From Sclerodactyla briareus (taxonomy: Eukaryota > Echinodermata > Holothuroidea > Dendrochirotida > Sclerodactylidae): a stretch of DNA of 64,000 nt. The stretch spans positions 310,001 through 374,000 of the forward strand of contig JAODTK010005221.1 in NCBI GenBank assembly GCA_026419785.1. Direction: 5' to 3'. Both the position numbers and the translations under genes were made by a program. The notes beneath the pieces were generated by a model, which saw only the letters and a program-made list of their open reading frames with translations, had not been told where the DNA came from and did not search any database. Shown piece by piece: positions 1 through 64,000 of the stretch (the stretch's first letter is position 1; the number at the start of each line of letters is the position of its first letter).

Positions 1-942
1 TAGTAAATGCCAATTGTCCTTCAGGACCTAACTCAAGGTTGGCCTATTTTTTTAATAACCCTCTCTGATTCTGTCTTTCTCTCGGTTTATCTCACGCACA
101 GTGAGAACATGCCGTAATAAAAGTGACAATTCCGGGTTGCAATCAACGCACATCAAATGCGGTACACCTGCCAATAAAACCGTGAGAAATTATGGCTTCT
201 GATGCACATATGACCATAACAGTTGGGGAGGAGGAATTGATCAAACTGCCTATAAAATAGGGGGCTGGATGAATCACTTGCATAACTTAAACATTCCCGA
301 GCTGCAAGCATGCTTTTGCTGGTTTGTCTGTCCTACTGGCTCCAGACACGACCATCATGTGTCAAGATTATTTACAGCAGCAGGAGCCTATCATCCTGGT
401 ACAAATGGTACAATAATAACACAACAAAGAGCTCTACTGTCAACGGGGCAGTCTCTAAGGGAAGAGTGGGGGGGGGGGGGGGGGGCGGTGGGAAGAGCTG
501 CAAAACATGGCTCTTTTTCTTTACTGGTGAGACGTCTTAATATGCTTCTGAAGTGTCACATGAGGATGTTCTCAAGAGAAATCTCTGAGGAAAGGTATTC
601 TCCGATGAGATGCGTCGTGTTGATGATGAATTGTCGATTGATCCCCGTTTAGTGATTTTTTTACTCGAGTAAAATCACCGATTCAAGCCTCTAAAGTATT
701 TTACTGAGAAAATTTACCTACAAGTATCATGTCCCCGAGATAAAACAGATGACAGTTGTTTAATAGCATTATGGGATTGTGATACACTTGTGATGTTATG
801 TTTGTTATTCCGATTTTTCCTTGTTGTTTCTTCTCATTACTGATGTTTTGACAGCACTACCCCTTTAATCACTCTTTGGATATGAAACTGATGTCATATC
901 CAACTTAATTCCATCGTTCCTGTGGTGTGGGATGCACAGGAG
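1..942. other. Non-coding stretch
   Basis: No gene supported. It contains a long G run (470-485). The two overlapping ORFs here are only open because of the poly-G tract. Confidence 0.35.
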
Positions 943-1043
943 GAGGAGAGGGGTGGGGAGAGGGGTGGGGGGGTGGAAGGGGGGGAGTAATGAGGGGTGG
1001 GGAGAGGGGTGGGGGTGGAAGGGGGGGGGGAAGTAATGAGGGG
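943..1043. repeat. G-rich minisatellite, about 2 copies
   Basis: Two copies of a roughly 48-bp purine-rich unit (GAGGGGTGGGGAGAGGGGTG and onward, ending AGTAATGAGGGG). Multiple runs of four or more G could fold into G-quadruplexes on the plus strand. Confidence 0.7.
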
Positions 1044-4000
1044 AGCTGCAATATAGATCCATGTCAACACATTACAAATTCCTCTAGGTAAGCAAATGAA
1101 AAATGGCTGTACCGGCCTGTTTCATGTTATGCAAATATTCAGGCTATCCTATGCTACTTTCACCCCAATTTTCTTCTCAAAAATGGGGAAATTGGTGAGG
1201 TGAATCGACTTGTAGATATAGTGTGTGCCCAACGTGCAGCCCTATTGGGAAGTGCCCCAGGGTTCACAACAAAATAAAGTGAATACACTGAAATGTCTGT
1301 CCAGACAAGCAAGCATGCATACTAAAGTATGGGTTTGACAGTCCCTATGATTAGGAATGAAGAGTAACACGCTAATGAGACGTTCCAATTAAGTAATGGA
1401 ACACATAATTACAGCTCACATATTATATATTTTTCAGGACCATCTTTATAGAACCATATCACCGCAACTACATTTTTTTTTTCAAATTACCCTAACTCAT
1501 AGCTAGTTACTGAGGCCGAATTAAACATGTGTCTATGGCTATATAATATCGAAAGTTAAAAAGCAAGACGGGGGTACTACAGTTAATTCACCATTTGGTA
1601 GATTAGTGAATATCACAAATAAGTAGCCAACGGGTCATACAACCTCTTACCTTACCACAAACCTTGATTGAGCTGCTAGTGAGGGTTTTTTCCTCCCTGG
1701 TGTAATGCCAACACTCCATATCACCAGGATTTACAGACGGTTTCCCACTGAACAGTTAAATTAGCAAGGATTCCTCTATTCCTGGTAATTACACAGATTT
1801 CGGTCCTGGAGAATGTCATCCTGGGATAGGTAAAGCAAACTGCAACATAAAACAGCAGGCGCCCAGCCTTGCACAAATGAGAAGTGTCATTAGAACACAT
1901 ATGTAGCTGATCTTATAACTTTACAAAGAGAGACTGAGAAGGACTGGGTAACAAATGTTGGCAAAAAATGTCAATGCTTTTTATTTTTGGATAGGGTGGA
2001 ATGACAAAGCAAGGTACATAGCAATGGGGTGGTCCAGGTGGACCAGGGTCCAGCAATCTCAGTACCTGTAACCATCAAATGCACTACGTACAATCGCCTA
2101 AAACATGATATCTCAATATAACAAAAGTTACAATACAGCCCATGAAGGCTGGGGAAGTGTCATTTCCTGCAATCTAGGAGTATTGGGTCTGTCTTTGAGC
2201 GCACGGGTGCACCACTTGTAGGAAGGGGGGGGGGTCCCACAGCAGCTAAAGAGCAACGGTGTGAAATTATCATAGGCAGCGACCCTCATGAATAGGAGAG
2301 TTGGGGTCCTGGACCCACGCGCACCCTCCTTGGGTCCAGACCCACCCAGCCACCCTCCTAGAGGCTGCTCCCTCACTGACATTAGCCTACCGATGCCAAT
2401 AGGGACAGAGTTCACTATTCAGCTGGAGAGGGTAACACGCCCAACACCAGCCCCCGTGTCCCTCAGAGTAGCTCATGGTCGAGTCCAAACTGCTGATTGG
2501 TGAGGTAATAAGTTGGATCCCACAGACTTCTCACCTCTCAATGCCCTTAAGGCCCTCCATCTCCATAGCTCTACTCTCCACAGGTGCTGAATGGGACCTG
2601 TAGACCTCACTGCTGTAGATAGGACGCTATACAAGTGTCCAGATGTTATACTATTGTTATTGTACGTCCATCAGAAGAATATAACTAGAGAACCAATGGT
2701 TCATTAGCTCGACCGGCCAAAATATTCAATTAGTGAACTGTTATGCTGTGTTATTTGGACTGCTGTGCAACTTTCTTTGCACTGCTTGGGGATCTCAAGG
2801 TCACTGTCCACACAAGATTGGGGGATTCTGTTAAAGTGGGAGTATTTGACATTTTAGAGAGGATTATATCTCTTTTTGACCTGTAACGATCTCTTGTAAA
2901 AAGATTCAAAAACTATTCTTCAGATACAAACAAGCACTACCCAATTAAGGAAGATTCTGATATAACTTTCAAATTTCTGTGAGCGACTTTTCTGGGAGAA
3001 AAATGTTTCACAATTTCACATATAATAGCTCGCCAGATCCCTTCAATTGAACTTGACTTCAAATCCTGGACACCCGACCTGTAACACAAATGATGCTATG
3101 ACCAAGAAACATCCATGGCAATCTAGTCAACTCTTTAGCAGAAGTAGCATTTAAGATTTTGGGCTACTTTTTTGCCCAACTGCCCTTATGCCCCTTTTGA
3201 CCTGCATCTTGACCTGAAATTCCCTATACCACCAGTCAATGAGGACACTGAGCGAGCATCATGAAAAACTTCTGACAATTTCTACAGGGAACCACTAATG
3301 GCTCCCACTAAATTGATAACTAATAACGTTTGGTAATTAACTAAAACCATGGAAAACCACCCTTATGTGTTGTAGCTACATTATACTCCACCCAGCCTCT
3401 GCTTAACTGCAACACCGACATAAACACATCAAAAATATAAGCGTCAGAACATTCTTTGTGGCCGCCGATAGCTAGCATATTACACCCAAGTGATGAGAGT
3501 GACTTCCAGGTGTAGACCTTTGTTACTGATGTCCTGTAGAGGTATGCTACACTACTCTGTTAGCATCCTTGATTACAAAAATGTAGTCTCTGCTTGCTCT
3601 ATGAATCCAGACAATATTCTCTCTCATCAAAAAAGGTGAACTGTCCAAAGAAATCAGTCAATTCTTCTCTCAGCTCAATGAATAACGTCATCACCGTTTT
3701 TCTGTGGTCAGGCTATCATGGAGACAAATGGCAATGCATGTTCATCATACCTATTTTTTCTATGTGCAGTCCATCCTAGTTCAACTATGTTAGGCATCCA
3801 CTGTTTTGTGTGCCTGTTGTTTTTTATTTAAGAGAACTTCCTCCTACATTGTTAAGTTTCTAGAGGAAACGTAGGGCATGCCGTCATCCGACCACATTTG
3901 AAGAAAAACATGCAATTTAAATGAAGGAATTTCATACTGCGATTGCATCTGGGAGAAATCCTGAAATACTGAGAACTATGAAATGACGACCCTCTTGTTC

Positions 4001-5141
4001 TTAAATCCCACGACGTCTGGACAGTTAGAACAATGGTTGCTGGAGACTATCTGGCAGTCCCTGGCACCAGCCTTGCCTGAGGCAAAACCAATTTATTTAG
4101 CAGTAGACCTCCACGTAACTCGCCTGATCGTGTCTTCAGTGTGAGTGACTTCCGCCGCGTGATCAACTGATCAGCATAAAAAACGTGACAGAAGTAGAGT
4201 GCCACATGATACATATTTTACGATACAGTTTTTGGAAGATATCTTGTTAACTGGAATCAAACAAAACTATGGTGGACAGATGTACCTCAAAATTCCTGGC
4301 GTTGAAAATGTAAAAATGTCACAACCAGACTGAGGTCAGGCCTACTGGAAATGTTATCTATGAATGATTATCCCAACGCAACGAGCTCTTGCTGTGATTT
4401 AATAAGATATTGGCCAAGTTTTCTGGTCAAGTGAACTCAAGATCATTCATAAATATAGCCCCCTGATCAATGTTTGCCAAGTCCTGGTTCAGTGATTCTG
4501 TCGGCAGGTAAAAGCAGGGAAGAAGTTAATATATCATCGGGGAACTTGATAGTCATTGACGAGAAGCAGCAGTGTGGCATGGGTTTTGTTTATAACACAA
4601 TGAATTAATATGTATTGATATCATGGCACAGACATAGAAAGTGATAATAGAGAAATTAATAGTACAACACCCTCCATGAGCGTAAACTAGATGAGTCCTG
4701 GACGGGGTAGGTCACATGAGCACTATGGCTCCTGATGATGCAGATATCATGTAATGAGAGGATGGGAGTTAATGTCTGGGGGTATCAATATCAGGGAAAC
4801 ATCATTTGATGTTACCATGAAGTGATGAAGTGAATGTTTGAAGTTACTAGTAGATAACAGCATGGGAATCAAGGGAGAGCTCCATGACAATAGTGTCATT
4901 TCCACATAGTAAAGTCCATAAAATGAATGAGATGAATGCATGCCATTTCAATGTTTCTCAACTGATTTATTTGAACAAAAGTGCAAACCTTTACAGCTGG
5001 AACAGAGAAGAGGCTGTCCTGGTAGATACTTTCACAGCAGGGATAGGCGGGGGCAAAACAATGCTATTTAGATTCAAACTAGGTGTGTGTGGGAGTGAGG
5101 TGATGGAAGGGATGGTACCTTCATTTCTCGTGGCCTACCAG
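1044..5141. other. Non-coding stretch, nothing convincing
   Basis: Unique-looking sequence with scattered short ORFs. The GC-richer part at 2200-2520 is open on both strands but shows no splice structure or family signature. A donor-like CTCTTAC on the minus strand near 1650 is not followed by coding sequence. Confidence 0.3.
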
Positions 5142-5447
5142 CTAATTATACCGCACAATCACCATTAAATTCTGCACAGCTGCAAGTTCTGAACATTTAT
5201 TTGATTCTACGGGTTCGGGAGCCAGTAAGTCATCAATGAATTCGACGGTATTGATCGTGGATGACACTGGCGAATAACTCCACATTTTCTTCTGATAGTG
5301 CTCAGATGATACGGAGATAGAGGTGTTCAATCCCAAAACTTGGTCCTGGTACCCCCAATTTACATTCCATCCAAAATGAGGATCAGTGACTCCAGGACCC
5401 GACCACTCTCCTCGGAACCTGAATGAGCGAAAATTCAAGTTCAGCAT
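5142..5447 (-). CDS. Candidate exon or ORF, 101 codons, unknown
   Basis: A minus-strand open frame containing an acceptor-like site (TTTTCGCTCATTCAG, about 5417-5431). It reads WSGPGVTDPHFGWNVNWGYQ and, further on, HYQKKMWSYSPVSSTINTVE and FIDDLLAPEPVESNKCSELA. A donor-like GCG|GTATAA lies near the end. Composition is more protein-like than most ORFs nearby, but no family is recognised and chance ORFs of this length are expected in 64 kb. It lies downstream of the spectrin exons on the same strand, so it could belong to that gene. Confidence 0.25.
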   Translation of the reverse strand: MLNLNFRSFRFRGEWSGPGVTDPHFGWNVNWGYQDQVLGLNTSISVSSEHYQKKMWSYSPVSSTINTVEFIDDLLAPEPVESNKCSELAAVQNLMVIVRYN

Positions 5448-5469
5448 AACTGCTCAAAGCCGACCGACG

Positions 5470-5695
5470 AGACTTATGTTAAATATCCCGTAACACCCTG
5501 TAATAACCCCAGAAAGTCCATTGCACTACAGCAGAACCATTAAGTGGAGACCAAGACCCTGCCCACTGCAACTGCCAAGTACCATCCACCTAGGGGGAAA
5601 AAAATTCTGGTGAATGCATGGAATTCGAACACGGAATGTTTATGCAAAGTGTCCCTGATACCACTCAGCCATTCTTTTGCCCCGCTACGGTACTC
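5470..5695 (-). repeat. tRNA-derived SINE remnant
   Basis: On the minus strand the 5' end (5695 downward) reads GGGGCAAAAGAATGGCTGAG, then a box-B-like GTTCGAATTCC near 5628. Box A (TGGCTGAGTGG) and box B spacing match a Leu/Ser-type tRNA head. A tRNA-unrelated body follows. It differs from the poly-T SINE family at 38.8, 51.3 and 54.7 kb. Confidence 0.5.
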
Positions 5696-6195
5696 ATTCG
5701 GGCGAAGGACAATATGTGATTGAGATTTGCATCAATAAAGCAGTCAATATTCAGGACATTGATTATTTTCAGAACGCAATACGCGACCACCTGAATCAAC
5801 TTGAACAGAGGTAATTATTTCTGTTGGGCCATGGTGCCAACTCCTGTTGTTGTTGCCACTATTGTTGCAAGTATGAAAATATATGATTAAATGTCAACAT
5901 TTTGTTTAAATATATTTTGATTTAGGATGGCAGAGAAATTTGCAGAGTCGTGCTCATTCCCTCCTATTCACAAACACCCAGGCCTTGTGCTCCTCCAGCC
6001 AACTGGACTGACGAACACATCAAAATTCAACATGCATGATGACTATCTCTAACAAACTTCCATACTATAATGACTAATGCTTGTGAGCCTTCCCACGATG
6101 GCAATTAATAATTCCCAAGAACATTCCCTCCATTTTCACAGATCAGTTAGCTCAAGGACCCCAGTTACATGGGATCCTTGGTCACCTGGCAAGAA
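5696..6195. other. Non-coding stretch
   Basis: No gene, repeat or regulatory site recognised. Confidence 0.3.
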
Positions 6196-6199
6196 CTTA

Positions 6200-8125
6200 G
6201 AAAGGTAGAAACAAGAGCACCCATGTGCTGTAGCTCACACAAACCACACCAAATGTTACCCAGACGAATGTACACTTATGGTTAAATGTTCAAGATCATG
6301 AGTGCAAGAAGGCATTTCGAGCAAATGGCCTATTGGCCCCTGTAACAACCTTCGAACAATGACCCTTCATTGGCCAAAAATGTCTTATTAGCGGTCAATG
6401 AACATCATACTCACTTCAGTCAACTTCCATCGCCAGATTGCCAATTGAGAGCGAAAGAGGCAATTTCACATGATTTCCATTGCGTCCCACTTAATGACAT
6501 CTGACTTTACCCTTCACAAAAGGCAATGAACAATTGGGGTCCAAGTTTGGGTCAACAAACATCCATCAAAAATGACTGTTTTTTGCTTTCTTTTCATCAA
6601 TGTTACTAATACTGCTTTAATTAATTCTAAACGACACTATATGATGTTTATCAAAATCTCTGCAAAAAAGCTTAGGAGATACATTCTGTTTTATGTTATA
6701 CATAATGGCCTATATTGCCTGCCGCCCCCCCGTGACCTTTGGCCCTGACCTTCACAAAGTCAACAATGTCTCATGGGTCCATTAACAATGTGCCCAAGTT
6801 TGTCGCCATGTTCACAGAATGACTGGGGGCCAAAAGGGCAAATTGTTGAACCCTGGATAAAGAGATTGCTGTCGGGGCCAAGTGGGGCCTGGACCAAAAA
6901 TTAAATACCAATAGGTTGACTATCCATCATTATGCTCCAATGCACCCCAGCCTGTAGGAGGAGAACATTTTTGCCCTTGATTGCAGGTGATGGGCCCTCG
7001 GGCCGCAAACTGGGCCCCTCAATTCCCAAATTCCTGAGAACCCTGAAGGTACGGCTATTGTAGACCCATCAGTTTGACCGAACATCAGCACTGACTTGTG
7101 CATCAATCAACATTTGTCGAAGCATTTTTGCATGATTCAACATGATGGGCCGGCCCTAGGAGGGCCACATTGTTCGCAATCACCCCCAATGGACCACTAA
7201 CCGAGGAGCATTACAATGTACCCTTAAATAAAATCATTGTTACTTTGGAAGAAGATGCATTTCAAGTACAATGTGTGAAACTCCATGAATTTTCATAAAA
7301 TGGGCCTTCAAGCTCAAGTGGGACCTTGGACCAACAATGCCTGAACACCCCAAAGTTACAGCTGTTAGACTATCCTTACGATCGAATTGTCAGACTGTTC
7401 ACCAAACCTTGAAAGAGGAGAAGAATTTTGCATTAATTCCACATGGTGGGCCCTCGGGCCCCACACTACAGTAGTTCCCTTGGGTCCTGATCCCTGGGCA
7501 CCCTGAAGTTACGGCTATTAGACCACAATTACGACTGAACATCAGCATGGTGCACCTTATTTTGTGGGAGATACAAGAGTTTACAGATTTCATATAATGG
7601 GCCCTAGGCCTCAAATTGGGTGCTGGCCCAAAAGTCCTGAACAACTCCCATGCAAAGGACCATACATTTAACTAAATTTAACGAAAATCAATTGAAGCTT
7701 GTGGGGCGAGATGCATTCAAACACCATGTGTGAAATATCTAAAATGGGCCCTCGTTTGCCCAAGTCGAACCTTGAACAAAATACTGAACCCCCAAAGGTA
7801 TGTCTATTAGACCATCATTATGTCCGAACTCAGCACTGGGCACTAATTTGTAGAGATAACCGTTTGTTCAGTATTTCCCCACGCCCCATGGTCCCCTTTG
7901 CCCCAACTGGGCCCAGGGCCCCATTCCTGAACCCCCATATCCCTCTAACCACGGAACATTACATGTGACTTTTGAAGATAATTAATTGAAGCTTGTGGAG
8001 GAGATGCATTTCAAGTACCATTGTGTGAAAATCAATAAAGGGCCCCTCAATTCAATAAATTCCTGAACACCCCCGAATGTACAGCTGATATACTATCATA
8101 TAACCGAACATCAGCACTGTGCACC
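6200..8125 (+). repeat. GGGCCC-type dispersed repeat, copy 1
   Basis: It starts with ACAAGAGCACCCATGTGCTG and is built of related modules with shared phrases: GAAGCTTGTGGGG, ATGGGCCCTCGGGCC, GAACATCAGCACTG and CATTACATGTAACTTTGAAG. The phrase around GAACATCAGCACTG recurs near 7082, 7533, 7831 and 8107, so the element is internally repeated. Divergence between modules is high. ORFs inside are short and not conserved between copies. Related copies lie at 16.0-16.8 and 55.4-56.6 kb. Confidence 0.75.
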
Positions 8126-8239
8126 AATTTGTGAGAGAAGAAGCCATTTGCGAGATTTTTTCTCCCTTAGTGGCCCTTGTCCCCTTCAACTGTCCATTTG
8201 ACCTTTACTGTATGCAGGCATTCATTGTAACCTTCACTT

Positions 8240-9063
8240 CACCTCCTCAAGGCCGTCGAAGATTCGACGTCGACTCGACGTCATCTGGGATTTCCAAGTT
8301 GGTTGGGATGGTGAAACTTGTCCGAACGGATTCTCTGCAGTTGGGAATCTTCACGTACGATATATATTGTCGTGCCGTATCTTGACGAGCGCCGATGATC
8401 CCTGTGTTGATCTGCGTCGATCGACCGAAAAACAGTAGCGTGTAGAAAGAGCTTACTTATATCTGCCGATGTCATGTTTAAGAATTGTGATCGATAATTC
8501 GCCGTTCGTTTTCATTCGTGGTTACAGAGTGGCCGCGCAGGCAGGCGCCAGGCGTGGCTTACATGTTAGCGCTGGAATATCACGCATTGTACAAGTCACC
8601 TGCCACTCACTGTGATAGTCCCCGCCATAGCGCAGTATATTGTCTCCCTTCCGCTCATGAGGTTTATCCCTATCAGTGATACCTGGGACAGCATTCCACA
8701 TCAAACGGTCAAATATTTCGTGGAGTGATAACATTCCGTCGCCAACAGTGCAGTGCGAACTGTGCCTTCGAGCATCTGAAGTTATTGCCACTCGGCGTTT
8801 TTGGAACGGGTCAATTCAAATAAAATCGGCCACCTACTGCCTGAAAAATGTTTACAAAACGTTAAAAAGTGACGAAAATCATCAGGTATTTCCAAGAGGC
8901 TAAAATCAGACCGGTCAGCTACACGTATTAACCCTTTCCCTGCATCTATGGAAAATTGTGTGTGGCGGTCGGTACCTTTTCCATTCAATTCATATCGCCT
9001 CGTATGTCCTTGTTGAACGATCGGAACTGAAAACTGATTTTGCAGGCAAGGTGTACCGGTGCG
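8240..9063 (+). promoter_or_regulatory. CpG-rich segment, candidate promoter and first exon
   Basis: Unlike its AT-rich, CpG-poor surroundings, this stretch is dense in CpG (for example TTCGACGTCGACTCGACGTC near 8260 and GGCCGCGCAGGCAGGCGCC near 8530). It ends at a consensus plus-strand donor, GTGCG|GTGAGTAAG. An acceptor-like TTTTGCAG at 9038-9045 would make an 18-nt microexon (9046-9063), or that part may simply belong to a longer first exon. Open frames occur on both strands, so orientation rests on the splice signal and the downstream ORF. Confidence 0.35.
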
Positions 9064-9138
9064 GTGAGTAAGCCTAACTTGTCTCTTTCGATGGAGAAAA
9101 ATGTTGGGCCTTTTTATAAGTAACCTTTGTCCCCCTAG
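9064..9138 (+). other. Short intron of the candidate small gene (75 nt)
   Basis: It begins GTGAGTAAG and ends TTTGTCCCCCTAG, both strong signals. It separates the CpG-rich segment from the ORF that starts at 9165. Confidence 0.35.
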
Positions 9139-9164
9139 AAAGTATCTAGACCTAACACTTTCAC

Positions 9165-9464
9165 ATGGGTTGGGAATCTTCGACTACAGCGATAATGTCC
9201 ACTGGTGAAAACGGCGCGACTACGACATTAGCACAATTTTTCTACAACTTCCATCTTAATGACTTCATGACAGATAGAGCCAATGTGCTACAACATGGTT
9301 TCGTTTTTCTTGATACAATCTACAAAACTACTTGTACAAGCCTAAACTTACTGGCTTGGGCTAAATTATTTTCTACTCAAGGGAAAAATTGTTCAAATCA
9401 ACCAGATGCAACTTTGTTTGCTCAATCATTGTATGGTTTTGCCCTTCATATATGCTCACAGTGA
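9165..9464 (+). CDS. Candidate small protein, 99 aa, unknown function
   Basis: An uninterrupted 99-codon ORF. It starts MGWESSTTAIMSTGENGATT, continues with an aromatic, mildly hydrophobic middle (LAQFFYNFHLNDFM) and ends LYGFALHICSQ. Stops in the same frame just upstream fix the ATG at 9165. It begins 26 bases after a strong acceptor and is followed 27 bases after the stop by a polyadenylation signal (AATAAA, 9492-9497). The CpG-rich segment, short intron, ORF and polyA signal together make a compact gene model on the strand opposite the spectrin-repeat gene. I recognise no domain or homologue, and an ORF of this size alone could arise by chance. Confidence 0.35.
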   Translation: MGWESSTTAIMSTGENGATTTLAQFFYNFHLNDFMTDRANVLQHGFVFLDTIYKTTCTSLNLLAWAKLFSTQGKNCSNQPDATLFAQSLYGFALHICSQ

Positions 9465-9491
9465 AGTGATGTAGAACATCACAATATGAAT

Positions 9492-9497
9492 AATAAA
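9492..9497 (+). terminator. Polyadenylation signal AATAAA
   Basis: Canonical hexamer 27 bases after the stop codon of the 99-codon ORF, followed by a T-rich stretch. Single AATAAA hexamers are common in AT-rich DNA, so its weight comes from position. Confidence 0.3.
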
Positions 9498-9779
9498 CAT
9501 ACTGTCATTGTTCTATATATATCATTTAGAGGGTTGAGACTAGGGTGGGATTCAACAGGTAATAAACAGTGAGACTCAAGAAGGGACTAACTAACAAAAC
9601 AGGTCGATATGATTGACCAACTTGCATGCCACGCCTTTATTTCTCTACAAGCTGTCGTTTGAACAGTTCATCATTTTCACCGAGGGGCATAATGGACACC
9701 ACGCATACAACAATTTCCACACCAGATTGCACAACTTCCGATTGGACTCAGGCAGCCCATAACACACTTGGCGAAGGCC

Positions 9780-11660
9780 GTACAGGCGGAGCCACAGGGG
9801 GGGCAAGGGGGGCGGTTGCCCCCCTATGGGTTTTGGGCCGAAAAAATAAATCGTGTGAACGAGGTTTTAATGCACTTATTTTCGGAGGGGTTTTGGGGTG
9901 AGGGTGGTCTATATATGTTAATACTATTTATCAAGTTTTGTCGGATTCGAAAATCTTCGAAGATGTTTTGGGGGGGGGGGAGGGGGCAACGTTACCCCAA
10001 TCAAACCTAGTGGAAAAAATAAAAAATGTTGTGGTGTGATATATTCAACTCTTGTGTGAATGAAAAACCATTTTTTACGCCGCTTTGCGTGCGGTGGCCG
10101 TGTTTTCTTAGTCTCAGTTTTCATTCGATCCGATGATATCCCACGCATGGATCTAATGTACCAAAATCAAGTTCAACAGATGGGGGGCACATTCCCCCCA
10201 ATCAAATCCTAGTTATTAGGTAAATGAAAAACCCAAAAATCTTCGCGCGTCACGCACGCCTGGCTGTGTTTTCTTCGTCAATTTTCATTTGACCCGGTTA
10301 TATGCCACGCATCATTTAAGTACCAAAACATGAAGTTCGCGGATTCGAACAAATCTTCGTAGATGGGGGGGGGGGGGCATGTTCACCTGAATCCCCAAGT
10401 GAAAAATGTTGTGGTGATAGTTTTTAACACTACGGTAAAAAAATACTCAAAAATTTTCAGGAGCACGCCGGTGCGTTGCTGTGTTGTCTACATCAATTTT
10501 AATTTTATCCGATTATATGCCGCGCATGAATCTACTTGTACCAAAAATCTAGTTGTCGGATTCGAACAAACCTTCAAAGATGGGGGCAAGTTCCCCCATC
10601 AACAAAATACGTTGAAGAAACAAATGTTGTGGTGATAGTTTTTAACACTTACGTAAGAAAAAGAAACCAAATTTCCGCGCGCTTCGCGCGCGTGCCTGTG
10701 TTTTCTTCGTCAATTTTCATTGACCCGATTATATGCCACGCCATCATTTAATGTACCAAACAGGGAAGTTCGCGGATTCGAACAAATCTTCGTAGATGGG
10801 GGTGGCGGATAGTGGTGGGCATGCTCACCCAAATCTCCAAATGAAACATGTTGTGGTGATAGTTTTTAACACTTAGGTAAATAAAATAACTCCAACAATT
10901 TTCGCGCGCTTCGCACGCGTGCCTGTGTTTTCTTCGTCAATTTTCATTTGACCCGGTTATATGCCACGCATGAATCACTTGTACCGAAAATAAAAACAAA
11001 TAAAAAATGTTGTGTGATAGGATAATTAACACTTATGTGAGTAAAAAACCCAAAATTTTCGCGCGCTTCGCACGCGTGCCTGTGTTTTCTTCGTCAATTT
11101 TCATTTGACCCGGTTATATGCCACGCATATATCTACTTGTTCCGTTGGGACTGTCGACTTCAGAGGGAGACGTTCATCAGTATTCCGGCTGGGGGACGCA
11201 TATCCGGCCACCCAGTCTGCACATTTACTCCAGCGGTTATTAAGTCCAACAATCGGCAGTGCAAAGTTCAGTACAATCTTAAGCCTTGCCGCATAGGGCA
11301 CTGTCATAACTGAAGGCCTACGTTCACGGATCGAGTTTGTTTTGTGTATGCATCAGTTTCATGGACTGCCATGCGGTAGAGGCTGGAAGTCGAGAAAATC
11401 CCTCTACATCATAAGTGAGGAAAATTTTAAATAAAAATAACCATTATACAAATGACAGGACAGAAAAGCCAACTTTTAAAGATATTTTCAGTGTCGATGA
11501 AACGGCCCAGAGAGGCGAATCTCCTGTCATCTGGGAGATTTCAGACGGCCAAAAAATTTTCTGGTACGCTCCGCGCCAACCTGTGGTGGCGCTCCGCTTA
11601 GATAGTCAATCATCAAGTTTCGCCCCCCCTATTGTAAAACCCTGGAGCCGCCTGGGCCAG
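9780..11660 (+). repeat. Element with about 220-bp tandem units and CGCGCG palindromes
   Basis: From about 9960 to 11140 there are about six units sharing TGTTGTGGTGATAGTTTTTA, TTTTCGCGCGCTTCGC and TTATATGCCACGCAT, with spacing of about 220 bp between units at 10404, 10624 and 10849. Each carries a short GCGCGC...GCGCGC palindrome. The outer parts are G-rich on the left (ACAGGCGGAGCCACAGGGGG, 9782) and C-rich on the right (CCCTGGAGCCGCCTGGGCC, about 11639). These look like degenerate inverted ends, so the whole may be one mobile element. Confidence 0.6.
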
Positions 11661-11946
11661 ACAATACATTACCATAATCTCACAGTTCTTTATTAGGTAA
11701 GGCTTCCTGAAAATTTAGTCCACGTCCTAATTCAAATTTCTTCCCTAGATCAATGGTCGTCCATCTGAGCTACAGGGGTTGTACAGGGATTTGTCACAAG
11801 CACACACACTCTAGTCAATGGTCTCATGCTTACGCTCTTCATCCAAGAACTATGAGTCGTCTGCACATCCCAGCTCCTGTTGTTTAATTGGTTTAATTCA
11901 ATCTGAGACTCATGCCAGGCATATGTCCACCAGCAGCTTGTCTAAC

Positions 11947-12029
11947 CTGCTTTAACTCCCAGGGTTGAAACATCACAAACTTCTCATCTGACATCCACAG
12001 CACCAGCGCCTCCTGATTTTTCTCTAATC
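11947..12029 (-). CDS. Spectrin-repeat gene, exon (helix A)
   Basis: The 83-bp minus-strand segment follows the acceptor AATTTCACAG and is open in one frame throughout, reading LEKNQEALVLWMSDEKF and then VMFQPWELKQ. The pattern of heptad hydrophobics ending in a conserved Trp is typical of helix A of a spectrin repeat. The end is AAG CAG followed by GTTAGA, a weak donor. The preceding exon (15357-15749) ends in phase 0, which would need one more base here; a lost T in the first codons would restore phase, and this is an inference. Joined to that exon it reads ...EDKLK-(D)LEKNQEALVLWM, a natural passage from helix C of one repeat into helix A of the next. This is the most 3' exon I can support, so the gene probably continues below position 11900. 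Product: part of a rod domain in a cytoskeletal linker protein. Confidence 0.55.
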
Positions 12030-15000
12030 CTGTGAAATTCCAATTTGTTCACAGTGGGCATGTTTTAAATGTGGGGATGAATCAGAGTGGCCTGGGGGAT
12101 GTAGGTGGGTTAAGAGGAGTTTCATCATAACCAAGATGGCAAGACCTTAAGAATTTTAATAGAAAGGAGGTTAGCCAAGCTAGTCTTGGGTACCATTCGC
12201 AGAGTGGAGATGATTTGATTCTCCAAGGACCGCATTACCACCTTTACTATTTTACACATTAGGACCAAATAACAGTTAATACCTCAGCTACCCCCTGCTG
12301 CACCCACCACCTCAAGTGAAGAGGAATGGCAGTAGCAGTTCACATCCTTATAACATGTAGGTCAATATGTCAAAGTCTCATTAAATGTTGACAGATATCC
12401 ATTAACCTGATATTCCCTAGGAAACCTAGGGGCACCCCTCTACGCCCAGCAGAGGGAAAATTCTCATTGCTCCCACGTTAATGAGTGAACTTGAGGTCCA
12501 GCATTTTTTTTTGGATGGCTCCACCTTCTAGCCATGCTTTGAAACATTTCCTCATTTTTTTTTGGCTGGCTCCACCCTTCTAGCCATGCTTTAAAACATT
12601 TCCCCATACTCACCCTAATTATATGGGTAAAAGGGACTCCCCCCCCCCCAACAAATTGCTTCCAGGCCAAGGGTAGGGTTTAGTATAGTTTATGTCATAT
12701 CATGTCCTCCCCGAGGATGTTGGCTCTCATCAACAATCTTCTCTTAGGGAAGTGGATTCTTAAGGGCACAAATAATTAGAAATGATTAGCTCAGCTGGCT
12801 AGCATGTTATAATTGAATCATGCTGTACACATTACCAGTAGGAGCAAGAGTGACATTGACCTCAGTTACCAAATTCATGTTGATAATTGCTTGTTTTTAG
12901 GGAGGGAAGGTAGGCTTTAAGAGGCAGCTGTTTTAGTAGTCATTCTCAGGCTGAGCTTCTCTTATACTCTTATGTGCTGTTTATTTTCATGGACCAGTGG
13001 ATTATTCCAGTTGCTCAGAAACCTCAGGTCGAAGGTCACCTAGTGGGCAGATTTTTGTCCATTTGGGGAGAATTATATGTCAACAATAATTACCTATATT
13101 TCTGCAGATGGGATCATTGCCTTGTAGCAGAAGTGAACCAGCAATGCAGCCTTGTTTGATCAGCGTGGGCAGGTGGGTAAGTAGGTTTAGGTAGGTGGGT
13201 GAGCAGGTGGGCAAGTCAGCAGGTAGTACACTTTTACCAGCAAGCTCCACAATCCGGCTGAACTTGAACTTTAGGAATGTGGGTGAGAACACTGAAAATT
13301 GTATTCTGTTTTTGTTTGTTTCCCATTTGTGTAGTCCATTATGGCAGATACTTCTCTACTTAGCTAAATGATTCACAAATGCCCTCACAAATTACAATAA
13401 TTGGACAGTAATAATATCAGGCATTACGGAACAACCACAAAAGTGCAACTATTTTAATGATATGCGATACCTAAACAGACCACAAACAATCCCAGTCAAA
13501 TCTCCAAAATCGAAGCATATTTTTTTTAGGCTTTCGATGTAGGCTCTCAATTTTCTAAAACATTGAACTCAATCATAAATTTACTGGCCAGTTTCCTAGG
13601 GTGATGGGGAAAGCGAATATTCAAATAGATTTGTTATAGAAAATGATAACATGAGGGGAGGAAAAGATACTTTGCATGGTAGTGGTAGGACACCACACAT
13701 TTTAAGGTGGGATAGCTGGCAAATAAGTTATCACTGCTGACTGAGAGGGGTTCATTGAGGAGGAGGAGAGGGGGGAGGGGTAGCATTAATATGAAAGTGC
13801 ATAAGATCACATCTCTGACAAAATGCTTGGAGTACTGGCAGAAGCTCGGAATCAACTTAGGTCACTACCCTTGATTAGTTTGACACCTGGATTTGTTCCT
13901 TGATTTTTTTTTTCTTAGCCATAGCCTTGTTAAAAAGACTGTGGAATTGAAAGTAATATTTGGGACTGTTATTCCACTAATAGGAAGGGACACATGATCC
14001 GGAAACGATCCTCATGTTGATTTAATAGCCCAAAGACTTGCAGTGTTTCGAGAGAGTATATGCATTGGAAGAAGATGACAAAGAATGCGTGCTAGTGGCA
14101 GCCAATTCATAGTATTGAGGGCGGACAGGAAGAAGAAGAAGAAGATATGCATAACCTATTCACATCAGTTTTATGCCAACTAAAACAAAGGAAGATCACC
14201 AAACACTATTGGCAACACCTCCAATCATGCAGGAGATTGATTTATACAAAAGGTAGGAATGTGCATTCATGCAAACACCAACAACCACACGCACACACAC
14301 ACAAGCCACACGCACATTACATGTACCCTTTTTTATACGTACATCATAGTGCCTTTCCTACATTGGCTACAAAAATATATGCTAGGCACACAAAGTGGAT
14401 TAAAAGGTGAAGGTTAAGACTGGTGTAGCCTAAAATAACAAAAAGAAGAGATAAGCAAAAGGCCTATTGGAGCTGGTATCAAACCAATGACGTATGCAAT
14501 CTGTGATGCAAAGCCTATTAGGCACGCCTTCAAAGGATCTTAATAAGAACGTTGTGTTACAGTTCAATGCACTATACTGCCGCTCTTAAGGTTAATCAAA
14601 AGGCGGTGCTTCCAAAGCGATTATTAATTAGCTCAATCAGCCGCATAGTGATAAATGCCATCGAGATCACAACCACGGCGACGACAGTTGACGTAATACA
14701 CCATGGTTCGTGTGGCCTGGCAGGGACCGGGGCGGTTCAAGATAATAAAAACATTGTTTGGTCGAAAGATCATTTACATCTAGGTGAAGAGGAACTGTAG
14801 GGTCGCTACAATAAAGAGATTTTTGTTGTTGTTATAATTACTGTTACAACACCTGGTTTCACATTGTTAACACCCCAGGGCGTTATATACTAGACCTAGT
14901 TTGACCAGTTTACCAATCCAGGTCTTAAAAGGTGATTTTATTTTGGAATTTGTGTTAAGCATGGTATATAAATCCCAATTATCCTGGAAAGCATTGATAA

Positions 15001-15356
15001 TAGGGGCGTGTACCACAGCTATTCTCAGTCAGTAATGTAATATACACCATGACATCATGGTGAAGGATTTAATGATAGGTGTGGAAATAGACGAATGCCA
15101 TGGTTCAGGCTTTTATGTTATATATTCTAATTGCCCTGGAAACAATTCCAAAAGTGGAATATGCATGGAAACATGGGTTCCAGTTATGGACACAAACTGT
15201 ACCTAACAGGAGCTCCACAAACTGTGGCAAAGAGAAGGGAAGGTCCTTCTCAGAATCCTTGGTATGACTGAGAAGAGTTGACCACCGACCATCTACACCT
15301 GGGACTGGTGGGCCTTCTGCCAGTGACATTAAAGGCTAGTAGCTTCCCAGACTTAC
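12030..15356 (-). other. Intron-like stretch between spectrin exons
   Basis: No exon was recognised here. It holds C- and T-rich runs (near 12506, 12549 and 12642), an imperfect GGTGGGTA-type repeat (about 13168-13225), a short AGAAGA run near 14130 and a CA-rich stretch near 14283-14312. ORFs inside are short and unconvincing. It is bounded by a good donor (GTAAGT, from 15356 downward) and an acceptor (TTTCACAG) on the minus strand. Confidence 0.4.
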
Positions 15357-15749
15357 CTTCAGTTTGTCTTCCTGCTCAGAGAAGTATCGAAGGCACTCCC
15401 ACTGAGCTGAGGTGACTTCAGCTCCTCTGCCAATTTTGAGATGTCCTCCCTCAATTTCTCAGATCTGTGCAGTAACCATTGACCTCGAACTGATCTTTCT
15501 CAGACTCTGCTGCAGCAGCAGCGTATTTCTGCCTTGACCTCCTCCACCGACTCCCCACGCAACGTCTCAATCCCAGGTCGCCGGTACTCACGTGCGGAAC
15601 TTGGTCTGAAACGCCTTCCCTGCCATCGACGGTTCATTCCATCAAGGTGGGCTCCACCACCGGGCGTGCCCCCCGGCACCGGAGGTCAGCCCCATTCTGG
15701 CGGAGGCTGTCATAGTCTCGCTTCTTGTGCTCTAGTCCCGCTGTATGGC
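15357..15749 (-). CDS. Dystrophin/utrophin-like spectrin-repeat gene, large exon
   Basis: This is the clearest coding block. On the minus strand it starts after a strong acceptor (TTCCTTCTCAG) and ends at a strong donor (CTGAAG|GTAAGT). Translation gives, in order, HTAGLEHKKRDYDSLRQNGA (helix B), RPVVEPTLME and NRRWQ (helix C with its Trp), SAREYRRPGIETLRGES, VEEVKAEIR, AAAESEKDQFEVNGYCTDL, then AQWECLRYFSEQEDKLK (next helix C). The reading frame shifts near 15636, in the CTG/CAG run near 15510, and near 15455. Each is a small indel, so either the assembly is noisy or the exon is decayed. From memory, the KKK...VR..G..L...GA..VEPT...RW..I.SKF pattern matches the dystrophin/utrophin rod near repeats R16-R17. 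The protein would link actin filaments to membrane complexes. Another spectrin-repeat family (nesprin, MACF/dystonin) is possible. Confidence 0.75.
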
Positions 15750-16039
15750 CTGAGAAGGAACGAAGGGATTGGTTGGATTATCCACACATGACCTTTTGTT
15801 GTAGTCAGTGCAGGATTGCATGGCCCCCACTGCCAGGATAGCAGAGTAGGCTATAGATGGTATTCATATCATTGAAGAGCAACATATAACAAGAACACGC
15901 AGTGGTTAGAGGCCATAGTCAGACTGCACAGACAGAATTCTACAGATCCTAGCATTATTTCATTGTTGAGTTACTCACTACTTTCAATTTACCTCTGAGA
16001 AATCTCTGACATCACAGGGGACGGTGGGGGCAACGCTGC

Positions 16040-16790
16040 CCATTGACTCTTTACAAACCAATGCTATATTTTTGCAACCTGGATTATCAGAACTATAGCC
16101 CCCGCTTCGAGTTGTTAGCTCACCCGTCACAAATGTACCAAACACAAACGTACAATTTATGTGATAAACCAGGACCTATACTGCCTTGGGCTCTTATATT
16201 GCTAGCCAACACCGAAGGTATGGCTATTAGACCATCATTATGACTAAACATCGCATCATGCAACAAAACTTGTGGATGTTCAAGATTTGGCAGTATTTCA
16301 AATGGAAAATGGGCCCTATGCCCGACTGGGCCCTGAGCCCACATTTCCCGAACACTCCCAATGGCCCTCTACCCATAGACCATTCATTATATGTAACTTT
16401 GAAGAAAATATTAAAAAGCTGTGGGAAGGCTGCATCACAGTACCTTGTGTAACATTCATAAAATGGGCCCTCGGATCAAAGTGGGCCTGGGCCGGAAATT
16501 CCTGAACACCCAGAGGTACGGGCTTCGACCACATTATGACTGAACATCGTTCTGTTGCACCAAATTTGTAGGAGAAACATTTGAATTTTAAACATGAGGT
16601 CCTTATTGCCCCTTAATGAACCTTTGATCTTGACCTTCAACAACGTCCCATGGTTTGCATGACATGGTTGCCAGTTTGGTTGACATCCATCACAGAATTT
16701 TGTTTGGGGGCCAAAAAGGCAACTGTTGACACACTCCACTCACAACAGACACGGACAGACAGACAGATCGATAGAATAGACAGGCAGTGG
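16040..16790 (+). repeat. GGGCCC-type dispersed repeat, copy 2 (shorter)
   Basis: It shares the phrases GGCTATTAGACCATCATTAT, ATGGGCCCTCGG, CCTGAACACCC and TGTAGGAG with copies 1 and 3. It ends in a degraded (CAGA)n stretch (about 16746-16790). It lies inside an intron of the spectrin-repeat gene. Confidence 0.7.
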
Positions 16791-17477
16791 GGTTTGAGGT
16801 GGTATTCGATTTCTCTTTTGGCCTCCTGAAATAGAGGGGAATGAGCATATTATGAAGTTGAAGCCAACTGATTGGGTTGTTCGTGGCACATTGAGAAGGA
16901 ACTGCAGTGTTAATAGGCATAGACTTTTTATTTTTGACAAGATTTTGTCACTACGACAAGTCAATGACGGCCTGGTAAATGAAAAGGGCATGTGGAACTT
17001 TGGCTAGACACTTGGTGGTGTATGGTTCAATATGAGTAGGCAGAGTAATGTGGGAGGATTACTTACACCTTCGTTTGACCACGCTAATAATTGATACTAA
17101 CAGGAGGATAGTAAACCACAGTATATATTTCACAAACCCATTTAAATTCAAACTTGGGGTTCCCTGTTCGAAGGGGTCACTGGTTATATTGTTAGTCAAG
17201 TCCCCATTTAAATGCCACTTCCTTCATCTGAAATTACTGGCTGCTTAACGTCGGGTCCTCTGATATACCTGGGTTGGCCATCGCTGTGATATTGAATCAG
17301 AGGGGCCTGCTGGATAGCGGCAGACGCCAAAACATAATGTCACTAATGGATTGGTTCAACATCTGGTCCTGTGGATAACATTCACAATGCATCGGGAGTC
17401 AAAATACAACAGCAGAAGTTTATACGACGACTGTGATACCCCTTACTTTGATATAGACTCAATACAAGTGCAAGTCG

Positions 17478-18422
17478 GAACAGCTTGGTAGCTGCGGACA
17501 GCAAAATTCCCATGGCGAATACACTGCATGTTTTTCGCCATTTCACATTATTGTTGGTTCACATTTAATGACCTCTACTGACATCTGTCATAATCATGGA
17601 ATGAGTTGGAACATGTCTATCACATTGGCCTAATATTTGCTATCAGTGCCCAGCAACAAGTAGAAAGCACAAACTATTTCTAAGCCTGTGGCAACGCGAA
17701 CGGAAACACATGCTTCCCACAGAAATGAATATCTGACATTGTTGACACTCATAGTTATAGTTGAACCACTCTAGAAATAATATACAAACAAGGTCACAAG
17801 TTACCATTAAACAGCATTTAGGTGGGGGGGGGGGGGGGGAGGGCCAAGCCACCATTGGCCAATGATGTGAAAGCTTTCTGTGCCCACAAACATTTCTAGG
17901 TCACCAACGAGAAATTGGACCGAAATGTAATGTAAACAAATCCTGCAGAGGCAGGGACTAATGTAAACTAGGGCCAGATGTGATGAAAGACAATTCATCT
18001 TCCCCTGGACTATGGGTTTTATTGTCAACTAGGCTGCAGACCTGGACCTTCTGACAGATAAGGTAAACACGGCTCTGCAGAGAAGTAGAAGGATGAGTAG
18101 AGTAATGTAAAACAAACTTGTCTCGCGTCAGAGAGCTCAAATTAAAGTTGGAAATTGGGGTAGGGTGGTAGGGTATTAATTTGGATTTAAATAACATCTA
18201 AGTACCAAATGGCACAATAAAATGTAAACATAAGGCTAGCATTAGCAAGCTTCATCCACCTACCAAAGTTCAACCTAATCGCATTACAGTTTAGAGTATG
18301 AATGAACGTGACGAACGAAGGAACGAAAAAACTAACGAACGAACGAAACGAACGACACGGTCGGAAGGAGAGAAATGATGACTTGCAGAGCTGTGGGAGG
18401 GAGCTGCTCTCCCACAGCTAAT
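17478..18422 (+). repeat. GAAC-ending dispersed repeat, copy 1
   Basis: It starts near AGCTGCGGACAGC and ends with a (GAAC)n-like tract (18305-18360) and the inverted repeat AGCTGTGGGAG...CTCCCACAGCT (about 18390-18420). A G run (17823-17840) interrupts it. Copy 2 lies at 43.8-44.5 kb. Confidence 0.65.
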
Positions 18423-18522
18423 AATGTATACAGGTTACTATGGCCAAACCAGATGGCTCAGGGATTCAATACATCAAAATCTCATGAAGATGATCTTTTC
18501 AACATTGTTCCAATTCCCTCAC

Positions 18523-18574
18523 CTTTGCTGATGTTTGCTGTTTCTCTCAAATCTTTCAATTTCCCGTATAGTGT
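18523..18574 (-). CDS. Spectrin-repeat gene, short exon
   Basis: A 52-bp minus-strand exon candidate. It reads TLYGKLKDLRETANISK and ends with a single G before a donor (AAAG|GTGAGG). The acceptor is TTGCATCCTGAG, with only a modest pyrimidine tract. The single trailing G plus the first two bases (GC) of the exon at 15749 make a glycine codon and lead directly into HTAGLEHKK, so phase and sense agree across the 2.8-kb intron. The joined peptide looks like the end of helix A and the start of helix B of a spectrin repeat. Being so short, it rests mainly on this junction agreement. Confidence 0.45.
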
Positions 18575-20593
18575 CTCAGGATGCAAAAGTCACCAGGGCT
18601 TTTGATTGGTGCAACCACTGGGCTGGATGAGGGTCATGACCTTGAGGGTCTCCATACATACATAAAAATAGCTCAACACTCTAATGAACCCCTGCCCCCA
18701 CCTCTAAACTTTCAATGGTTGATTGTGCCCATGCTTATAATACAATTAGATTATATCTGATTGAGCAACAGGCTTAGAACGATTCCTCACAAATTGAAAT
18801 CGCTAAACGACACTGTGTTGAGCTGCTGCTAACATACTCAGCAGGATTAGTGGATTGCATATTGGTTTCTATGTCAGGGGTAACATCTGTAAATACACCA
18901 ATGATGTAATAGGGGTGCCAAGATGTATAGCATACGGTAATCTCATTTACAGAGTACCCGGTGACAAAAACCCTAGCAGTAATAAAAATGTAAAAAACAG
19001 CTTTATCTTGTCTGGTCTTTATTTTGCTTGTATGTAGCGAAACAAAATTTACATGACTATAAACCAAAATGGTGAGGTCAGACATTCCCTGAACATATCG
19101 GACGAAATGGAATCAATACTGGCTGATCCTCCACAAGAATAGTAACAGATGCAGGCCTAATTACCTTGTCACTATGTCAACTCTGGGGGATTGGAGGACC
19201 CTTCCAATTTACCAATTTTTCATGCCCGGTTGAGAAATTCTGTTCCAGCCTTCTTGAAGGACTTTGTACTGGAATATTGATATTGATCTGTATGCCAAGC
19301 CAGAACGCAGCGGAAATCGTGGACACAGTATCCAGCGCTGATGGGAGAAAACCAATGGATGAAGGTATAAGCTCCCCCGAAGCGTGAAATACACTTAACA
19401 CCATTTGGGCACTGAGCAGGACGTTTATGATTACCCCTGGTTTAATTGGCTGGAGGAGAGATGTATTGGCTTGAAATGGATGCAGCTTGTATAATACTAC
19501 AATCACTTATTAGGAGGACTGCTCCACATGTAAAGAAGACACCAATGGTGCCAGAGCATATACCCGAGGGGCGGAAACAGTTACAAAATCAACAGCCAAA
19601 CTGCCAGGAGGTTACACCGATAGCAAGGATCAAAGTATTACATACTGACTTTTTATATTTGATGAAGATTGCAGAGCAACTGCGGTAGCGTTCTGTGTCA
19701 GGGCTATACCTGCTATCTCTTGGTTATATTTCAATCTGATTGATTTTGACTGATATCAGGATCAAATTTGATTTGTGGAGGCAATAAAAAAGGATTGTTT
19801 GACAGTAACGCTATGTCTAGGTAAAAAACTGTTCAACCAACCATGCACCTAAAAACCAAAAAATTAGGGAACATCATACAAGTGGTGCCAATATTATAGC
19901 ACTTCAGAAAGAATTGGTAGAATTTTTGGGCGCCATCCATAGGACCATCCCTCTAGCAGGAGCCTTTTGTTGGCCTACTGCATGGGTGACGGGATTGTCG
20001 ATTAATTTTGTGATTACAGAATATATTTTGTGGTGGCTGACCTGCTGTACGTCCTTCTTTTTGTTAGCACTTACCCTACTAGATTGTCTTGTATACTGTC
20101 GATCGGTTTTTTGGCTGTATGTGTATTCTGTATTACGTGTGGTGGAGATTGGCTACTGGAGAATGGTGCAGCTCTTTGAAAATGAACTTATTGATATTCA
20201 TTTTGAGCAAGTCGGATTGGGGTAAAACGAGTGGTGATGTCTCCAGTTCAGGGCGGTTCGGGGCTATTGAAGTGGTACCCTTATGCAGGTGGTGTGCCTT
20301 GCACAGACCACAATTCATAGTAAAGAGTTGTGTTGTCCTCCCCAGGATAGTAGCTCAGTTTTGTGATTTTGGATGTTACTTTGTTCATAATCTGGTGCTG
20401 TGATCTGATTCTGGAACACACAGGAACTGGACCAGGTGTTCCTTACATTATATCTTTGCTTTGGTTGTTCTTCCAGCATGCCTCCTCGTAAGTTAAAACG
20501 TTATGTTTTTCTCCCTCCCCCTCCTCCTGTCCATAGATGAAGGGGTACACTGTCCTCTCTGAGTCCTGGGTTATTCCCAGGCTAGATGGCAAC
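18575..20593. other. Intron-like stretch, no confident gene
   Basis: Overlapping ORFs of about 60-110 codons occur on both strands at 18774-19085, 19166-19506 and 19446-19688. The minus frame at 19177-19506 has hydrophobic stretches, but all three frames are open over part of it and no splice structure or family signature decides between them. Chance ORFs of this size are common at this base composition. No repeat was recognised. Confidence 0.3.
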
Positions 20594-20722
20594 CCTCCCA
20601 ACAGTTAGCATTGAGTTTTTCTCTCTTCTTAGCCAGGTGGCATGCCCCACCCTGTCCTGGGCATCGATGGCTTCAGATTGCTCATTCAGGGTCAGGTCAG
20701 TATTAACCCCTTCTCTGGGGTG
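20594..20722 (-). CDS. Candidate spectrin-repeat gene exon
   Basis: On the minus strand, after GATATTGTAG, an open frame reads GVNTDLTLNEQSEAIDAQD followed by RVGHATWLRREKNSML. The composition (charged, helix-forming, with a Trp in a helix-A-like context) fits the spectrin rod and would sit just upstream of the exon at 18574. The donor is uncertain: ACT|GTTGGG at 20602 or GGGAG|GTTGCC near 20593, neither strong. The opposite strand is also open (about 73 codons), so the strand assignment rests on composition and neighbours only. Treat as a candidate. Confidence 0.35.
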
Positions 20723-22832
20723 CTACAATATCCACTCACTGACAATTTGGAGCGACTCTGCTGTCATGCATACAAATCAAGAACTAAGAGGCATTAATAC
20801 AAAATAATAACATGATGCTTGGTTTTACCCTTATACACCCACAAACGCCCCCCCCCCCACCCTGCCCTCTCCTGCAGTGTATCAATGGTTGTGATGACTC
20901 AAGTACTCCACCATCACACAAAATGCACAAATGAGGGAGAGACTCTTGCCATGCCACAGATACTAAATGACAAATGCTCTGATAGTTCTGGTACACACAC
21001 TCATCCATTCAGATCAGAATATGAAAGTGGTCTAATGTGAGTGTAAATTGCAAACAAACAGTAAAAGAGGTCAGCCTTCACTGTTCTGCTAGGTTTCTAG
21101 GGGCAAACCGCCCTTGATTCAAGGAAATATGAAGAGTGTTTTTGTGCGAAGGTGGCAAGACCTGAACGTTGGCCCGTCACTCAAGTTCCTCCAAGTTGCT
21201 AGGAATCTTCCCTTCCAGGGCGTGAAAACTTGCAGCCAGAAGTTGATGGGTGTTTAGATTAGCGCTAGATTTCATGGAGAAACCAGGGAGCGGGACAAGA
21301 ATATGCAGTCGGCTTGTAGACCAGTGAACCAGATGTGTTTTGAGTGTTTACAGGCACACTCTTTCAAAATGATCACACCATTTCAAAATCCCAGCGGCCT
21401 CCCATCCGAAAAGAATTTTCAATTGCCGTGGAAGCTTCTAGAGTCATCTTTCAAATAAGGTGGCACGTGTCACTTCTCTCTCATAGTCCCTGTGATTCTA
21501 TCTACATTGCAAATAATGGGGGCACTCTTTCTAAATGCTATGGCAGTTATTTATGACCAAGGCAAATCAAGCTGATATAGCAACAGTATATTCCTCCATG
21601 CTCCCCAGTATAGCAGAGGGAGGGGGGGGGGGGGACGGGACTTCAGGAGGTATAGGCCTATGGTGACAGCATTAGTTGTGGTTTTGAACTACTAATAAAG
21701 GGTGATATGCCACGTACAGTACCAGTACATATTACAAGTGTTAGGGTAGGGCATCAAATTGCAGCTTATGTGCAATAATGAAAATAGAGCAAATGTGACT
21801 ATTCTTACTTTGAGGATTTATATTATCAGGAGGCTGAATTTTGCGGTTTTTGATGGTACATGCATAGGGGGTAAACGAATACTTTCTATGATTGAAACAA
21901 AATCTGCGCCACAGAGTCATGAGTTGGTTTAGTTTGTGGGGGGGTTGATGGAAGCCATGCTGCCTAACGCCACTCGAGAGGCCAAATCGCCAGAACCAAG
22001 TAGTACAGATACTTATGATGTTTGACATAGGATACACCGAAGTGAGGTTGCCAGTGGCATCTATTTTCTGCCAGAATAGGAGCTAGAAAGTGACTGGGGC
22101 ATATATGGTGTACATCAGGTAATGGCAACTGCAGTGAATTCACTCATCAAGGACCAGGCACAACCAAGACATTGTGGGGTATTTTTCATTATCCTATTCA
22201 GTTCCCCCCCCCCCCACCCCACCCCTCCCCAGTAAAGGCTAAGAAGTATTTAACGAACTGGCAATGGGGCAACCTACTACTCAACAGGATGCACAGTCAG
22301 TAGGAATTCTATTTCAAGTTCTAATCTGACCATGAATCATGTTTGAATTCCTCTGGACTAAAGATAGACCATATCCATCAAAAGTTTCATGAAATTTGGT
22401 AAACTCCATGTGCGCATTCATTATGCAAATTAAACTACCTAATCATCATATTTTACACTGAAAAGCTGATCAGTTCATCTACCCAGTTATTGTAGATCAT
22501 AGGTTGGCTATATAAAACTATGAAATGGCCTGCTCAATTAGTTACTATCATGCTCAAAATCTTCTTTGATTGTGTTCAAGCGAAACCCAGATACCACGTA
22601 CAAATTATTGATCCGTCTTCGTTAGTTTTATGAGGCATCTGGCTAACGGGAAGACACGCATACACACACACCAGAGTATTGCATCCCTAAGTTCCTTTCT
22701 GACTTTCAGTCAGCGAGACAACAATTGGCAATAATACAGTGGTTGAAACATAGGGACTTAGCTGGTGAACATAAATCCTCCCCCCCCCCCCCCCCTCCAA
22801 CAATTTGCTTTTGAATGGATTTACATACATAC
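20723..22832. other. Intron-like stretch
   Basis: No gene supported. It contains C runs near 20848 and 22204, a G run near 21621, and otherwise unique-looking sequence. A minus ORF at 21741-22037 has no coding features. A C run at 22778-22795 lies just downstream of the membrane-segment exon on the minus strand. Confidence 0.35.
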
Positions 22833-22987
22833 CCGGTGGTACTTGATGCTGGTAACGATCCACATGAAAGCAAGGATGGAACACCACATCAGGAATGAGA
22901 TGAGAGCCATGAAGGCACCAATGTCATCGGATTCATCCTCCTCGCCAAACATGTTTATAATCCAATGAGTAGCACTAATGTGACTCC
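22833..22987 (-). CDS. Isolated exon encoding a transmembrane segment
   Basis: The 155-bp minus-strand segment runs from acceptor TTTCTCAG to donor CACCGG|GTATGT. After two leading bases it is open throughout with no frameshift, unlike most exons here. It reads SHISATHWIINMFGEEDESD followed by a hydrophobic helix (IGAFMALISFLMWCSILAF) and ends MWIVTSIKYHR. The acidic stretch, about 22 apolar residues and a basic end are typical of a membrane span with the positive side after it. It needs phase 1 upstream and ends in phase 0. I do not recognise the family. It does not fit a spectrin rod, so it may be a nested gene on the same strand, or an alternative exon. The Met at residue 12 could be a start if this is a first exon. 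Confidence 0.5.
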
Positions 22988-24949
22988 CTGAGAAATTCTT
23001 TCATATCCTATGTGGAATATTCAAAGATGGAATGTGTAGTTACTAATTTTCTCTCTCTCTCTTGAAGGGTCAGGTTTCCAGTTTGTGGTAGTTGGGTAGG
23101 TAGGTCCAAGTGTATCCGTGCTGTCAAGTGGAGAGCAATTACTTGATGAGAAATCATTTAAAGACCATTAATCACTCATCCAGGGATAACCTGGGCAAGC
23201 TTTTTATTAGCAATAATTGCCATGACAAAGCTAATCTAGGCCTATTTCAACCCATTCAACCATTAATGTCCCAAAAGAAGGGACAGTTGTAGTGTTAGCA
23301 AAGTGCTGCTTCAATGGTTGCATGGTTATATTGTGTTTCTAAGCGCTTCCAACGGACGGTTTACATAACCCAATTGAGTTGTATTGTCCTGACTGCACTG
23401 ATTTCCTGCTCCGACAAAAGCAAAGCGACCGAATATGGATCACTGAACAAAGCATACATGGACTAGAATAGCTAGGATAACACAGAAATTAATTTGAAGT
23501 TCTTGATCTACAGATGTTAACTATATGAGGAGAAACCCCATGCATTTACGGGTGGGACATAGCTCTCCCTATTAGACACACTTTAAAAAAAAAAAAAAAT
23601 TGGGGGGGGGGGGAGGGGAATATCGGTGGTCAGATAGTTCCACTTTCTTCCTATAGTTACCTCTCATCAGGAACCTCTACCCAAAAGAGCTCCCTTACTT
23701 TTTATTATCACTCAGCTCTAAGTCAAGCCTGAACATTGTCAGTGGGATGAGATTTATTGCATGAGAATGATAATGTCAATGATGGAATATCATAAAGGGG
23801 GTATAACTGATGTACGATGTGTACCCATGCCATGATGCCTAAGTTTATGAACAGATCACACCAAGCTATCAAAGTGAATCAACTTCCTATGTAGGATTCC
23901 AGAACCAACTGATTCTAAAACAGCTGGCATTCACTACAGATTAAGAATGAAATAATGTCCATATTAGGAAGAAACCAAACCTTCACCAGAGACTGTTGAC
24001 AAATTTGTTCAGGGAATGTATATCCAAAGAAATGCATTCCTAAGAGTACAAGGTTTCCAGCATTTCATGGATACAAAACTCTCCTAAAATCTGGAAATTC
24101 CAAGAGATTTTTGAGTCACAATAAATGTTCAGAACATCTGGCACAGATGCATCGTTTAATGTGGGAGCAAGTGATCCGTAATAGAATGTGTGTACAAATT
24201 CCGGCTTCTCTATTCCTTGTACTTAAAAGTTATTTTCCAGGTTTCTCAAGATTGCCAGAAAGGGAGAAGGCAGGGCAGTTAGATTGCCCAAAACTGGGTT
24301 CGTGCTGAGCTGGGGGGCTTATCTTCCCAACAGCTTAGTCCCACACCCATGGAACCCTGGACACCTGTCTAGTCAGGTGATAGATCAGGTGACTGCGACT
24401 GTTGTCCAATCGGGATCAAGACAGCATCACAAAACTAACTGATAGAAAAGAACCGATCTTCCTCCTAATTAGGGGGAGGTGGATCATGAAATGAACAAAC
24501 AAACTACCCTGTGATTTCATACACATTCCTGTGAAAATGAAAATATGGGTTACAATTGTACAGTAAAGGGACAAGAAGTAAACCAGGGTGAAAGGGCGAT
24601 AAGTCAACAAAATAAACCAACTACCCTTGAGAACTACAAATTCAGTTGCAGAATAAGTGATGTCCCATCTGTCATAGAATAATCGGATGTTCTGCAGACA
24701 GCAGACTCGTGAACTGTACATCTATAGTCAGATATGCAGAGATTTCTAGTTAGACTGCACTGGTTGGTTTGCAAATGGAATTTCATGAGAGACACTGCAG
24801 GAAAATGCAATTATAAAAGGCTTATTAGGATAGCTGAGGAACAACTGAAAATGGCAGTCTGCACCAGGCATTCGTACAATCCATTAGAGGCTGTTAAAGT
24901 TAAAGTGTATTGCGCAAGATCGAGAGGCAATAATAAAATTATGTCATAC
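22988..24949. other. Non-coding stretch
   Basis: No gene recognised. Notable only for an A run followed by a G run at 23585-23615 and a short CT tract near 23051. The ORF at 24111-24308 (plus) has fairly even composition but no supporting splice sites or family match. Confidence 0.3.
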
Positions 24950-26010
24950 TGGGGGGAAGTGCGTAAACAATGCGAACAACACCTTGTTTTAACATTGAAA
25001 TTGACATGGTAATATAAATTCTAAAATCAGTGTGTTTTTTTATAATTAGAATCAGTGTTTTTTTTTATTTTGCCTTCAAGTATGTTTCAACCAACCTGTT
25101 CTTAGAGGTCGAAAGAGTGCAAAGAGTAGAAATATGCAAATTAGACCAATACTTGACTTCCAGTGACTCATTCTCTAACTTTAAATATCGCGGGACTAAT
25201 AGTGGACCACACTCAATACTGTTCCTGAAAATCCAACAAATTTACCAAATTAAGCAAGTTATAGGCAACATTACATGACCTCCAATGACTCAAATCTTAG
25301 TGTTAACATTTTGGGGGACTAAAAGGTAGACCATACCAGTTTCATGAAAACTGAACAACACTTTGCATAAATTATGCAAATTAGGACACACTGAATGACC
25401 TCCAGTGACCTCAATTCCATGTTGATTTTTGGGGATCAAATGTAAACTATACCCACCAAGCTTCATGACAAATCTGACAAAATCAGAAATTTTGCAAAAG
25501 TTTCGCAAATCAAACAGAGATTTTGCATGAATACTGCTAACAAAGGAATAACCCCAGTGACTCCAGATCTTCATTAAAAATTGGACTGAAGGTTTAGCCA
25601 TATTCACCAAGTGTCATATAAACTTGACAAACTTTGAAATTTGCAATATAAACAACCTAATTAGCATATTTTAGCATATATAATCAGATCATTCAACTCA
25701 TACCCTGTTACCTATATTGTGCCAAATCAAATCACCATAGCACCTATGGTTTGTCCATGATCTTGCTAACAAGCTCAAACAATGAATTGAATGAAATGAG
25801 ATAATTAATTAGTGACTTTCATGTCCAAATATCTGATCAGATCGTTTTCATCCAACCCCGATACGACATTACAGAAATTAATCCACATCAGGGTCCTTCG
25901 GTTGATGAATGAAATTTTGGCTAACCCACCAACACACACGCACACACATTCACACATGGTTGAAGTGATGGCCAAGTCTCTACGTGAACTGAGACAAAAA
26001 TCACCCAACA
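24950..26010 (+). repeat. Modular 'TGCAAATTAG' repeat, copy A
   Basis: Four diverged modules of about 120-130 bp, each with TGACCTCCAGTGAC-like, AAGTTTCATGAAAA-like and AATTATGCAAATTAG-like phrases, followed by a common tail: CACCATAGCACCTATGG, TCTGATCAGATCGTTTTCA, a CACACA tract and AAGTCTCTACGTGAACT. It has no long ORF. Confidence 0.7.
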
Positions 26011-28859
26011 AAATACTTGGAAGTAATTAACAGAAGTAAATGCTGAAAGAATTGAGATGAGGAATACCTCTCTGTCAACTCCAAGGGAGAACCAAGTATT
26101 TTTTTGGGATGCAGATCAAATTATGGAATCACATTTAATGATAAATTAAGAACCTCTGCAAATGATAATTAAATTGTAAAACCATGAATTTCCTCAGCAG
26201 TGGGTATATTAGACCAATTAGACCTGATCATGTAGGTCAGGTATTGTGTGTGTGAAATCACTTCTATGGTCACTTTGTAGGCTACAAACTTTTACGATCA
26301 ACCCAATAAAAGTGAATAAATAAATAATCTGCGATCTGATAACCTGGCTATAAAGGTTAGAGCCCAGCTGGGCTGGTATTACTGGTTATGTCTGCAGTAA
26401 TTAGTGCACTGCTTGCAGTAAACTGGCATTCCGTACGTGGATGCGCTTGGACAACCTAGATAATGTTTATAGGAGACGTTATTCTCTGGTCAATCAGTAC
26501 CAACAATGAGAATAGGTGAGGGTGACAATAAAGGGTCAATTTACCATATTAGTGGATGAATTAACACTTCCAGTACATGGGTAGACACAACACCTACCCA
26601 TCAGACAATCCTGATGAAGATATGTAGGCACTGTGCCTACCTAGACTTCATTGATTAGCTCGGCAGTACAGCTAGTAAAGTCCTATGACCATAGTTTGGA
26701 GTTGGAAAACCGAATAGCGCCACCATATTTCATTTTCAACAGCTCCCAGAGCTTTGAAAGAGAGAATGAACCAAACAATATTATTGACCTTGTGCAGATA
26801 TAGAAGATGAATGAGACCTAGACCTGGGAGATGATGTATGGGGAAATCAATGGGAATTATGAAGACATTAGAGAGTATGCAGTATGGCATTATCATATTA
26901 GGGCTAGTGAGACACTCAAAGCAGTTAGGCCTATACCCTAGAGGCAACCTATATATACCGTATTCCATATAAATACTGCCCCTTCTCCCGTAAGTGCCTC
27001 TTTAACTTTTCTCCAGATGACTACAACCTAACCTGACCATGCTAGGGACACATAAGTCTTTGGTTAAGTGTTATTGTAATAACAGCTCTAAAAAAATGCT
27101 TGGACCCCGAGCAGGACGCAGCCTGGACCTTATGTTGAATGTGATAGAATCTTTGCTAAAGCTGTTATTTATAACTGTTGTATCAACTATCCATTGAATC
27201 CAGTCCATTCATTCATGGAATTATATGTAGGCCTACTGCGGGTCTACCCGAATCACAGCATCTTTCAACGCGAATCGAAATGCTCGAATCAATTCTAGCG
27301 GTCATCATAGTGCTCATGCAAAAAATACCATTGAAATTAAGTGTGTTGGAGAAGATAGAGATGTTGCTAGCTCAGTGTACAAATACATGCAAGTGGCGTG
27401 AAATGGCCGGCATTAGCCAGATGCATAAACACATCGATAGCGGACAGCTGAATACTGGCACTGTGCGGTTGCATGTAGTTTTCAGCAGGAGTGGCCCCAT
27501 ACTCCCCCTGGATAACTGAAGAATATAAGAATAAATAGCAGAAATCCACATTGAATGGAACTTCCACGTGAGTAGTCCAGTCTTTCCAGCAGACCACACA
27601 TGAATTCACGATCAATATATCTTGCAGTCGCGATGACCAGTTGCTGTGTGATTGTACTTGTGTTCCTCCAAATAGTGCCCCCGTTGACTTTAATTTTTCG
27701 TAAACCATCCACCAAGAGTAGATCTAAAAATAAAGATCCTCCTTAATTGAAATCAAATATTATCCACATGACAATTGTTGAAACAAAGTCCAGAATAATA
27801 GTCTTTCAACAATAGCCAAGAATTGCACACGGACAATCATCTCTCATGCCACGCTGATATCCAAGCATGACCCTTAGTAACTGACAAGGAAGATGTGCTG
27901 CTGGCTTGTTACCACGTGTGTTTTATTATGTGGGGGACATCTGCAGGGCTCAGATCATTTCAACTCCCAATGTTTGCTTCATATCTACATAAATAAAGTG
28001 TAACCTGAGATGGTTGCTATTTTGCCTTCCTTGTCATTTGAAAGCTACTCTTCCCCACAAAATGAGTGGTTCACTGCTTTGAACTTAAGGGGAAAAGAAG
28101 GTCAGCTTCTTTCTCTCTCATAGGACAGGGCCTCTAGGCTGTCAAAGACAACATTAGCAATGTTGCTCTTAGCGTGAGCAATGTTTGCGGGAAACACCTC
28201 ATGTGGTTATGGTTTTCCTCCAGTGGTGGTATATGGGAGTTATTCTACCACAACCACAGATGGCCTTGGGAAAATGAGCCATGAAAAGAGGGTGGATTCT
28301 TGCTAACAAAGAATCATCAATTTTAAGCGGGGATAAAAAAAAAAAAAAATCAATGTTTAATTCTGAGGATATGGTGTGCCCCTGCTAAGCTATTATCTAC
28401 CACTCGGAAAAATAGGGAACTAACTGGAGGGTCAACGAGAGATGGTGACCGATTGAAAATGACAGGGACAAACATGTCATATGCATGGGAAAGAGGGGGT
28501 TCGGTCTGAATGGGTACAATGGTGCGACAGGGAGGGGAGTGCTAAGTTTGCTACCAATACATAAATCTGAGACCAATTTTAACAGTGTGAGTGAATAGCA
28601 GCCGGAATCCAAACATAACATGTTAACCAACTGAACATGCAAATGACGGCACACAAAGGGTTCCACAAAAGAGAACAAGTGGAAACAAGACATGTGCAGG
28701 CAAGTGAACCGCAGATGTGTATATCCCTGTAGAAGTTTACCTAGTGGACTCATTTAGGAAAAAGAGTGTGAAACAGAACTGGGCAGGCAGTTGTAAACGC
28801 CCGAAGTGTTATAATCCCCGCAGAAGGACTTTGTCCACTGTTTGAAGAAAGCACATTGG
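26011..28859. other. Non-coding stretch
   Basis: No gene supported. A perfect 14-bp palindrome (AGCCCAGCTGGGCT) lies near 26366. ORFs on both strands at 27178-27715 overlap each other and lack splice context; part of this sequence (TTAAAGTCAACGGGGGCAC on the minus strand) resembles 39.7 kb and may be an old repeat. A short A run occurs near 28340. Confidence 0.3.
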
Positions 28860-29790
28860 AGTTAGGGCCCATTGACCTTGGTGACTTGAAATGCCCCTAC
28901 TTCGTCAGGACCAACTGTAGTCACATTCTCCAAGTTTCGTTCGAATTGACAAAATTAAGAAAAAAAAAAAAAGTGACGAATAAAACGTAAATTTCTGACC
29001 TTTGGTGACTTGAAATTACCGTCCTGTTTTCGGGAACCACTTTTGTCCCCACTCATCAAGTCAGTAAATCAGACTGACTCTGTATTTTTGCAAAAAACAA
29101 CAAATTTGGAACTCCGGTGACTTGAAATTACCGTCATGGTTTTCGGACCATTTTTGTCCCCACCAAGTTTCATTGTAAAATCGGGACCCAAACTCGTTCA
29201 AAACCTGCAAAATAAAGGGCAGCAAACATGCAGTGGCGCCCACTTGCGAACTCATCCAAGATTTTGCTGAGACGGTCATGTGTACCAGTTTAGATCGATC
29301 GGCTAAAGCGTAAAGAGTTAATTGCGATAAGCCAAAGTTTCCGATGGGGGCGGCGGGGCCGGAGGCGGCTAGGCAGCGGAGACGGCGGCGGGTACACCCC
29401 AAAACCATATATACCCCGAACACTTAGATGTTGCGGGGATATAATCAGGTCCATCCAACCTCAGGTACATGACATAACCTTCATGATGTTAAGACTAACA
29501 AACTGGTCCACTTCCACCAAGTTCTTTCAAATCTGCAGTTAGAAAAAATAATGAAACCAACCCACAAATTCCTTGAAATCACTGTCATGACTTGAATCCA
29601 TTCTGTCCTCACCCACCAAGTTTTTGTAAATCCGAAAAAATCCTGTTTTTGTGTGAAACCTGCAGAATAGAGGGAAGCAGACAGGCAGAAGCCCACTCCA
29701 GATTCAACTAGGGGTACATGTGGACTATGTTTCGATCAATTGGACGAAGCGTTAATGAGTTATTGCACTAAGCAAAAGAAAATTTGAGGG
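28860..29790 (-). repeat. 'GTGACTTGAAATTACC' repeat with GC-rich end, copy 1
   Basis: Modules at about 28877, 28998, 29113 and 29565 share GGTGACTTGAAATTACCGTC, TTTTTGTCCCCACCAAGTT and related phrases. A GC-rich block (GGCGGGGCCGGAGGCGGCTA, 29349 onward) is the reverse complement of the type found at 57.8 kb, so this copy lies in the opposite orientation. Confidence 0.65.
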
Positions 29791-32449
29791 AAACCCACGT
29801 GTCTCCACAGTGGGAGGGCAAATGGCTAAACATGCACGCCTGATGTATTTACTAACAAGAGGTCATATTTCTTCACATTGTTTGGGCCGTTCGCAAATAC
29901 ATGGCGACCACACACCCGACTGTGGCCAGAATCAAGTGGATGCCATCCCACGAGATATTGCGGAGAATTAATACAGCACTAGAATCAAAATAAGGATACC
30001 AAGTTGCATCATTTCACGTAAGAACATCTTCTGGTGAGTAAGGAAACCTGGCCTTCTTACGTCAGGTTTTGATTCCATCAATTATCCCCAAATAGATCTG
30101 CAAGCCCTCCCACCTCTTCCATTCTAACCTTCCAGCTTCGCTTAGATATTGTGGCGCCACCAACCTTACTTGAGCTCGGATGTATGTATTAATTTGAATT
30201 GTTCACTGTGGATGATCACAGCATGCCTGAGGATGAGTGAGATAGCACAAGGTCCATCCTGCATGCAGTACTCTGAGGCCTAGCTTAGCAGACTAGAAAT
30301 CCAAGTAGTGTGCATAATGAGCAATAAATTGGTTATATATCAAAGTATCCCAGCTGTCAAGTCAGAGTAAACAAGAGAAGGGAGCGGTGAGGGTTATACC
30401 AACATTACTGTTTTAGAGAATGAGAGAGCACCATTAAAATCTTGAAGGCCACATAGATTGGTTAGTTTCCTCTAGCTGCTTAGGTAGTGGTACGTTGGGA
30501 CATATGCTTCGCCAATGACACCAGTAAATCCCCCCTTGTTGTGCGCCATTGCTTTTTGCTAAAGATGTATTTGAACATTGCTGCAGGATGCATCTAGAAG
30601 TCTTTGCAATGGCATTAGGAGAAGCCTTAATTTCTTGGGTCATGGGGGAGTATGAGGGCTACTTTCTCCAGATGTAGGAACCACACCATCCCCATCCCCA
30701 CTCCCCCACCCCATGACAAAGGTCTGCATACAGGCAGTCAGTGATTAATTCCCTGTAAGCACACTTTTTTTACTGGCTTTTGTTTGCCAAGTGGGCAGTC
30801 ATTTCATTCAACCATTTGACCATGTTGCATCTAGAGGCTAGTTGGATACATCAGGGTTTATGTCAGCTGTTCCAACAGCCTTTCTGTACATCCTGAATTT
30901 ATGTGGTGCACAAGACACTATGGCAGTAGGTTTTTGAGATGACCTGTCCAGGCATTGAGTGTCTCCACGTAGCATGGCGGATACTCAACTAACAGATCAT
31001 ATGTCAATCCTATCGACAAATATGGGTGTTCAAATTTGGCAACAGAAAGGATCAAATGTACTCATGAATGAGGACCATAATGCCATGGCCAATAATAACG
31101 TCCTTGTATATAAGTGGTTAAAGTACAGTGTCACCACTTTGTGGGCTCACTCCTCCATGACCAAAGTGAAGATAAAATCTTGTAAAAAGGTTCATTACTG
31201 TTCAGTAGAAGTTTGGAAGCTGTTGATGCATGAGTATAATCGTACTAGTGTGTGTCTCGGAGCCATTTTGGGGGGGGGGGAATTACATACATTGGTCATA
31301 AGGAGAGAGAGGTGAGGCCATTTAGCAATTCTTAAGGGGGGGGGAAGTTCTTCTCAATGGTCCAGACCTCCCCCCCCCCCCCTCGCTCCTACCCACAAAC
31401 ACCAATCTCTCACTACACGCAGTATACTACCACTGCGGCCATTAGCTTTATTCAGGATGTCAGTTCACATGAAAAGTCACATCCCAAAGCCACATCAGTG
31501 GAAACGCAGCAAAGTCATTGTAATAAAGATAAATCTGCTATGCTAACTGGCAATGTACCAGCAGCGAGAAATTAGTTATCAATGTGATAGGGAGAGAGGC
31601 TATTAATATCACATAATCCAATCACAGGCATAGATTACGGGTACCACTAGGGGAGGGCTTGATTGGACAGAGAATCTTTGGCATGCCTCATAGGGAGGCA
31701 TGGCTCCCTGCAAGATGATAACTATATATGTTGGATGAGTCATTATAGCTAGACCTACCATCACGATATGTTTGGCAAGGTTTATTCAGGAGGGATAAAG
31801 AACATAGGTGTATATCATAATAATGATGAGATGTGTTCGATAGAGCGCAAAATGCTATGAAGGCCTCTTGGCGCCTTACAATAGAAACAAGGAACCCTCA
31901 AACGGTAAAAAAGTCTGAAAAGTGTCTGAAAAACTGCAAGAGTTTGAATAGCTTTAAGAAGGAGGAAAAGTAGAAGACTAAAAAACATACTATGGGACAC
32001 TTTTGAGAAGAGTGAGCGACGTTTTTGCCTTATCCCAGAAAGTGCACAAATTATATGCAATCAAACCCCAGAATTCTGGTACACAATTTTGCAGCTCCAT
32101 TGCCCAATTTATTTATTTTTCGAGGGTCGCGAACCATTAGGTATCAAACAACAAGAATTAACCTCATCAGCTGGGTGATTTTCAACAAGGTGTTTAAAAT
32201 CCATTACCTATGCATTATAACAGTTAATATGTGAAGAAGACCCTGGCCAGTGATTAGTTCAAAAATGCTTCTCTTGATGCTCCCCAATCAGTGAATTGTT
32301 TCTATTATTCGGTAGTTAATTGTATAATTATTTGGTATGTTAAAACTATTCTGATCTCACAGATCCAAGGGGAAAAAAAAAGGCAAAAAAAAATGTTGGG
32401 GGGGGGTTGCAAGTTTAGCAGAATTACATAAAGATAGAAAACACAACAG
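29791..32449. other. Non-coding stretch with scattered ORFs
   Basis: No gene supported. On the minus strand 30434-31000 holds several protein-like fragments in shifted frames (KFRMYRKAVGTADINPDV and AKTSRCILQQCSNTSLAK), which could be a decayed mobile-element or pseudogene ORF, but no domain can be named. Short G and C runs lie near 31270 and 31370. Confidence 0.25.
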
Positions 32450-33255
32450 CACTATCGAGGTGGTTTTAGTTCAAAGTGTCTACCATAGGCTACAATCCAA
32501 GTGACCAGTCCCATGTTTCAATTCAATTGAGATGGATGTTGACCATATCTACTAAGTTTTGTGAAAATGTGACTAATAGAACATTTGTATGAATAATGCA
32601 ATCCAACATTGTTTTCAAACTCCAGTGACCCATTCTGAATATCTCAGGACCTCAGGGGTTTCTTTGGAATCATGAAATGCAAATTAGAACATGACCCAAT
32701 CCTGTTCAATTTCTTGTTGCTCAAGGTAGACTCATCCACCAAATTTTATTGAAATCTGACAAACTTTATTTCATGCTGAAAATCCGAATCAGTTCATCCA
32801 CCTAGATATCCTGCACCTATGAACCCAACCACATCATCATAGCGTCCAACAATTTGGTCTGTGATGTGGCTAACAATCTCAACAATAATACATAACAGGG
32901 GCTAATTACCTGACTTGATCTCATCAGGTCGTGTTCACCCAGCTCCGATACTACATACAACACAATCGGAACGATAACGTAGAAGTCTAGACGAAGATCA
33001 AAGACGTGGTCTTTAACCGTAACGTGCAAATAAAATGGTTTTCCTACGAGGTGTCAATTATGCCTGAGTTGGGGGCGGGGTTGCAAAAGCATCCCGTTAA
33101 GATGTAGTTACTAGGGTAATTGCTAATTAGATAGCTTAAGAAGGTGAGTTGGGAGCGCAGTGAATTTCACCCAACCAAATACACACACAAATCTCATAGG
33201 AATTGGTCTCACCGTTCGTATAGAAATTCTCTAATGGTCAAGTGTGACTGACACG
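32450..33255 (+). repeat. Modular 'TGCAAATTAG' repeat, copy B (partial)
   Basis: It shares GAAATCTGACAAACTTT, TCAGTTCATCCACCTA, CATCATAGCG and the tail TCATCAGGTCGTGTTCACCC with the other copies. A piece at 33106-33165 (ACTAGGGTAATTGCTAATTAG through TTGGGAGCGCA) recurs at 62401-62455. Confidence 0.6.
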
Positions 33256-33559
33256 CACCCCCAATAAAGTGATTGTTGAGGGTCTTCCTCAACTTTTTTT
33301 GGACACAACAAAACAATCAGACAAATGAAGAACAGTGGAGGACATTCAAAGTTACATGGAGGCAAGCAGTAGATACTTAATTGCCAAGCAGGGGTACAAA
33401 CTGGGAGATGGAGGTTAGGTGGGTGTTACTGTAAAGTGAACTTAGTTTATCCTAACAATACTATGGATGATTCCAAACCTAGACAACCAGTCCCCAATGA
33501 ACAAGTCTGATTATTGCCCTTAAAGTTTAGTCTACTCTATTGTCCTATAGTTACAAATA

Positions 33560-34450
33560 GTCTATCACAGGCGATCGCCATATAAAGTGTCTCGCCTGTT
33601 GGCTATCAGTTGTTTCCACTATCACTACCCAAACACCCAACTGCTCATGCAGCCTATCGACATTTTCAACGAACTCACATAGTTCAAAATGTGACCGTAT
33701 TTTTTGTAGGTCTAATCAACCTAATCAAATTGGTTGGGTATGAGAAGGGTTTGCTGTGGGCCGTTCATACAGCAACATATTTTCAGCAGGAGCTATGGTT
33801 TCTCGTTCCTCAGCTTTATTTTCCCTAACAGAAGCTATTTATATGATGGATTCAATCAAATTCATGCCCAGCAACACATCAGATCCAGAAAATTTATGGA
33901 CCATACCTACTGAGTTTGGCGAAATCCTCACCAGTTGACATGGAATATATTATTCAAATTAGCACATACATACAATTACCTCTACTGACCCCAGCTATAC
34001 CTTCAAAATATCGGATCAAAGGTGGATCACATCTACCAAGTTTTGTGGAAATCCAACAAACTTTGCATAAATATGCAAATAAACCACTTATTACATATTT
34101 TAGCTGAAAATCTAATCAGTTTCACTCTACCTGTCATCCAGTCCTTACATACAAACTCCGTCACTGTACACACAACACGGTTTGATAAGAGCTTAACATA
34201 AATTAACATAAAAAACTAATAACCCAACTTATTTAATGACTTTGCTGCCCAAAATCTAATCAGATCATGACACTCAACGCCGGTGCTACACACAATTTTG
34301 TTATTTGGCTCAAAACCGTTTTGTGAGACAATCCTGGCTAAACGAGAAAATGTGACACACACATCACACACACACCCCCACTCTTATACACCCTACACAC
34401 ACAAAGTGACCACTAAGTCTCTCAAGCTAGACAAAACAGTAGAACTGTTT
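33560..34450 (+). repeat. Modular 'TGCAAATTAG' repeat, copy C (near full length)
   Basis: It begins with the palindromic head GGCGATCGCC followed by GTGTCTCGCC and ends with CACACACAAAGTGACCACTA and AGTCTCTCAAG. The modules in between match copies A and D. The ORFs it overlaps are short. Confidence 0.7.
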
Positions 34451-34699
34451 CTTTTACTCCACTAACATATGAACACACCTACTAGAACTTCTCCAGGGCC
34501 GATCAGCCTCCAGGTAAGCACTGCTAATAATCTCTACTGATGATTTTATGATTTAAAATTGTGTTATCACTCATCAAAGTAATATCCTCTGTTTATAATA
34601 CACTGTTCATTAAAAGTTACAAAAGCATGTGCCAAGCATGTGTGCTAAAAGGTTCCAATTCAAAAAACAGCTCAGGGAGTAATCCCGTCAAAAATCAAT

Positions 34700-35235
34700 G
34701 TTGACGATGATTAACAGCCGCGGGGGGGTAGCCAGCGCACGATCTTAACTAGTCCAGAGAAAAAATCCCGCATGGCCTATATATGTCTGAGACACCGGTG
34801 CTTGTGCATAATGCGTAGCCTAAATAAACAACAAACCCCAGTCACACATTCACCGGGCATTGGAAGACTATAAAACATTCCCACGAGATTGTCAAATCTC
34901 AAGAGAGATGAGGATCGTCGACATGCACAGATGCGATCGTCAGCACGGGCGGTATACCCCAGGAAATGCCATCGTTGTGTGGGCCAAAGGAAATTGAGAA
35001 ACGCAGAGTTTGAGGGAGTCATTGAGGAACCTATTTGGTAACCAGATGAGCGGAACAAGTCTTGGCACGTCACCCATAACGACAGGGATTGGCGCGGTTT
35101 AATTGGAACATCGACTCAGGCCTAGTCTTCAGGTGAATCGAGGAGGCGGATACGCAGAGAAGCTTTGGACAGGAGGAGGAGGAAATGCACAAACAGCCGG
35201 GCCCGGGGGAGTGCTGGGCATCTCAAAGGTCAGTC
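34700..35235. promoter_or_regulatory. CpG-rich segment, candidate internal promoter
   Basis: A second stretch with many CpGs (CACCGGTGC, GATCGTCGAC, GCGATCGTCAGCACGGGCGG, GGCGCGGTTTAATTGG, GCCGGGCCCGGG) within CpG-poor DNA. Open frames exist on both strands, including ATGCACAAACAGCCGGGCCC before a possible donor AAAG|GTCAGT on plus. It lies inside the inferred gene span, where large rod genes often carry internal promoters. No TATA or initiator was established. Confidence 0.25.
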
Positions 35236-37298
35236 AAGCAATTAGTGCTGATTAACAGAGATGGTTGGAAATGTTTATAATTTGGAAAACAGCCATTGAT
35301 AAAATTGGTGATGATAGAGAATGGGGGAGGGGGGATGGAAAGATGTGAAGAAATGGACATTCTGAGAGCAGGAGTCTATTACTTATCAGTTATTTCATGG
35401 TACAGAGAAAGACAAATATGATGTTGTGCAGTATTTGTAAGGTCTATTTTCACACTGAAAAAGAAACAGCCAGCACAGACAATGGTAGGAGTTGGCTGAA
35501 GGAAGGTTTTAGTATAAACAGGTTCCAGGTGGCTGGATTCAACTCACTCCTGCAGCAAATCACTTATCACACAGTTCACACCATCTCAATCTATTTTGAG
35601 GGTCGCTCCCTCATGTCACCTTCCAAGCTGCTCCCCCATCTGACTCCTCCAAGTCTTTTTCGGTTGTCCCTATTTGGTTGATTCACTTCAGTATCCAGGG
35701 CTTTTCCTCAGAATATTAATCACCATCCTTATCAATACATGTCAGACCACCATTTTACTGGTTTGTTAGATAAATTTTATATCAACTAACCTCTGGTAAG
35801 GTTAATTGAAGGGTTCAATACAGTATAATCTTTTTTCTTCTAAGCCCGGGATAATATCAAATGTAATTCATATTGAGCAAAGCAGTGAACAAAGAAGGTG
35901 AAATTACTCACATAGCTGAAGTTCATCCACCCACCAAACCCAATAAACTGCAGGACTCCTCCAGGGGAGCAAGCAGGCCTCGGGTTGTTTTGTTGCCTGG
36001 ACCAATGCTTTCATCCCCACCCCTTCCTGCAACTATGTAAGGTAATCAGGAGCGGGGCCGACGCTATAGCCTCTGAGACTGCAGGTAGCACAACAAACCA
36101 CCAATGGAACAAGATGGACATGTCAAAAGGCATGCTATTATTGCCTCAAAGAAGCAGTGACTAATCAAAGCAACACTGACCCTCACCATCCCCACGCTTA
36201 CCCCTGAGCTCCTTCCATGCCTTTAGAAAATATAATGTAAATACGCAAATTAAAAATGCCACTATCCATTAACGTGTGATTGAGGAAGACAGTGATGGCA
36301 GAAATGTTACCAAACATCTGTCCAACAAAGCCTGGCTGTACTGTACTAGCTGAAGGGCTCCATTCCACCTGGATTTCTCATATGGCAGGGGTCAACAACC
36401 TAGGAGTCGCGAGATGATATGCACTGTTGGTAAAACAAGGCTGATCGCCCCCAGTGTCTCGCCTGGTGTTTGCGCGATCAGTGATTGCTCTTTAGTTCAC
36501 CCAGCAAAACAATTAAAAGGCATTCCATATGTGGCTCTTTAATTTAAGATTTCGGTAAGTATAAGCATTATTTAACATAAACAGCCTACTACTCAGTAAC
36601 CAATTTCAAAATCGTTAGGACTGACTATTTACAATGTCTGCTAAAGGACTAACGTTTTGTGGAAATGTGACTATGTAACTTAGACACGATAGCCAACGAA
36701 AATTCCATTGACCCATTTTCTCACGCCAATATCCTTGAATATTCTCCGAAAGGTTCATGAAAATAAAAACATTGTAATGGTATCACAATACCTCTTAAAT
36801 ATTTAAACATATCGCCATCATTACACACCCCTGGACATGGACAAACCTAACAACAGACTGTGGGTCTTTTGCAAAGTTTATCCAATATGTCATCAAAGAG
36901 ATGCCCTCTTAAATACATATACTACTTCCAGTAACTCTTTAGGGAGTTGGCAGGTGTAACCTGACACCCTCAGGCTGCAGGCTCTCAGCTGCGACAGTAG
37001 GACCTAGTGTGTTAGCTGAAGCCTAGATATATAAAGTGATACTGAGGGGAATTCATTGTATCTCAGCTGCTCAATCAATTGTAACCATGTTCCGCTACAT
37101 TTTGTCAAAGGTATGCCCATGAAGTGATATGAATAAGACATAAATGAAGCTATGAAATCTGTCTGTTCGGGATAGGATACTAGGTATGGAATGGAATTGG
37201 AAATACCTAGTTGCGGGGTGGTGAAAGTTGATAATAGTAAAAATTTCAAATTAGATATAGTTCGTTATATTGATAGTGATGCTGAGCTAGACTATACC
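35236..37298. other. Non-coding stretch with a hAT-like fragment
   Basis: No gene supported. At about 36387-36545 a short piece reads CAGGGGTCAACAACCTAGGA ... TATGTGGCTCTTTAA, resembling ends of hAT-type elements. Its middle (GATCGCCCCCAGTGTCTCGCC) resembles the head of the modular repeat. No target-site duplication was identified. Confidence 0.3.
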
Positions 37299-37303
37299 TT
37301 TCT

Positions 37304-37398
<95 letters not shown>
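37299..37398. repeat. Poly-T tract, about 100 bp
   Basis: Nearly pure T with three C interruptions. It is not followed by any recognisable SINE or LINE body, so its origin is unclear. Confidence 0.95.
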
Positions 37399-37400
<2 letters not shown>

Positions 37401-38475
37401 GGGAGCTTGAGAGGTAATATATTAATCCAAGAATGATGGGGTTTTTGGGCTATTTCAATATTTTCAATACTTCCTCCACCAATTGGAATTAGATTCGGAT
37501 AATTGAATGGCCACTTGATAAATACCAGTTTTATGAAATATTCCCATCATAAATGAGCACCTTGTGCTCGCGAAACATAAGCCATAAGGCACATACAGTC
37601 TTTAGAGGCGTGCCAAGCAATGTTATTGATTTGGCATTATGCGGTCCATAAAAAATGATGCAGGAAGTTTTCAATCCACGGAACACTGCAGCCCAAATTT
37701 GATGCCTAGTTGTAGAACTCCCATTCCTTCATCAGCCTCCTTCAACTGTCAACACTTCTCATTCCTCTTTTAACATCATTTAACTCCTTCAAATGAAGAG
37801 CAAGTATACAATGTGGGTCAAGTCTGCAAATTTCGACTAAAACGTTTTTGCTCATTGGATCATCACCAATTACCGGTTTAATTTCCGAGTTGTGGTTACA
37901 AAAGATTGCTGCCTCTGCATCATGTGATGATTCCACAATTTGAAAAGAAAAAAGTTATGTTTGACAGCCCCCTCCAATCCGAATATCATTATTTAGCTTT
38001 TTATTTCCTGCTATTATTATTTCAACTGGCTGATGTTTCTATCACATTTTTGTTATTAAAAAAATACCGACATGTTTCATTGTTTCTGGGTTTCTGCATC
38101 TTCTCTGCACTGTAATGATTGTACTTCCGTAATGACGAGCATGCTGCGTCAAAATCAAAAGTTACTGCAGTTATTTCCTTACTGTCTGCACAATAGACTA
38201 TTATACTATGATAGTATGGAGCAATGTGGGTCTGTGCATGTTTGCACATTGCGTTTCCTAATAACCCGAACTGTTCATACAACACTCTTTTCTATGGGAA
38301 CGATACACATGCTGAAGGTGTATTTGGTGTGTGACATGATTATAGCGCAGTTCTCACTTCTGTATTTTGTTCCCCAGTGGTTTCCTTTTTGCACCATGAA
38401 AGTCTGCCTCATGTCCTCTCCTGTTAATATGATAGCTCCATGTGCCCATAACCTTAAATAAATTATTGTTAATTG
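37399..38475. other. Non-coding stretch
   Basis: Overlapping ORFs on both strands at 38022-38481 have no coding support. Nothing else seen. Confidence 0.3.
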
Positions 38476-39345
38476 AACCATTGCACAGTATTGAAAACTG
38501 CTGACAGGGACGACACCTAACGTTCAGTCAATGAAACCATCACAATGTACTGTGAACTGCCGACAGGCACGGCACTTAACTTGCAGTTAACCAAACCATT
38601 GCACTGTATTGTAAACTGCTAACAGACATGACACTTAACTTGCAGTTAACCAAACCATTGCACTGTATTGTAAACTGCTGACAGGGACGACACTTAATGT
38701 GCAGTTATTCAAACCATTGCAATGTATTGTGAACTGTTGACAGACACGACACTTTACTTGCAGTTAACCAAACCATTGCCGATGTTTTTTTTTTTTTTTT
38801 TTTTTTTCTTTTTTTACTCACCCTTGCCGGACAAAGGACTCTACCTATACGAGGCCCGGCAAGGGTGCGACCTGGATAACCGCAACGCATTGTCACGCGA
38901 AGCACCTTCACCAGGTACACGGAACAAGGCGATGCCTCTTTTGCGGTACTTAATGTGAAGGAGGGGGTACTTACACGCCGACGGCAACTAATTCACAGAG
39001 TGCCTACCCCACATTTTTGCCCTGTTCCTATCCCTCATGCTGATCGTCAAGCGAGAAGGCCAACAGGTCCCATTTTTAAAGTCTTTGGTATGACCCGACC
39101 GGGATTCGAACCCCCCTACCGGGTGAAAGCGGACGCTCCTACCAACGTGCTAACCACTCGGTATAATGTATTGTATTGTAAACTGCTGACAGGGACGACA
39201 CTTAATGTGCAGTTAACCAAACCATTGCACTGTATTGTAAACTGTGACAGGGACGACACTTAATGTGCAGTTAACCAAACCATTGCACTGCACTGTAAAC
39301 TGCTGATAGGGACGGCACTTAACAGGCAGTCAACCAAACTATTGC
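38476..39345. repeat. 59-bp satellite, 9-10 copies, split by a SINE
   Basis: Units start at about 38476, 38535, 38594, 38653, 38712 and 38771 and contain ACCATTGCACTGTATTGTAA, ACTGCTGACAGGGACGACAC and AATGTGCAGTTAACC. About three and a half more copies follow at 39164-39345. The array is interrupted between AACCATTGCCGATG and TAATGTATTGTATTG by the SINE annotated separately. Confidence 0.9.
38785..39163 (-). mobile_element. tRNA-derived SINE with poly-A tail, inserted in satellite
   Basis: Read on the minus strand it has a tRNA-like head (TACCGAGTGGTTAGCACGTT, then box B GGTTCGAATCC), a body of about 300 bp, a 12-bp perfect inverted repeat (CACCCTTGCCGG...CCGGCAAGGGTG) near the 3' end, and a poly-A tail (poly-T at 38785-38806 on plus). 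A second copy lies at 51.25 kb and an older one at 54.66 kb. No clear target-site duplication was seen. Confidence 0.8.
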
Positions 39346-40265
39346 CTGCATTTGCGTCACTCTCTCCGGTCCAGCTATGTTTGGAGACACAATTAATATG
39401 GAATCCTGCCTTTCATCACTGGGTCCTTTCTCCCATTCGTTCTTGACCTGCTTCTGGAACAAGACCTTTTTTACCATTCAAACTGGAACTGGATTCGAAG
39501 CAATATTGACTAGAGACAATGTAGGTGGTCTCAGATTGGTTTTTGCGTGCCATTCTGCTGAAGCAAACCGCTGGGGCAGGTGTTTGGTTCTATGGAAAAC
39601 CCAGCAGAGATATATGATATCTAGCATGAACATTGTAATCCCGGCCAGTTATAGTACATAACTCAACGAAATTCCCCCTGAGACTAGCAAATGAGATGGT
39701 TATGAGCGCTCTGATCAATGGGCACAACATCCTGCGGGAGATGAGATTATACCCCCTACTTTTTGTCAATGCTCCCATTGACTTTAACATTTCCACACAA
39801 TATTTCTGGTTCAAAGGCCCATCATCCACCCACCCTTGGCACATGGAATGTGCTCCATTGCCCTGACCTGTTAGCGCATAGGGAACACTAATCTAATGTC
39901 AAGACTCATATTCTCAATTTCCCGCTGGCTTTTATCGCTGCATGCACATCCTAAATTTCTGGTGGTGCTCCACTATTCTTCCCAGTCTGTATTGTATCAT
40001 ATTTGTTCCAGTATTGGGAGCAGGCACTCACACCACTGATAGATGGCTCCACTTCAAATATAATTTACAAAGATATTTTTTAAGAATTGTTGAGACGGTA
40101 ACAGCTTGTGACAACCAACGACAATATAGGTACGCCATTTAGGCAGTTTGGCAAATCAAACATGGATGAAAATCTCTGAGGGTAAGTTTTTAACATTTGA
40201 TCATACGTTGATACTGTAGAATTGTTAGTGGTCGCACACCTAACATTTGTTGGAGTTTATATAAT

Positions 40266-40297
<32 letters not shown>

Positions 40298-43124
40298 TTA
40301 TTATTTGTCTCAGTTTGATATCTTTACATCAATAGTAAGCATTTGTCAATTGTATGACACACTTCCCTATAACCCCAGGGTATAGTGATACGGGCTGCGC
40401 GGTACCTATATTTTTTTGGAACTGGTATTACCGGTGCCCTGGCACCGGTATTGGTGCTGGTAACCGGGTATTCGCTATTGCCTAAAATAATGCTAGCGAC
40501 GTAAACTACACGCATCCTGCAAGCTCACTGTATGGGACGTCTATTTTCACATGTTCCTCTCTATACATCTTTTTTTACGTAAAAACATATGCCCCGCACA
40601 ATGACCAGTGCCTTCGAGTACTGGTACTTAATAACGATACCGCGCACCCTGGAGTGAGTCTTGTCAAGGTGGGTCATGTAATGACCACCTTAATTCCACT
40701 GGTAGGCCAGCTTTTTCTTTCCATTATAAATTTTCTACATATTCCGAATAAAATGACACATATCAGAGTCATCTTTGTGACTGACAATTCAGGGAGCTGT
40801 GATGCACATGTGAGTCACTTTAGATTTGACAGTGGACTAACATTTGAACTGACCATGCCTCAGGTATTGGAGGTGGGTTTAAATTCTATTGACAAATGCA
40901 TTATGTATAAAGTAACGATCACAGAGCAAAATAGTAACACCTTAGGCTAGTAGCCGCCTACACAGTGAGGCATCTTAAGGCCCTGCACTCTTGGCAGCAG
41001 GGTTGCATGTGACTACTATAATATATTTTCATTAGCCTAATCTAGCATTCCCCACATACCCCTATTGTCAGATTTATTTATAACTCGGATTTTCTGTGTT
41101 CACGTGTTTAGACCGCGGCAAAACTGCAACTCCCATACGACATGTACCTATCTTCACACTCCCTTGCACAATTTCAATCAGGAATCTGGCCACTAATAGG
41201 AAATACTGGTAATCAATTTCGTTGTTTTCCTCCATCTCTGCTTGAATTTCAAATGTCATATTTCTTTGCTCAATTTTGGGTGCCCACAGCTTCAATTTTG
41301 GATGCCAACTGCCCCCATGGCCACCTTTGCAATTGTGATCACATGGCCCTCTCTGTTGGGCCATAGCTAGCATTTAATGCCCGTCCTATTACGATAATAC
41401 TGTTCGCCAACAAGAACCATGCATATATTGAAGGAAGGTTATATAGCCCAGTACATAACCCATGAGCATTCCTACAATATCATATGACCTTTGAAAACTC
41501 CCCACCATTCCATACTTATGTTGGTTTCCAGGGGCCAGAGACAGCACTGCTGCTCAGGTTTCTTTGTAATGCCACGTTTAAAGTGTTTACATTCCCAAAT
41601 CAAAGATGACATATCCAGCGTGCATCTCCCCTCCTGTCAATTCAAGTGCTATGCAGCTATTTGTGAATGATAGTCTTTAACACCTCATAGATGAGAAGGC
41701 CGAGTAGTTTACAGTCACATAGTCCAGGATTCACCGCAGCTTAGTACAGGGCTTCCTAGTTTTTTTCTAGGCAGTTCGGTTTAAGCCTCTGAGGAAGTTC
41801 AGGTTCAACATGGATTTACACAACATTTAAACGTCTGGACTAACTAATCATTTTTTTTCTTTTCAGTGCAGGATGCAGGATGATTTTCCTGCTCGCTGCT
41901 GTGACGAGAAGTGCTTGTTTCAAGCCAAGCGATGCTGTAACAAATTTTGTGGCACATTAAACAGATTTTGTTGAAGCTGTTTGGAATCCTACCACCTACT
42001 GTCCAACCTCAAAACCTATAACGAAAATCAACCAAATTTCCAAAAATGTTTTTGCAATGAATGTGAAACCAAATGAGCAACTGTCAGAAAACTCCTTGCA
42101 TGAAAATCCACCATGTGGAGTATATAGCATTTTCAAAATGCATTCTGTTCCCTGTAAGAAAGTAAGTGTCATTGTGCTGAGATTTTTTTTCCCGGGAGAT
42201 TGCACATTCCCAGCCCTGGCTAAGGCTATAATTGGGGTGCAAAAGTTTTTTTTTATTCCATTCAACTCCGGTACACTTGTTGAAAGGTTGAGAAGGAAAA
42301 AGACCTTTTTCAACTCAGATATAGATGTGCCATTGCATTCAATATTCCACTCATTTATCAGATTCACTAGCACACTATTCTTTTTCTTCTTCTTTTGCTC
42401 GCGTTTCATTGAGGACATCTCAAATCTACAAGGCAGGATGAGTACAATTCATATACTTCCTCCATATTGGAGTAGGCTGCCACTCATATCTCCTAGCAAT
42501 TACACTTGACCATCACTTAGGCATTCTCATTCTGCCAGACAAGGTGTCCGAGAATACATTTTTTCCTAGGTTTAGCTGCTTTCATGGAACACTTCATTAC
42601 AAGACACTTAAAAATGTTGCACTTTTTGTAGGATCAGATAGCAAAATGAGCAGACTAAATGATCTCTAAATGTGAAATTTTGAGTGGATGAGAAAGCTGT
42701 GGAAACCTGAAAATCAAATTGAAGATATCCTATAACGAAACCTTCAATCATTAACAGATAGGTAGTATGGTGGGTTGGGGGAACTTTGTGTTTAAAAAAA
42801 CGCGATGTTCAGACCAATATTATTAATTTAGTCTTACCCTTTCCATGATTTTTCTTCCATATCAATCGCCGCGCAGTCGGAAAGCAAACATGATTCCACA
42901 CATGTTGTCTTTTCGATTAGCATAATAGACCTTACATTAATCCTCTTTTGGAAAAAAATCCCTAATAAAGGCCAACACGGCCTCTCCCATATTTGACACC
43001 ACAGGGGGGGGGAGCTCTAAATGCCTACCATCTGATAATTAAAAACAGCCATAGCATAAATAGACAATAATTGGGGGCTCACTCAGAGTGTAGAGACTCA
43101 TGAGACAGGAAGGCTACAAGCAAT
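39346..43124. other. Non-coding stretch
   Basis: No gene supported. ORFs at 40654-40950 (plus), 41074-41373 (minus) and the mutually overlapping pair at 41996-42509 have no splice structure or family match; the last pair contains T-rich low-complexity sequence. A GC-rich block with repeated ACCGGT-type palindromes occurs at about 40390-40480. Confidence 0.3.
40262..40302. repeat. (TA)n microsatellite
   Basis: Alternating T and A for about 40 bp with one TT/AA break; a further TATATATTTATTATTT tail follows. Confidence 0.9.
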
Positions 43125-43316
43125 ATGGACAAAATAATTTCCTCAGTTTTGAAATCCATGAGGAATTCAAGAAGGCAATTGGGACTGAAGCCTGACAGTG
43201 AGGTCCTGGATGGAAAGCGTAATAACTTGCTTGAAGTATTCACGGAGGCAGACCTGCATTCCTACGCTGGCCCCAAGGATCACAATTTAACCCCCCCTAC
43301 CCCCCGATCCGGATAG
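43125..43316 (+). CDS. Candidate small ORF or exon, unknown
   Basis: 63 codons on the plus strand, with protein-like composition: KPDSEVLDGKRNNLLEVFTE and ADLHSYAGPKDHN. An acceptor-like TTTCCTCAG lies within it near 43145, after which another frame reads FEIHEEFKKAIGTE, so an exon with one indel is possible. The opposite strand is also open. No family recognised. Confidence 0.22.
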   Translation: MDKIISSVLKSMRNSRRQLGLKPDSEVLDGKRNNLLEVFTEADLHSYAGPKDHNLTPPTPRSG

Positions 43317-43782
43317 AACGTAGTTTCTCCAACACCACCCCTTGAGACTGGGAGTGGAAGCCTGGACAAGTATAGTGGAGCCAAATTAACAGAATAAACC
43401 TTTGTAAACACCTGCAACATAACCGTGAAATGTTACATCACTTTGGAAAAAATATCACTTCTTCTCAACTACCCTGATTCATCCTCTTATTGTCAACCGT
43501 TTGTGATAATTTGATAAGGTTTCATGTTCTAGTATGAGCAAGTGAACTTAAGATATTCATGTTTTATCTTACCCATTTTATGGCATCAGTTCAACTTTCA
43601 ACATCATATTATAATTAACCCTTAAATTCCCATACACAACGTTTTGGGTTTTGTCAATTAATTGCAGTGGACTGATCCTATTAAGTTGCTTTAAATTACC
43701 TCTTTGTGATCTGAATCGAACCTTTGAGATAGGAAGGATCTATTCTACGCATAAGGATTTCTATTAACACACATCACAAGTC

Positions 43783-44533
43783 AAAACGTCTTGATAGCTG
43801 CGGACGTCAAATTCCTCCGGCGGATACGCTGCATGTTCTTCACCAATCCACATTTTTTGTTTGTTTCACATTTAATTGGACCTTTACTGACATCTGCCAT
43901 ACCCTTTGAACATGGCTTTGAAATGTCCACCACATCAGAGTATATTTCTATCAAGTGCCCAGCACAAGTATCCAACTACTCATTCCTATGCCTGTATATT
44001 AGCTATATGTACCCACACAACTCACCACAACTCATTCCTAGGCCTGTATCAGTGACATTGGAAACACACTTGGTTCCACAATGGAAAGTCCAGGCCAGCA
44101 ACCTACATCATTAGAAGGTGATGACATGATTTGCCACATGCTGCCTGGTATCCCCCATTGCCTTTATTCAATCCACCTCAGTGCTGGCAGATGAATTAAA
44201 CAGTTCCCCTTCTACATGCTGTCCAGCCCTGCAGCTCTAGGGGGGAGTTAAAAATGGTGTTGTTAAACAAACTTCTCTCACAGAAATTTCAATGGGAAGG
44301 GCTGTGGGTGACCAACGGGGCAAATAATTGGATTTAATCAAAATCTAATCACACTATCAAACAAAATGTAACTCAGCGCTAGCCAGTGGCATGCTTCATC
44401 CCCTACCCGTTTCAACTTGATCGCATGTACGGTTTAGAAGTATGAATGAACGTGACGAACAGAACGGACAAACGAACGAACCTACAACGAACAAGAGACA
44501 TAAATGACTTGTGGAGCTGCTCATCCGCAGCTA
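43783..44533 (+). repeat. GAAC-ending dispersed repeat, copy 2
   Basis: It matches copy 1 at its start (AGCTGCGGACGTC; CACATTTAATTGGACC) and at its end (TATGAATGAACGTGACGAAC and CGAACGAAC). The stem of the terminal inverted repeat is mutated here. It lies in the intron just downstream of the exon at 44690. Confidence 0.65.
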
Positions 44534-44689
44534 AAAATATTTTCATGTATAGGGGCATTGATGAGCCATGAGAAATATGGATTAATTCGGAGAAGAATGA
44601 TCATCTACCTCAGTCAGAAGCAGCCATGGATCCTCCAATTTGGGTCCTTTGGAGACAAATCTGAGTAATCATATAAAGACCTCACTCAC

Positions 44690-44988
44690 CTCCATTTTCC
44701 CTGCATCTCCATTAGATCCTTCACCGTGCCTCAACATCGTTATCCATTCACACAGAGCGAGGGCGCCCCTCTCAAATTCTTATACTCAGGCACGACTGTT
44801 TCAGATTATTGTTTCCTATGGTCCGCGCCATCTGGAGTCTTTCCAATGGACTGCTGAGTCCTTAAGTCCAATTCTAACATCCCGAGCGAGCTGGGCTCGT
44901 CCACCGCCCGGGTTCCTCCAGGAGTATCTCCCCACGTGCATGATTTGCTCAACGTCGAACCTGATTATTTGATCGCCTCCTCAGTTTC
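44690..44988 (-). CDS. Spectrin-repeat gene, exon
   Basis: A minus-strand block between acceptor TTCTGCACAACCACAG and a textbook donor (TGGAG|GTGAGTGAG). The frame starting GAA ACT GAG GAG (ETEEAIK) carries two stops but otherwise runs through VDEPSSLGMLELDLRTQQSI, GKTPDGADHRKQ and SETVVPEYKNLRG. It then shifts frame to DNDVEAR and again to VKDLMEMQGKW, ending in a helix-C-like Trp. Helical, charge-rich sequence with this terminal Trp fits a spectrin repeat. The upstream exon candidate (45339-45436) ends in phase 0 and agrees with this start. The stops and shifts could be base-call errors or decay. Alternative: a second acceptor ATAATCAG inside the exon would remove the first stop. Confidence 0.5.
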
Positions 44989-45338
44989 CTGTGGTTGTGC
45001 AGAAAATAGGATCACGTTTTGGGTGTTTTTTTTTTTTTTGGGGGGGGGGGTATGCTGCAGAAATATTTTTGTTCTAATATCCTTCGATAGAACATTTCAA
45101 ACTGAGATTTGTCAAAGGCCTACATGGATACCACTTTGATCTTCAGCCAACAAATGAGCCAAATCTTTGCTGGAGAAAAGAGATGGCGGGAATGAACGAG
45201 TACTATGGAAGTAAGTGTAACTGCTGCCACCAAGAAAAAAAATGTTAGCAGAACTTGACGAGAGTGACGTGCAACAAACTAATAATAGAGTTATTCTACA
45301 TCTGGTGCAGACCTACAGATTTTAGGTGTAGTACTCAC

Positions 45339-45436
45339 CTGATTTTGTTCATCGCACACATTCAATGACATCTTAATTACCATGAATCCCCATGCATGAG
45401 TTGAAATTAATATCCAGTCTTTTCCCTCACCCTTTA
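45339..45436 (-). CDS. Candidate spectrin-gene exon
   Basis: 98 bp on the minus strand, ending at a strong donor (AATCAG|GTGAGTAC) and starting after ATGCTTAG. With two leading bases it is open for 32 codons: KGEGKDWILISTHAWGF and MVIKMSLNVCDEQNQ. Its phases fit both neighbours: the exon at 47124 leaves one base, and the exon at 44988 starts in phase 0. The peptide itself is not clearly spectrin-like, so the support is splice sites and phase agreement only. Confidence 0.3.
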
Positions 45437-47123
45437 CTAAGCATTGTGGTAGGGAGATTCACACCCCTTCCCCCCCCCCTCCCCCCTCCCATCCTGCTCT
45501 GGGGCGTGGCTACTCAAATCAAGAGGCTCTGAGTACAAGGTCAATCTAAAACCTGATCTGATTCCGATACTGTTCTCAGCACCCCTTTCAGCTATTTCGT
45601 CGCCATCTCCTCAATATGATGATATTCATTTGTACAGCCGAGTCTGTATTCACAGTATTGCCATTAGTTTTTACATTGCAAGAAAAGTTACAAAGTAGCC
45701 TTACAGTTTCATGTATTGTGTAGCCAATCACAGAACCTCTACAAATGGGAACTATCTAATTTTCAAAGCTTAAGGGACTCTTCTACCTTGGATAATCTGT
45801 TTCTCGGGCAACAAAACAATCAGAGCATACCCACAGATGTGTGTGAATTAGCAAACTACTTTTCATGCAAACAAAATTTTTTCTCAGTTGGCAAGTCACT
45901 ACAACGTACAATATTTGTTGCATTACACACTGTCTAGTCTCTTTTAGGTTGGCTCTGAAAATCTGAAGAAAACCTCAGATACAAATTTTTGGCAGCAATG
46001 ACTGATAAAAGCCCCAAATCCCCGTTTTCGGCAGAATGTAACTCAGTAGCAAGAGAAGTAGCTTGTGTAGTTTTGGCTTCAGATTGATGCAACTGGCCAC
46101 CTTTGGGCTCTAGATGTAGGCCAAACTAGCAAGCTAGTAGGTGGGCATATTGCACAGGTTAGTAGTGGAAAGTGAGTGCCATCTGCACAGTAATTAACAT
46201 TGTCTAAAAGGAAACTTGATTTTGATTCTCTAGAGCAATTGTTCTTTCTCAAAATGTCGCAAAAATAGCGCTGTGTTGGTCGCTAGAAAGCATATAACAA
46301 AATAACAAAATAACCCTAAGCAATGTTCTGTGAATACCACCGCAGAAATTCAGAATACTCATGGTACTATTCTTTTTTTCTCCCCATGAAGGTGGCCATC
46401 CATATGTTCCAGTCTGTTCCAAGAAAAAAAATAAAAAATATGGAATACCGTTATCACCATTTCATATGTCTGTGTCTGTTTCGCATGCTATCCGTGACTT
46501 TTGGAAAATTGCGCGGTTTTCACAGATGCTGAAAATTCATTCAGAGCCCCCCGTTTGTGAATGACTGTGATGTTTTGCATGTATAATAATATTGAAAACC
46601 AGGAAGCCAAAAGGCGCACTGATTTCCCTGGACTCACTCTTAGCATTCTGTCAACGTTCAGGTCACAGGTTTTCAACTGACCTCTGATAACTTTGATTTA
46701 TTCCCACAATGATAGGGATCATGTACACATTATAAGGTTCATTGACTGCATTATGGTACTCACCTGCAAAGTATATACAAAACTTGATCCAATCGGGTAG
46801 AATGGCAAGTTTTCATGTTCACAAGCCAACATTGGCCAAAATATAACTTTTCCCCATTTTTTTCAACCAACTGACCCTATTTCTGGCTAATAGGGTCCAT
46901 GTACCCATAAGAAAGCTGTATACAAAATTTCAGCTCGATTGGACCAAGCATCATGGACTCATTGTAATCACAAGGCTTCCAAACTTTGACCTCTGTTGAC
47001 CCTCTGACCTGGCATTAGATATGGACTTCCCATAGGTTGGGGGTCACAACTCCCAACCCCCTCCTTTAGTGGCTGTACCGTTCTAGAACAGTACTTGTCA
47101 ATATTGTTTCCTGTTCAACCTAC
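45437..47123 (-). other. Intron with a dispersed repeat remnant
   Basis: It holds a C-rich tract (45468-45488) and a two-module repeat at 46690-47035, annotated separately. Overlapping plus ORFs at 46323-46564 are low-complexity and unconvincing. No exon recognised. Confidence 0.3.
46690..47035 (+). repeat. Two-module dispersed repeat remnant
   Basis: Two related modules of about 165 bp: ATATACAAAACTTGATCCAA...CAAGTTTTCATGTTCACAAG, and GTATACAAAATTTCAGCTCG...CTCATTGTAATCACAAGGC. It is non-coding. The layout resembles that of the other modular repeats in the window. Confidence 0.5.
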
Positions 47124-47351
47124 AGTACTGCTGACACTGCTCAACGTCTAGATCCAGTCCTTTATCAGGTGGTAGTTTGCGTCATACTGGTGACGTTGTC
47201 GTAGTTCTGGTAGTATGTCATACATCCATATCCTCTCCTCTGTCTTCCTTTCCTGTGCGGACACTGACCAGGAGTATCAAATGGATGTGCTTGGATAAGT
47301 TGTGATCCCGTTTTGAAGCACTTATACTGACACAGAATGCTCAACATGATC
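47124..47351 (-). CDS. Spectrin-repeat gene, exon
   Basis: Minus strand, after acceptor CGTCTTCTGTAG. The frame starting at ATGTTG reads QYKCFKTGSQLIQAHPFDTP, the G-x-x-Li end of a spectrin helix B. After a one-base shift near 47265 it continues SAQERKTEERIWMYDILPEL, RQRHQYDANYHLIKDWI and DVEQCQQY, which is helix C with its Trp followed by helix A of the next repeat. The suggested donor is CAGTACT|GTAGGT. The exon sits only 65 bp from the upstream exon at 47417. Two small frame shifts are needed. The repeat geometry makes a spectrin rod the best reading; the exact family is not decided by this exon alone. Confidence 0.55.
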
Positions 47352-47416
47352 CTACAGAAGACGCCCTCCCTCTCGATCCCATTCCCACCCTCCAGCCATT
47401 AAGTCATCTCACCCAC
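47352..47416 (-). other. Very short intron (65 nt)
   Basis: On the minus strand it begins GTGGGTGAG after AATGTCAAG and ends TCTTCTGTAG before GATCATG. The upstream exon ends in phase 0. The other inferred introns of this gene are kilobases long, so this one is unusual. Confidence 0.45.
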
Positions 47417-47569
47417 CTTGACATTAGCCTCAAGATCAGTCTTAAAGTCTTCAGGTGTCAAGTCTTTGTTCTCCTGTAGCCGGTGATCGCAGAGCTGATG
47501 GCCTTGAGGTCTGCTCTAAGACTAGATGGTAGTCGTTGACCTTCTTCCTTTGAATGCGGTGCTCCTCTA
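47417..47569 (-). CDS. Spectrin-repeat gene, exon
   Basis: 153 bp on the minus strand between acceptor TGGCTTCACAG and donor GTCAAG|GTGGGTGAG. Read in the phase left by the exon at 50831 (two bases, AG) it gives SRGAPHSKEEGQRLPSSLRA, then DLKAISSAIT. After a small shift near 47480 it reads RLQENKDLTPEDFKTDLEAN and VK. An alternative frame from the start reads EEHRIQRKKVNDYHLVLEQ, also helical. The heptad-like hydrophobic spacing and charge are typical of spectrin repeats. A single unit of the 65-bp minisatellite found at 48.5-49.1 kb lies about 70 bp further up. Confidence 0.55.
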
Positions 47570-47637
47570 CTGTGAAGCCAAAAATATTTCAGGTTGAACA
47601 CCATAGGCATCATTCCATGTCTAACCATAAGGTGACT

Positions 47638-47682
47638 GGACAACTATTTTGATGCGTGAAAATTAGTTCAATGGGAGCCAGA
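47638..47682 (+). repeat. Single partial unit of the 65-bp minisatellite
   Basis: It contains ACAACTATTTTGATGCGTGA and AATTAGTTCAATGGGAGC, matching the array at 48537 but ending at a GAGTAC-type repeat. Confidence 0.85.
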
Positions 47683-47689
47683 CTCGTAG

Positions 47690-47880
47690 TGTGAGTACAT
47701 TGACCCAAGTAAGAGTACGAGTACATCACTATGAGTATGATTACAAGTACAATACCCATGAGATGAGTATGAGTACACAGTTTTCCAAAAACTGAGTATG
47801 AGTACAGAGCTCATGAGTATGAGTACACATCACACGAGTACGAGTACACACACTAACGAGTACAAGTTCTTCGGCCATCA
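47690..47880 (+). repeat. GAGTAC/GAGTAT imperfect hexamer array 1
   Basis: Interspersed GAGTAC, GAGTAT and ACGAGTACA units with CCCATGAG and AGTTTTCCAAAA interruptions. The same interruptions appear in array 2 (48318-48530), so the two arrays are related copies. Confidence 0.85.
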
Positions 47881-48317
47881 GTATGATATAATAATAATAA
47901 TAATATCTGAGACTATGGGTTTAGGCTCAAGCTCAATGCTCAACAAAGAAACCCCGCACCCATGCTGATTGTGGATGAGCCCCAGCATAACTCGCCTCCT
48001 ATTTCCAACTAGTGCTCAGACGATGCCGAGTCAAGGTTTGTGTAAGCATCCATGTTCTGCTCCGTGACTGCGATGTATGTCACATCCCCATCTGACTGCC
48101 ACTGTCAGCGCCATTCAGCTACTTTCCTGACGGCTGGGCAAGGTGGTAGCAATTGCTGGCATCACTGCAAAGCAGCCGCGCTGAATTAACCACCTATGGG
48201 GACATATGTAGTACGAGTCCACAAAATTATTCGAGCTGCCCTTGAACATTATACTATATTAGTAACCTAATACAGTGAGTAATGCTACACAGCTAATGAT
48301 TTTTGGATTTTTTATCC
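47881..48317. other. Spacer between the two GAGTAC arrays
   Basis: Starts with an (ATA)n stretch and has no repeat or gene that I recognise. Fairly GC-rich in the middle (47930-48190). Confidence 0.4.
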
Positions 48318-48530
48318 GAGTATGAGTACGGAGTACGAGCTACATCACAATGAGTACGATAACGAGTACGAGTACAAAACCCATGAGTACGAGTATGAGT
48401 ACATAGTTTTCCAAAAGCTGAGTACGAGTACAGAGCCCAAGAGTATGAGTACAGAATATGCGAGTACAAGAAAATTTACGCGAGTATGGACCCTCGAGGA
48501 CGAGTACGGACTCGAAGTCCTACAAGTTCT
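48318..48530 (+). repeat. GAGTAC/GAGTAT imperfect hexamer array 2
   Basis: The same unit types as array 1. It gives an apparent ORF rich in EYEY and TEYE repeats, which I take as a by-product of the repeat rather than a protein. Confidence 0.85.
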
Positions 48531-48536
48531 GATGGG

Positions 48537-49075
48537 AGCATCCACATATGTGGCACCTCATGGAACAACTATTTTGATGTGTGAAAATTAGTTCAATGGG
48601 AGCATCCACCATATGTGGCACCTCATGGAACAACTATTTTGATGTGTGAAAATTAGTTCAATGGGAGCATCCACCATATGTGGCATCTCATGGAACAACT
48701 ATTTTGATGTGTGAAAATTAGTTCAATGGGAGCATCCACCATATGTGGCATCTCATGGAACAACTATTTTGATGTGTGAAAATTAGTTCAATGGGAGCAT
48801 CCACCATATGTGGCATCTCATGGAACAACTATTTTGATGTGTGAAAATTAGTTCAATGGAAGCATCCACCATATGTGGCATCTCATGGAACAACTATTTT
48901 GATGTGTGAAAATTAGTTCAATGGGAGCATCCACCATATGTGGCACCTCATGGAACAACTATTTTGATGTGTGAAAATTAGTTCAATGGGAGCATCCACC
49001 ATATGTGGCACCTCATGGAACAACTATTTTGATGTGTGAAAATTAGTTCAATGGGAGCATCCACCATATGTGGCA
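48537..49075 (+). repeat. 65-bp minisatellite, 8 full copies plus a partial
   Basis: The unit starts AGCATCCACCATATGTGGCA and ends AATTAGTTCAATGGG. Copies begin at 48537 (one base short), 48601, 48666, 48731, 48796, 48861, 48926, 48991 and 49056 (partial). They differ only at a C/T site (GGCACC or GGCATC) and a few other bases, so the array expanded recently. 65 is not a multiple of three and no frame is kept open. Confidence 0.95.
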
Positions 49076-49133
49076 GGAAGGAGGGACCATGCTCGTCCTT
49101 CTAGGCTGAGGGCCCATGATAGGATGGTATATA

Positions 49134-50059
49134 TAGGGCTCGAAACAAATGCGCGATCGCAGTTTTTGCGGCGCAAATTGCCTTTTTTGCGAATCATTGC
49201 GTTTTCTGGTGAATGTGGGTTCTCGAGAAAAAAAAACATGAAATGAAAATAATGATGTTCATTTTTGGGGAACACAATCAACAATTTTGTGTTATATGAT
49301 TATATCAGATGAATTGCTCTGTTTCACTACAACATATATGAAATATCGTCCGAATTCAAAGCCGATCCTCAATCCATTACAAATATTGTCGCGCACATAG
49401 CCCCGTTTCTCACGTCGATCCTAGGCCTAAGTCAGCCCAGCTATGTAAGCATGTAAAGCATTCGATCGCTTGTGCTGATGCCGAGTCCGCAACACATGTG
49501 ACGAGGCATGTTCTAGTTATTATTAAAACATCCTTTTGGCCATTCGGTCTGTAAATTCTACGGGACACTCAAAATAGGGCTAGCGCCTGGCGGTATGGAA
49601 AAGTTTGATATGTTGGACCATCACGAAACGTCTGTCACATGTGTAAATAAAACCATCATTAACACGAGAGGGGAAAGGTGAATGTGAGCAATTTGTAAAT
49701 AGCTTTTGGAACCAACGATAGTTAGCTAACTTAGGCGTTCTGCTGACTGAAATCTAAAACGAACGAAATGGGAGTTGAATAAGTCAAAGGATAGGCCATT
49801 TTCAAGCAGTAATTGTTGGTATTATTTTTCTCTGCTAAATAGAACATAAAACAACAATTAGTATTATTCCTTTTCATCATGTTTTTTATCACTTAGTTTA
49901 GCAAACAAATGGCATGATTGGCGGACAGTTTTGCCATGATAATTCTTACAATACCGTATTTGTATTAATTGCGATTAGGATCGCCTTTTTTTTTTCTTTT
50001 TTTTTCAAAGTGCGATGCCGTTTTTTTGGTCCCCAAAATTGCGCATTTGTCCGAGCCTA
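49134..50059. mobile_element. Non-autonomous hAT-like DNA transposon
   Basis: The left end reads TAGGGCTCGAAACAAATGCG; the right end, reversed, reads TAGGCTCGGACAAATGCGCA. These are imperfect terminal inverted repeats with the YARNG-like start of hAT elements. There is no transposase ORF in 926 bp. The 8-bp flanks (GGTATATA and GGATATTA) are similar but not identical, so the target-site duplication is uncertain. Confidence 0.55.
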
Positions 50060-50830
50060 GGATATTATAGAGCCACATGTAAAATTGTATTGAGATTAAA
50101 TGGCCTACTTTATTTCCTGTAATACCTGTGTTGCAGGTATCAAAACTTATCAATGTTATTTTCAGATTTCTAAGTGAAGGTCGAAGATGTACTTGTTCTA
50201 ATTTAGGTAATTTGTGAGGTACATAGATCATAAACTTTTAGAATGCCTAATATAAGCACTATTTTCATTTTCCTTCCTTGCAGAATCAGATTGATATTCA
50301 ACAAACAAATGCGAGATCAGGACTATAAATATAAGCTTTATTCTTGTATTCTCCTGCATGGGTTGGATTGCAGGTAAATTGGAACATTAAATTTTACAAT
50401 TCAGCGTTGTTTTACACTTTATTATAAGAAATACACTATGTAGAAATCCTCCCGACGCTAAACAGAAGCCAGATGGGGGAAGAGAATATGTTTATTCAGA
50501 CTTGGCCTCTAAGCCACCAGAATGGCTTCTCACAGCTGTTTGACATGAAGAATATCCAGAATGTTGAGAGCAACAACTGGCATTTATGTTTCATTCTCAA
50601 CCAAATGCTTCAGTTCAGGGCACAACGAACCAACGGTTGCATTCCATGCTCTAATGCCTATGCGGTGCACCAGACATGACAGCTGTAGGTTCCGAGACTT
50701 GCATATAAACCACCCGAATATGAACAATTTGCAACACTGAGACTACCCCTTTTGGCCTGTTCCTTTTCAGCATATCATTTTGTCAAGATGTCATCTCGAA
50801 TGACTGAGTTTCCTCAGTTGACAGGTTGAC
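50060..50830 (-). other. Intron-like stretch
   Basis: No exon or repeat recognised. The plus ORF at 50473-50679 is short and unsupported. Confidence 0.3.
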
Positions 50831-51012
50831 CTGTCGATCTTCTCAACCACCGGGTAGCACCCAGGAATCTGGGGCTGCTGTTCATGATGGTGTTGCTCTC
50901 CAAGAGGACGTCACTGTCCAGTCTTTCATCTCTGCCTTGCCTGCTCAGCTGCTGCTTCCAACTCAAGCTTGTGCCTCCGCTCCGTCTCCAGCTCACGGAC
51001 GATCTCTTCTTG
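50831..51012 (-). CDS. Coiled-coil exon of the spectrin-repeat gene
   Basis: On the minus strand a pyrimidine-rich tract ends at the acceptor AAATGAAG, followed by an open phase-0 frame: QEEIVRELETERRHKLELEA, AAEQARQR. After one-base shifts come DERLDSDVLL and GEQHHHEQQPQIPGCYPVVE, KIDR. The first part is a strong, highly charged alpha-helix or coiled coil; the second is a His/Gln/Pro-rich linker. The upstream exon at 56849 ends in phase 0 (RWEDICQKIK), so the two join in frame as a long helix C. The donor is weak (CGACAG|GTCAAC). Rod interruptions of this kind resemble hinge segments in dystrophin-type proteins; a different coiled-coil gene cannot be excluded. Confidence 0.5.
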
Positions 51013-51249
51013 CTTCATTTGTTGGTTCGAACAAAGTGAAATGAGAAGGAATCTTTAAACATTCATTTCCACAAGATAAATTTCTGCGCCCTATGTTGAT
51101 AGGAGGAAATTTTGTCATTGAGTCTCCCCGAATCGTCTTGACTTTGTGGCAAGAGATAGACCTGCTTTTGGTTGACAACGTTTTGAGCTCATCACTGACA
51201 AGTAAAAGTGAATCATTCTGTCAATCATAGTTTTCTAATCAACACCAGC

Positions 51250-51624
51250 TTTTTTTTTTTTTTTTTTTTAACCATCACTGCCCGGACAAAGGACCCTACC
51301 ATACGAGGACCCGCAAGGTGGCGGACCTTGATATATCGTCACGAATTGTCAGCGCGAACCCTCACCAGTACACCTGAACAAGGGCGATGCCCTCTTTTGT
51401 CGGTAATTAATTGAAGGAGGGGGTACTTACACCCCCACGGCAACTAATTCACGATTGCCCCCCACATTTTTGCCCTGTTCCTATCATCCCTCAATGCTGA
51501 GCAGCCAAGCGAGAAGGCAACAGGTCCCATTTTTAAAGTCTTTGGTATGACCCTACTGGGATTCGCTCCCCGGCCCTACCGGTGGAAGCGGACGCTCTAC
51601 CACGTGGCACCATACCACTCGGTA
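51250..51624 (-). mobile_element. tRNA-derived SINE, second copy
   Basis: It has the same layout as the copy at 38785: a poly-T start on plus (51250-51269), then CCGGACAAAGGACCCTACC, the shared body (AAGGAGGGGGTACTTACAC; TTTTTAAAGTCTTTGGTATG) and the tRNA-like head ending CCACTCGGTA. The inverted-repeat stem is partly mutated and several bases are missing relative to the first copy. Confidence 0.8.
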
Positions 51625-51904
51625 AACTTGCACCTTGGTCCCATCGCAAACTCAGAGTCTCATTCTCCTACACTGGCTTGATTTAAAAATTATTTATCAT
51701 TCTCTCCCTCTCCCCGTTACCACAACTTTGTAATGACAGGGTGTTCCTATAACGCACTGTCATATGTCACGGACATGTCTTGTAACAACTAAACTTAGAC
51801 AACAGCAATAAATATACCAAGCTCACATTTTTAATATTATTGAAAGGTTTGTGATCTTATATGGATTTCAGAGGGCCAAGCTACTCTCCAGATACTCATG
51901 AGTA

Positions 51905-52945
51905 ATAAAAATGTACAAGGCGATCGCCAAAATGTCTCGCCGGGGTTGCACTTCGTGGTCGTATATTCAACTACAAACCAACCAACTAGTTCATGCAGAC
52001 CATCTTCGTCAAACGAACATCACATATTTTCACAGAGAACCATCCCCAGTAAAATATAGGAAAGAAACATCTAGAGTAATTTTTCTTCAATCACTAATCA
52101 CAATGGTTGGGTAAGATAGGGTTTGCTTGTGGGCAGCTTATAACATCAATAAAACTGTCACAGGAGCTATGTTTACTCGTTCCTCAGTGCTTCATTCTAA
52201 CAGGAGCTATTATATGATGGAATTCCAATCAAATTCCTGAACATCCAACACAACAGATCCATAAAATGTTAACAGACTATACCTACTGAGTTTTGCAAAT
52301 TCTTACCAAGTTGGGAAACATTTGAATAAATTATGCAAATTAGGCACATACAATGACCTCTAATAACCCCAGCTGTACTTTTTTAAATGATCAGGATCAA
52401 GGTGGATCCAGCTACCAGTTTTGTGGGAATCCAACAAACTTTCAAAAATTGCATCAATTATGCACATTTGAAACATTAAATGACCTCCAATGACCCCGAC
52501 TTCACTTTTAAATTTCCTCAGGAACCATGGTAGAAGACCCACATCCACCAAGTTTCGTAAAAATCTGACAAACTGGAAAAATTAGACCACCTAATTAGCA
52601 TATTTTAGGCTGAAAACTATTCAGAAAAAAAATCCATCTACCTTCATCCATGCCTACAATGTCAACTACATCACTGTAGCATAGACGGTTCTTGTGTAAT
52701 CTGCTACGACTTAAAAACAATATATTACTGAAACACTAATTACCCAACTTAATGACTTGCCTACCACCCAAAATCTAATCAGATTCCGTGACACCCAGCC
52801 CCTGTGCTACACACAAAATTTTTGACATACGGCCTCATGGTTTGTGAGAAATCCTGCTAAAACAAAAAGTGTGACACACACACCACATGCCAGAGCGACC
52901 AATAAGTCTCTACCTGAATTTCATTCAGGCAAACAATAGTCAAAT
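51905..52945 (+). repeat. Modular 'TGCAAATTAG' repeat, copy D (full length)
   Basis: It begins AAGGCGATCGCCAAAATGTC, the same head as copy C. It has three or four modules with TTATGCAAATTAGGCACAT and AATGACCTC phrases, then the common tail (ATCTAATCAGATT, CACACACACC, AAGTCTCTACCTGAA). Copies C and D together define the ends of the family. Confidence 0.7.
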
Positions 52946-54659
52946 TTATTCTATTTCCATTGGTTCAGAAAAGCTGATTTAGGCTCAACAAGGATCCGGA
53001 CTGTATGTTTGTAGATCAGCATTTTGCTCCTCTTCTTGACTATTGTTCTCATGCAGGGGTGTAACGAATTTCCACCTGCTCCTTAGAATGCTGAAGGACA
53101 ATCAGTGAAGTTGAGTGAATCACTGGGGGTCCCATCACCAACCATCAACTTTTTTTGGGTCTCCATACATAACCTCCTCTTGTCGTACAAAACGTTGCTT
53201 AAAACTACTTTTCACCCCACTCCACAACTTGCTTTGGGGCCTCAACTTTCAACAAGTGCATGATTGCACCCTTGCCTGTTGCATGTTTTCATCTAGACTA
53301 TGCGTACTTGTGTAACTGCAAAATGGCCTGCGTATTCCTCCATCATGACTCTGCATCATGAGTTTATTCTCTTTTCTTGGCATCCCTTTAATGCACCTGT
53401 ATCAAAATGTCAAAATGCTTTCCAGCCCTCTCTGCCGAACCATTACCAGTTCATAATTTCCTGTCTACATATCACTCACCATATTTGCAGAAATTGTTAA
53501 CTTTTATATTGTTTCCAACTGGGTCCTATAGCATTGCATCCCATGTTGACTGCATTCACTGCAATTCGGTCCACGGTGGGTTGTGAGTTATCACACTCCT
53601 CCAAACAAAAATAATAAAAGCGGGAAAATCAACCATCTGAGAGAATAATTTTAATTTTGCTTGAAGCTTCAATTTTCCTTTGGCCTCAATCTCCTGCACA
53701 TCCCAGTAGCAATGTAATTGACTTTAGCTCACTGGGGACCTCATGGCAAATTCTTATCCTTCTTTAGTTTTCGTAAATCTTATCATTGGATCAGGCTGTA
53801 TATTGATCAACAGATCACTATTGACTGTGGCATGCACTCATCTCATTGCTAATAAAGTTGGGCATTACATTACAGAAAGGAACTGTCCCATTGACTTATC
53901 ATGGCACTCGGATTCTCATCATACATTTCTGTGCTGGATTCACATGCAAACTTTGGGTGGGGGGTTTTATCCTAAACCAGAAATAGCTTTATCATCCTTT
54001 AATTGGATTCCTGGGCAAACCGTAGCCGAGCTCACACTTATGCCACCCAGGCAAAGTTGGACAACTGCAGGCTCGAAACTACTGATGAGAAATGGAAACT
54101 GTATCTATAGGTCCAAACCCCATTTCAATACCCTGTTCTATGTGGAGTTATTGGTCTCAAAGTTTTGGTCAATTATGCGGGGAAATTTTCATCTTGGACT
54201 TCTTTCGAATCAATCAATATCAACAATACTGTCTTCAGTCCAGTGGTTCTCATGAATATTTGAAGAACTGAAACTTTCTTTTCTCTCTCCCTTCATCTCT
54301 AGATGGATGTCTCTTTACATGGGTCAACACCATTCACATTCTTCACATCTTCTGACATCCAAAGTAACTAGTTCAAACTACCAGCTTGGCACCTAATGGT
54401 CACTCATGTCCGTTTCCGTTGTAGGGTCTTACTCATTCAAGGTGGCATCATTCCATGGTTGATACTTGTCTGAAACTAACCTCTTCCATTCTCACTCAGC
54501 AAAGAGTGTTTGTGGCTGAATTATTCAAGATGCTTGAAGCATGAAATACTGAGGATTCCTTATTCCCACTCTATGCTGTGCTCTTGAGCAAAGCACCTTT
54601 TTTTCCTTGTGTCCGCTACCAGTTAGGCAGCTGGAGGATCTTGTCAAAATGCACCTTTC
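52946..54659. other. Non-coding stretch apart from a 170-codon ORF
   Basis: Besides the ORF at 53743-54255, a minus-strand donor-like CAAATATG|GTGAGTGAT near 53480 follows a short helical-looking frame, but the exon cannot be closed without several indels. Nothing else seen. Confidence 0.25.
53743..54255 (+). CDS. Longest ORF of the window, 170 codons, unknown
   Basis: The longest uninterrupted frame here, starting MANSYPSLVFVNLIIGSG. It has a hydrophobic start and no recognised domain. There is no clear splice pattern or promoter. On a rough stop-frequency estimate, about half a frame this long is expected by chance in the window. The complementary strand holds AGTCAATGGGA-like sequence also seen near 39.77 kb and, in a variant form, near 27.68 kb, which hints at an old repeat rather than a gene. 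Confidence 0.2.
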   Translation: MANSYPSLVFVNLIIGSGCILINRSLLTVACTHLIANKVGHYITERNCPIDLSWHSDSHHTFLCWIHMQTLGGGFYPKPEIALSSFNWIPGQTVAELTLMPPRQSWTTAGSKLLMRNGNCIYRSKPHFNTLFYVELLVSKFWSIMRGNFHLGLLSNQSISTILSSVQWFS

Positions 54660-54976
54660 CTTTTTTTTATGATATACTCTCCAAGCACACAGAGGATCAA
54701 ACCTATTCAGCAGTGCCACCCAGCAGGGTGCATGCAACCTTGGATATTGCCTGATATTGTCAGCTGCGAAGCCTTCACCTATAACAATAAGGCAATGCCT
54801 CTTTGGCAGAAACTCAACTTGCATATTGCCTACCCCTCATTTGTCCCTGCTCCAACCTTGTGCTGAGTCAATCAGCAAGTACCATTTATTAGGTCTCTGG
54901 TAGACCTGACTGGGATTCAAACCCTGATCTTCCGGGTGGAAGGCCGACGCTCGACCATGCAATTGGTGCACTCGGT
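54660..54976 (-). mobile_element. tRNA-derived SINE, diverged copy
   Basis: It starts with a T run on plus, shares GAAGCCTTCACC, GGCAATGCCTCTTT, TTGCCTACCCC and GACCTGACTGGGATTCAAAC with the other two copies and ends CACTCGGTAA. The shorter poly-T and greater divergence suggest an older insertion. Confidence 0.7.
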
Positions 54977-55148
54977 AAAGATAACCTGGGCCTTGCATAG
55001 ATTTGATCCATTCCCTAGCAAGTATATTAAGATTCATTTCAAAGATTCCACATTCATTCTGGTAGGAGCATATATACAAATGCAAAACACTCAAATCCAG
55101 CCCAGCGTTTATTAGAACATTGATCCGGGGAACTAGCACATTGTATGA

Positions 55149-55313
55149 ATAGATATGCATATGTCAAAGGCACATCGTATGGATAGATATGCATACGTCA
55201 AAGGCACATTGTATGAATAGATATGCATATGTCAAAGGCACATTGTATGAATAGATATGCATATGTCAAAGGCACATTGTATGAATAGATATGCATATGT
55301 CAAAGGCACATTT
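55149..55313 (+). repeat. 34-bp minisatellite, 5 copies
   Basis: The unit is ATAGATATGCATATGTCAAA then GGCACATTGTATGA, with copies at 55149, 55183, 55217, 55251 and 55285. It contains the palindrome ATATGCATAT. The first copy has CATCGTATGG; the second has GCATACGTC. Confidence 0.95.
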
Positions 55314-55429
55314 TACCAACAAAACCAATGGGGGCAGAAAAGCATCTACTCTTAACTTTTGAAAGAACATCATCATTTAATGTAAATCAAGGGGTCATTT
55401 TTTCGTTTGTTTGATCATCAAAGATAATA

Positions 55430-56525
55430 ACAAGAGCACCAATGGTGCTGTAGCTCAAACCGCACAAATATACCATGACGACTGTAGAATTATGTGGTAA
55501 TGTTCAAGATAAGGAGGCCAAGAAGGCAGTTTCAAGCATTCCTATTGTGCCCATGTAACAACCTTTGACACTGATCTTCAGATGGCCAAAAATGTCTTAG
55601 GTCAATGAACATTGTTCTCACTTTTATCAACATCCAGTGAAGAATGCCCAATTGAGCAAACGGTAATTTCACCAATGCCTATTGACCTCTGACCTTGACC
55701 TTCACAGTCATCCATCCCATTCTTGAAATAACGGTTTTGCTTCTCTTCATCAGATGTTACTGTTTCATTCTAACGACACATTGATGTTTTGCGTGTCACA
55801 ATCTGGCAAACCCTAGGTCCCACATGACCTCCATCCAGCAGTTCGTAAACACTCCTGATGGACCACTAACCGAAAGTCATTACATGTAACTTTGAAGAAA
55901 ATCAATTGGATTTTGTGGGAGGAGTTGCATTTCGAGTACCATTTTGTGAAATTTCATAGAATGGGCCCTCGGGCACAAGTGGGACCTTGGAACGAAAATA
56001 CCTGAATACCCCAAAAGGGCCCACACTATGCCTTGGGTCCCAAGTCCTGGGCACTCTGAAGTACACTATAGACCACCATTATGACCGGACATCAGCATGG
56101 TACAACTAGATTTGTAGGGGATACAAGTTTTAACAGTATTTTATATAATTGTCCCTAGCCAAAATTCTTGTACAACCCCTATGGCCAATCTACCCAAAGA
56201 CCATTACATGTAACTTTGAAGAAAATCAATTGAAGCTTGTGGGAGGAAGGAGATGCATCCCAAGCATCATTGTGTGAAATATAGAAAAAGGGCCCTCGGG
56301 CCCAAGTCGGACCTTGGAACAAAAAATCCTGAACACCACAAAGGCACGGCTTTTAGACCATCACTATGACGGAACATCAGCACTGTGCCACTTAATTTGT
56401 AGGAGATACAATGTTTTGCAGTGCTTGAAATAATGGGCCCTTTGGCCCCAACTGGGCCCCGGGCCCAGAATTCCTGAACCCCCAATGGCCTCTACTCAAG
56501 GAACACTACCGGTACTTTGAAGAAA
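55430..56525 (+). repeat. GGGCCC-type dispersed repeat, copy 3
   Basis: It begins ACAAGAGCACCAATGGTGCT and contains two successive modules (near 55900 and 56228, about 325 bp apart) with the same phrases as copy 1. It runs directly into a (CAGA)n(TAGA)n microsatellite, as copy 2 does in degraded form, which suggests the microsatellite is the element's 3' end. Confidence 0.75.
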
Positions 56526-56527
56526 AC

Positions 56528-56575
<48 letters not shown>

Positions 56576-56578
56576 TAT

Positions 56579-56650
<72 letters not shown>

Positions 56651-56651
56651 T
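56526..56651. repeat. (CAGA)n followed by (TAGA)n microsatellite
   Basis: About 12 CAGA units are followed without a break by about 18 TAGA units, at the end of the GGGCCC-type repeat. Confidence 0.95.
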
Positions 56652-56848
56652 TAATTAGAGTGCATGGGCATCACAATAGCTCAACCAGCATAGCTGGTTT
56701 GAGCTAAAAATTTCAACAAAATTCTGTTTTGGAGCGAAGTCTGATTTTCTTTTTCTTTCAAAGTTGGTAAAAAATGCATGTGCACTTTTATCCGGATATT
56801 AGCTTCCATTAAAATGCTCATGTCAATCTTTCCACAAAGTGGTTTTAC

Positions 56849-57008
56849 CTTGATTTTCTGGCAGATGTCCTCCCATCGCTGGTTTAGGGCTTCAGGTCTG
56901 GCCTCGGCTGATCTCCGGCAATCCCCTCCCTGCTCCATTCAACTCATGGCCCGTTCTCAAAAAGAACATCCTCCACCTCGGGCAAGTCACGTACTCCTCC
57001 TGCAGATG
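56849..57008 (-). CDS. Spectrin-repeat gene, exon with helix-C Trp motif
   Basis: 160 bp on the minus strand. The acceptor is excellent (CTCACTATTTTTCCAG) and the donor usable (ATCAAG|GTAAAA). It reads SAGGVRDLPEVEDVLFENGP. After a small shift near 56945 it reads EQGGDCRRSAEARPEALNQR followed by WEDICQKIK. The sequence LNQRW followed by ED.C..I is a hallmark of spectrin-repeat helix C, and the part before it matches the helix B end plus loop. The first phase requires one base from the previous exon, while the 60561 exon leaves two, so at least one more exon probably lies between 57 and 60.5 kb; I did not find it. Family: rod domain of a dystrophin/spectrin-type cytoskeletal protein. Confidence 0.7.
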
Positions 57009-57311
57009 CTGGAAAAATAGTGAGAGAGACCTGACTTTGCATCTTATTGTAATGCACTTTCACAAATGCACTGAGGCGCTTTACAGATTTTACTCTGAAT
57101 ATGTATATGATATCACTCAAGCAATCTCCCAATACGTTTTCACCTGCCAGTACCGTGTGGGATGTACTCACAGATCCAATTTAGCACCGGTGTGGGGCAG
57201 AAGAATTCGCTTGCCCCAAGGACATAGTAGGAAGCCACTCCACCTTCACAGGTTCAAATTTCAAACTAATTCTCTCTCCCCAGCTAAGCTGATTTTCAAT
57301 GGTGAGGGATG

Positions 57312-57490
57312 GCCCTATTGTTAAACTGATGGGAGTGAAAGCATTGGTAACCTGAAGGGTGGTGGCTTGTTAAACTGGAAGGAATGGTGGCATTGTTAAA
57401 CTGGAATGGATGGTGGCATTGTTAAACTGGAAAAGATCGTGCAGTGTTAACCTGGAAGGATTGCACCTTGTCCAACTGGAAGGATTTTTG
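57312..57490 (+). repeat. Minisatellite of about 27 bp, roughly 6 diverged copies
   Basis: Units share GTTAAACTGGAA, then GGATGGTGGCATT. The outer copies are diverged (GTAACCTGAAGG; GTCCAACTGGAAGG). Confidence 0.75.
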
Positions 57491-57769
57491 TTCTCTATTC
57501 CAATAATTGATGCTCAACACGCGAATGATAGATATAGGCTTCCGTGGAGTCCATTCAGCACGAGTATCCTCAAAGCCCTCATCCCATATCATTCCATACT
57601 TTGTGGGGGTCTGCCCACTGACTACCTTATCGTGAATTGAAGCCTTCCAGCAACTCCTAGGCTACGAGAATAATGTCTGTTCAAGTAACCCTAGCCATGT
57701 GACCCAGCATTCCTCCATCCCACTACTCCGACCAGGACAGCTTCATAATAGATCCCCCACACACTGTAG

Positions 57770-59060
57770 TGTTTGTTGATATTATGGTTTCGGGGGTGTA
57801 GCCGCCGTCTCCGCTGGCCGCCCGCCGCTCTGGAAACTTTAGGCGTTTAGCGAGATAACTCTTTAAAAACAACGCTTTAATCCGATCGTCTGAAACCTTG
57901 GTACACATAGTCCGTCCTAGCGAATCTTGGTGAGTTTCGAAGTGGCAGCACTGCAAAAAAAAAAATGGTTGCTGGCCCTCTACTTTGCAAGGTTTGGAAC
58001 GACAAAACAGGTTGTTCCGAATTGCATGACATTGGTGGGTGGGTGGGGACCAAAAGATGGTCCGAAAAACATAACGATGATTTCAAGGTCCCGGGGGGGA
58101 GGTCAAATTCACGCGTTTTATAGTCGAGATTTTTCTGACTTCGTCATTTGAACGAAAACTTGGAGAATGTGAATTACAGTTGGTCTGGAACAACATGTAT
58201 GCATTACAAGTCAACCAGAGGTCAATTGGACATAACTTCAATGTGCTTCTCAAAAGATGTCAACAAAGGCCATTTCTCTTGGATATACACTTCGGCGGTT
58301 TACCCCCTCACATGTCAGTTCAATGCATTGAGTCTGCAGCACCATACAGCAGCACAATTGGTGTGATTCACATCCCCTGTGTGACAGTATAATGTCTTCA
58401 TATATCACCGTGGTTGTGTCGTCTCGGCTCTGCCGGAACTCTAGCCATCAGCACAATACCTCTTTAAACACTTTATCCTATTGATCCAAACTTGGTAAAA
58501 CGTACGTCCACCCTAACTCTTAAAATTTCATACAGTTCAAAAGGGACAAATCGCTGCATGTCTGCCGCCCTCTATTCGCAGGTTTAACACGAAAAAATGA
58601 AATTAGTCTGATTTACACAAAACTATGTGGGTGGGGACAAAAATTGTCCCGAAAAACATTGACCGATTTTTTCAAGGTCACCAGAAGATCTATTTTGTTC
58701 ATTTTGCAAAATAAGGTTATTCTGATTTGATGACACTTTGGTGGGGGGAAGGACAAATTTGTGTCCAAATTTGTGTATTTCGCGATTTTTCTAACTTTGT
58801 TCGATTTGGAGATAAAAATTGGTGCATGTGGACCTGTTTATTAGTCCTAAACAATACGAAAGTCATTTTAAGGGCACAGGAGTTCAATTTGCATAATCAA
58901 TGTTTATTCTTTAACTTGTCATATTTAAACAGAACTTGGAGGAGTGGACTACAGTTGGCCCTGAAACAACAGGTCCGTCATTCTCAAATTCACTGGTCAC
59001 ACTGGAGGTCATTTAGATGTATATGTGGTTCCGCTAACGAGGTCCAAAAAGGCCTTCCTG
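57770..59060 (+). repeat. 'GTGACTTGAAATTACC' repeat, copies 2 and 3
   Basis: It starts at the GC-rich block (TGTAGCCGCCGTCTCCGCTG) and continues with TTGGTACACATAGTCC, GGTGGGGACCAAAAGATGGT and TTTCAAGGTCCC. A second, diverged copy starts near 58417. Both end with the shared phrase ACAGTTGG...GGAACAACATG (58168) and ACAGTTGGCCCTGAAACAAC (58950). The 159-codon plus ORF at 58727-59206 lies mostly inside it and is not credited as a gene. Confidence 0.6.
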
Positions 59061-60560
59061 TGGGGAAGACCTGGCAGTTTACCTTTACCCGTCTGCCCTT
59101 GTCTAAGAATAGTTTGTATCTCTTTCCAAGTAGGCCCAGTGGATTGTTACTCCCCGCCCTTACAGCAGTGTTGGCAGTCAGATTCTTAAGAGCCCCTGAT
59201 CTTTAGTGTCCTATTCTGTATGTAGGAAATGTGTGGTCAAGGTAAATTCATCTCTTGAGTAGGACAATTTGCTGAAATGTTCTTACAAAGGCTATTATAC
59301 AGGTAATTGAGGATAGAGGACAGCACATCTTGTGCAGGTTTCTACATCTAATGTGACACACTACTGTTTTATTGTAGGCGCACCTACACGTCCTAATTGA
59401 AGTGATATGGTCACCATGGCAACTGTCATCATGAGAGACCGACCATTACATTATAATCGCTCACACATTGTGTAGGAGGGAGGCATTCCCTCTGACAACG
59501 AAAATACCACATTTATGACAACAATGACAACATCGTGTGCCACCACATCAATCGCATTACCTCTTTAAACCGTACATAACCAACTATCACTGAGAACGGT
59601 GATCTGTGTGCGGCCATGGATTGTTTATTTAGGGACAGCAATTCATACTAGATTATTTGTAGTCCAAACAACCAAAATTTGTCTATCAAGGAAATCAGAG
59701 GTCATTTTCGATGTGTGTGTATATTAGGAACCATGTACCATAGACTTGAGTGATGCTGGAATTCAAGGCCCGGGCCCATGAGAATCCGATGACAGGAATC
59801 AGAAGTCGTTTCCATGAGGCATGAGCTCAATTAGACCCAATAAAGTACCCAATGTGAATTGGGCAATTGCCAATGCAAGTCCCCCCCCCCCCCAAAAACA
59901 CACAGACAGGCACTTATCCCATTATACCTTTTGAGTGTGCAGGGCGCGTACCAAGAGATTTGTCTTGGGGGGGGGGGGGGGTTGAGATCGAACCCATGGG
60001 AAGTGCACCTCATAAATGGCCTCCCCTCCCTATTGGCGAATAATTACAAGAAGGGCCCCTAGATACATTCTGCTGCAATATTTGGTAGATAACATCTGCA
60101 AAACTTCTACTGACAAATCAAAAATCAGGTTTTGGGTTACATGTATTGATCCACTTGGCATGGGGTTTTTGACCCCAAATACCCCCACCCCATGCCCCGT
60201 GGGTATGCCACCGTGGATGTAACAGTCCCTAATACCCTGGTCCTTTCTCTTTACCGACATAACCTTTGGATTACCATACCACGTCATTAGGTTAAAACAA
60301 GTTACATTTCTTTTCTTTTTTTTCTTGAGTTATCGGTTTTGTATGGTTAGTTCATCTTCTCCAATGAGCAGTTGGGAAAGAGTTATTTGACTTAAGAGTG
60401 AATCATGTCTTTGAACTCTTTCCTAAAAGACTTGACACCGACAGTAGCGCTTATCCGATTAAGTGCACAACTCTAGACATCTATCCAGACTGTTGCTTTT
60501 TCCTCCTTATACCCCCTGTATGAAGCAACCTTTTATAGAGTCGACCTCCCTCCTTGGTAC
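59061..60560. other. Non-coding stretch
   Basis: C and G runs near 59881 and 59967 on plus. Short ORFs only. No exon was found here, although the phases of the flanking exons suggest that one is missing between 57 and 60.5 kb. Confidence 0.3.
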
Positions 60561-60666
60561 CTGAGAGTCCGTGACATGCCTCTGATTCGGCCCGCCTTCT
60601 TCTCTGCTCTGTCCAGCCAGTCCTTGATTTCAAACGGAGGTCTATCTTGAAACTTGTTCACTTGGT
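60561..60666 (-). CDS. Spectrin-repeat gene, exon (helix A)
   Basis: 106 bp on the minus strand between acceptor GGGCTAATCAG and donor ACTCTCAG|GTACCA. After two leading bases it is fully open: QVNKFQDRPPFEIKDWLDRA followed by EKKAGRIRGMSRTLR. The F.I.DWL..AE motif is the standard start of a spectrin repeat (helix A with the conserved Trp-Leu). No frame shift is needed. It is the most 5' exon recognised, so the N-terminal part of the gene lies beyond position 64000 or in exons I could not see. Confidence 0.65.
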
Positions 60667-61617
60667 CTGATTAGCCCGGTAAGAAGGTTGAATCGAGCTG
60701 ATCTACTCATTCCGACAGCAGTCCATCCTACAAGTGTATAGGCATGCCGAGGGAAATGTTTGGTCCCGAAACAGTCACTTGTCATAGAATATACCAGCCA
60801 AATGCCTAATCCTATAGTTACTCCCACCCCCCTCCCTGCCTTGACGAGAATGTGGCTAGGGTCCATGTCCTAGGTGCTGACTGACCCCCCCACCCCCCTG
60901 TAAAGGTAGATGTAGCTTGATTGCCTATAGCAATACGGATGCAATTTACCTCAACTGTCAGCACTCCTAAGAACTCCGAAACACCAACTTGGAAATGGGA
61001 AATAGGATTTAACTAAGTACTGACGATATGTGTGCGGGTGGAAAAAACTATCATTTTTATCTGCCATCAGCCCCCCACTTTAACCTGATGCTATGGATAC
61101 ATCCTACCAAATGATTGTCCACAACATGTGAAAATTTACATATAACTTCCAACAGTATAGGAACCATAGAATAGATAGTAGCATTGAACGCTGACAACAC
61201 CGTGATGGTAGCTGGTCTGCATATATTTTACCGTAGCTTTGCAGATATAAATATATCTTTCTGTAGGCACAGCTCTTTGATAAAATTCACTGAACCTGAA
61301 AGATCCACCAGACAGAAAATCTCACAATTAATGTACCCCACAATGAAACGATTACTGGTAATAGGGCCTGTAAGGCTCCAGTGATTCACCTGTTGTGTAT
61401 TTGTTCAGAATTGCAATATCTTGAATAAATCACATTGTCCATTTAGGTGCTTAGCTACCAGCCATTCACTTCTTCCTGGCACAACTCTGCAATGCTCTCC
61501 TACATAAACTGAAAGGGGTATATATACCATCTCATCTAAATCACAACATTCATCTTCCACTCTCTCTTGCAGTCTCACCAAAACAGCACAGGTTGTGAAT
61601 CCTGTGATTTAGACTAC
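60667..61617. other. Non-coding stretch
   Basis: C runs near 60827 and 60886. No gene or repeat recognised. Confidence 0.3.
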
Positions 61618-61796
61618 TTAAACCACATGGACTATGCACTCCAATGCATTCGGGCTTCTGGCAATTAACAAATCCAGGATGGCCGATCCCCATCGCCGTC
61701 TGTTTTTGCCATGCTAGTTTCTATCGTCAAATTTTTGGCTCCGAAATTTCACCCAAAAATCGTGGCATGGGTGGGGTGCATAGTCCATGTGGTTAA
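61618..61796. mobile_element. MITE with 20-bp inverted ends and TTAA flanks
   Basis: The left end CCACATGGACTATGCACTCC (61623 onward) is matched by the right end GGGGTGCATAGTCCATGTGG (61773-61792) in inverted orientation, with one mismatch. TTAA lies at both outer borders (61618-61621 and 61793-61796), the target preferred by piggyBac-type elements. The interior of about 130 bp is non-coding. Confidence 0.75.
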
Positions 61797-62394
61797 GTTG
61801 ATGAAAACATGGGAAAAAAAGAGATTGTGGGATCCTGACAATCCAGACCGGTTTGAATGAGAGCCTCATTAGTCACAAGTCTAGAATCTTATCATGGCAT
61901 AAAACAATGGTGTTTACCTACAATTCCCGGGTAGGTTCTTGAATTGAAGCATGGCATGTGGAAAAGGACGGGGGGGTGTAGGTTGACCTGGGTGTTGAAA
62001 GAGATTATTAATGGACATCCACAGAGCATTTTCCTTGGGCACAAATGTCTTAACATACAGGAGCTTTGAATATCCAGAATGACAGGGGTACAGATAGTTC
62101 AACAAAACAAGGGTAGCTGTGGAATAGAAAATAGAGTTGTGGCCCCTGATTTGAAGAATGGCTATGCGAACTGATGCTTATTACGGAGTAGTGACCCTTT
62201 GGAGTAGTGTCAATTCAGAATAGCTATCCTTTCTTGATTCTTGATTCACAGTAGCAACTCCTCAGGAAAGCGCGGGCACTGGGTACTGTGGGGAAGGGGG
62301 TGGGGGAAGGGGGTGGGGGGTACTGGGACTAATGAGCCATCGTAAATGCGACACAAGCATTTCTCTTAGCAAATGCGAAAGCAGCCCGAATTAT
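61797..62394. other. Non-coding stretch with a G-rich tract
   Basis: A run of GGGAAGGGGGTGGGGG type at about 62289-62325 could form G-quadruplexes. A minus frame ending near 61920 (HAMLQFKNLPGNCR) sits before a donor-like GTAAAC, but all frames are open and no family is seen. Confidence 0.35.
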
Positions 62395-63470
62395 ATATGG
62401 ATTACTAGGGCAACTGCTAATTAGATGAGCTTAGAAGGTGAGTTTGGGAGCGCACTGAATACAAAATATAGAGTAGGACAGGAGATAGACAGGGAAGGGC
62501 CGGCCAGGATAATGTGTATGTACACCTTAAAATGAGGCTAATATTTTATAGTCCAAATGTTATCGTTATTCATTAGTAATGGTCATGTAACAAAATTGTG
62601 TATAGCAGCTTTTAACAGAAACAGCTAACTAATCAGGGACTCAATTCAATTCATAAGTAATAGGCCCAACTTATGCACAGTAGACACAATACTAATCTGC
62701 CATTGAACCATTTTCTCCTTTTAAATATTTCAGGACCAATACGTTTCATGGGAATCCACAAACTGACAATTGCATGAATGAAGCAAATATAACCCCATCA
62801 ACTTGATATTGAACAACTTTGAAACTTAGAATAAACTAGCAATATAGACACGCTGATGAACCTCCAGTGACCTCCAGTCTTTGTTGAACTTTGGAGAGTA
62901 AAAGGTAAGCCACCCCATTCAGGCGCCAACCAGCTTTAAAATTTTTGCATAAATTGTGGCAAATCAGACCCACTGAATGACTCCATTGACCCTTAATCTT
63001 GGTTAAAAGCTTCGGACTGGAGGTAGACCATATCACTAAGTTTCATGAAAATCTGATTTAAATTTTTAAATTTGCAATAATTATGCAAATAGACAACTTA
63101 TACACTTTAACACTGAAAATCTATCAGTTCGTCTACCTTGTATCCTGCACCGATGTGCTGAGCGAAATCACCATAGCCCTATGCACCTACAGTACCTTCC
63201 GTATCCTGCTAACGAGCTTAAGCATAAATTATACAAAATAGCTACTTACCCTACTTAACTTAATGTATTCTGTGCCCAAAATCTAATCAGATTGGTTTTC
63301 ACTGCCAACCCCGATACTGTCGTACAAATCTCATTGAACTCGGGTCACCGTTTCAAGAACTCCGCAACGAGAAAGTGGGAGACACATGCACACACACCAG
63401 ACATCACAACACACAAAACAAAGTGATCACTAAGTCTCGTCTAACTTTGTTTCATGCGGACAAAAGTACT
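62395..63470 (+). repeat. Modular 'TGCAAATTAG' repeat, copy E
   Basis: It shares the 5' piece ACTAGGGCAACTGCTAATTA with copy B, then modules with CCTCCAGTGACCTCCAG and TTATGCAAAT, and the tail AAATCTAATCAGATTGG, CACACACACC, AAGTGATCACTAAGTCTC. Confidence 0.65.
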
Positions 63471-64000
63471 GGCTGTGTATGTCAGCAAGAAATGGTCACA
63501 CAATGTTTACCTTCCAATGACTCAACTGTACCTGCTGAATCATCCACGAAAGTATCGAGAGCTGTCCCGTGACTGCTACAAAATCCCAACGTTCAACTAT
63601 ATTTCCCCCCAATTATCATATATTCTCCTGTATTATTAAAAGGGGGGCGCAAAAGTGCCCCACTGAAACAAACTTTATCAACTTTCCCTTAGAACCCAAT
63701 CAGACCATAAATGTCATCAACTATACTGGAATTAAAGAAACACACACCTGGCTGCACACACTTCCAATATTGTCAAGTCACAGCATGTTTAATGGCTAAA
63801 CACGTACACACGTAGCCCACTTCCGCTATGGCATTTCTTTGATAATAATAAACCACTCATGTTAATAATTAACTTCATTCATTCTGGCCACTTCGTTTTC
63901 CGAATACACAAACACCAAGTACCCACTTCCAGTGTATGCATAGTAACTATGCAGTACTGTAATTGAAGGTATTGTGTTTCAAAATGCATCCCATCAGCCA
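63471..64000. other. Non-coding stretch
   Basis: Nothing recognised beyond a short G tract near 63642. Confidence 0.3.

Follow-up and report, generated by a model that had tools for sequence, protein, structure and literature searches.

Probable dystrophin rod exons with broken reading frames in a genomic window of Sclerodactyla briareus

Spectrin-repeat sequences in the window

The window, by which we mean the whole 64,000-nucleotide stretch of DNA analyzed here, carries on its minus strand one exon (15749-15357) that is homologous to the central rod of dystrophin and a second (57008-56849) whose sequence clearly points to a real spectrin repeat and leaves its place in the rod unfixed. A preliminary description had put the number of spectrin-repeat exons on this strand, from 11.9 to 60.7 kb, at eight or more. 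The exons at 15.7 and 57.0 kb stand out beyond chance, those at 60.6 and 45.0 kb are borderline, and the others score at chance level, the 11.9 kb segment on two of three measures (Table 1). Splice dinucleotides are indeed present at the ends of the segments it named; AG and GT are common, however. The agreement in intron phase that it reported for adjacent pairs was not confirmed, and phase is an unreliable guide because indels are present.

Table 1. Minus-strand features of the window and proposed exons, with splice sites where given (a slash marks the exon limit)
Feature	Positions	Strand	Basis or status	Acceptor	Donor
Putative dystrophin exon, R15 (end) to R16 (start)	15357..15749	-	Corresponds to human exons 41 and 42 joined	CTTCTCAG/	AAG/GTAAGT
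Spectrin-repeat exon, helices B-C, frame broken	56849..57008	-	Pfam PF00435 and shuffles	TTTTCCAG/	AAG/GTAAAA
Possible helix A segment (EIKDWLDRAEKK)	60561..60666	-	Borderline		
Possible exon, best placed at R11-R12	44690..44988	-	Borderline		
Proposed exon	47417..47569	-	Chance level by itself		

The window appears to be animal nuclear DNA. Its G+C content varies between 38 and 45% in 2-kb steps, and tandem arrays are present. None of its open reading frames is clearly longer than chance (the longest has 182 codons, compared with 173-179 in three simulated sequences), and Pfam searches with 10 of the 14 longest listed frames gave two matches below the cut-off (E 0.006 and 0.11) and nothing usable. 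No Rfam family reached its gathering score in the window, and no tRNA was found there. Neither a plasmid search with 15.3-15.8 kb nor a phage search with 38.4-39.7 kb gave a useful match. Part of the exon protein yielded one 15-residue match among viral contigs, which was taken as chance, and repeat patterns, two of them compared with viral contigs and one with bacterial and archaeal genomes, returned nothing useful.

The exon at 15.7 kb and human dystrophin

Since no exon reads through in a single frame and plain tblastn had found little, we used our own frameshift-tolerant protein-to-DNA aligner. Controls came from the opposite strand, from reversed queries, and from shuffles that preserve dinucleotide counts. 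A 499-residue part of the human dystrophin query, R13-R17 included, was matched against PDB chain 9c3c_D. With this query, plain tblastn gave nothing at E < 3, and the 15.7 kb exon ranked third at E 11.

Read across frame changes, exon 15749-15357 aligns end to end with residues 1914-2039 of human dystrophin. Its score of 101, compared with a shuffle mean of 53, was reached by none of 60 shuffles (best 70) and by none of 40 in a second run (best 66). The corresponding z is 7.7 for the dystrophin query and 4.7 for a spectrin profile, with 0 of 60 shuffles on either. The best place for dystrophin in the whole window is 15746-15357, at residues 1915-2039 (82, compared with 55, 63, and 55 in three controls). 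When the exon was slid along dystrophin, it scored 116 at residues 1915-2039, 66 at the next distinct place, and 64 with the reversed query. Such place-specific likeness to the dystrophin rod was found for this exon only.

The preliminary description had called this exon similar to dystrophin or utrophin near R16-R17. The likeness to dystrophin stands, whereas the place shifts to R15-R16, an assignment that follows the order of the dystrophin repeat domains. Utrophin fares less well, in that the exon scores only 63 with it, below the best shuffle (67) and within reach of 2 of 40 shuffles.

The limits of the exon can also be compared with those of the human gene. Queried with human exons 41 and 42 joined, 15749-15357 scores 107, compared with 53 and 46 in controls, all of these scores including a splice-site bonus of up to 10. 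The alignment runs from residue 1914 directly after AG to residue 2039 directly before GT, and a scan without splice terms ends at the same residue 2039 and starts one codon inside. Both outer limits, in phase 0, correspond to the points where human exon 41 begins (c.5740) and human exon 42 ends (c.6117), so that in the human comparison this exon keeps the limits of another dystrophin. Passages of PMC8534830 and PMC3061890 give the human boundaries as c.5739/5740, c.5922, and c.6118 (intron 42). In the human gene an intron separates exons 41 and 42, whereas 15749-15357 is without it, and the exon differs further in its weak sequence similarity and in its broken frame as written. The weakness of the similarity suggests an invertebrate source. 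The two matching limits agree with the slow change of exon boundaries in the dystrophin family that is described in a passage of PMC1790709.

A PDB search with a joined reading of the exon found dystrophin 9c3c_D (residues 1918-2039) as the best chain at E 0.018, followed by apolipoprotein A-I at E 0.021, with no nesprin, MACF, or plectin chain among the eight matches. Given the modest E value and the absence of any Pfam match for this exon, its identity is carried by its specific place in dystrophin, by its limits, and by the shuffle tests. These two shortcomings are also what would speak for a match by chance, or to a different spectrin-repeat protein. We regard that reading as very improbable, given that shuffles reached the dystrophin score in 0 of 100 trials over the two runs, that the place in dystrophin is specific, and that both limits are those of the human gene. 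The comparisons support the view that 15749-15357 is a dystrophin exon covering parts of R15-R16.

An averaged profile of dystrophin and utrophin proved less sensitive than dystrophin alone, scoring 61 at this exon compared with 55 for the best control. The same profile gives 59, nearly as much, at an unrelated-looking place, 57358-57158.

The exon at 57.0 kb and the order of the segments

The joined reading of 57008-56849 matches Pfam PF00435 at E 4.3e-4 and 2.5e-4 (21.2 and 21.9 bits), short of the curated cut-off of 29.9 bits. The exon holds part of one repeat only, aligning with profile positions 53-96 or 57-96 of 105 and thus with helices B-C alone. Its spectrin-profile score of 56, compared with a shuffle mean of 23 (z 9.6), was reached by none of 60 shuffles, as was its score with the dystrophin query (z 3.3, 0 of 60). 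In a profile scan of the whole window, the top three minus-strand matches (59.5, 58.5, and 55.3) all fall in the 15.7 and 57.0 kb exons, the second of them in the latter, whereas the best controls gave 52.2 on the complement strand, 44.8 among six shuffles, 42.5 on the plus strand, and 39.3 on the reversed strand. Minus-strand matches at 16714-16646 (43.6) and 23420-23325 (42.8) were rejected as level with the best shuffles, and their z of 8.1 and 7.4 are inflated, since both were picked as top matches. The match at 37.3 kb (43.8) reflects poly-lysine read from a run of T.

Within dystrophin, the 57.0 kb exon scores 55 at R17, 53 at R4, 52 at R13, and 50 at R1. Alignments with the exon 45/R17 query (56, compared with controls of 41 and 38) and with the exon 37/R13 query (52, compared with 42 and 42) both begin exactly at the human exon start. 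Relative to R15 in the 15.7 kb exon, R13 at 57.0 kb would be in order upstream and R17 out of order. One might instead assign this exon to another spectrin-repeat gene, apart from the dystrophin fragment, because its similarity is generic, with a higher z for the profile than for dystrophin. In keeping with this, a beta-spectrin PDB chain (E 0.14) comes close behind dystrophin (E 0.088), and 9 of 40 shuffles reach its utrophin score. Against such an assignment, which we think improbable, stand its location on the same strand as the 15.7 kb exon and on the upstream side, and the exact agreement of its alignments with the starts of human exons 45 and 37.

The two borderline segments match nothing in Pfam. 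For 60666-60561, the score was reached by 0 of 60 shuffles with the spectrin profile (z 2.4) and by 2 of 60 with dystrophin; for 44988-44690, by 4 of 60 with each. Taken as 44988-44706, the latter is best placed at R11-R12 both in dystrophin (58, with R19 second at 56 and the reversed query at 45) and in the related protein utrophin (56, next 47, reversed query 49), and it has no PDB match at E up to 10. Its placement at R14-R15 was set aside, as R11-R12 scores higher; neither placement is secure.

At the remaining places, shuffles readily matched the scores. They did so for 47569-47417 in 25 of 60 trials with dystrophin and 21 of 60 with the profile, for 51012-50831 in 36 and 8 of 60, and for 18589-18523 in 30 and 17 of 60. 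With dystrophin, utrophin, and the profile, the counts were 31, 26, and 12 of 40 for 45480-45339 and 1, 31, and 19 of 40 for 12060-11947, which is thus at chance level on two of the three. The limits of the segments at 45.3, 18.5, and 11.9 kb were set partly in this analysis, one end of each having been given before.

With introns priced dearly, spliced alignment of dystrophin residues 1640-2060 picks the 57.0, 47.5, 45.1, and 15.7 kb positions and, at an intron penalty of 30, scores 117.6, compared with at most 84.4 in controls; further alignments of this kind gave 141.6 compared with 108.4, and 162.5 compared with 126.8. With the whole rod as a single query, the minus strand scored 243.6 and the reversed query higher, at 251.2. 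Human exons 36-40, spliced onto the DNA upstream of 15750 at a penalty of 24, scored 73.7, a value equaled or exceeded by 1 of 25 shuffles (79.9), by the reversed query (76.2), and among other dystrophin stretches (53.8-88.0). With dearer introns the result was 61.7, compared with 77.0, 70.2, and 67.9. When introns were priced low, short chance exons crowded the path (196.2 compared with at most 165.8, and 264.5 with at most 236.9), and this version was discarded.

A resolved exon chain for R13-R16 was likewise dropped, because its upstream part, including the choice of 47569-47417 as R14, is non-specific and the reversed whole-rod control is higher. The frame-tolerant search with dystrophin and utrophin that had been proposed earlier yields the 15.7 kb dystrophin match and a non-specific order upstream of 15.75 kb.

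Dystrophin queries found no exon downstream of the 15.7 kb exon, and the CH domains and the WW, EF-hand, and ZZ parts of the human query had no match in the window clearly above controls. Residues 3261-3320, from the C-terminal part, scored 56 and 59 at 57358-57158, compared with best controls of 63 and 55. Given the size of the gene, the dystrophin termini need not fall inside the window. A passage of PMC10293626 describes SR12-17 as poorly conserved in non-vertebrate dystrophins; if this holds here, human queries may be blind to such repeats. The proposed series of at least eight collinear exons is not supported by these scores, which set only the 57.0 kb exon, besides the one at 15.7 kb, clearly apart as a spectrin repeat. 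Collinearity along one dystrophin, in a giant gene that would fill most of the window, is a plausible picture.

On balance, the minus strand likely holds a central-rod part of an animal dystrophin gene, made up of 15749-15357 and probably the 57 kb exon, with long introns. The former would encode the end of R15 and the start of R16, and at least one further spectrin-repeat exon, 41 kb upstream, would probably belong to the same gene; we infer this joint membership. In a working gene, such dystrophin repeats build the rod that connects actin of the cell cortex with the dystroglycan complex of the membrane. With several frame changes in each of the two exons, the letter sequence as written could not encode a functional rod.

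Broken frames and their possible causes

The preliminary description had called most of its exons too short or too frame-broken to show up as ordinary open reading frames, and no single frame is open through 15749-15357 or 57008-56849; the open reading frame of a dystrophin is thus lacking. The frame of 15749-15357 is broken about three to nine times, depending on the cost of a frame change. When frame changes and stops are priced equally, nine frame changes and no stop result; when frame changes are priced higher, three and one stop suffice. Simulations (60 trials per setting, with an assumed 40-50% identity to human) separated indel errors from decay poorly, giving no stops and at least seven frame changes in 5-43% of indel-only trials and in 0-33% of trials under neutral decay. 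At 116, the observed score falls short of the indel-only means (189-262) and inside the span of the neutral-decay means (61-218), a comparison that depends on the assumed identity.

The tandem arrays offer a second view of indels in the window. Together, the nine arrays have 43 indel bases in 2,387. Six of them account for 5 in 1,432 (the two youngest have 1 in 721), two old and diverged arrays show 5 in 121 and 33 in 735, and the ninth, a T run, cannot reveal indels.

Should the breaks stem from indels in the assembly consensus, the animal itself would have an intact gene. This account, to which we give serious weight without quite calling it probable, draws on the equal-cost reading of the 15.7 kb exon and on simulations with a mean of eight one-base indels, in which 35% and 43% of 60 trials reproduced the absence of stops together with at least seven frame changes. 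It must, however, contend with the scarcity of indels in six of the nine arrays and in the two youngest, and with a score so far below the indel-only means that the protein would need to have diverged beyond 40-50% identity. The low indel rate of the young arrays, the position of the score inside the neutral-decay range, and the reading with three frame changes and one stop instead favor genuine breaks in a decayed dystrophin locus or duplicate, an explanation that is possible and that we advance tentatively. Yet both solid exons keep canonical splice sites at both ends, and the lower frequency of stop-free, frame-changed trials under neutral decay weighs weakly against it. Unprocessed pseudogenes of so large a gene are also rare, which we count against decay. 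That the lineage carries a decayed locus, or a decayed duplicate, with exon limits still as in human dystrophin, seems to us possible but less likely than not.

As far as the evidence goes, the fragment is ordinary, a piece of a known gene; genuine frame breaks would change that view. If the breaks are assembly errors, the locus is one more dystrophin gene that ordinary gene finders would overlook in this assembly. Genuine breaks would make it a broken copy of a gene that most of the animal kingdom has, according to a passage of PMC10293626, and would be informative about when loss of dystrophin is possible. The missing open frame itself concerns whether this dystrophin copy works, and not its descent.

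Weak matches on the minus strand

The match to the C-terminal part of dystrophin scored 56 with the dystrophin query and 59 with the averaged dystrophin and utrophin profile, close to the best controls (63 and 55, respectively), and this resemblance is likely due to chance. Two additional segments found in the spectrin-profile scan have scores comparable to the top whole-window shuffles (44.8). These segments could be overlooked exons or could be chance matches.

Features located in the window
Feature	Position	Strand	Detail
Match to dystrophin residues 3261-3320	57358-57158	minus	frameshift-tolerant alignment
Spectrin-profile match	16714-16646	minus	score 43.6
Spectrin-profile match	23420-23325	minus	score 42.8
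Dispersed repeat family	7172-8021, 16344-16473, 55841-56509
Second dispersed element	38935-38996, 51391-51452		2 copies
Tandem array	48532-49075		unit 65 bases
Tandem array	55136-55312		unit 34 bases
Tandem array	38476-38779		unit 59 bases

Repeated sequences and base composition

Members of the dispersed family share 60-86% similarity across 40-70 bases; they probably represent either a mobile element or a satellite repeat in the S. briareus genome. The second element is distinct from this family, and its copies are 82% similar across 62 bases. The copy at 38935-38996 sits inside a 127-codon open stretch for which a Pfam search returned no match.

Indels are almost absent from all three tandem arrays. 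Separately, runs of G or C of at least 9 bases occur 21 times in the whole window, where a first-order model predicts fewer than 2.
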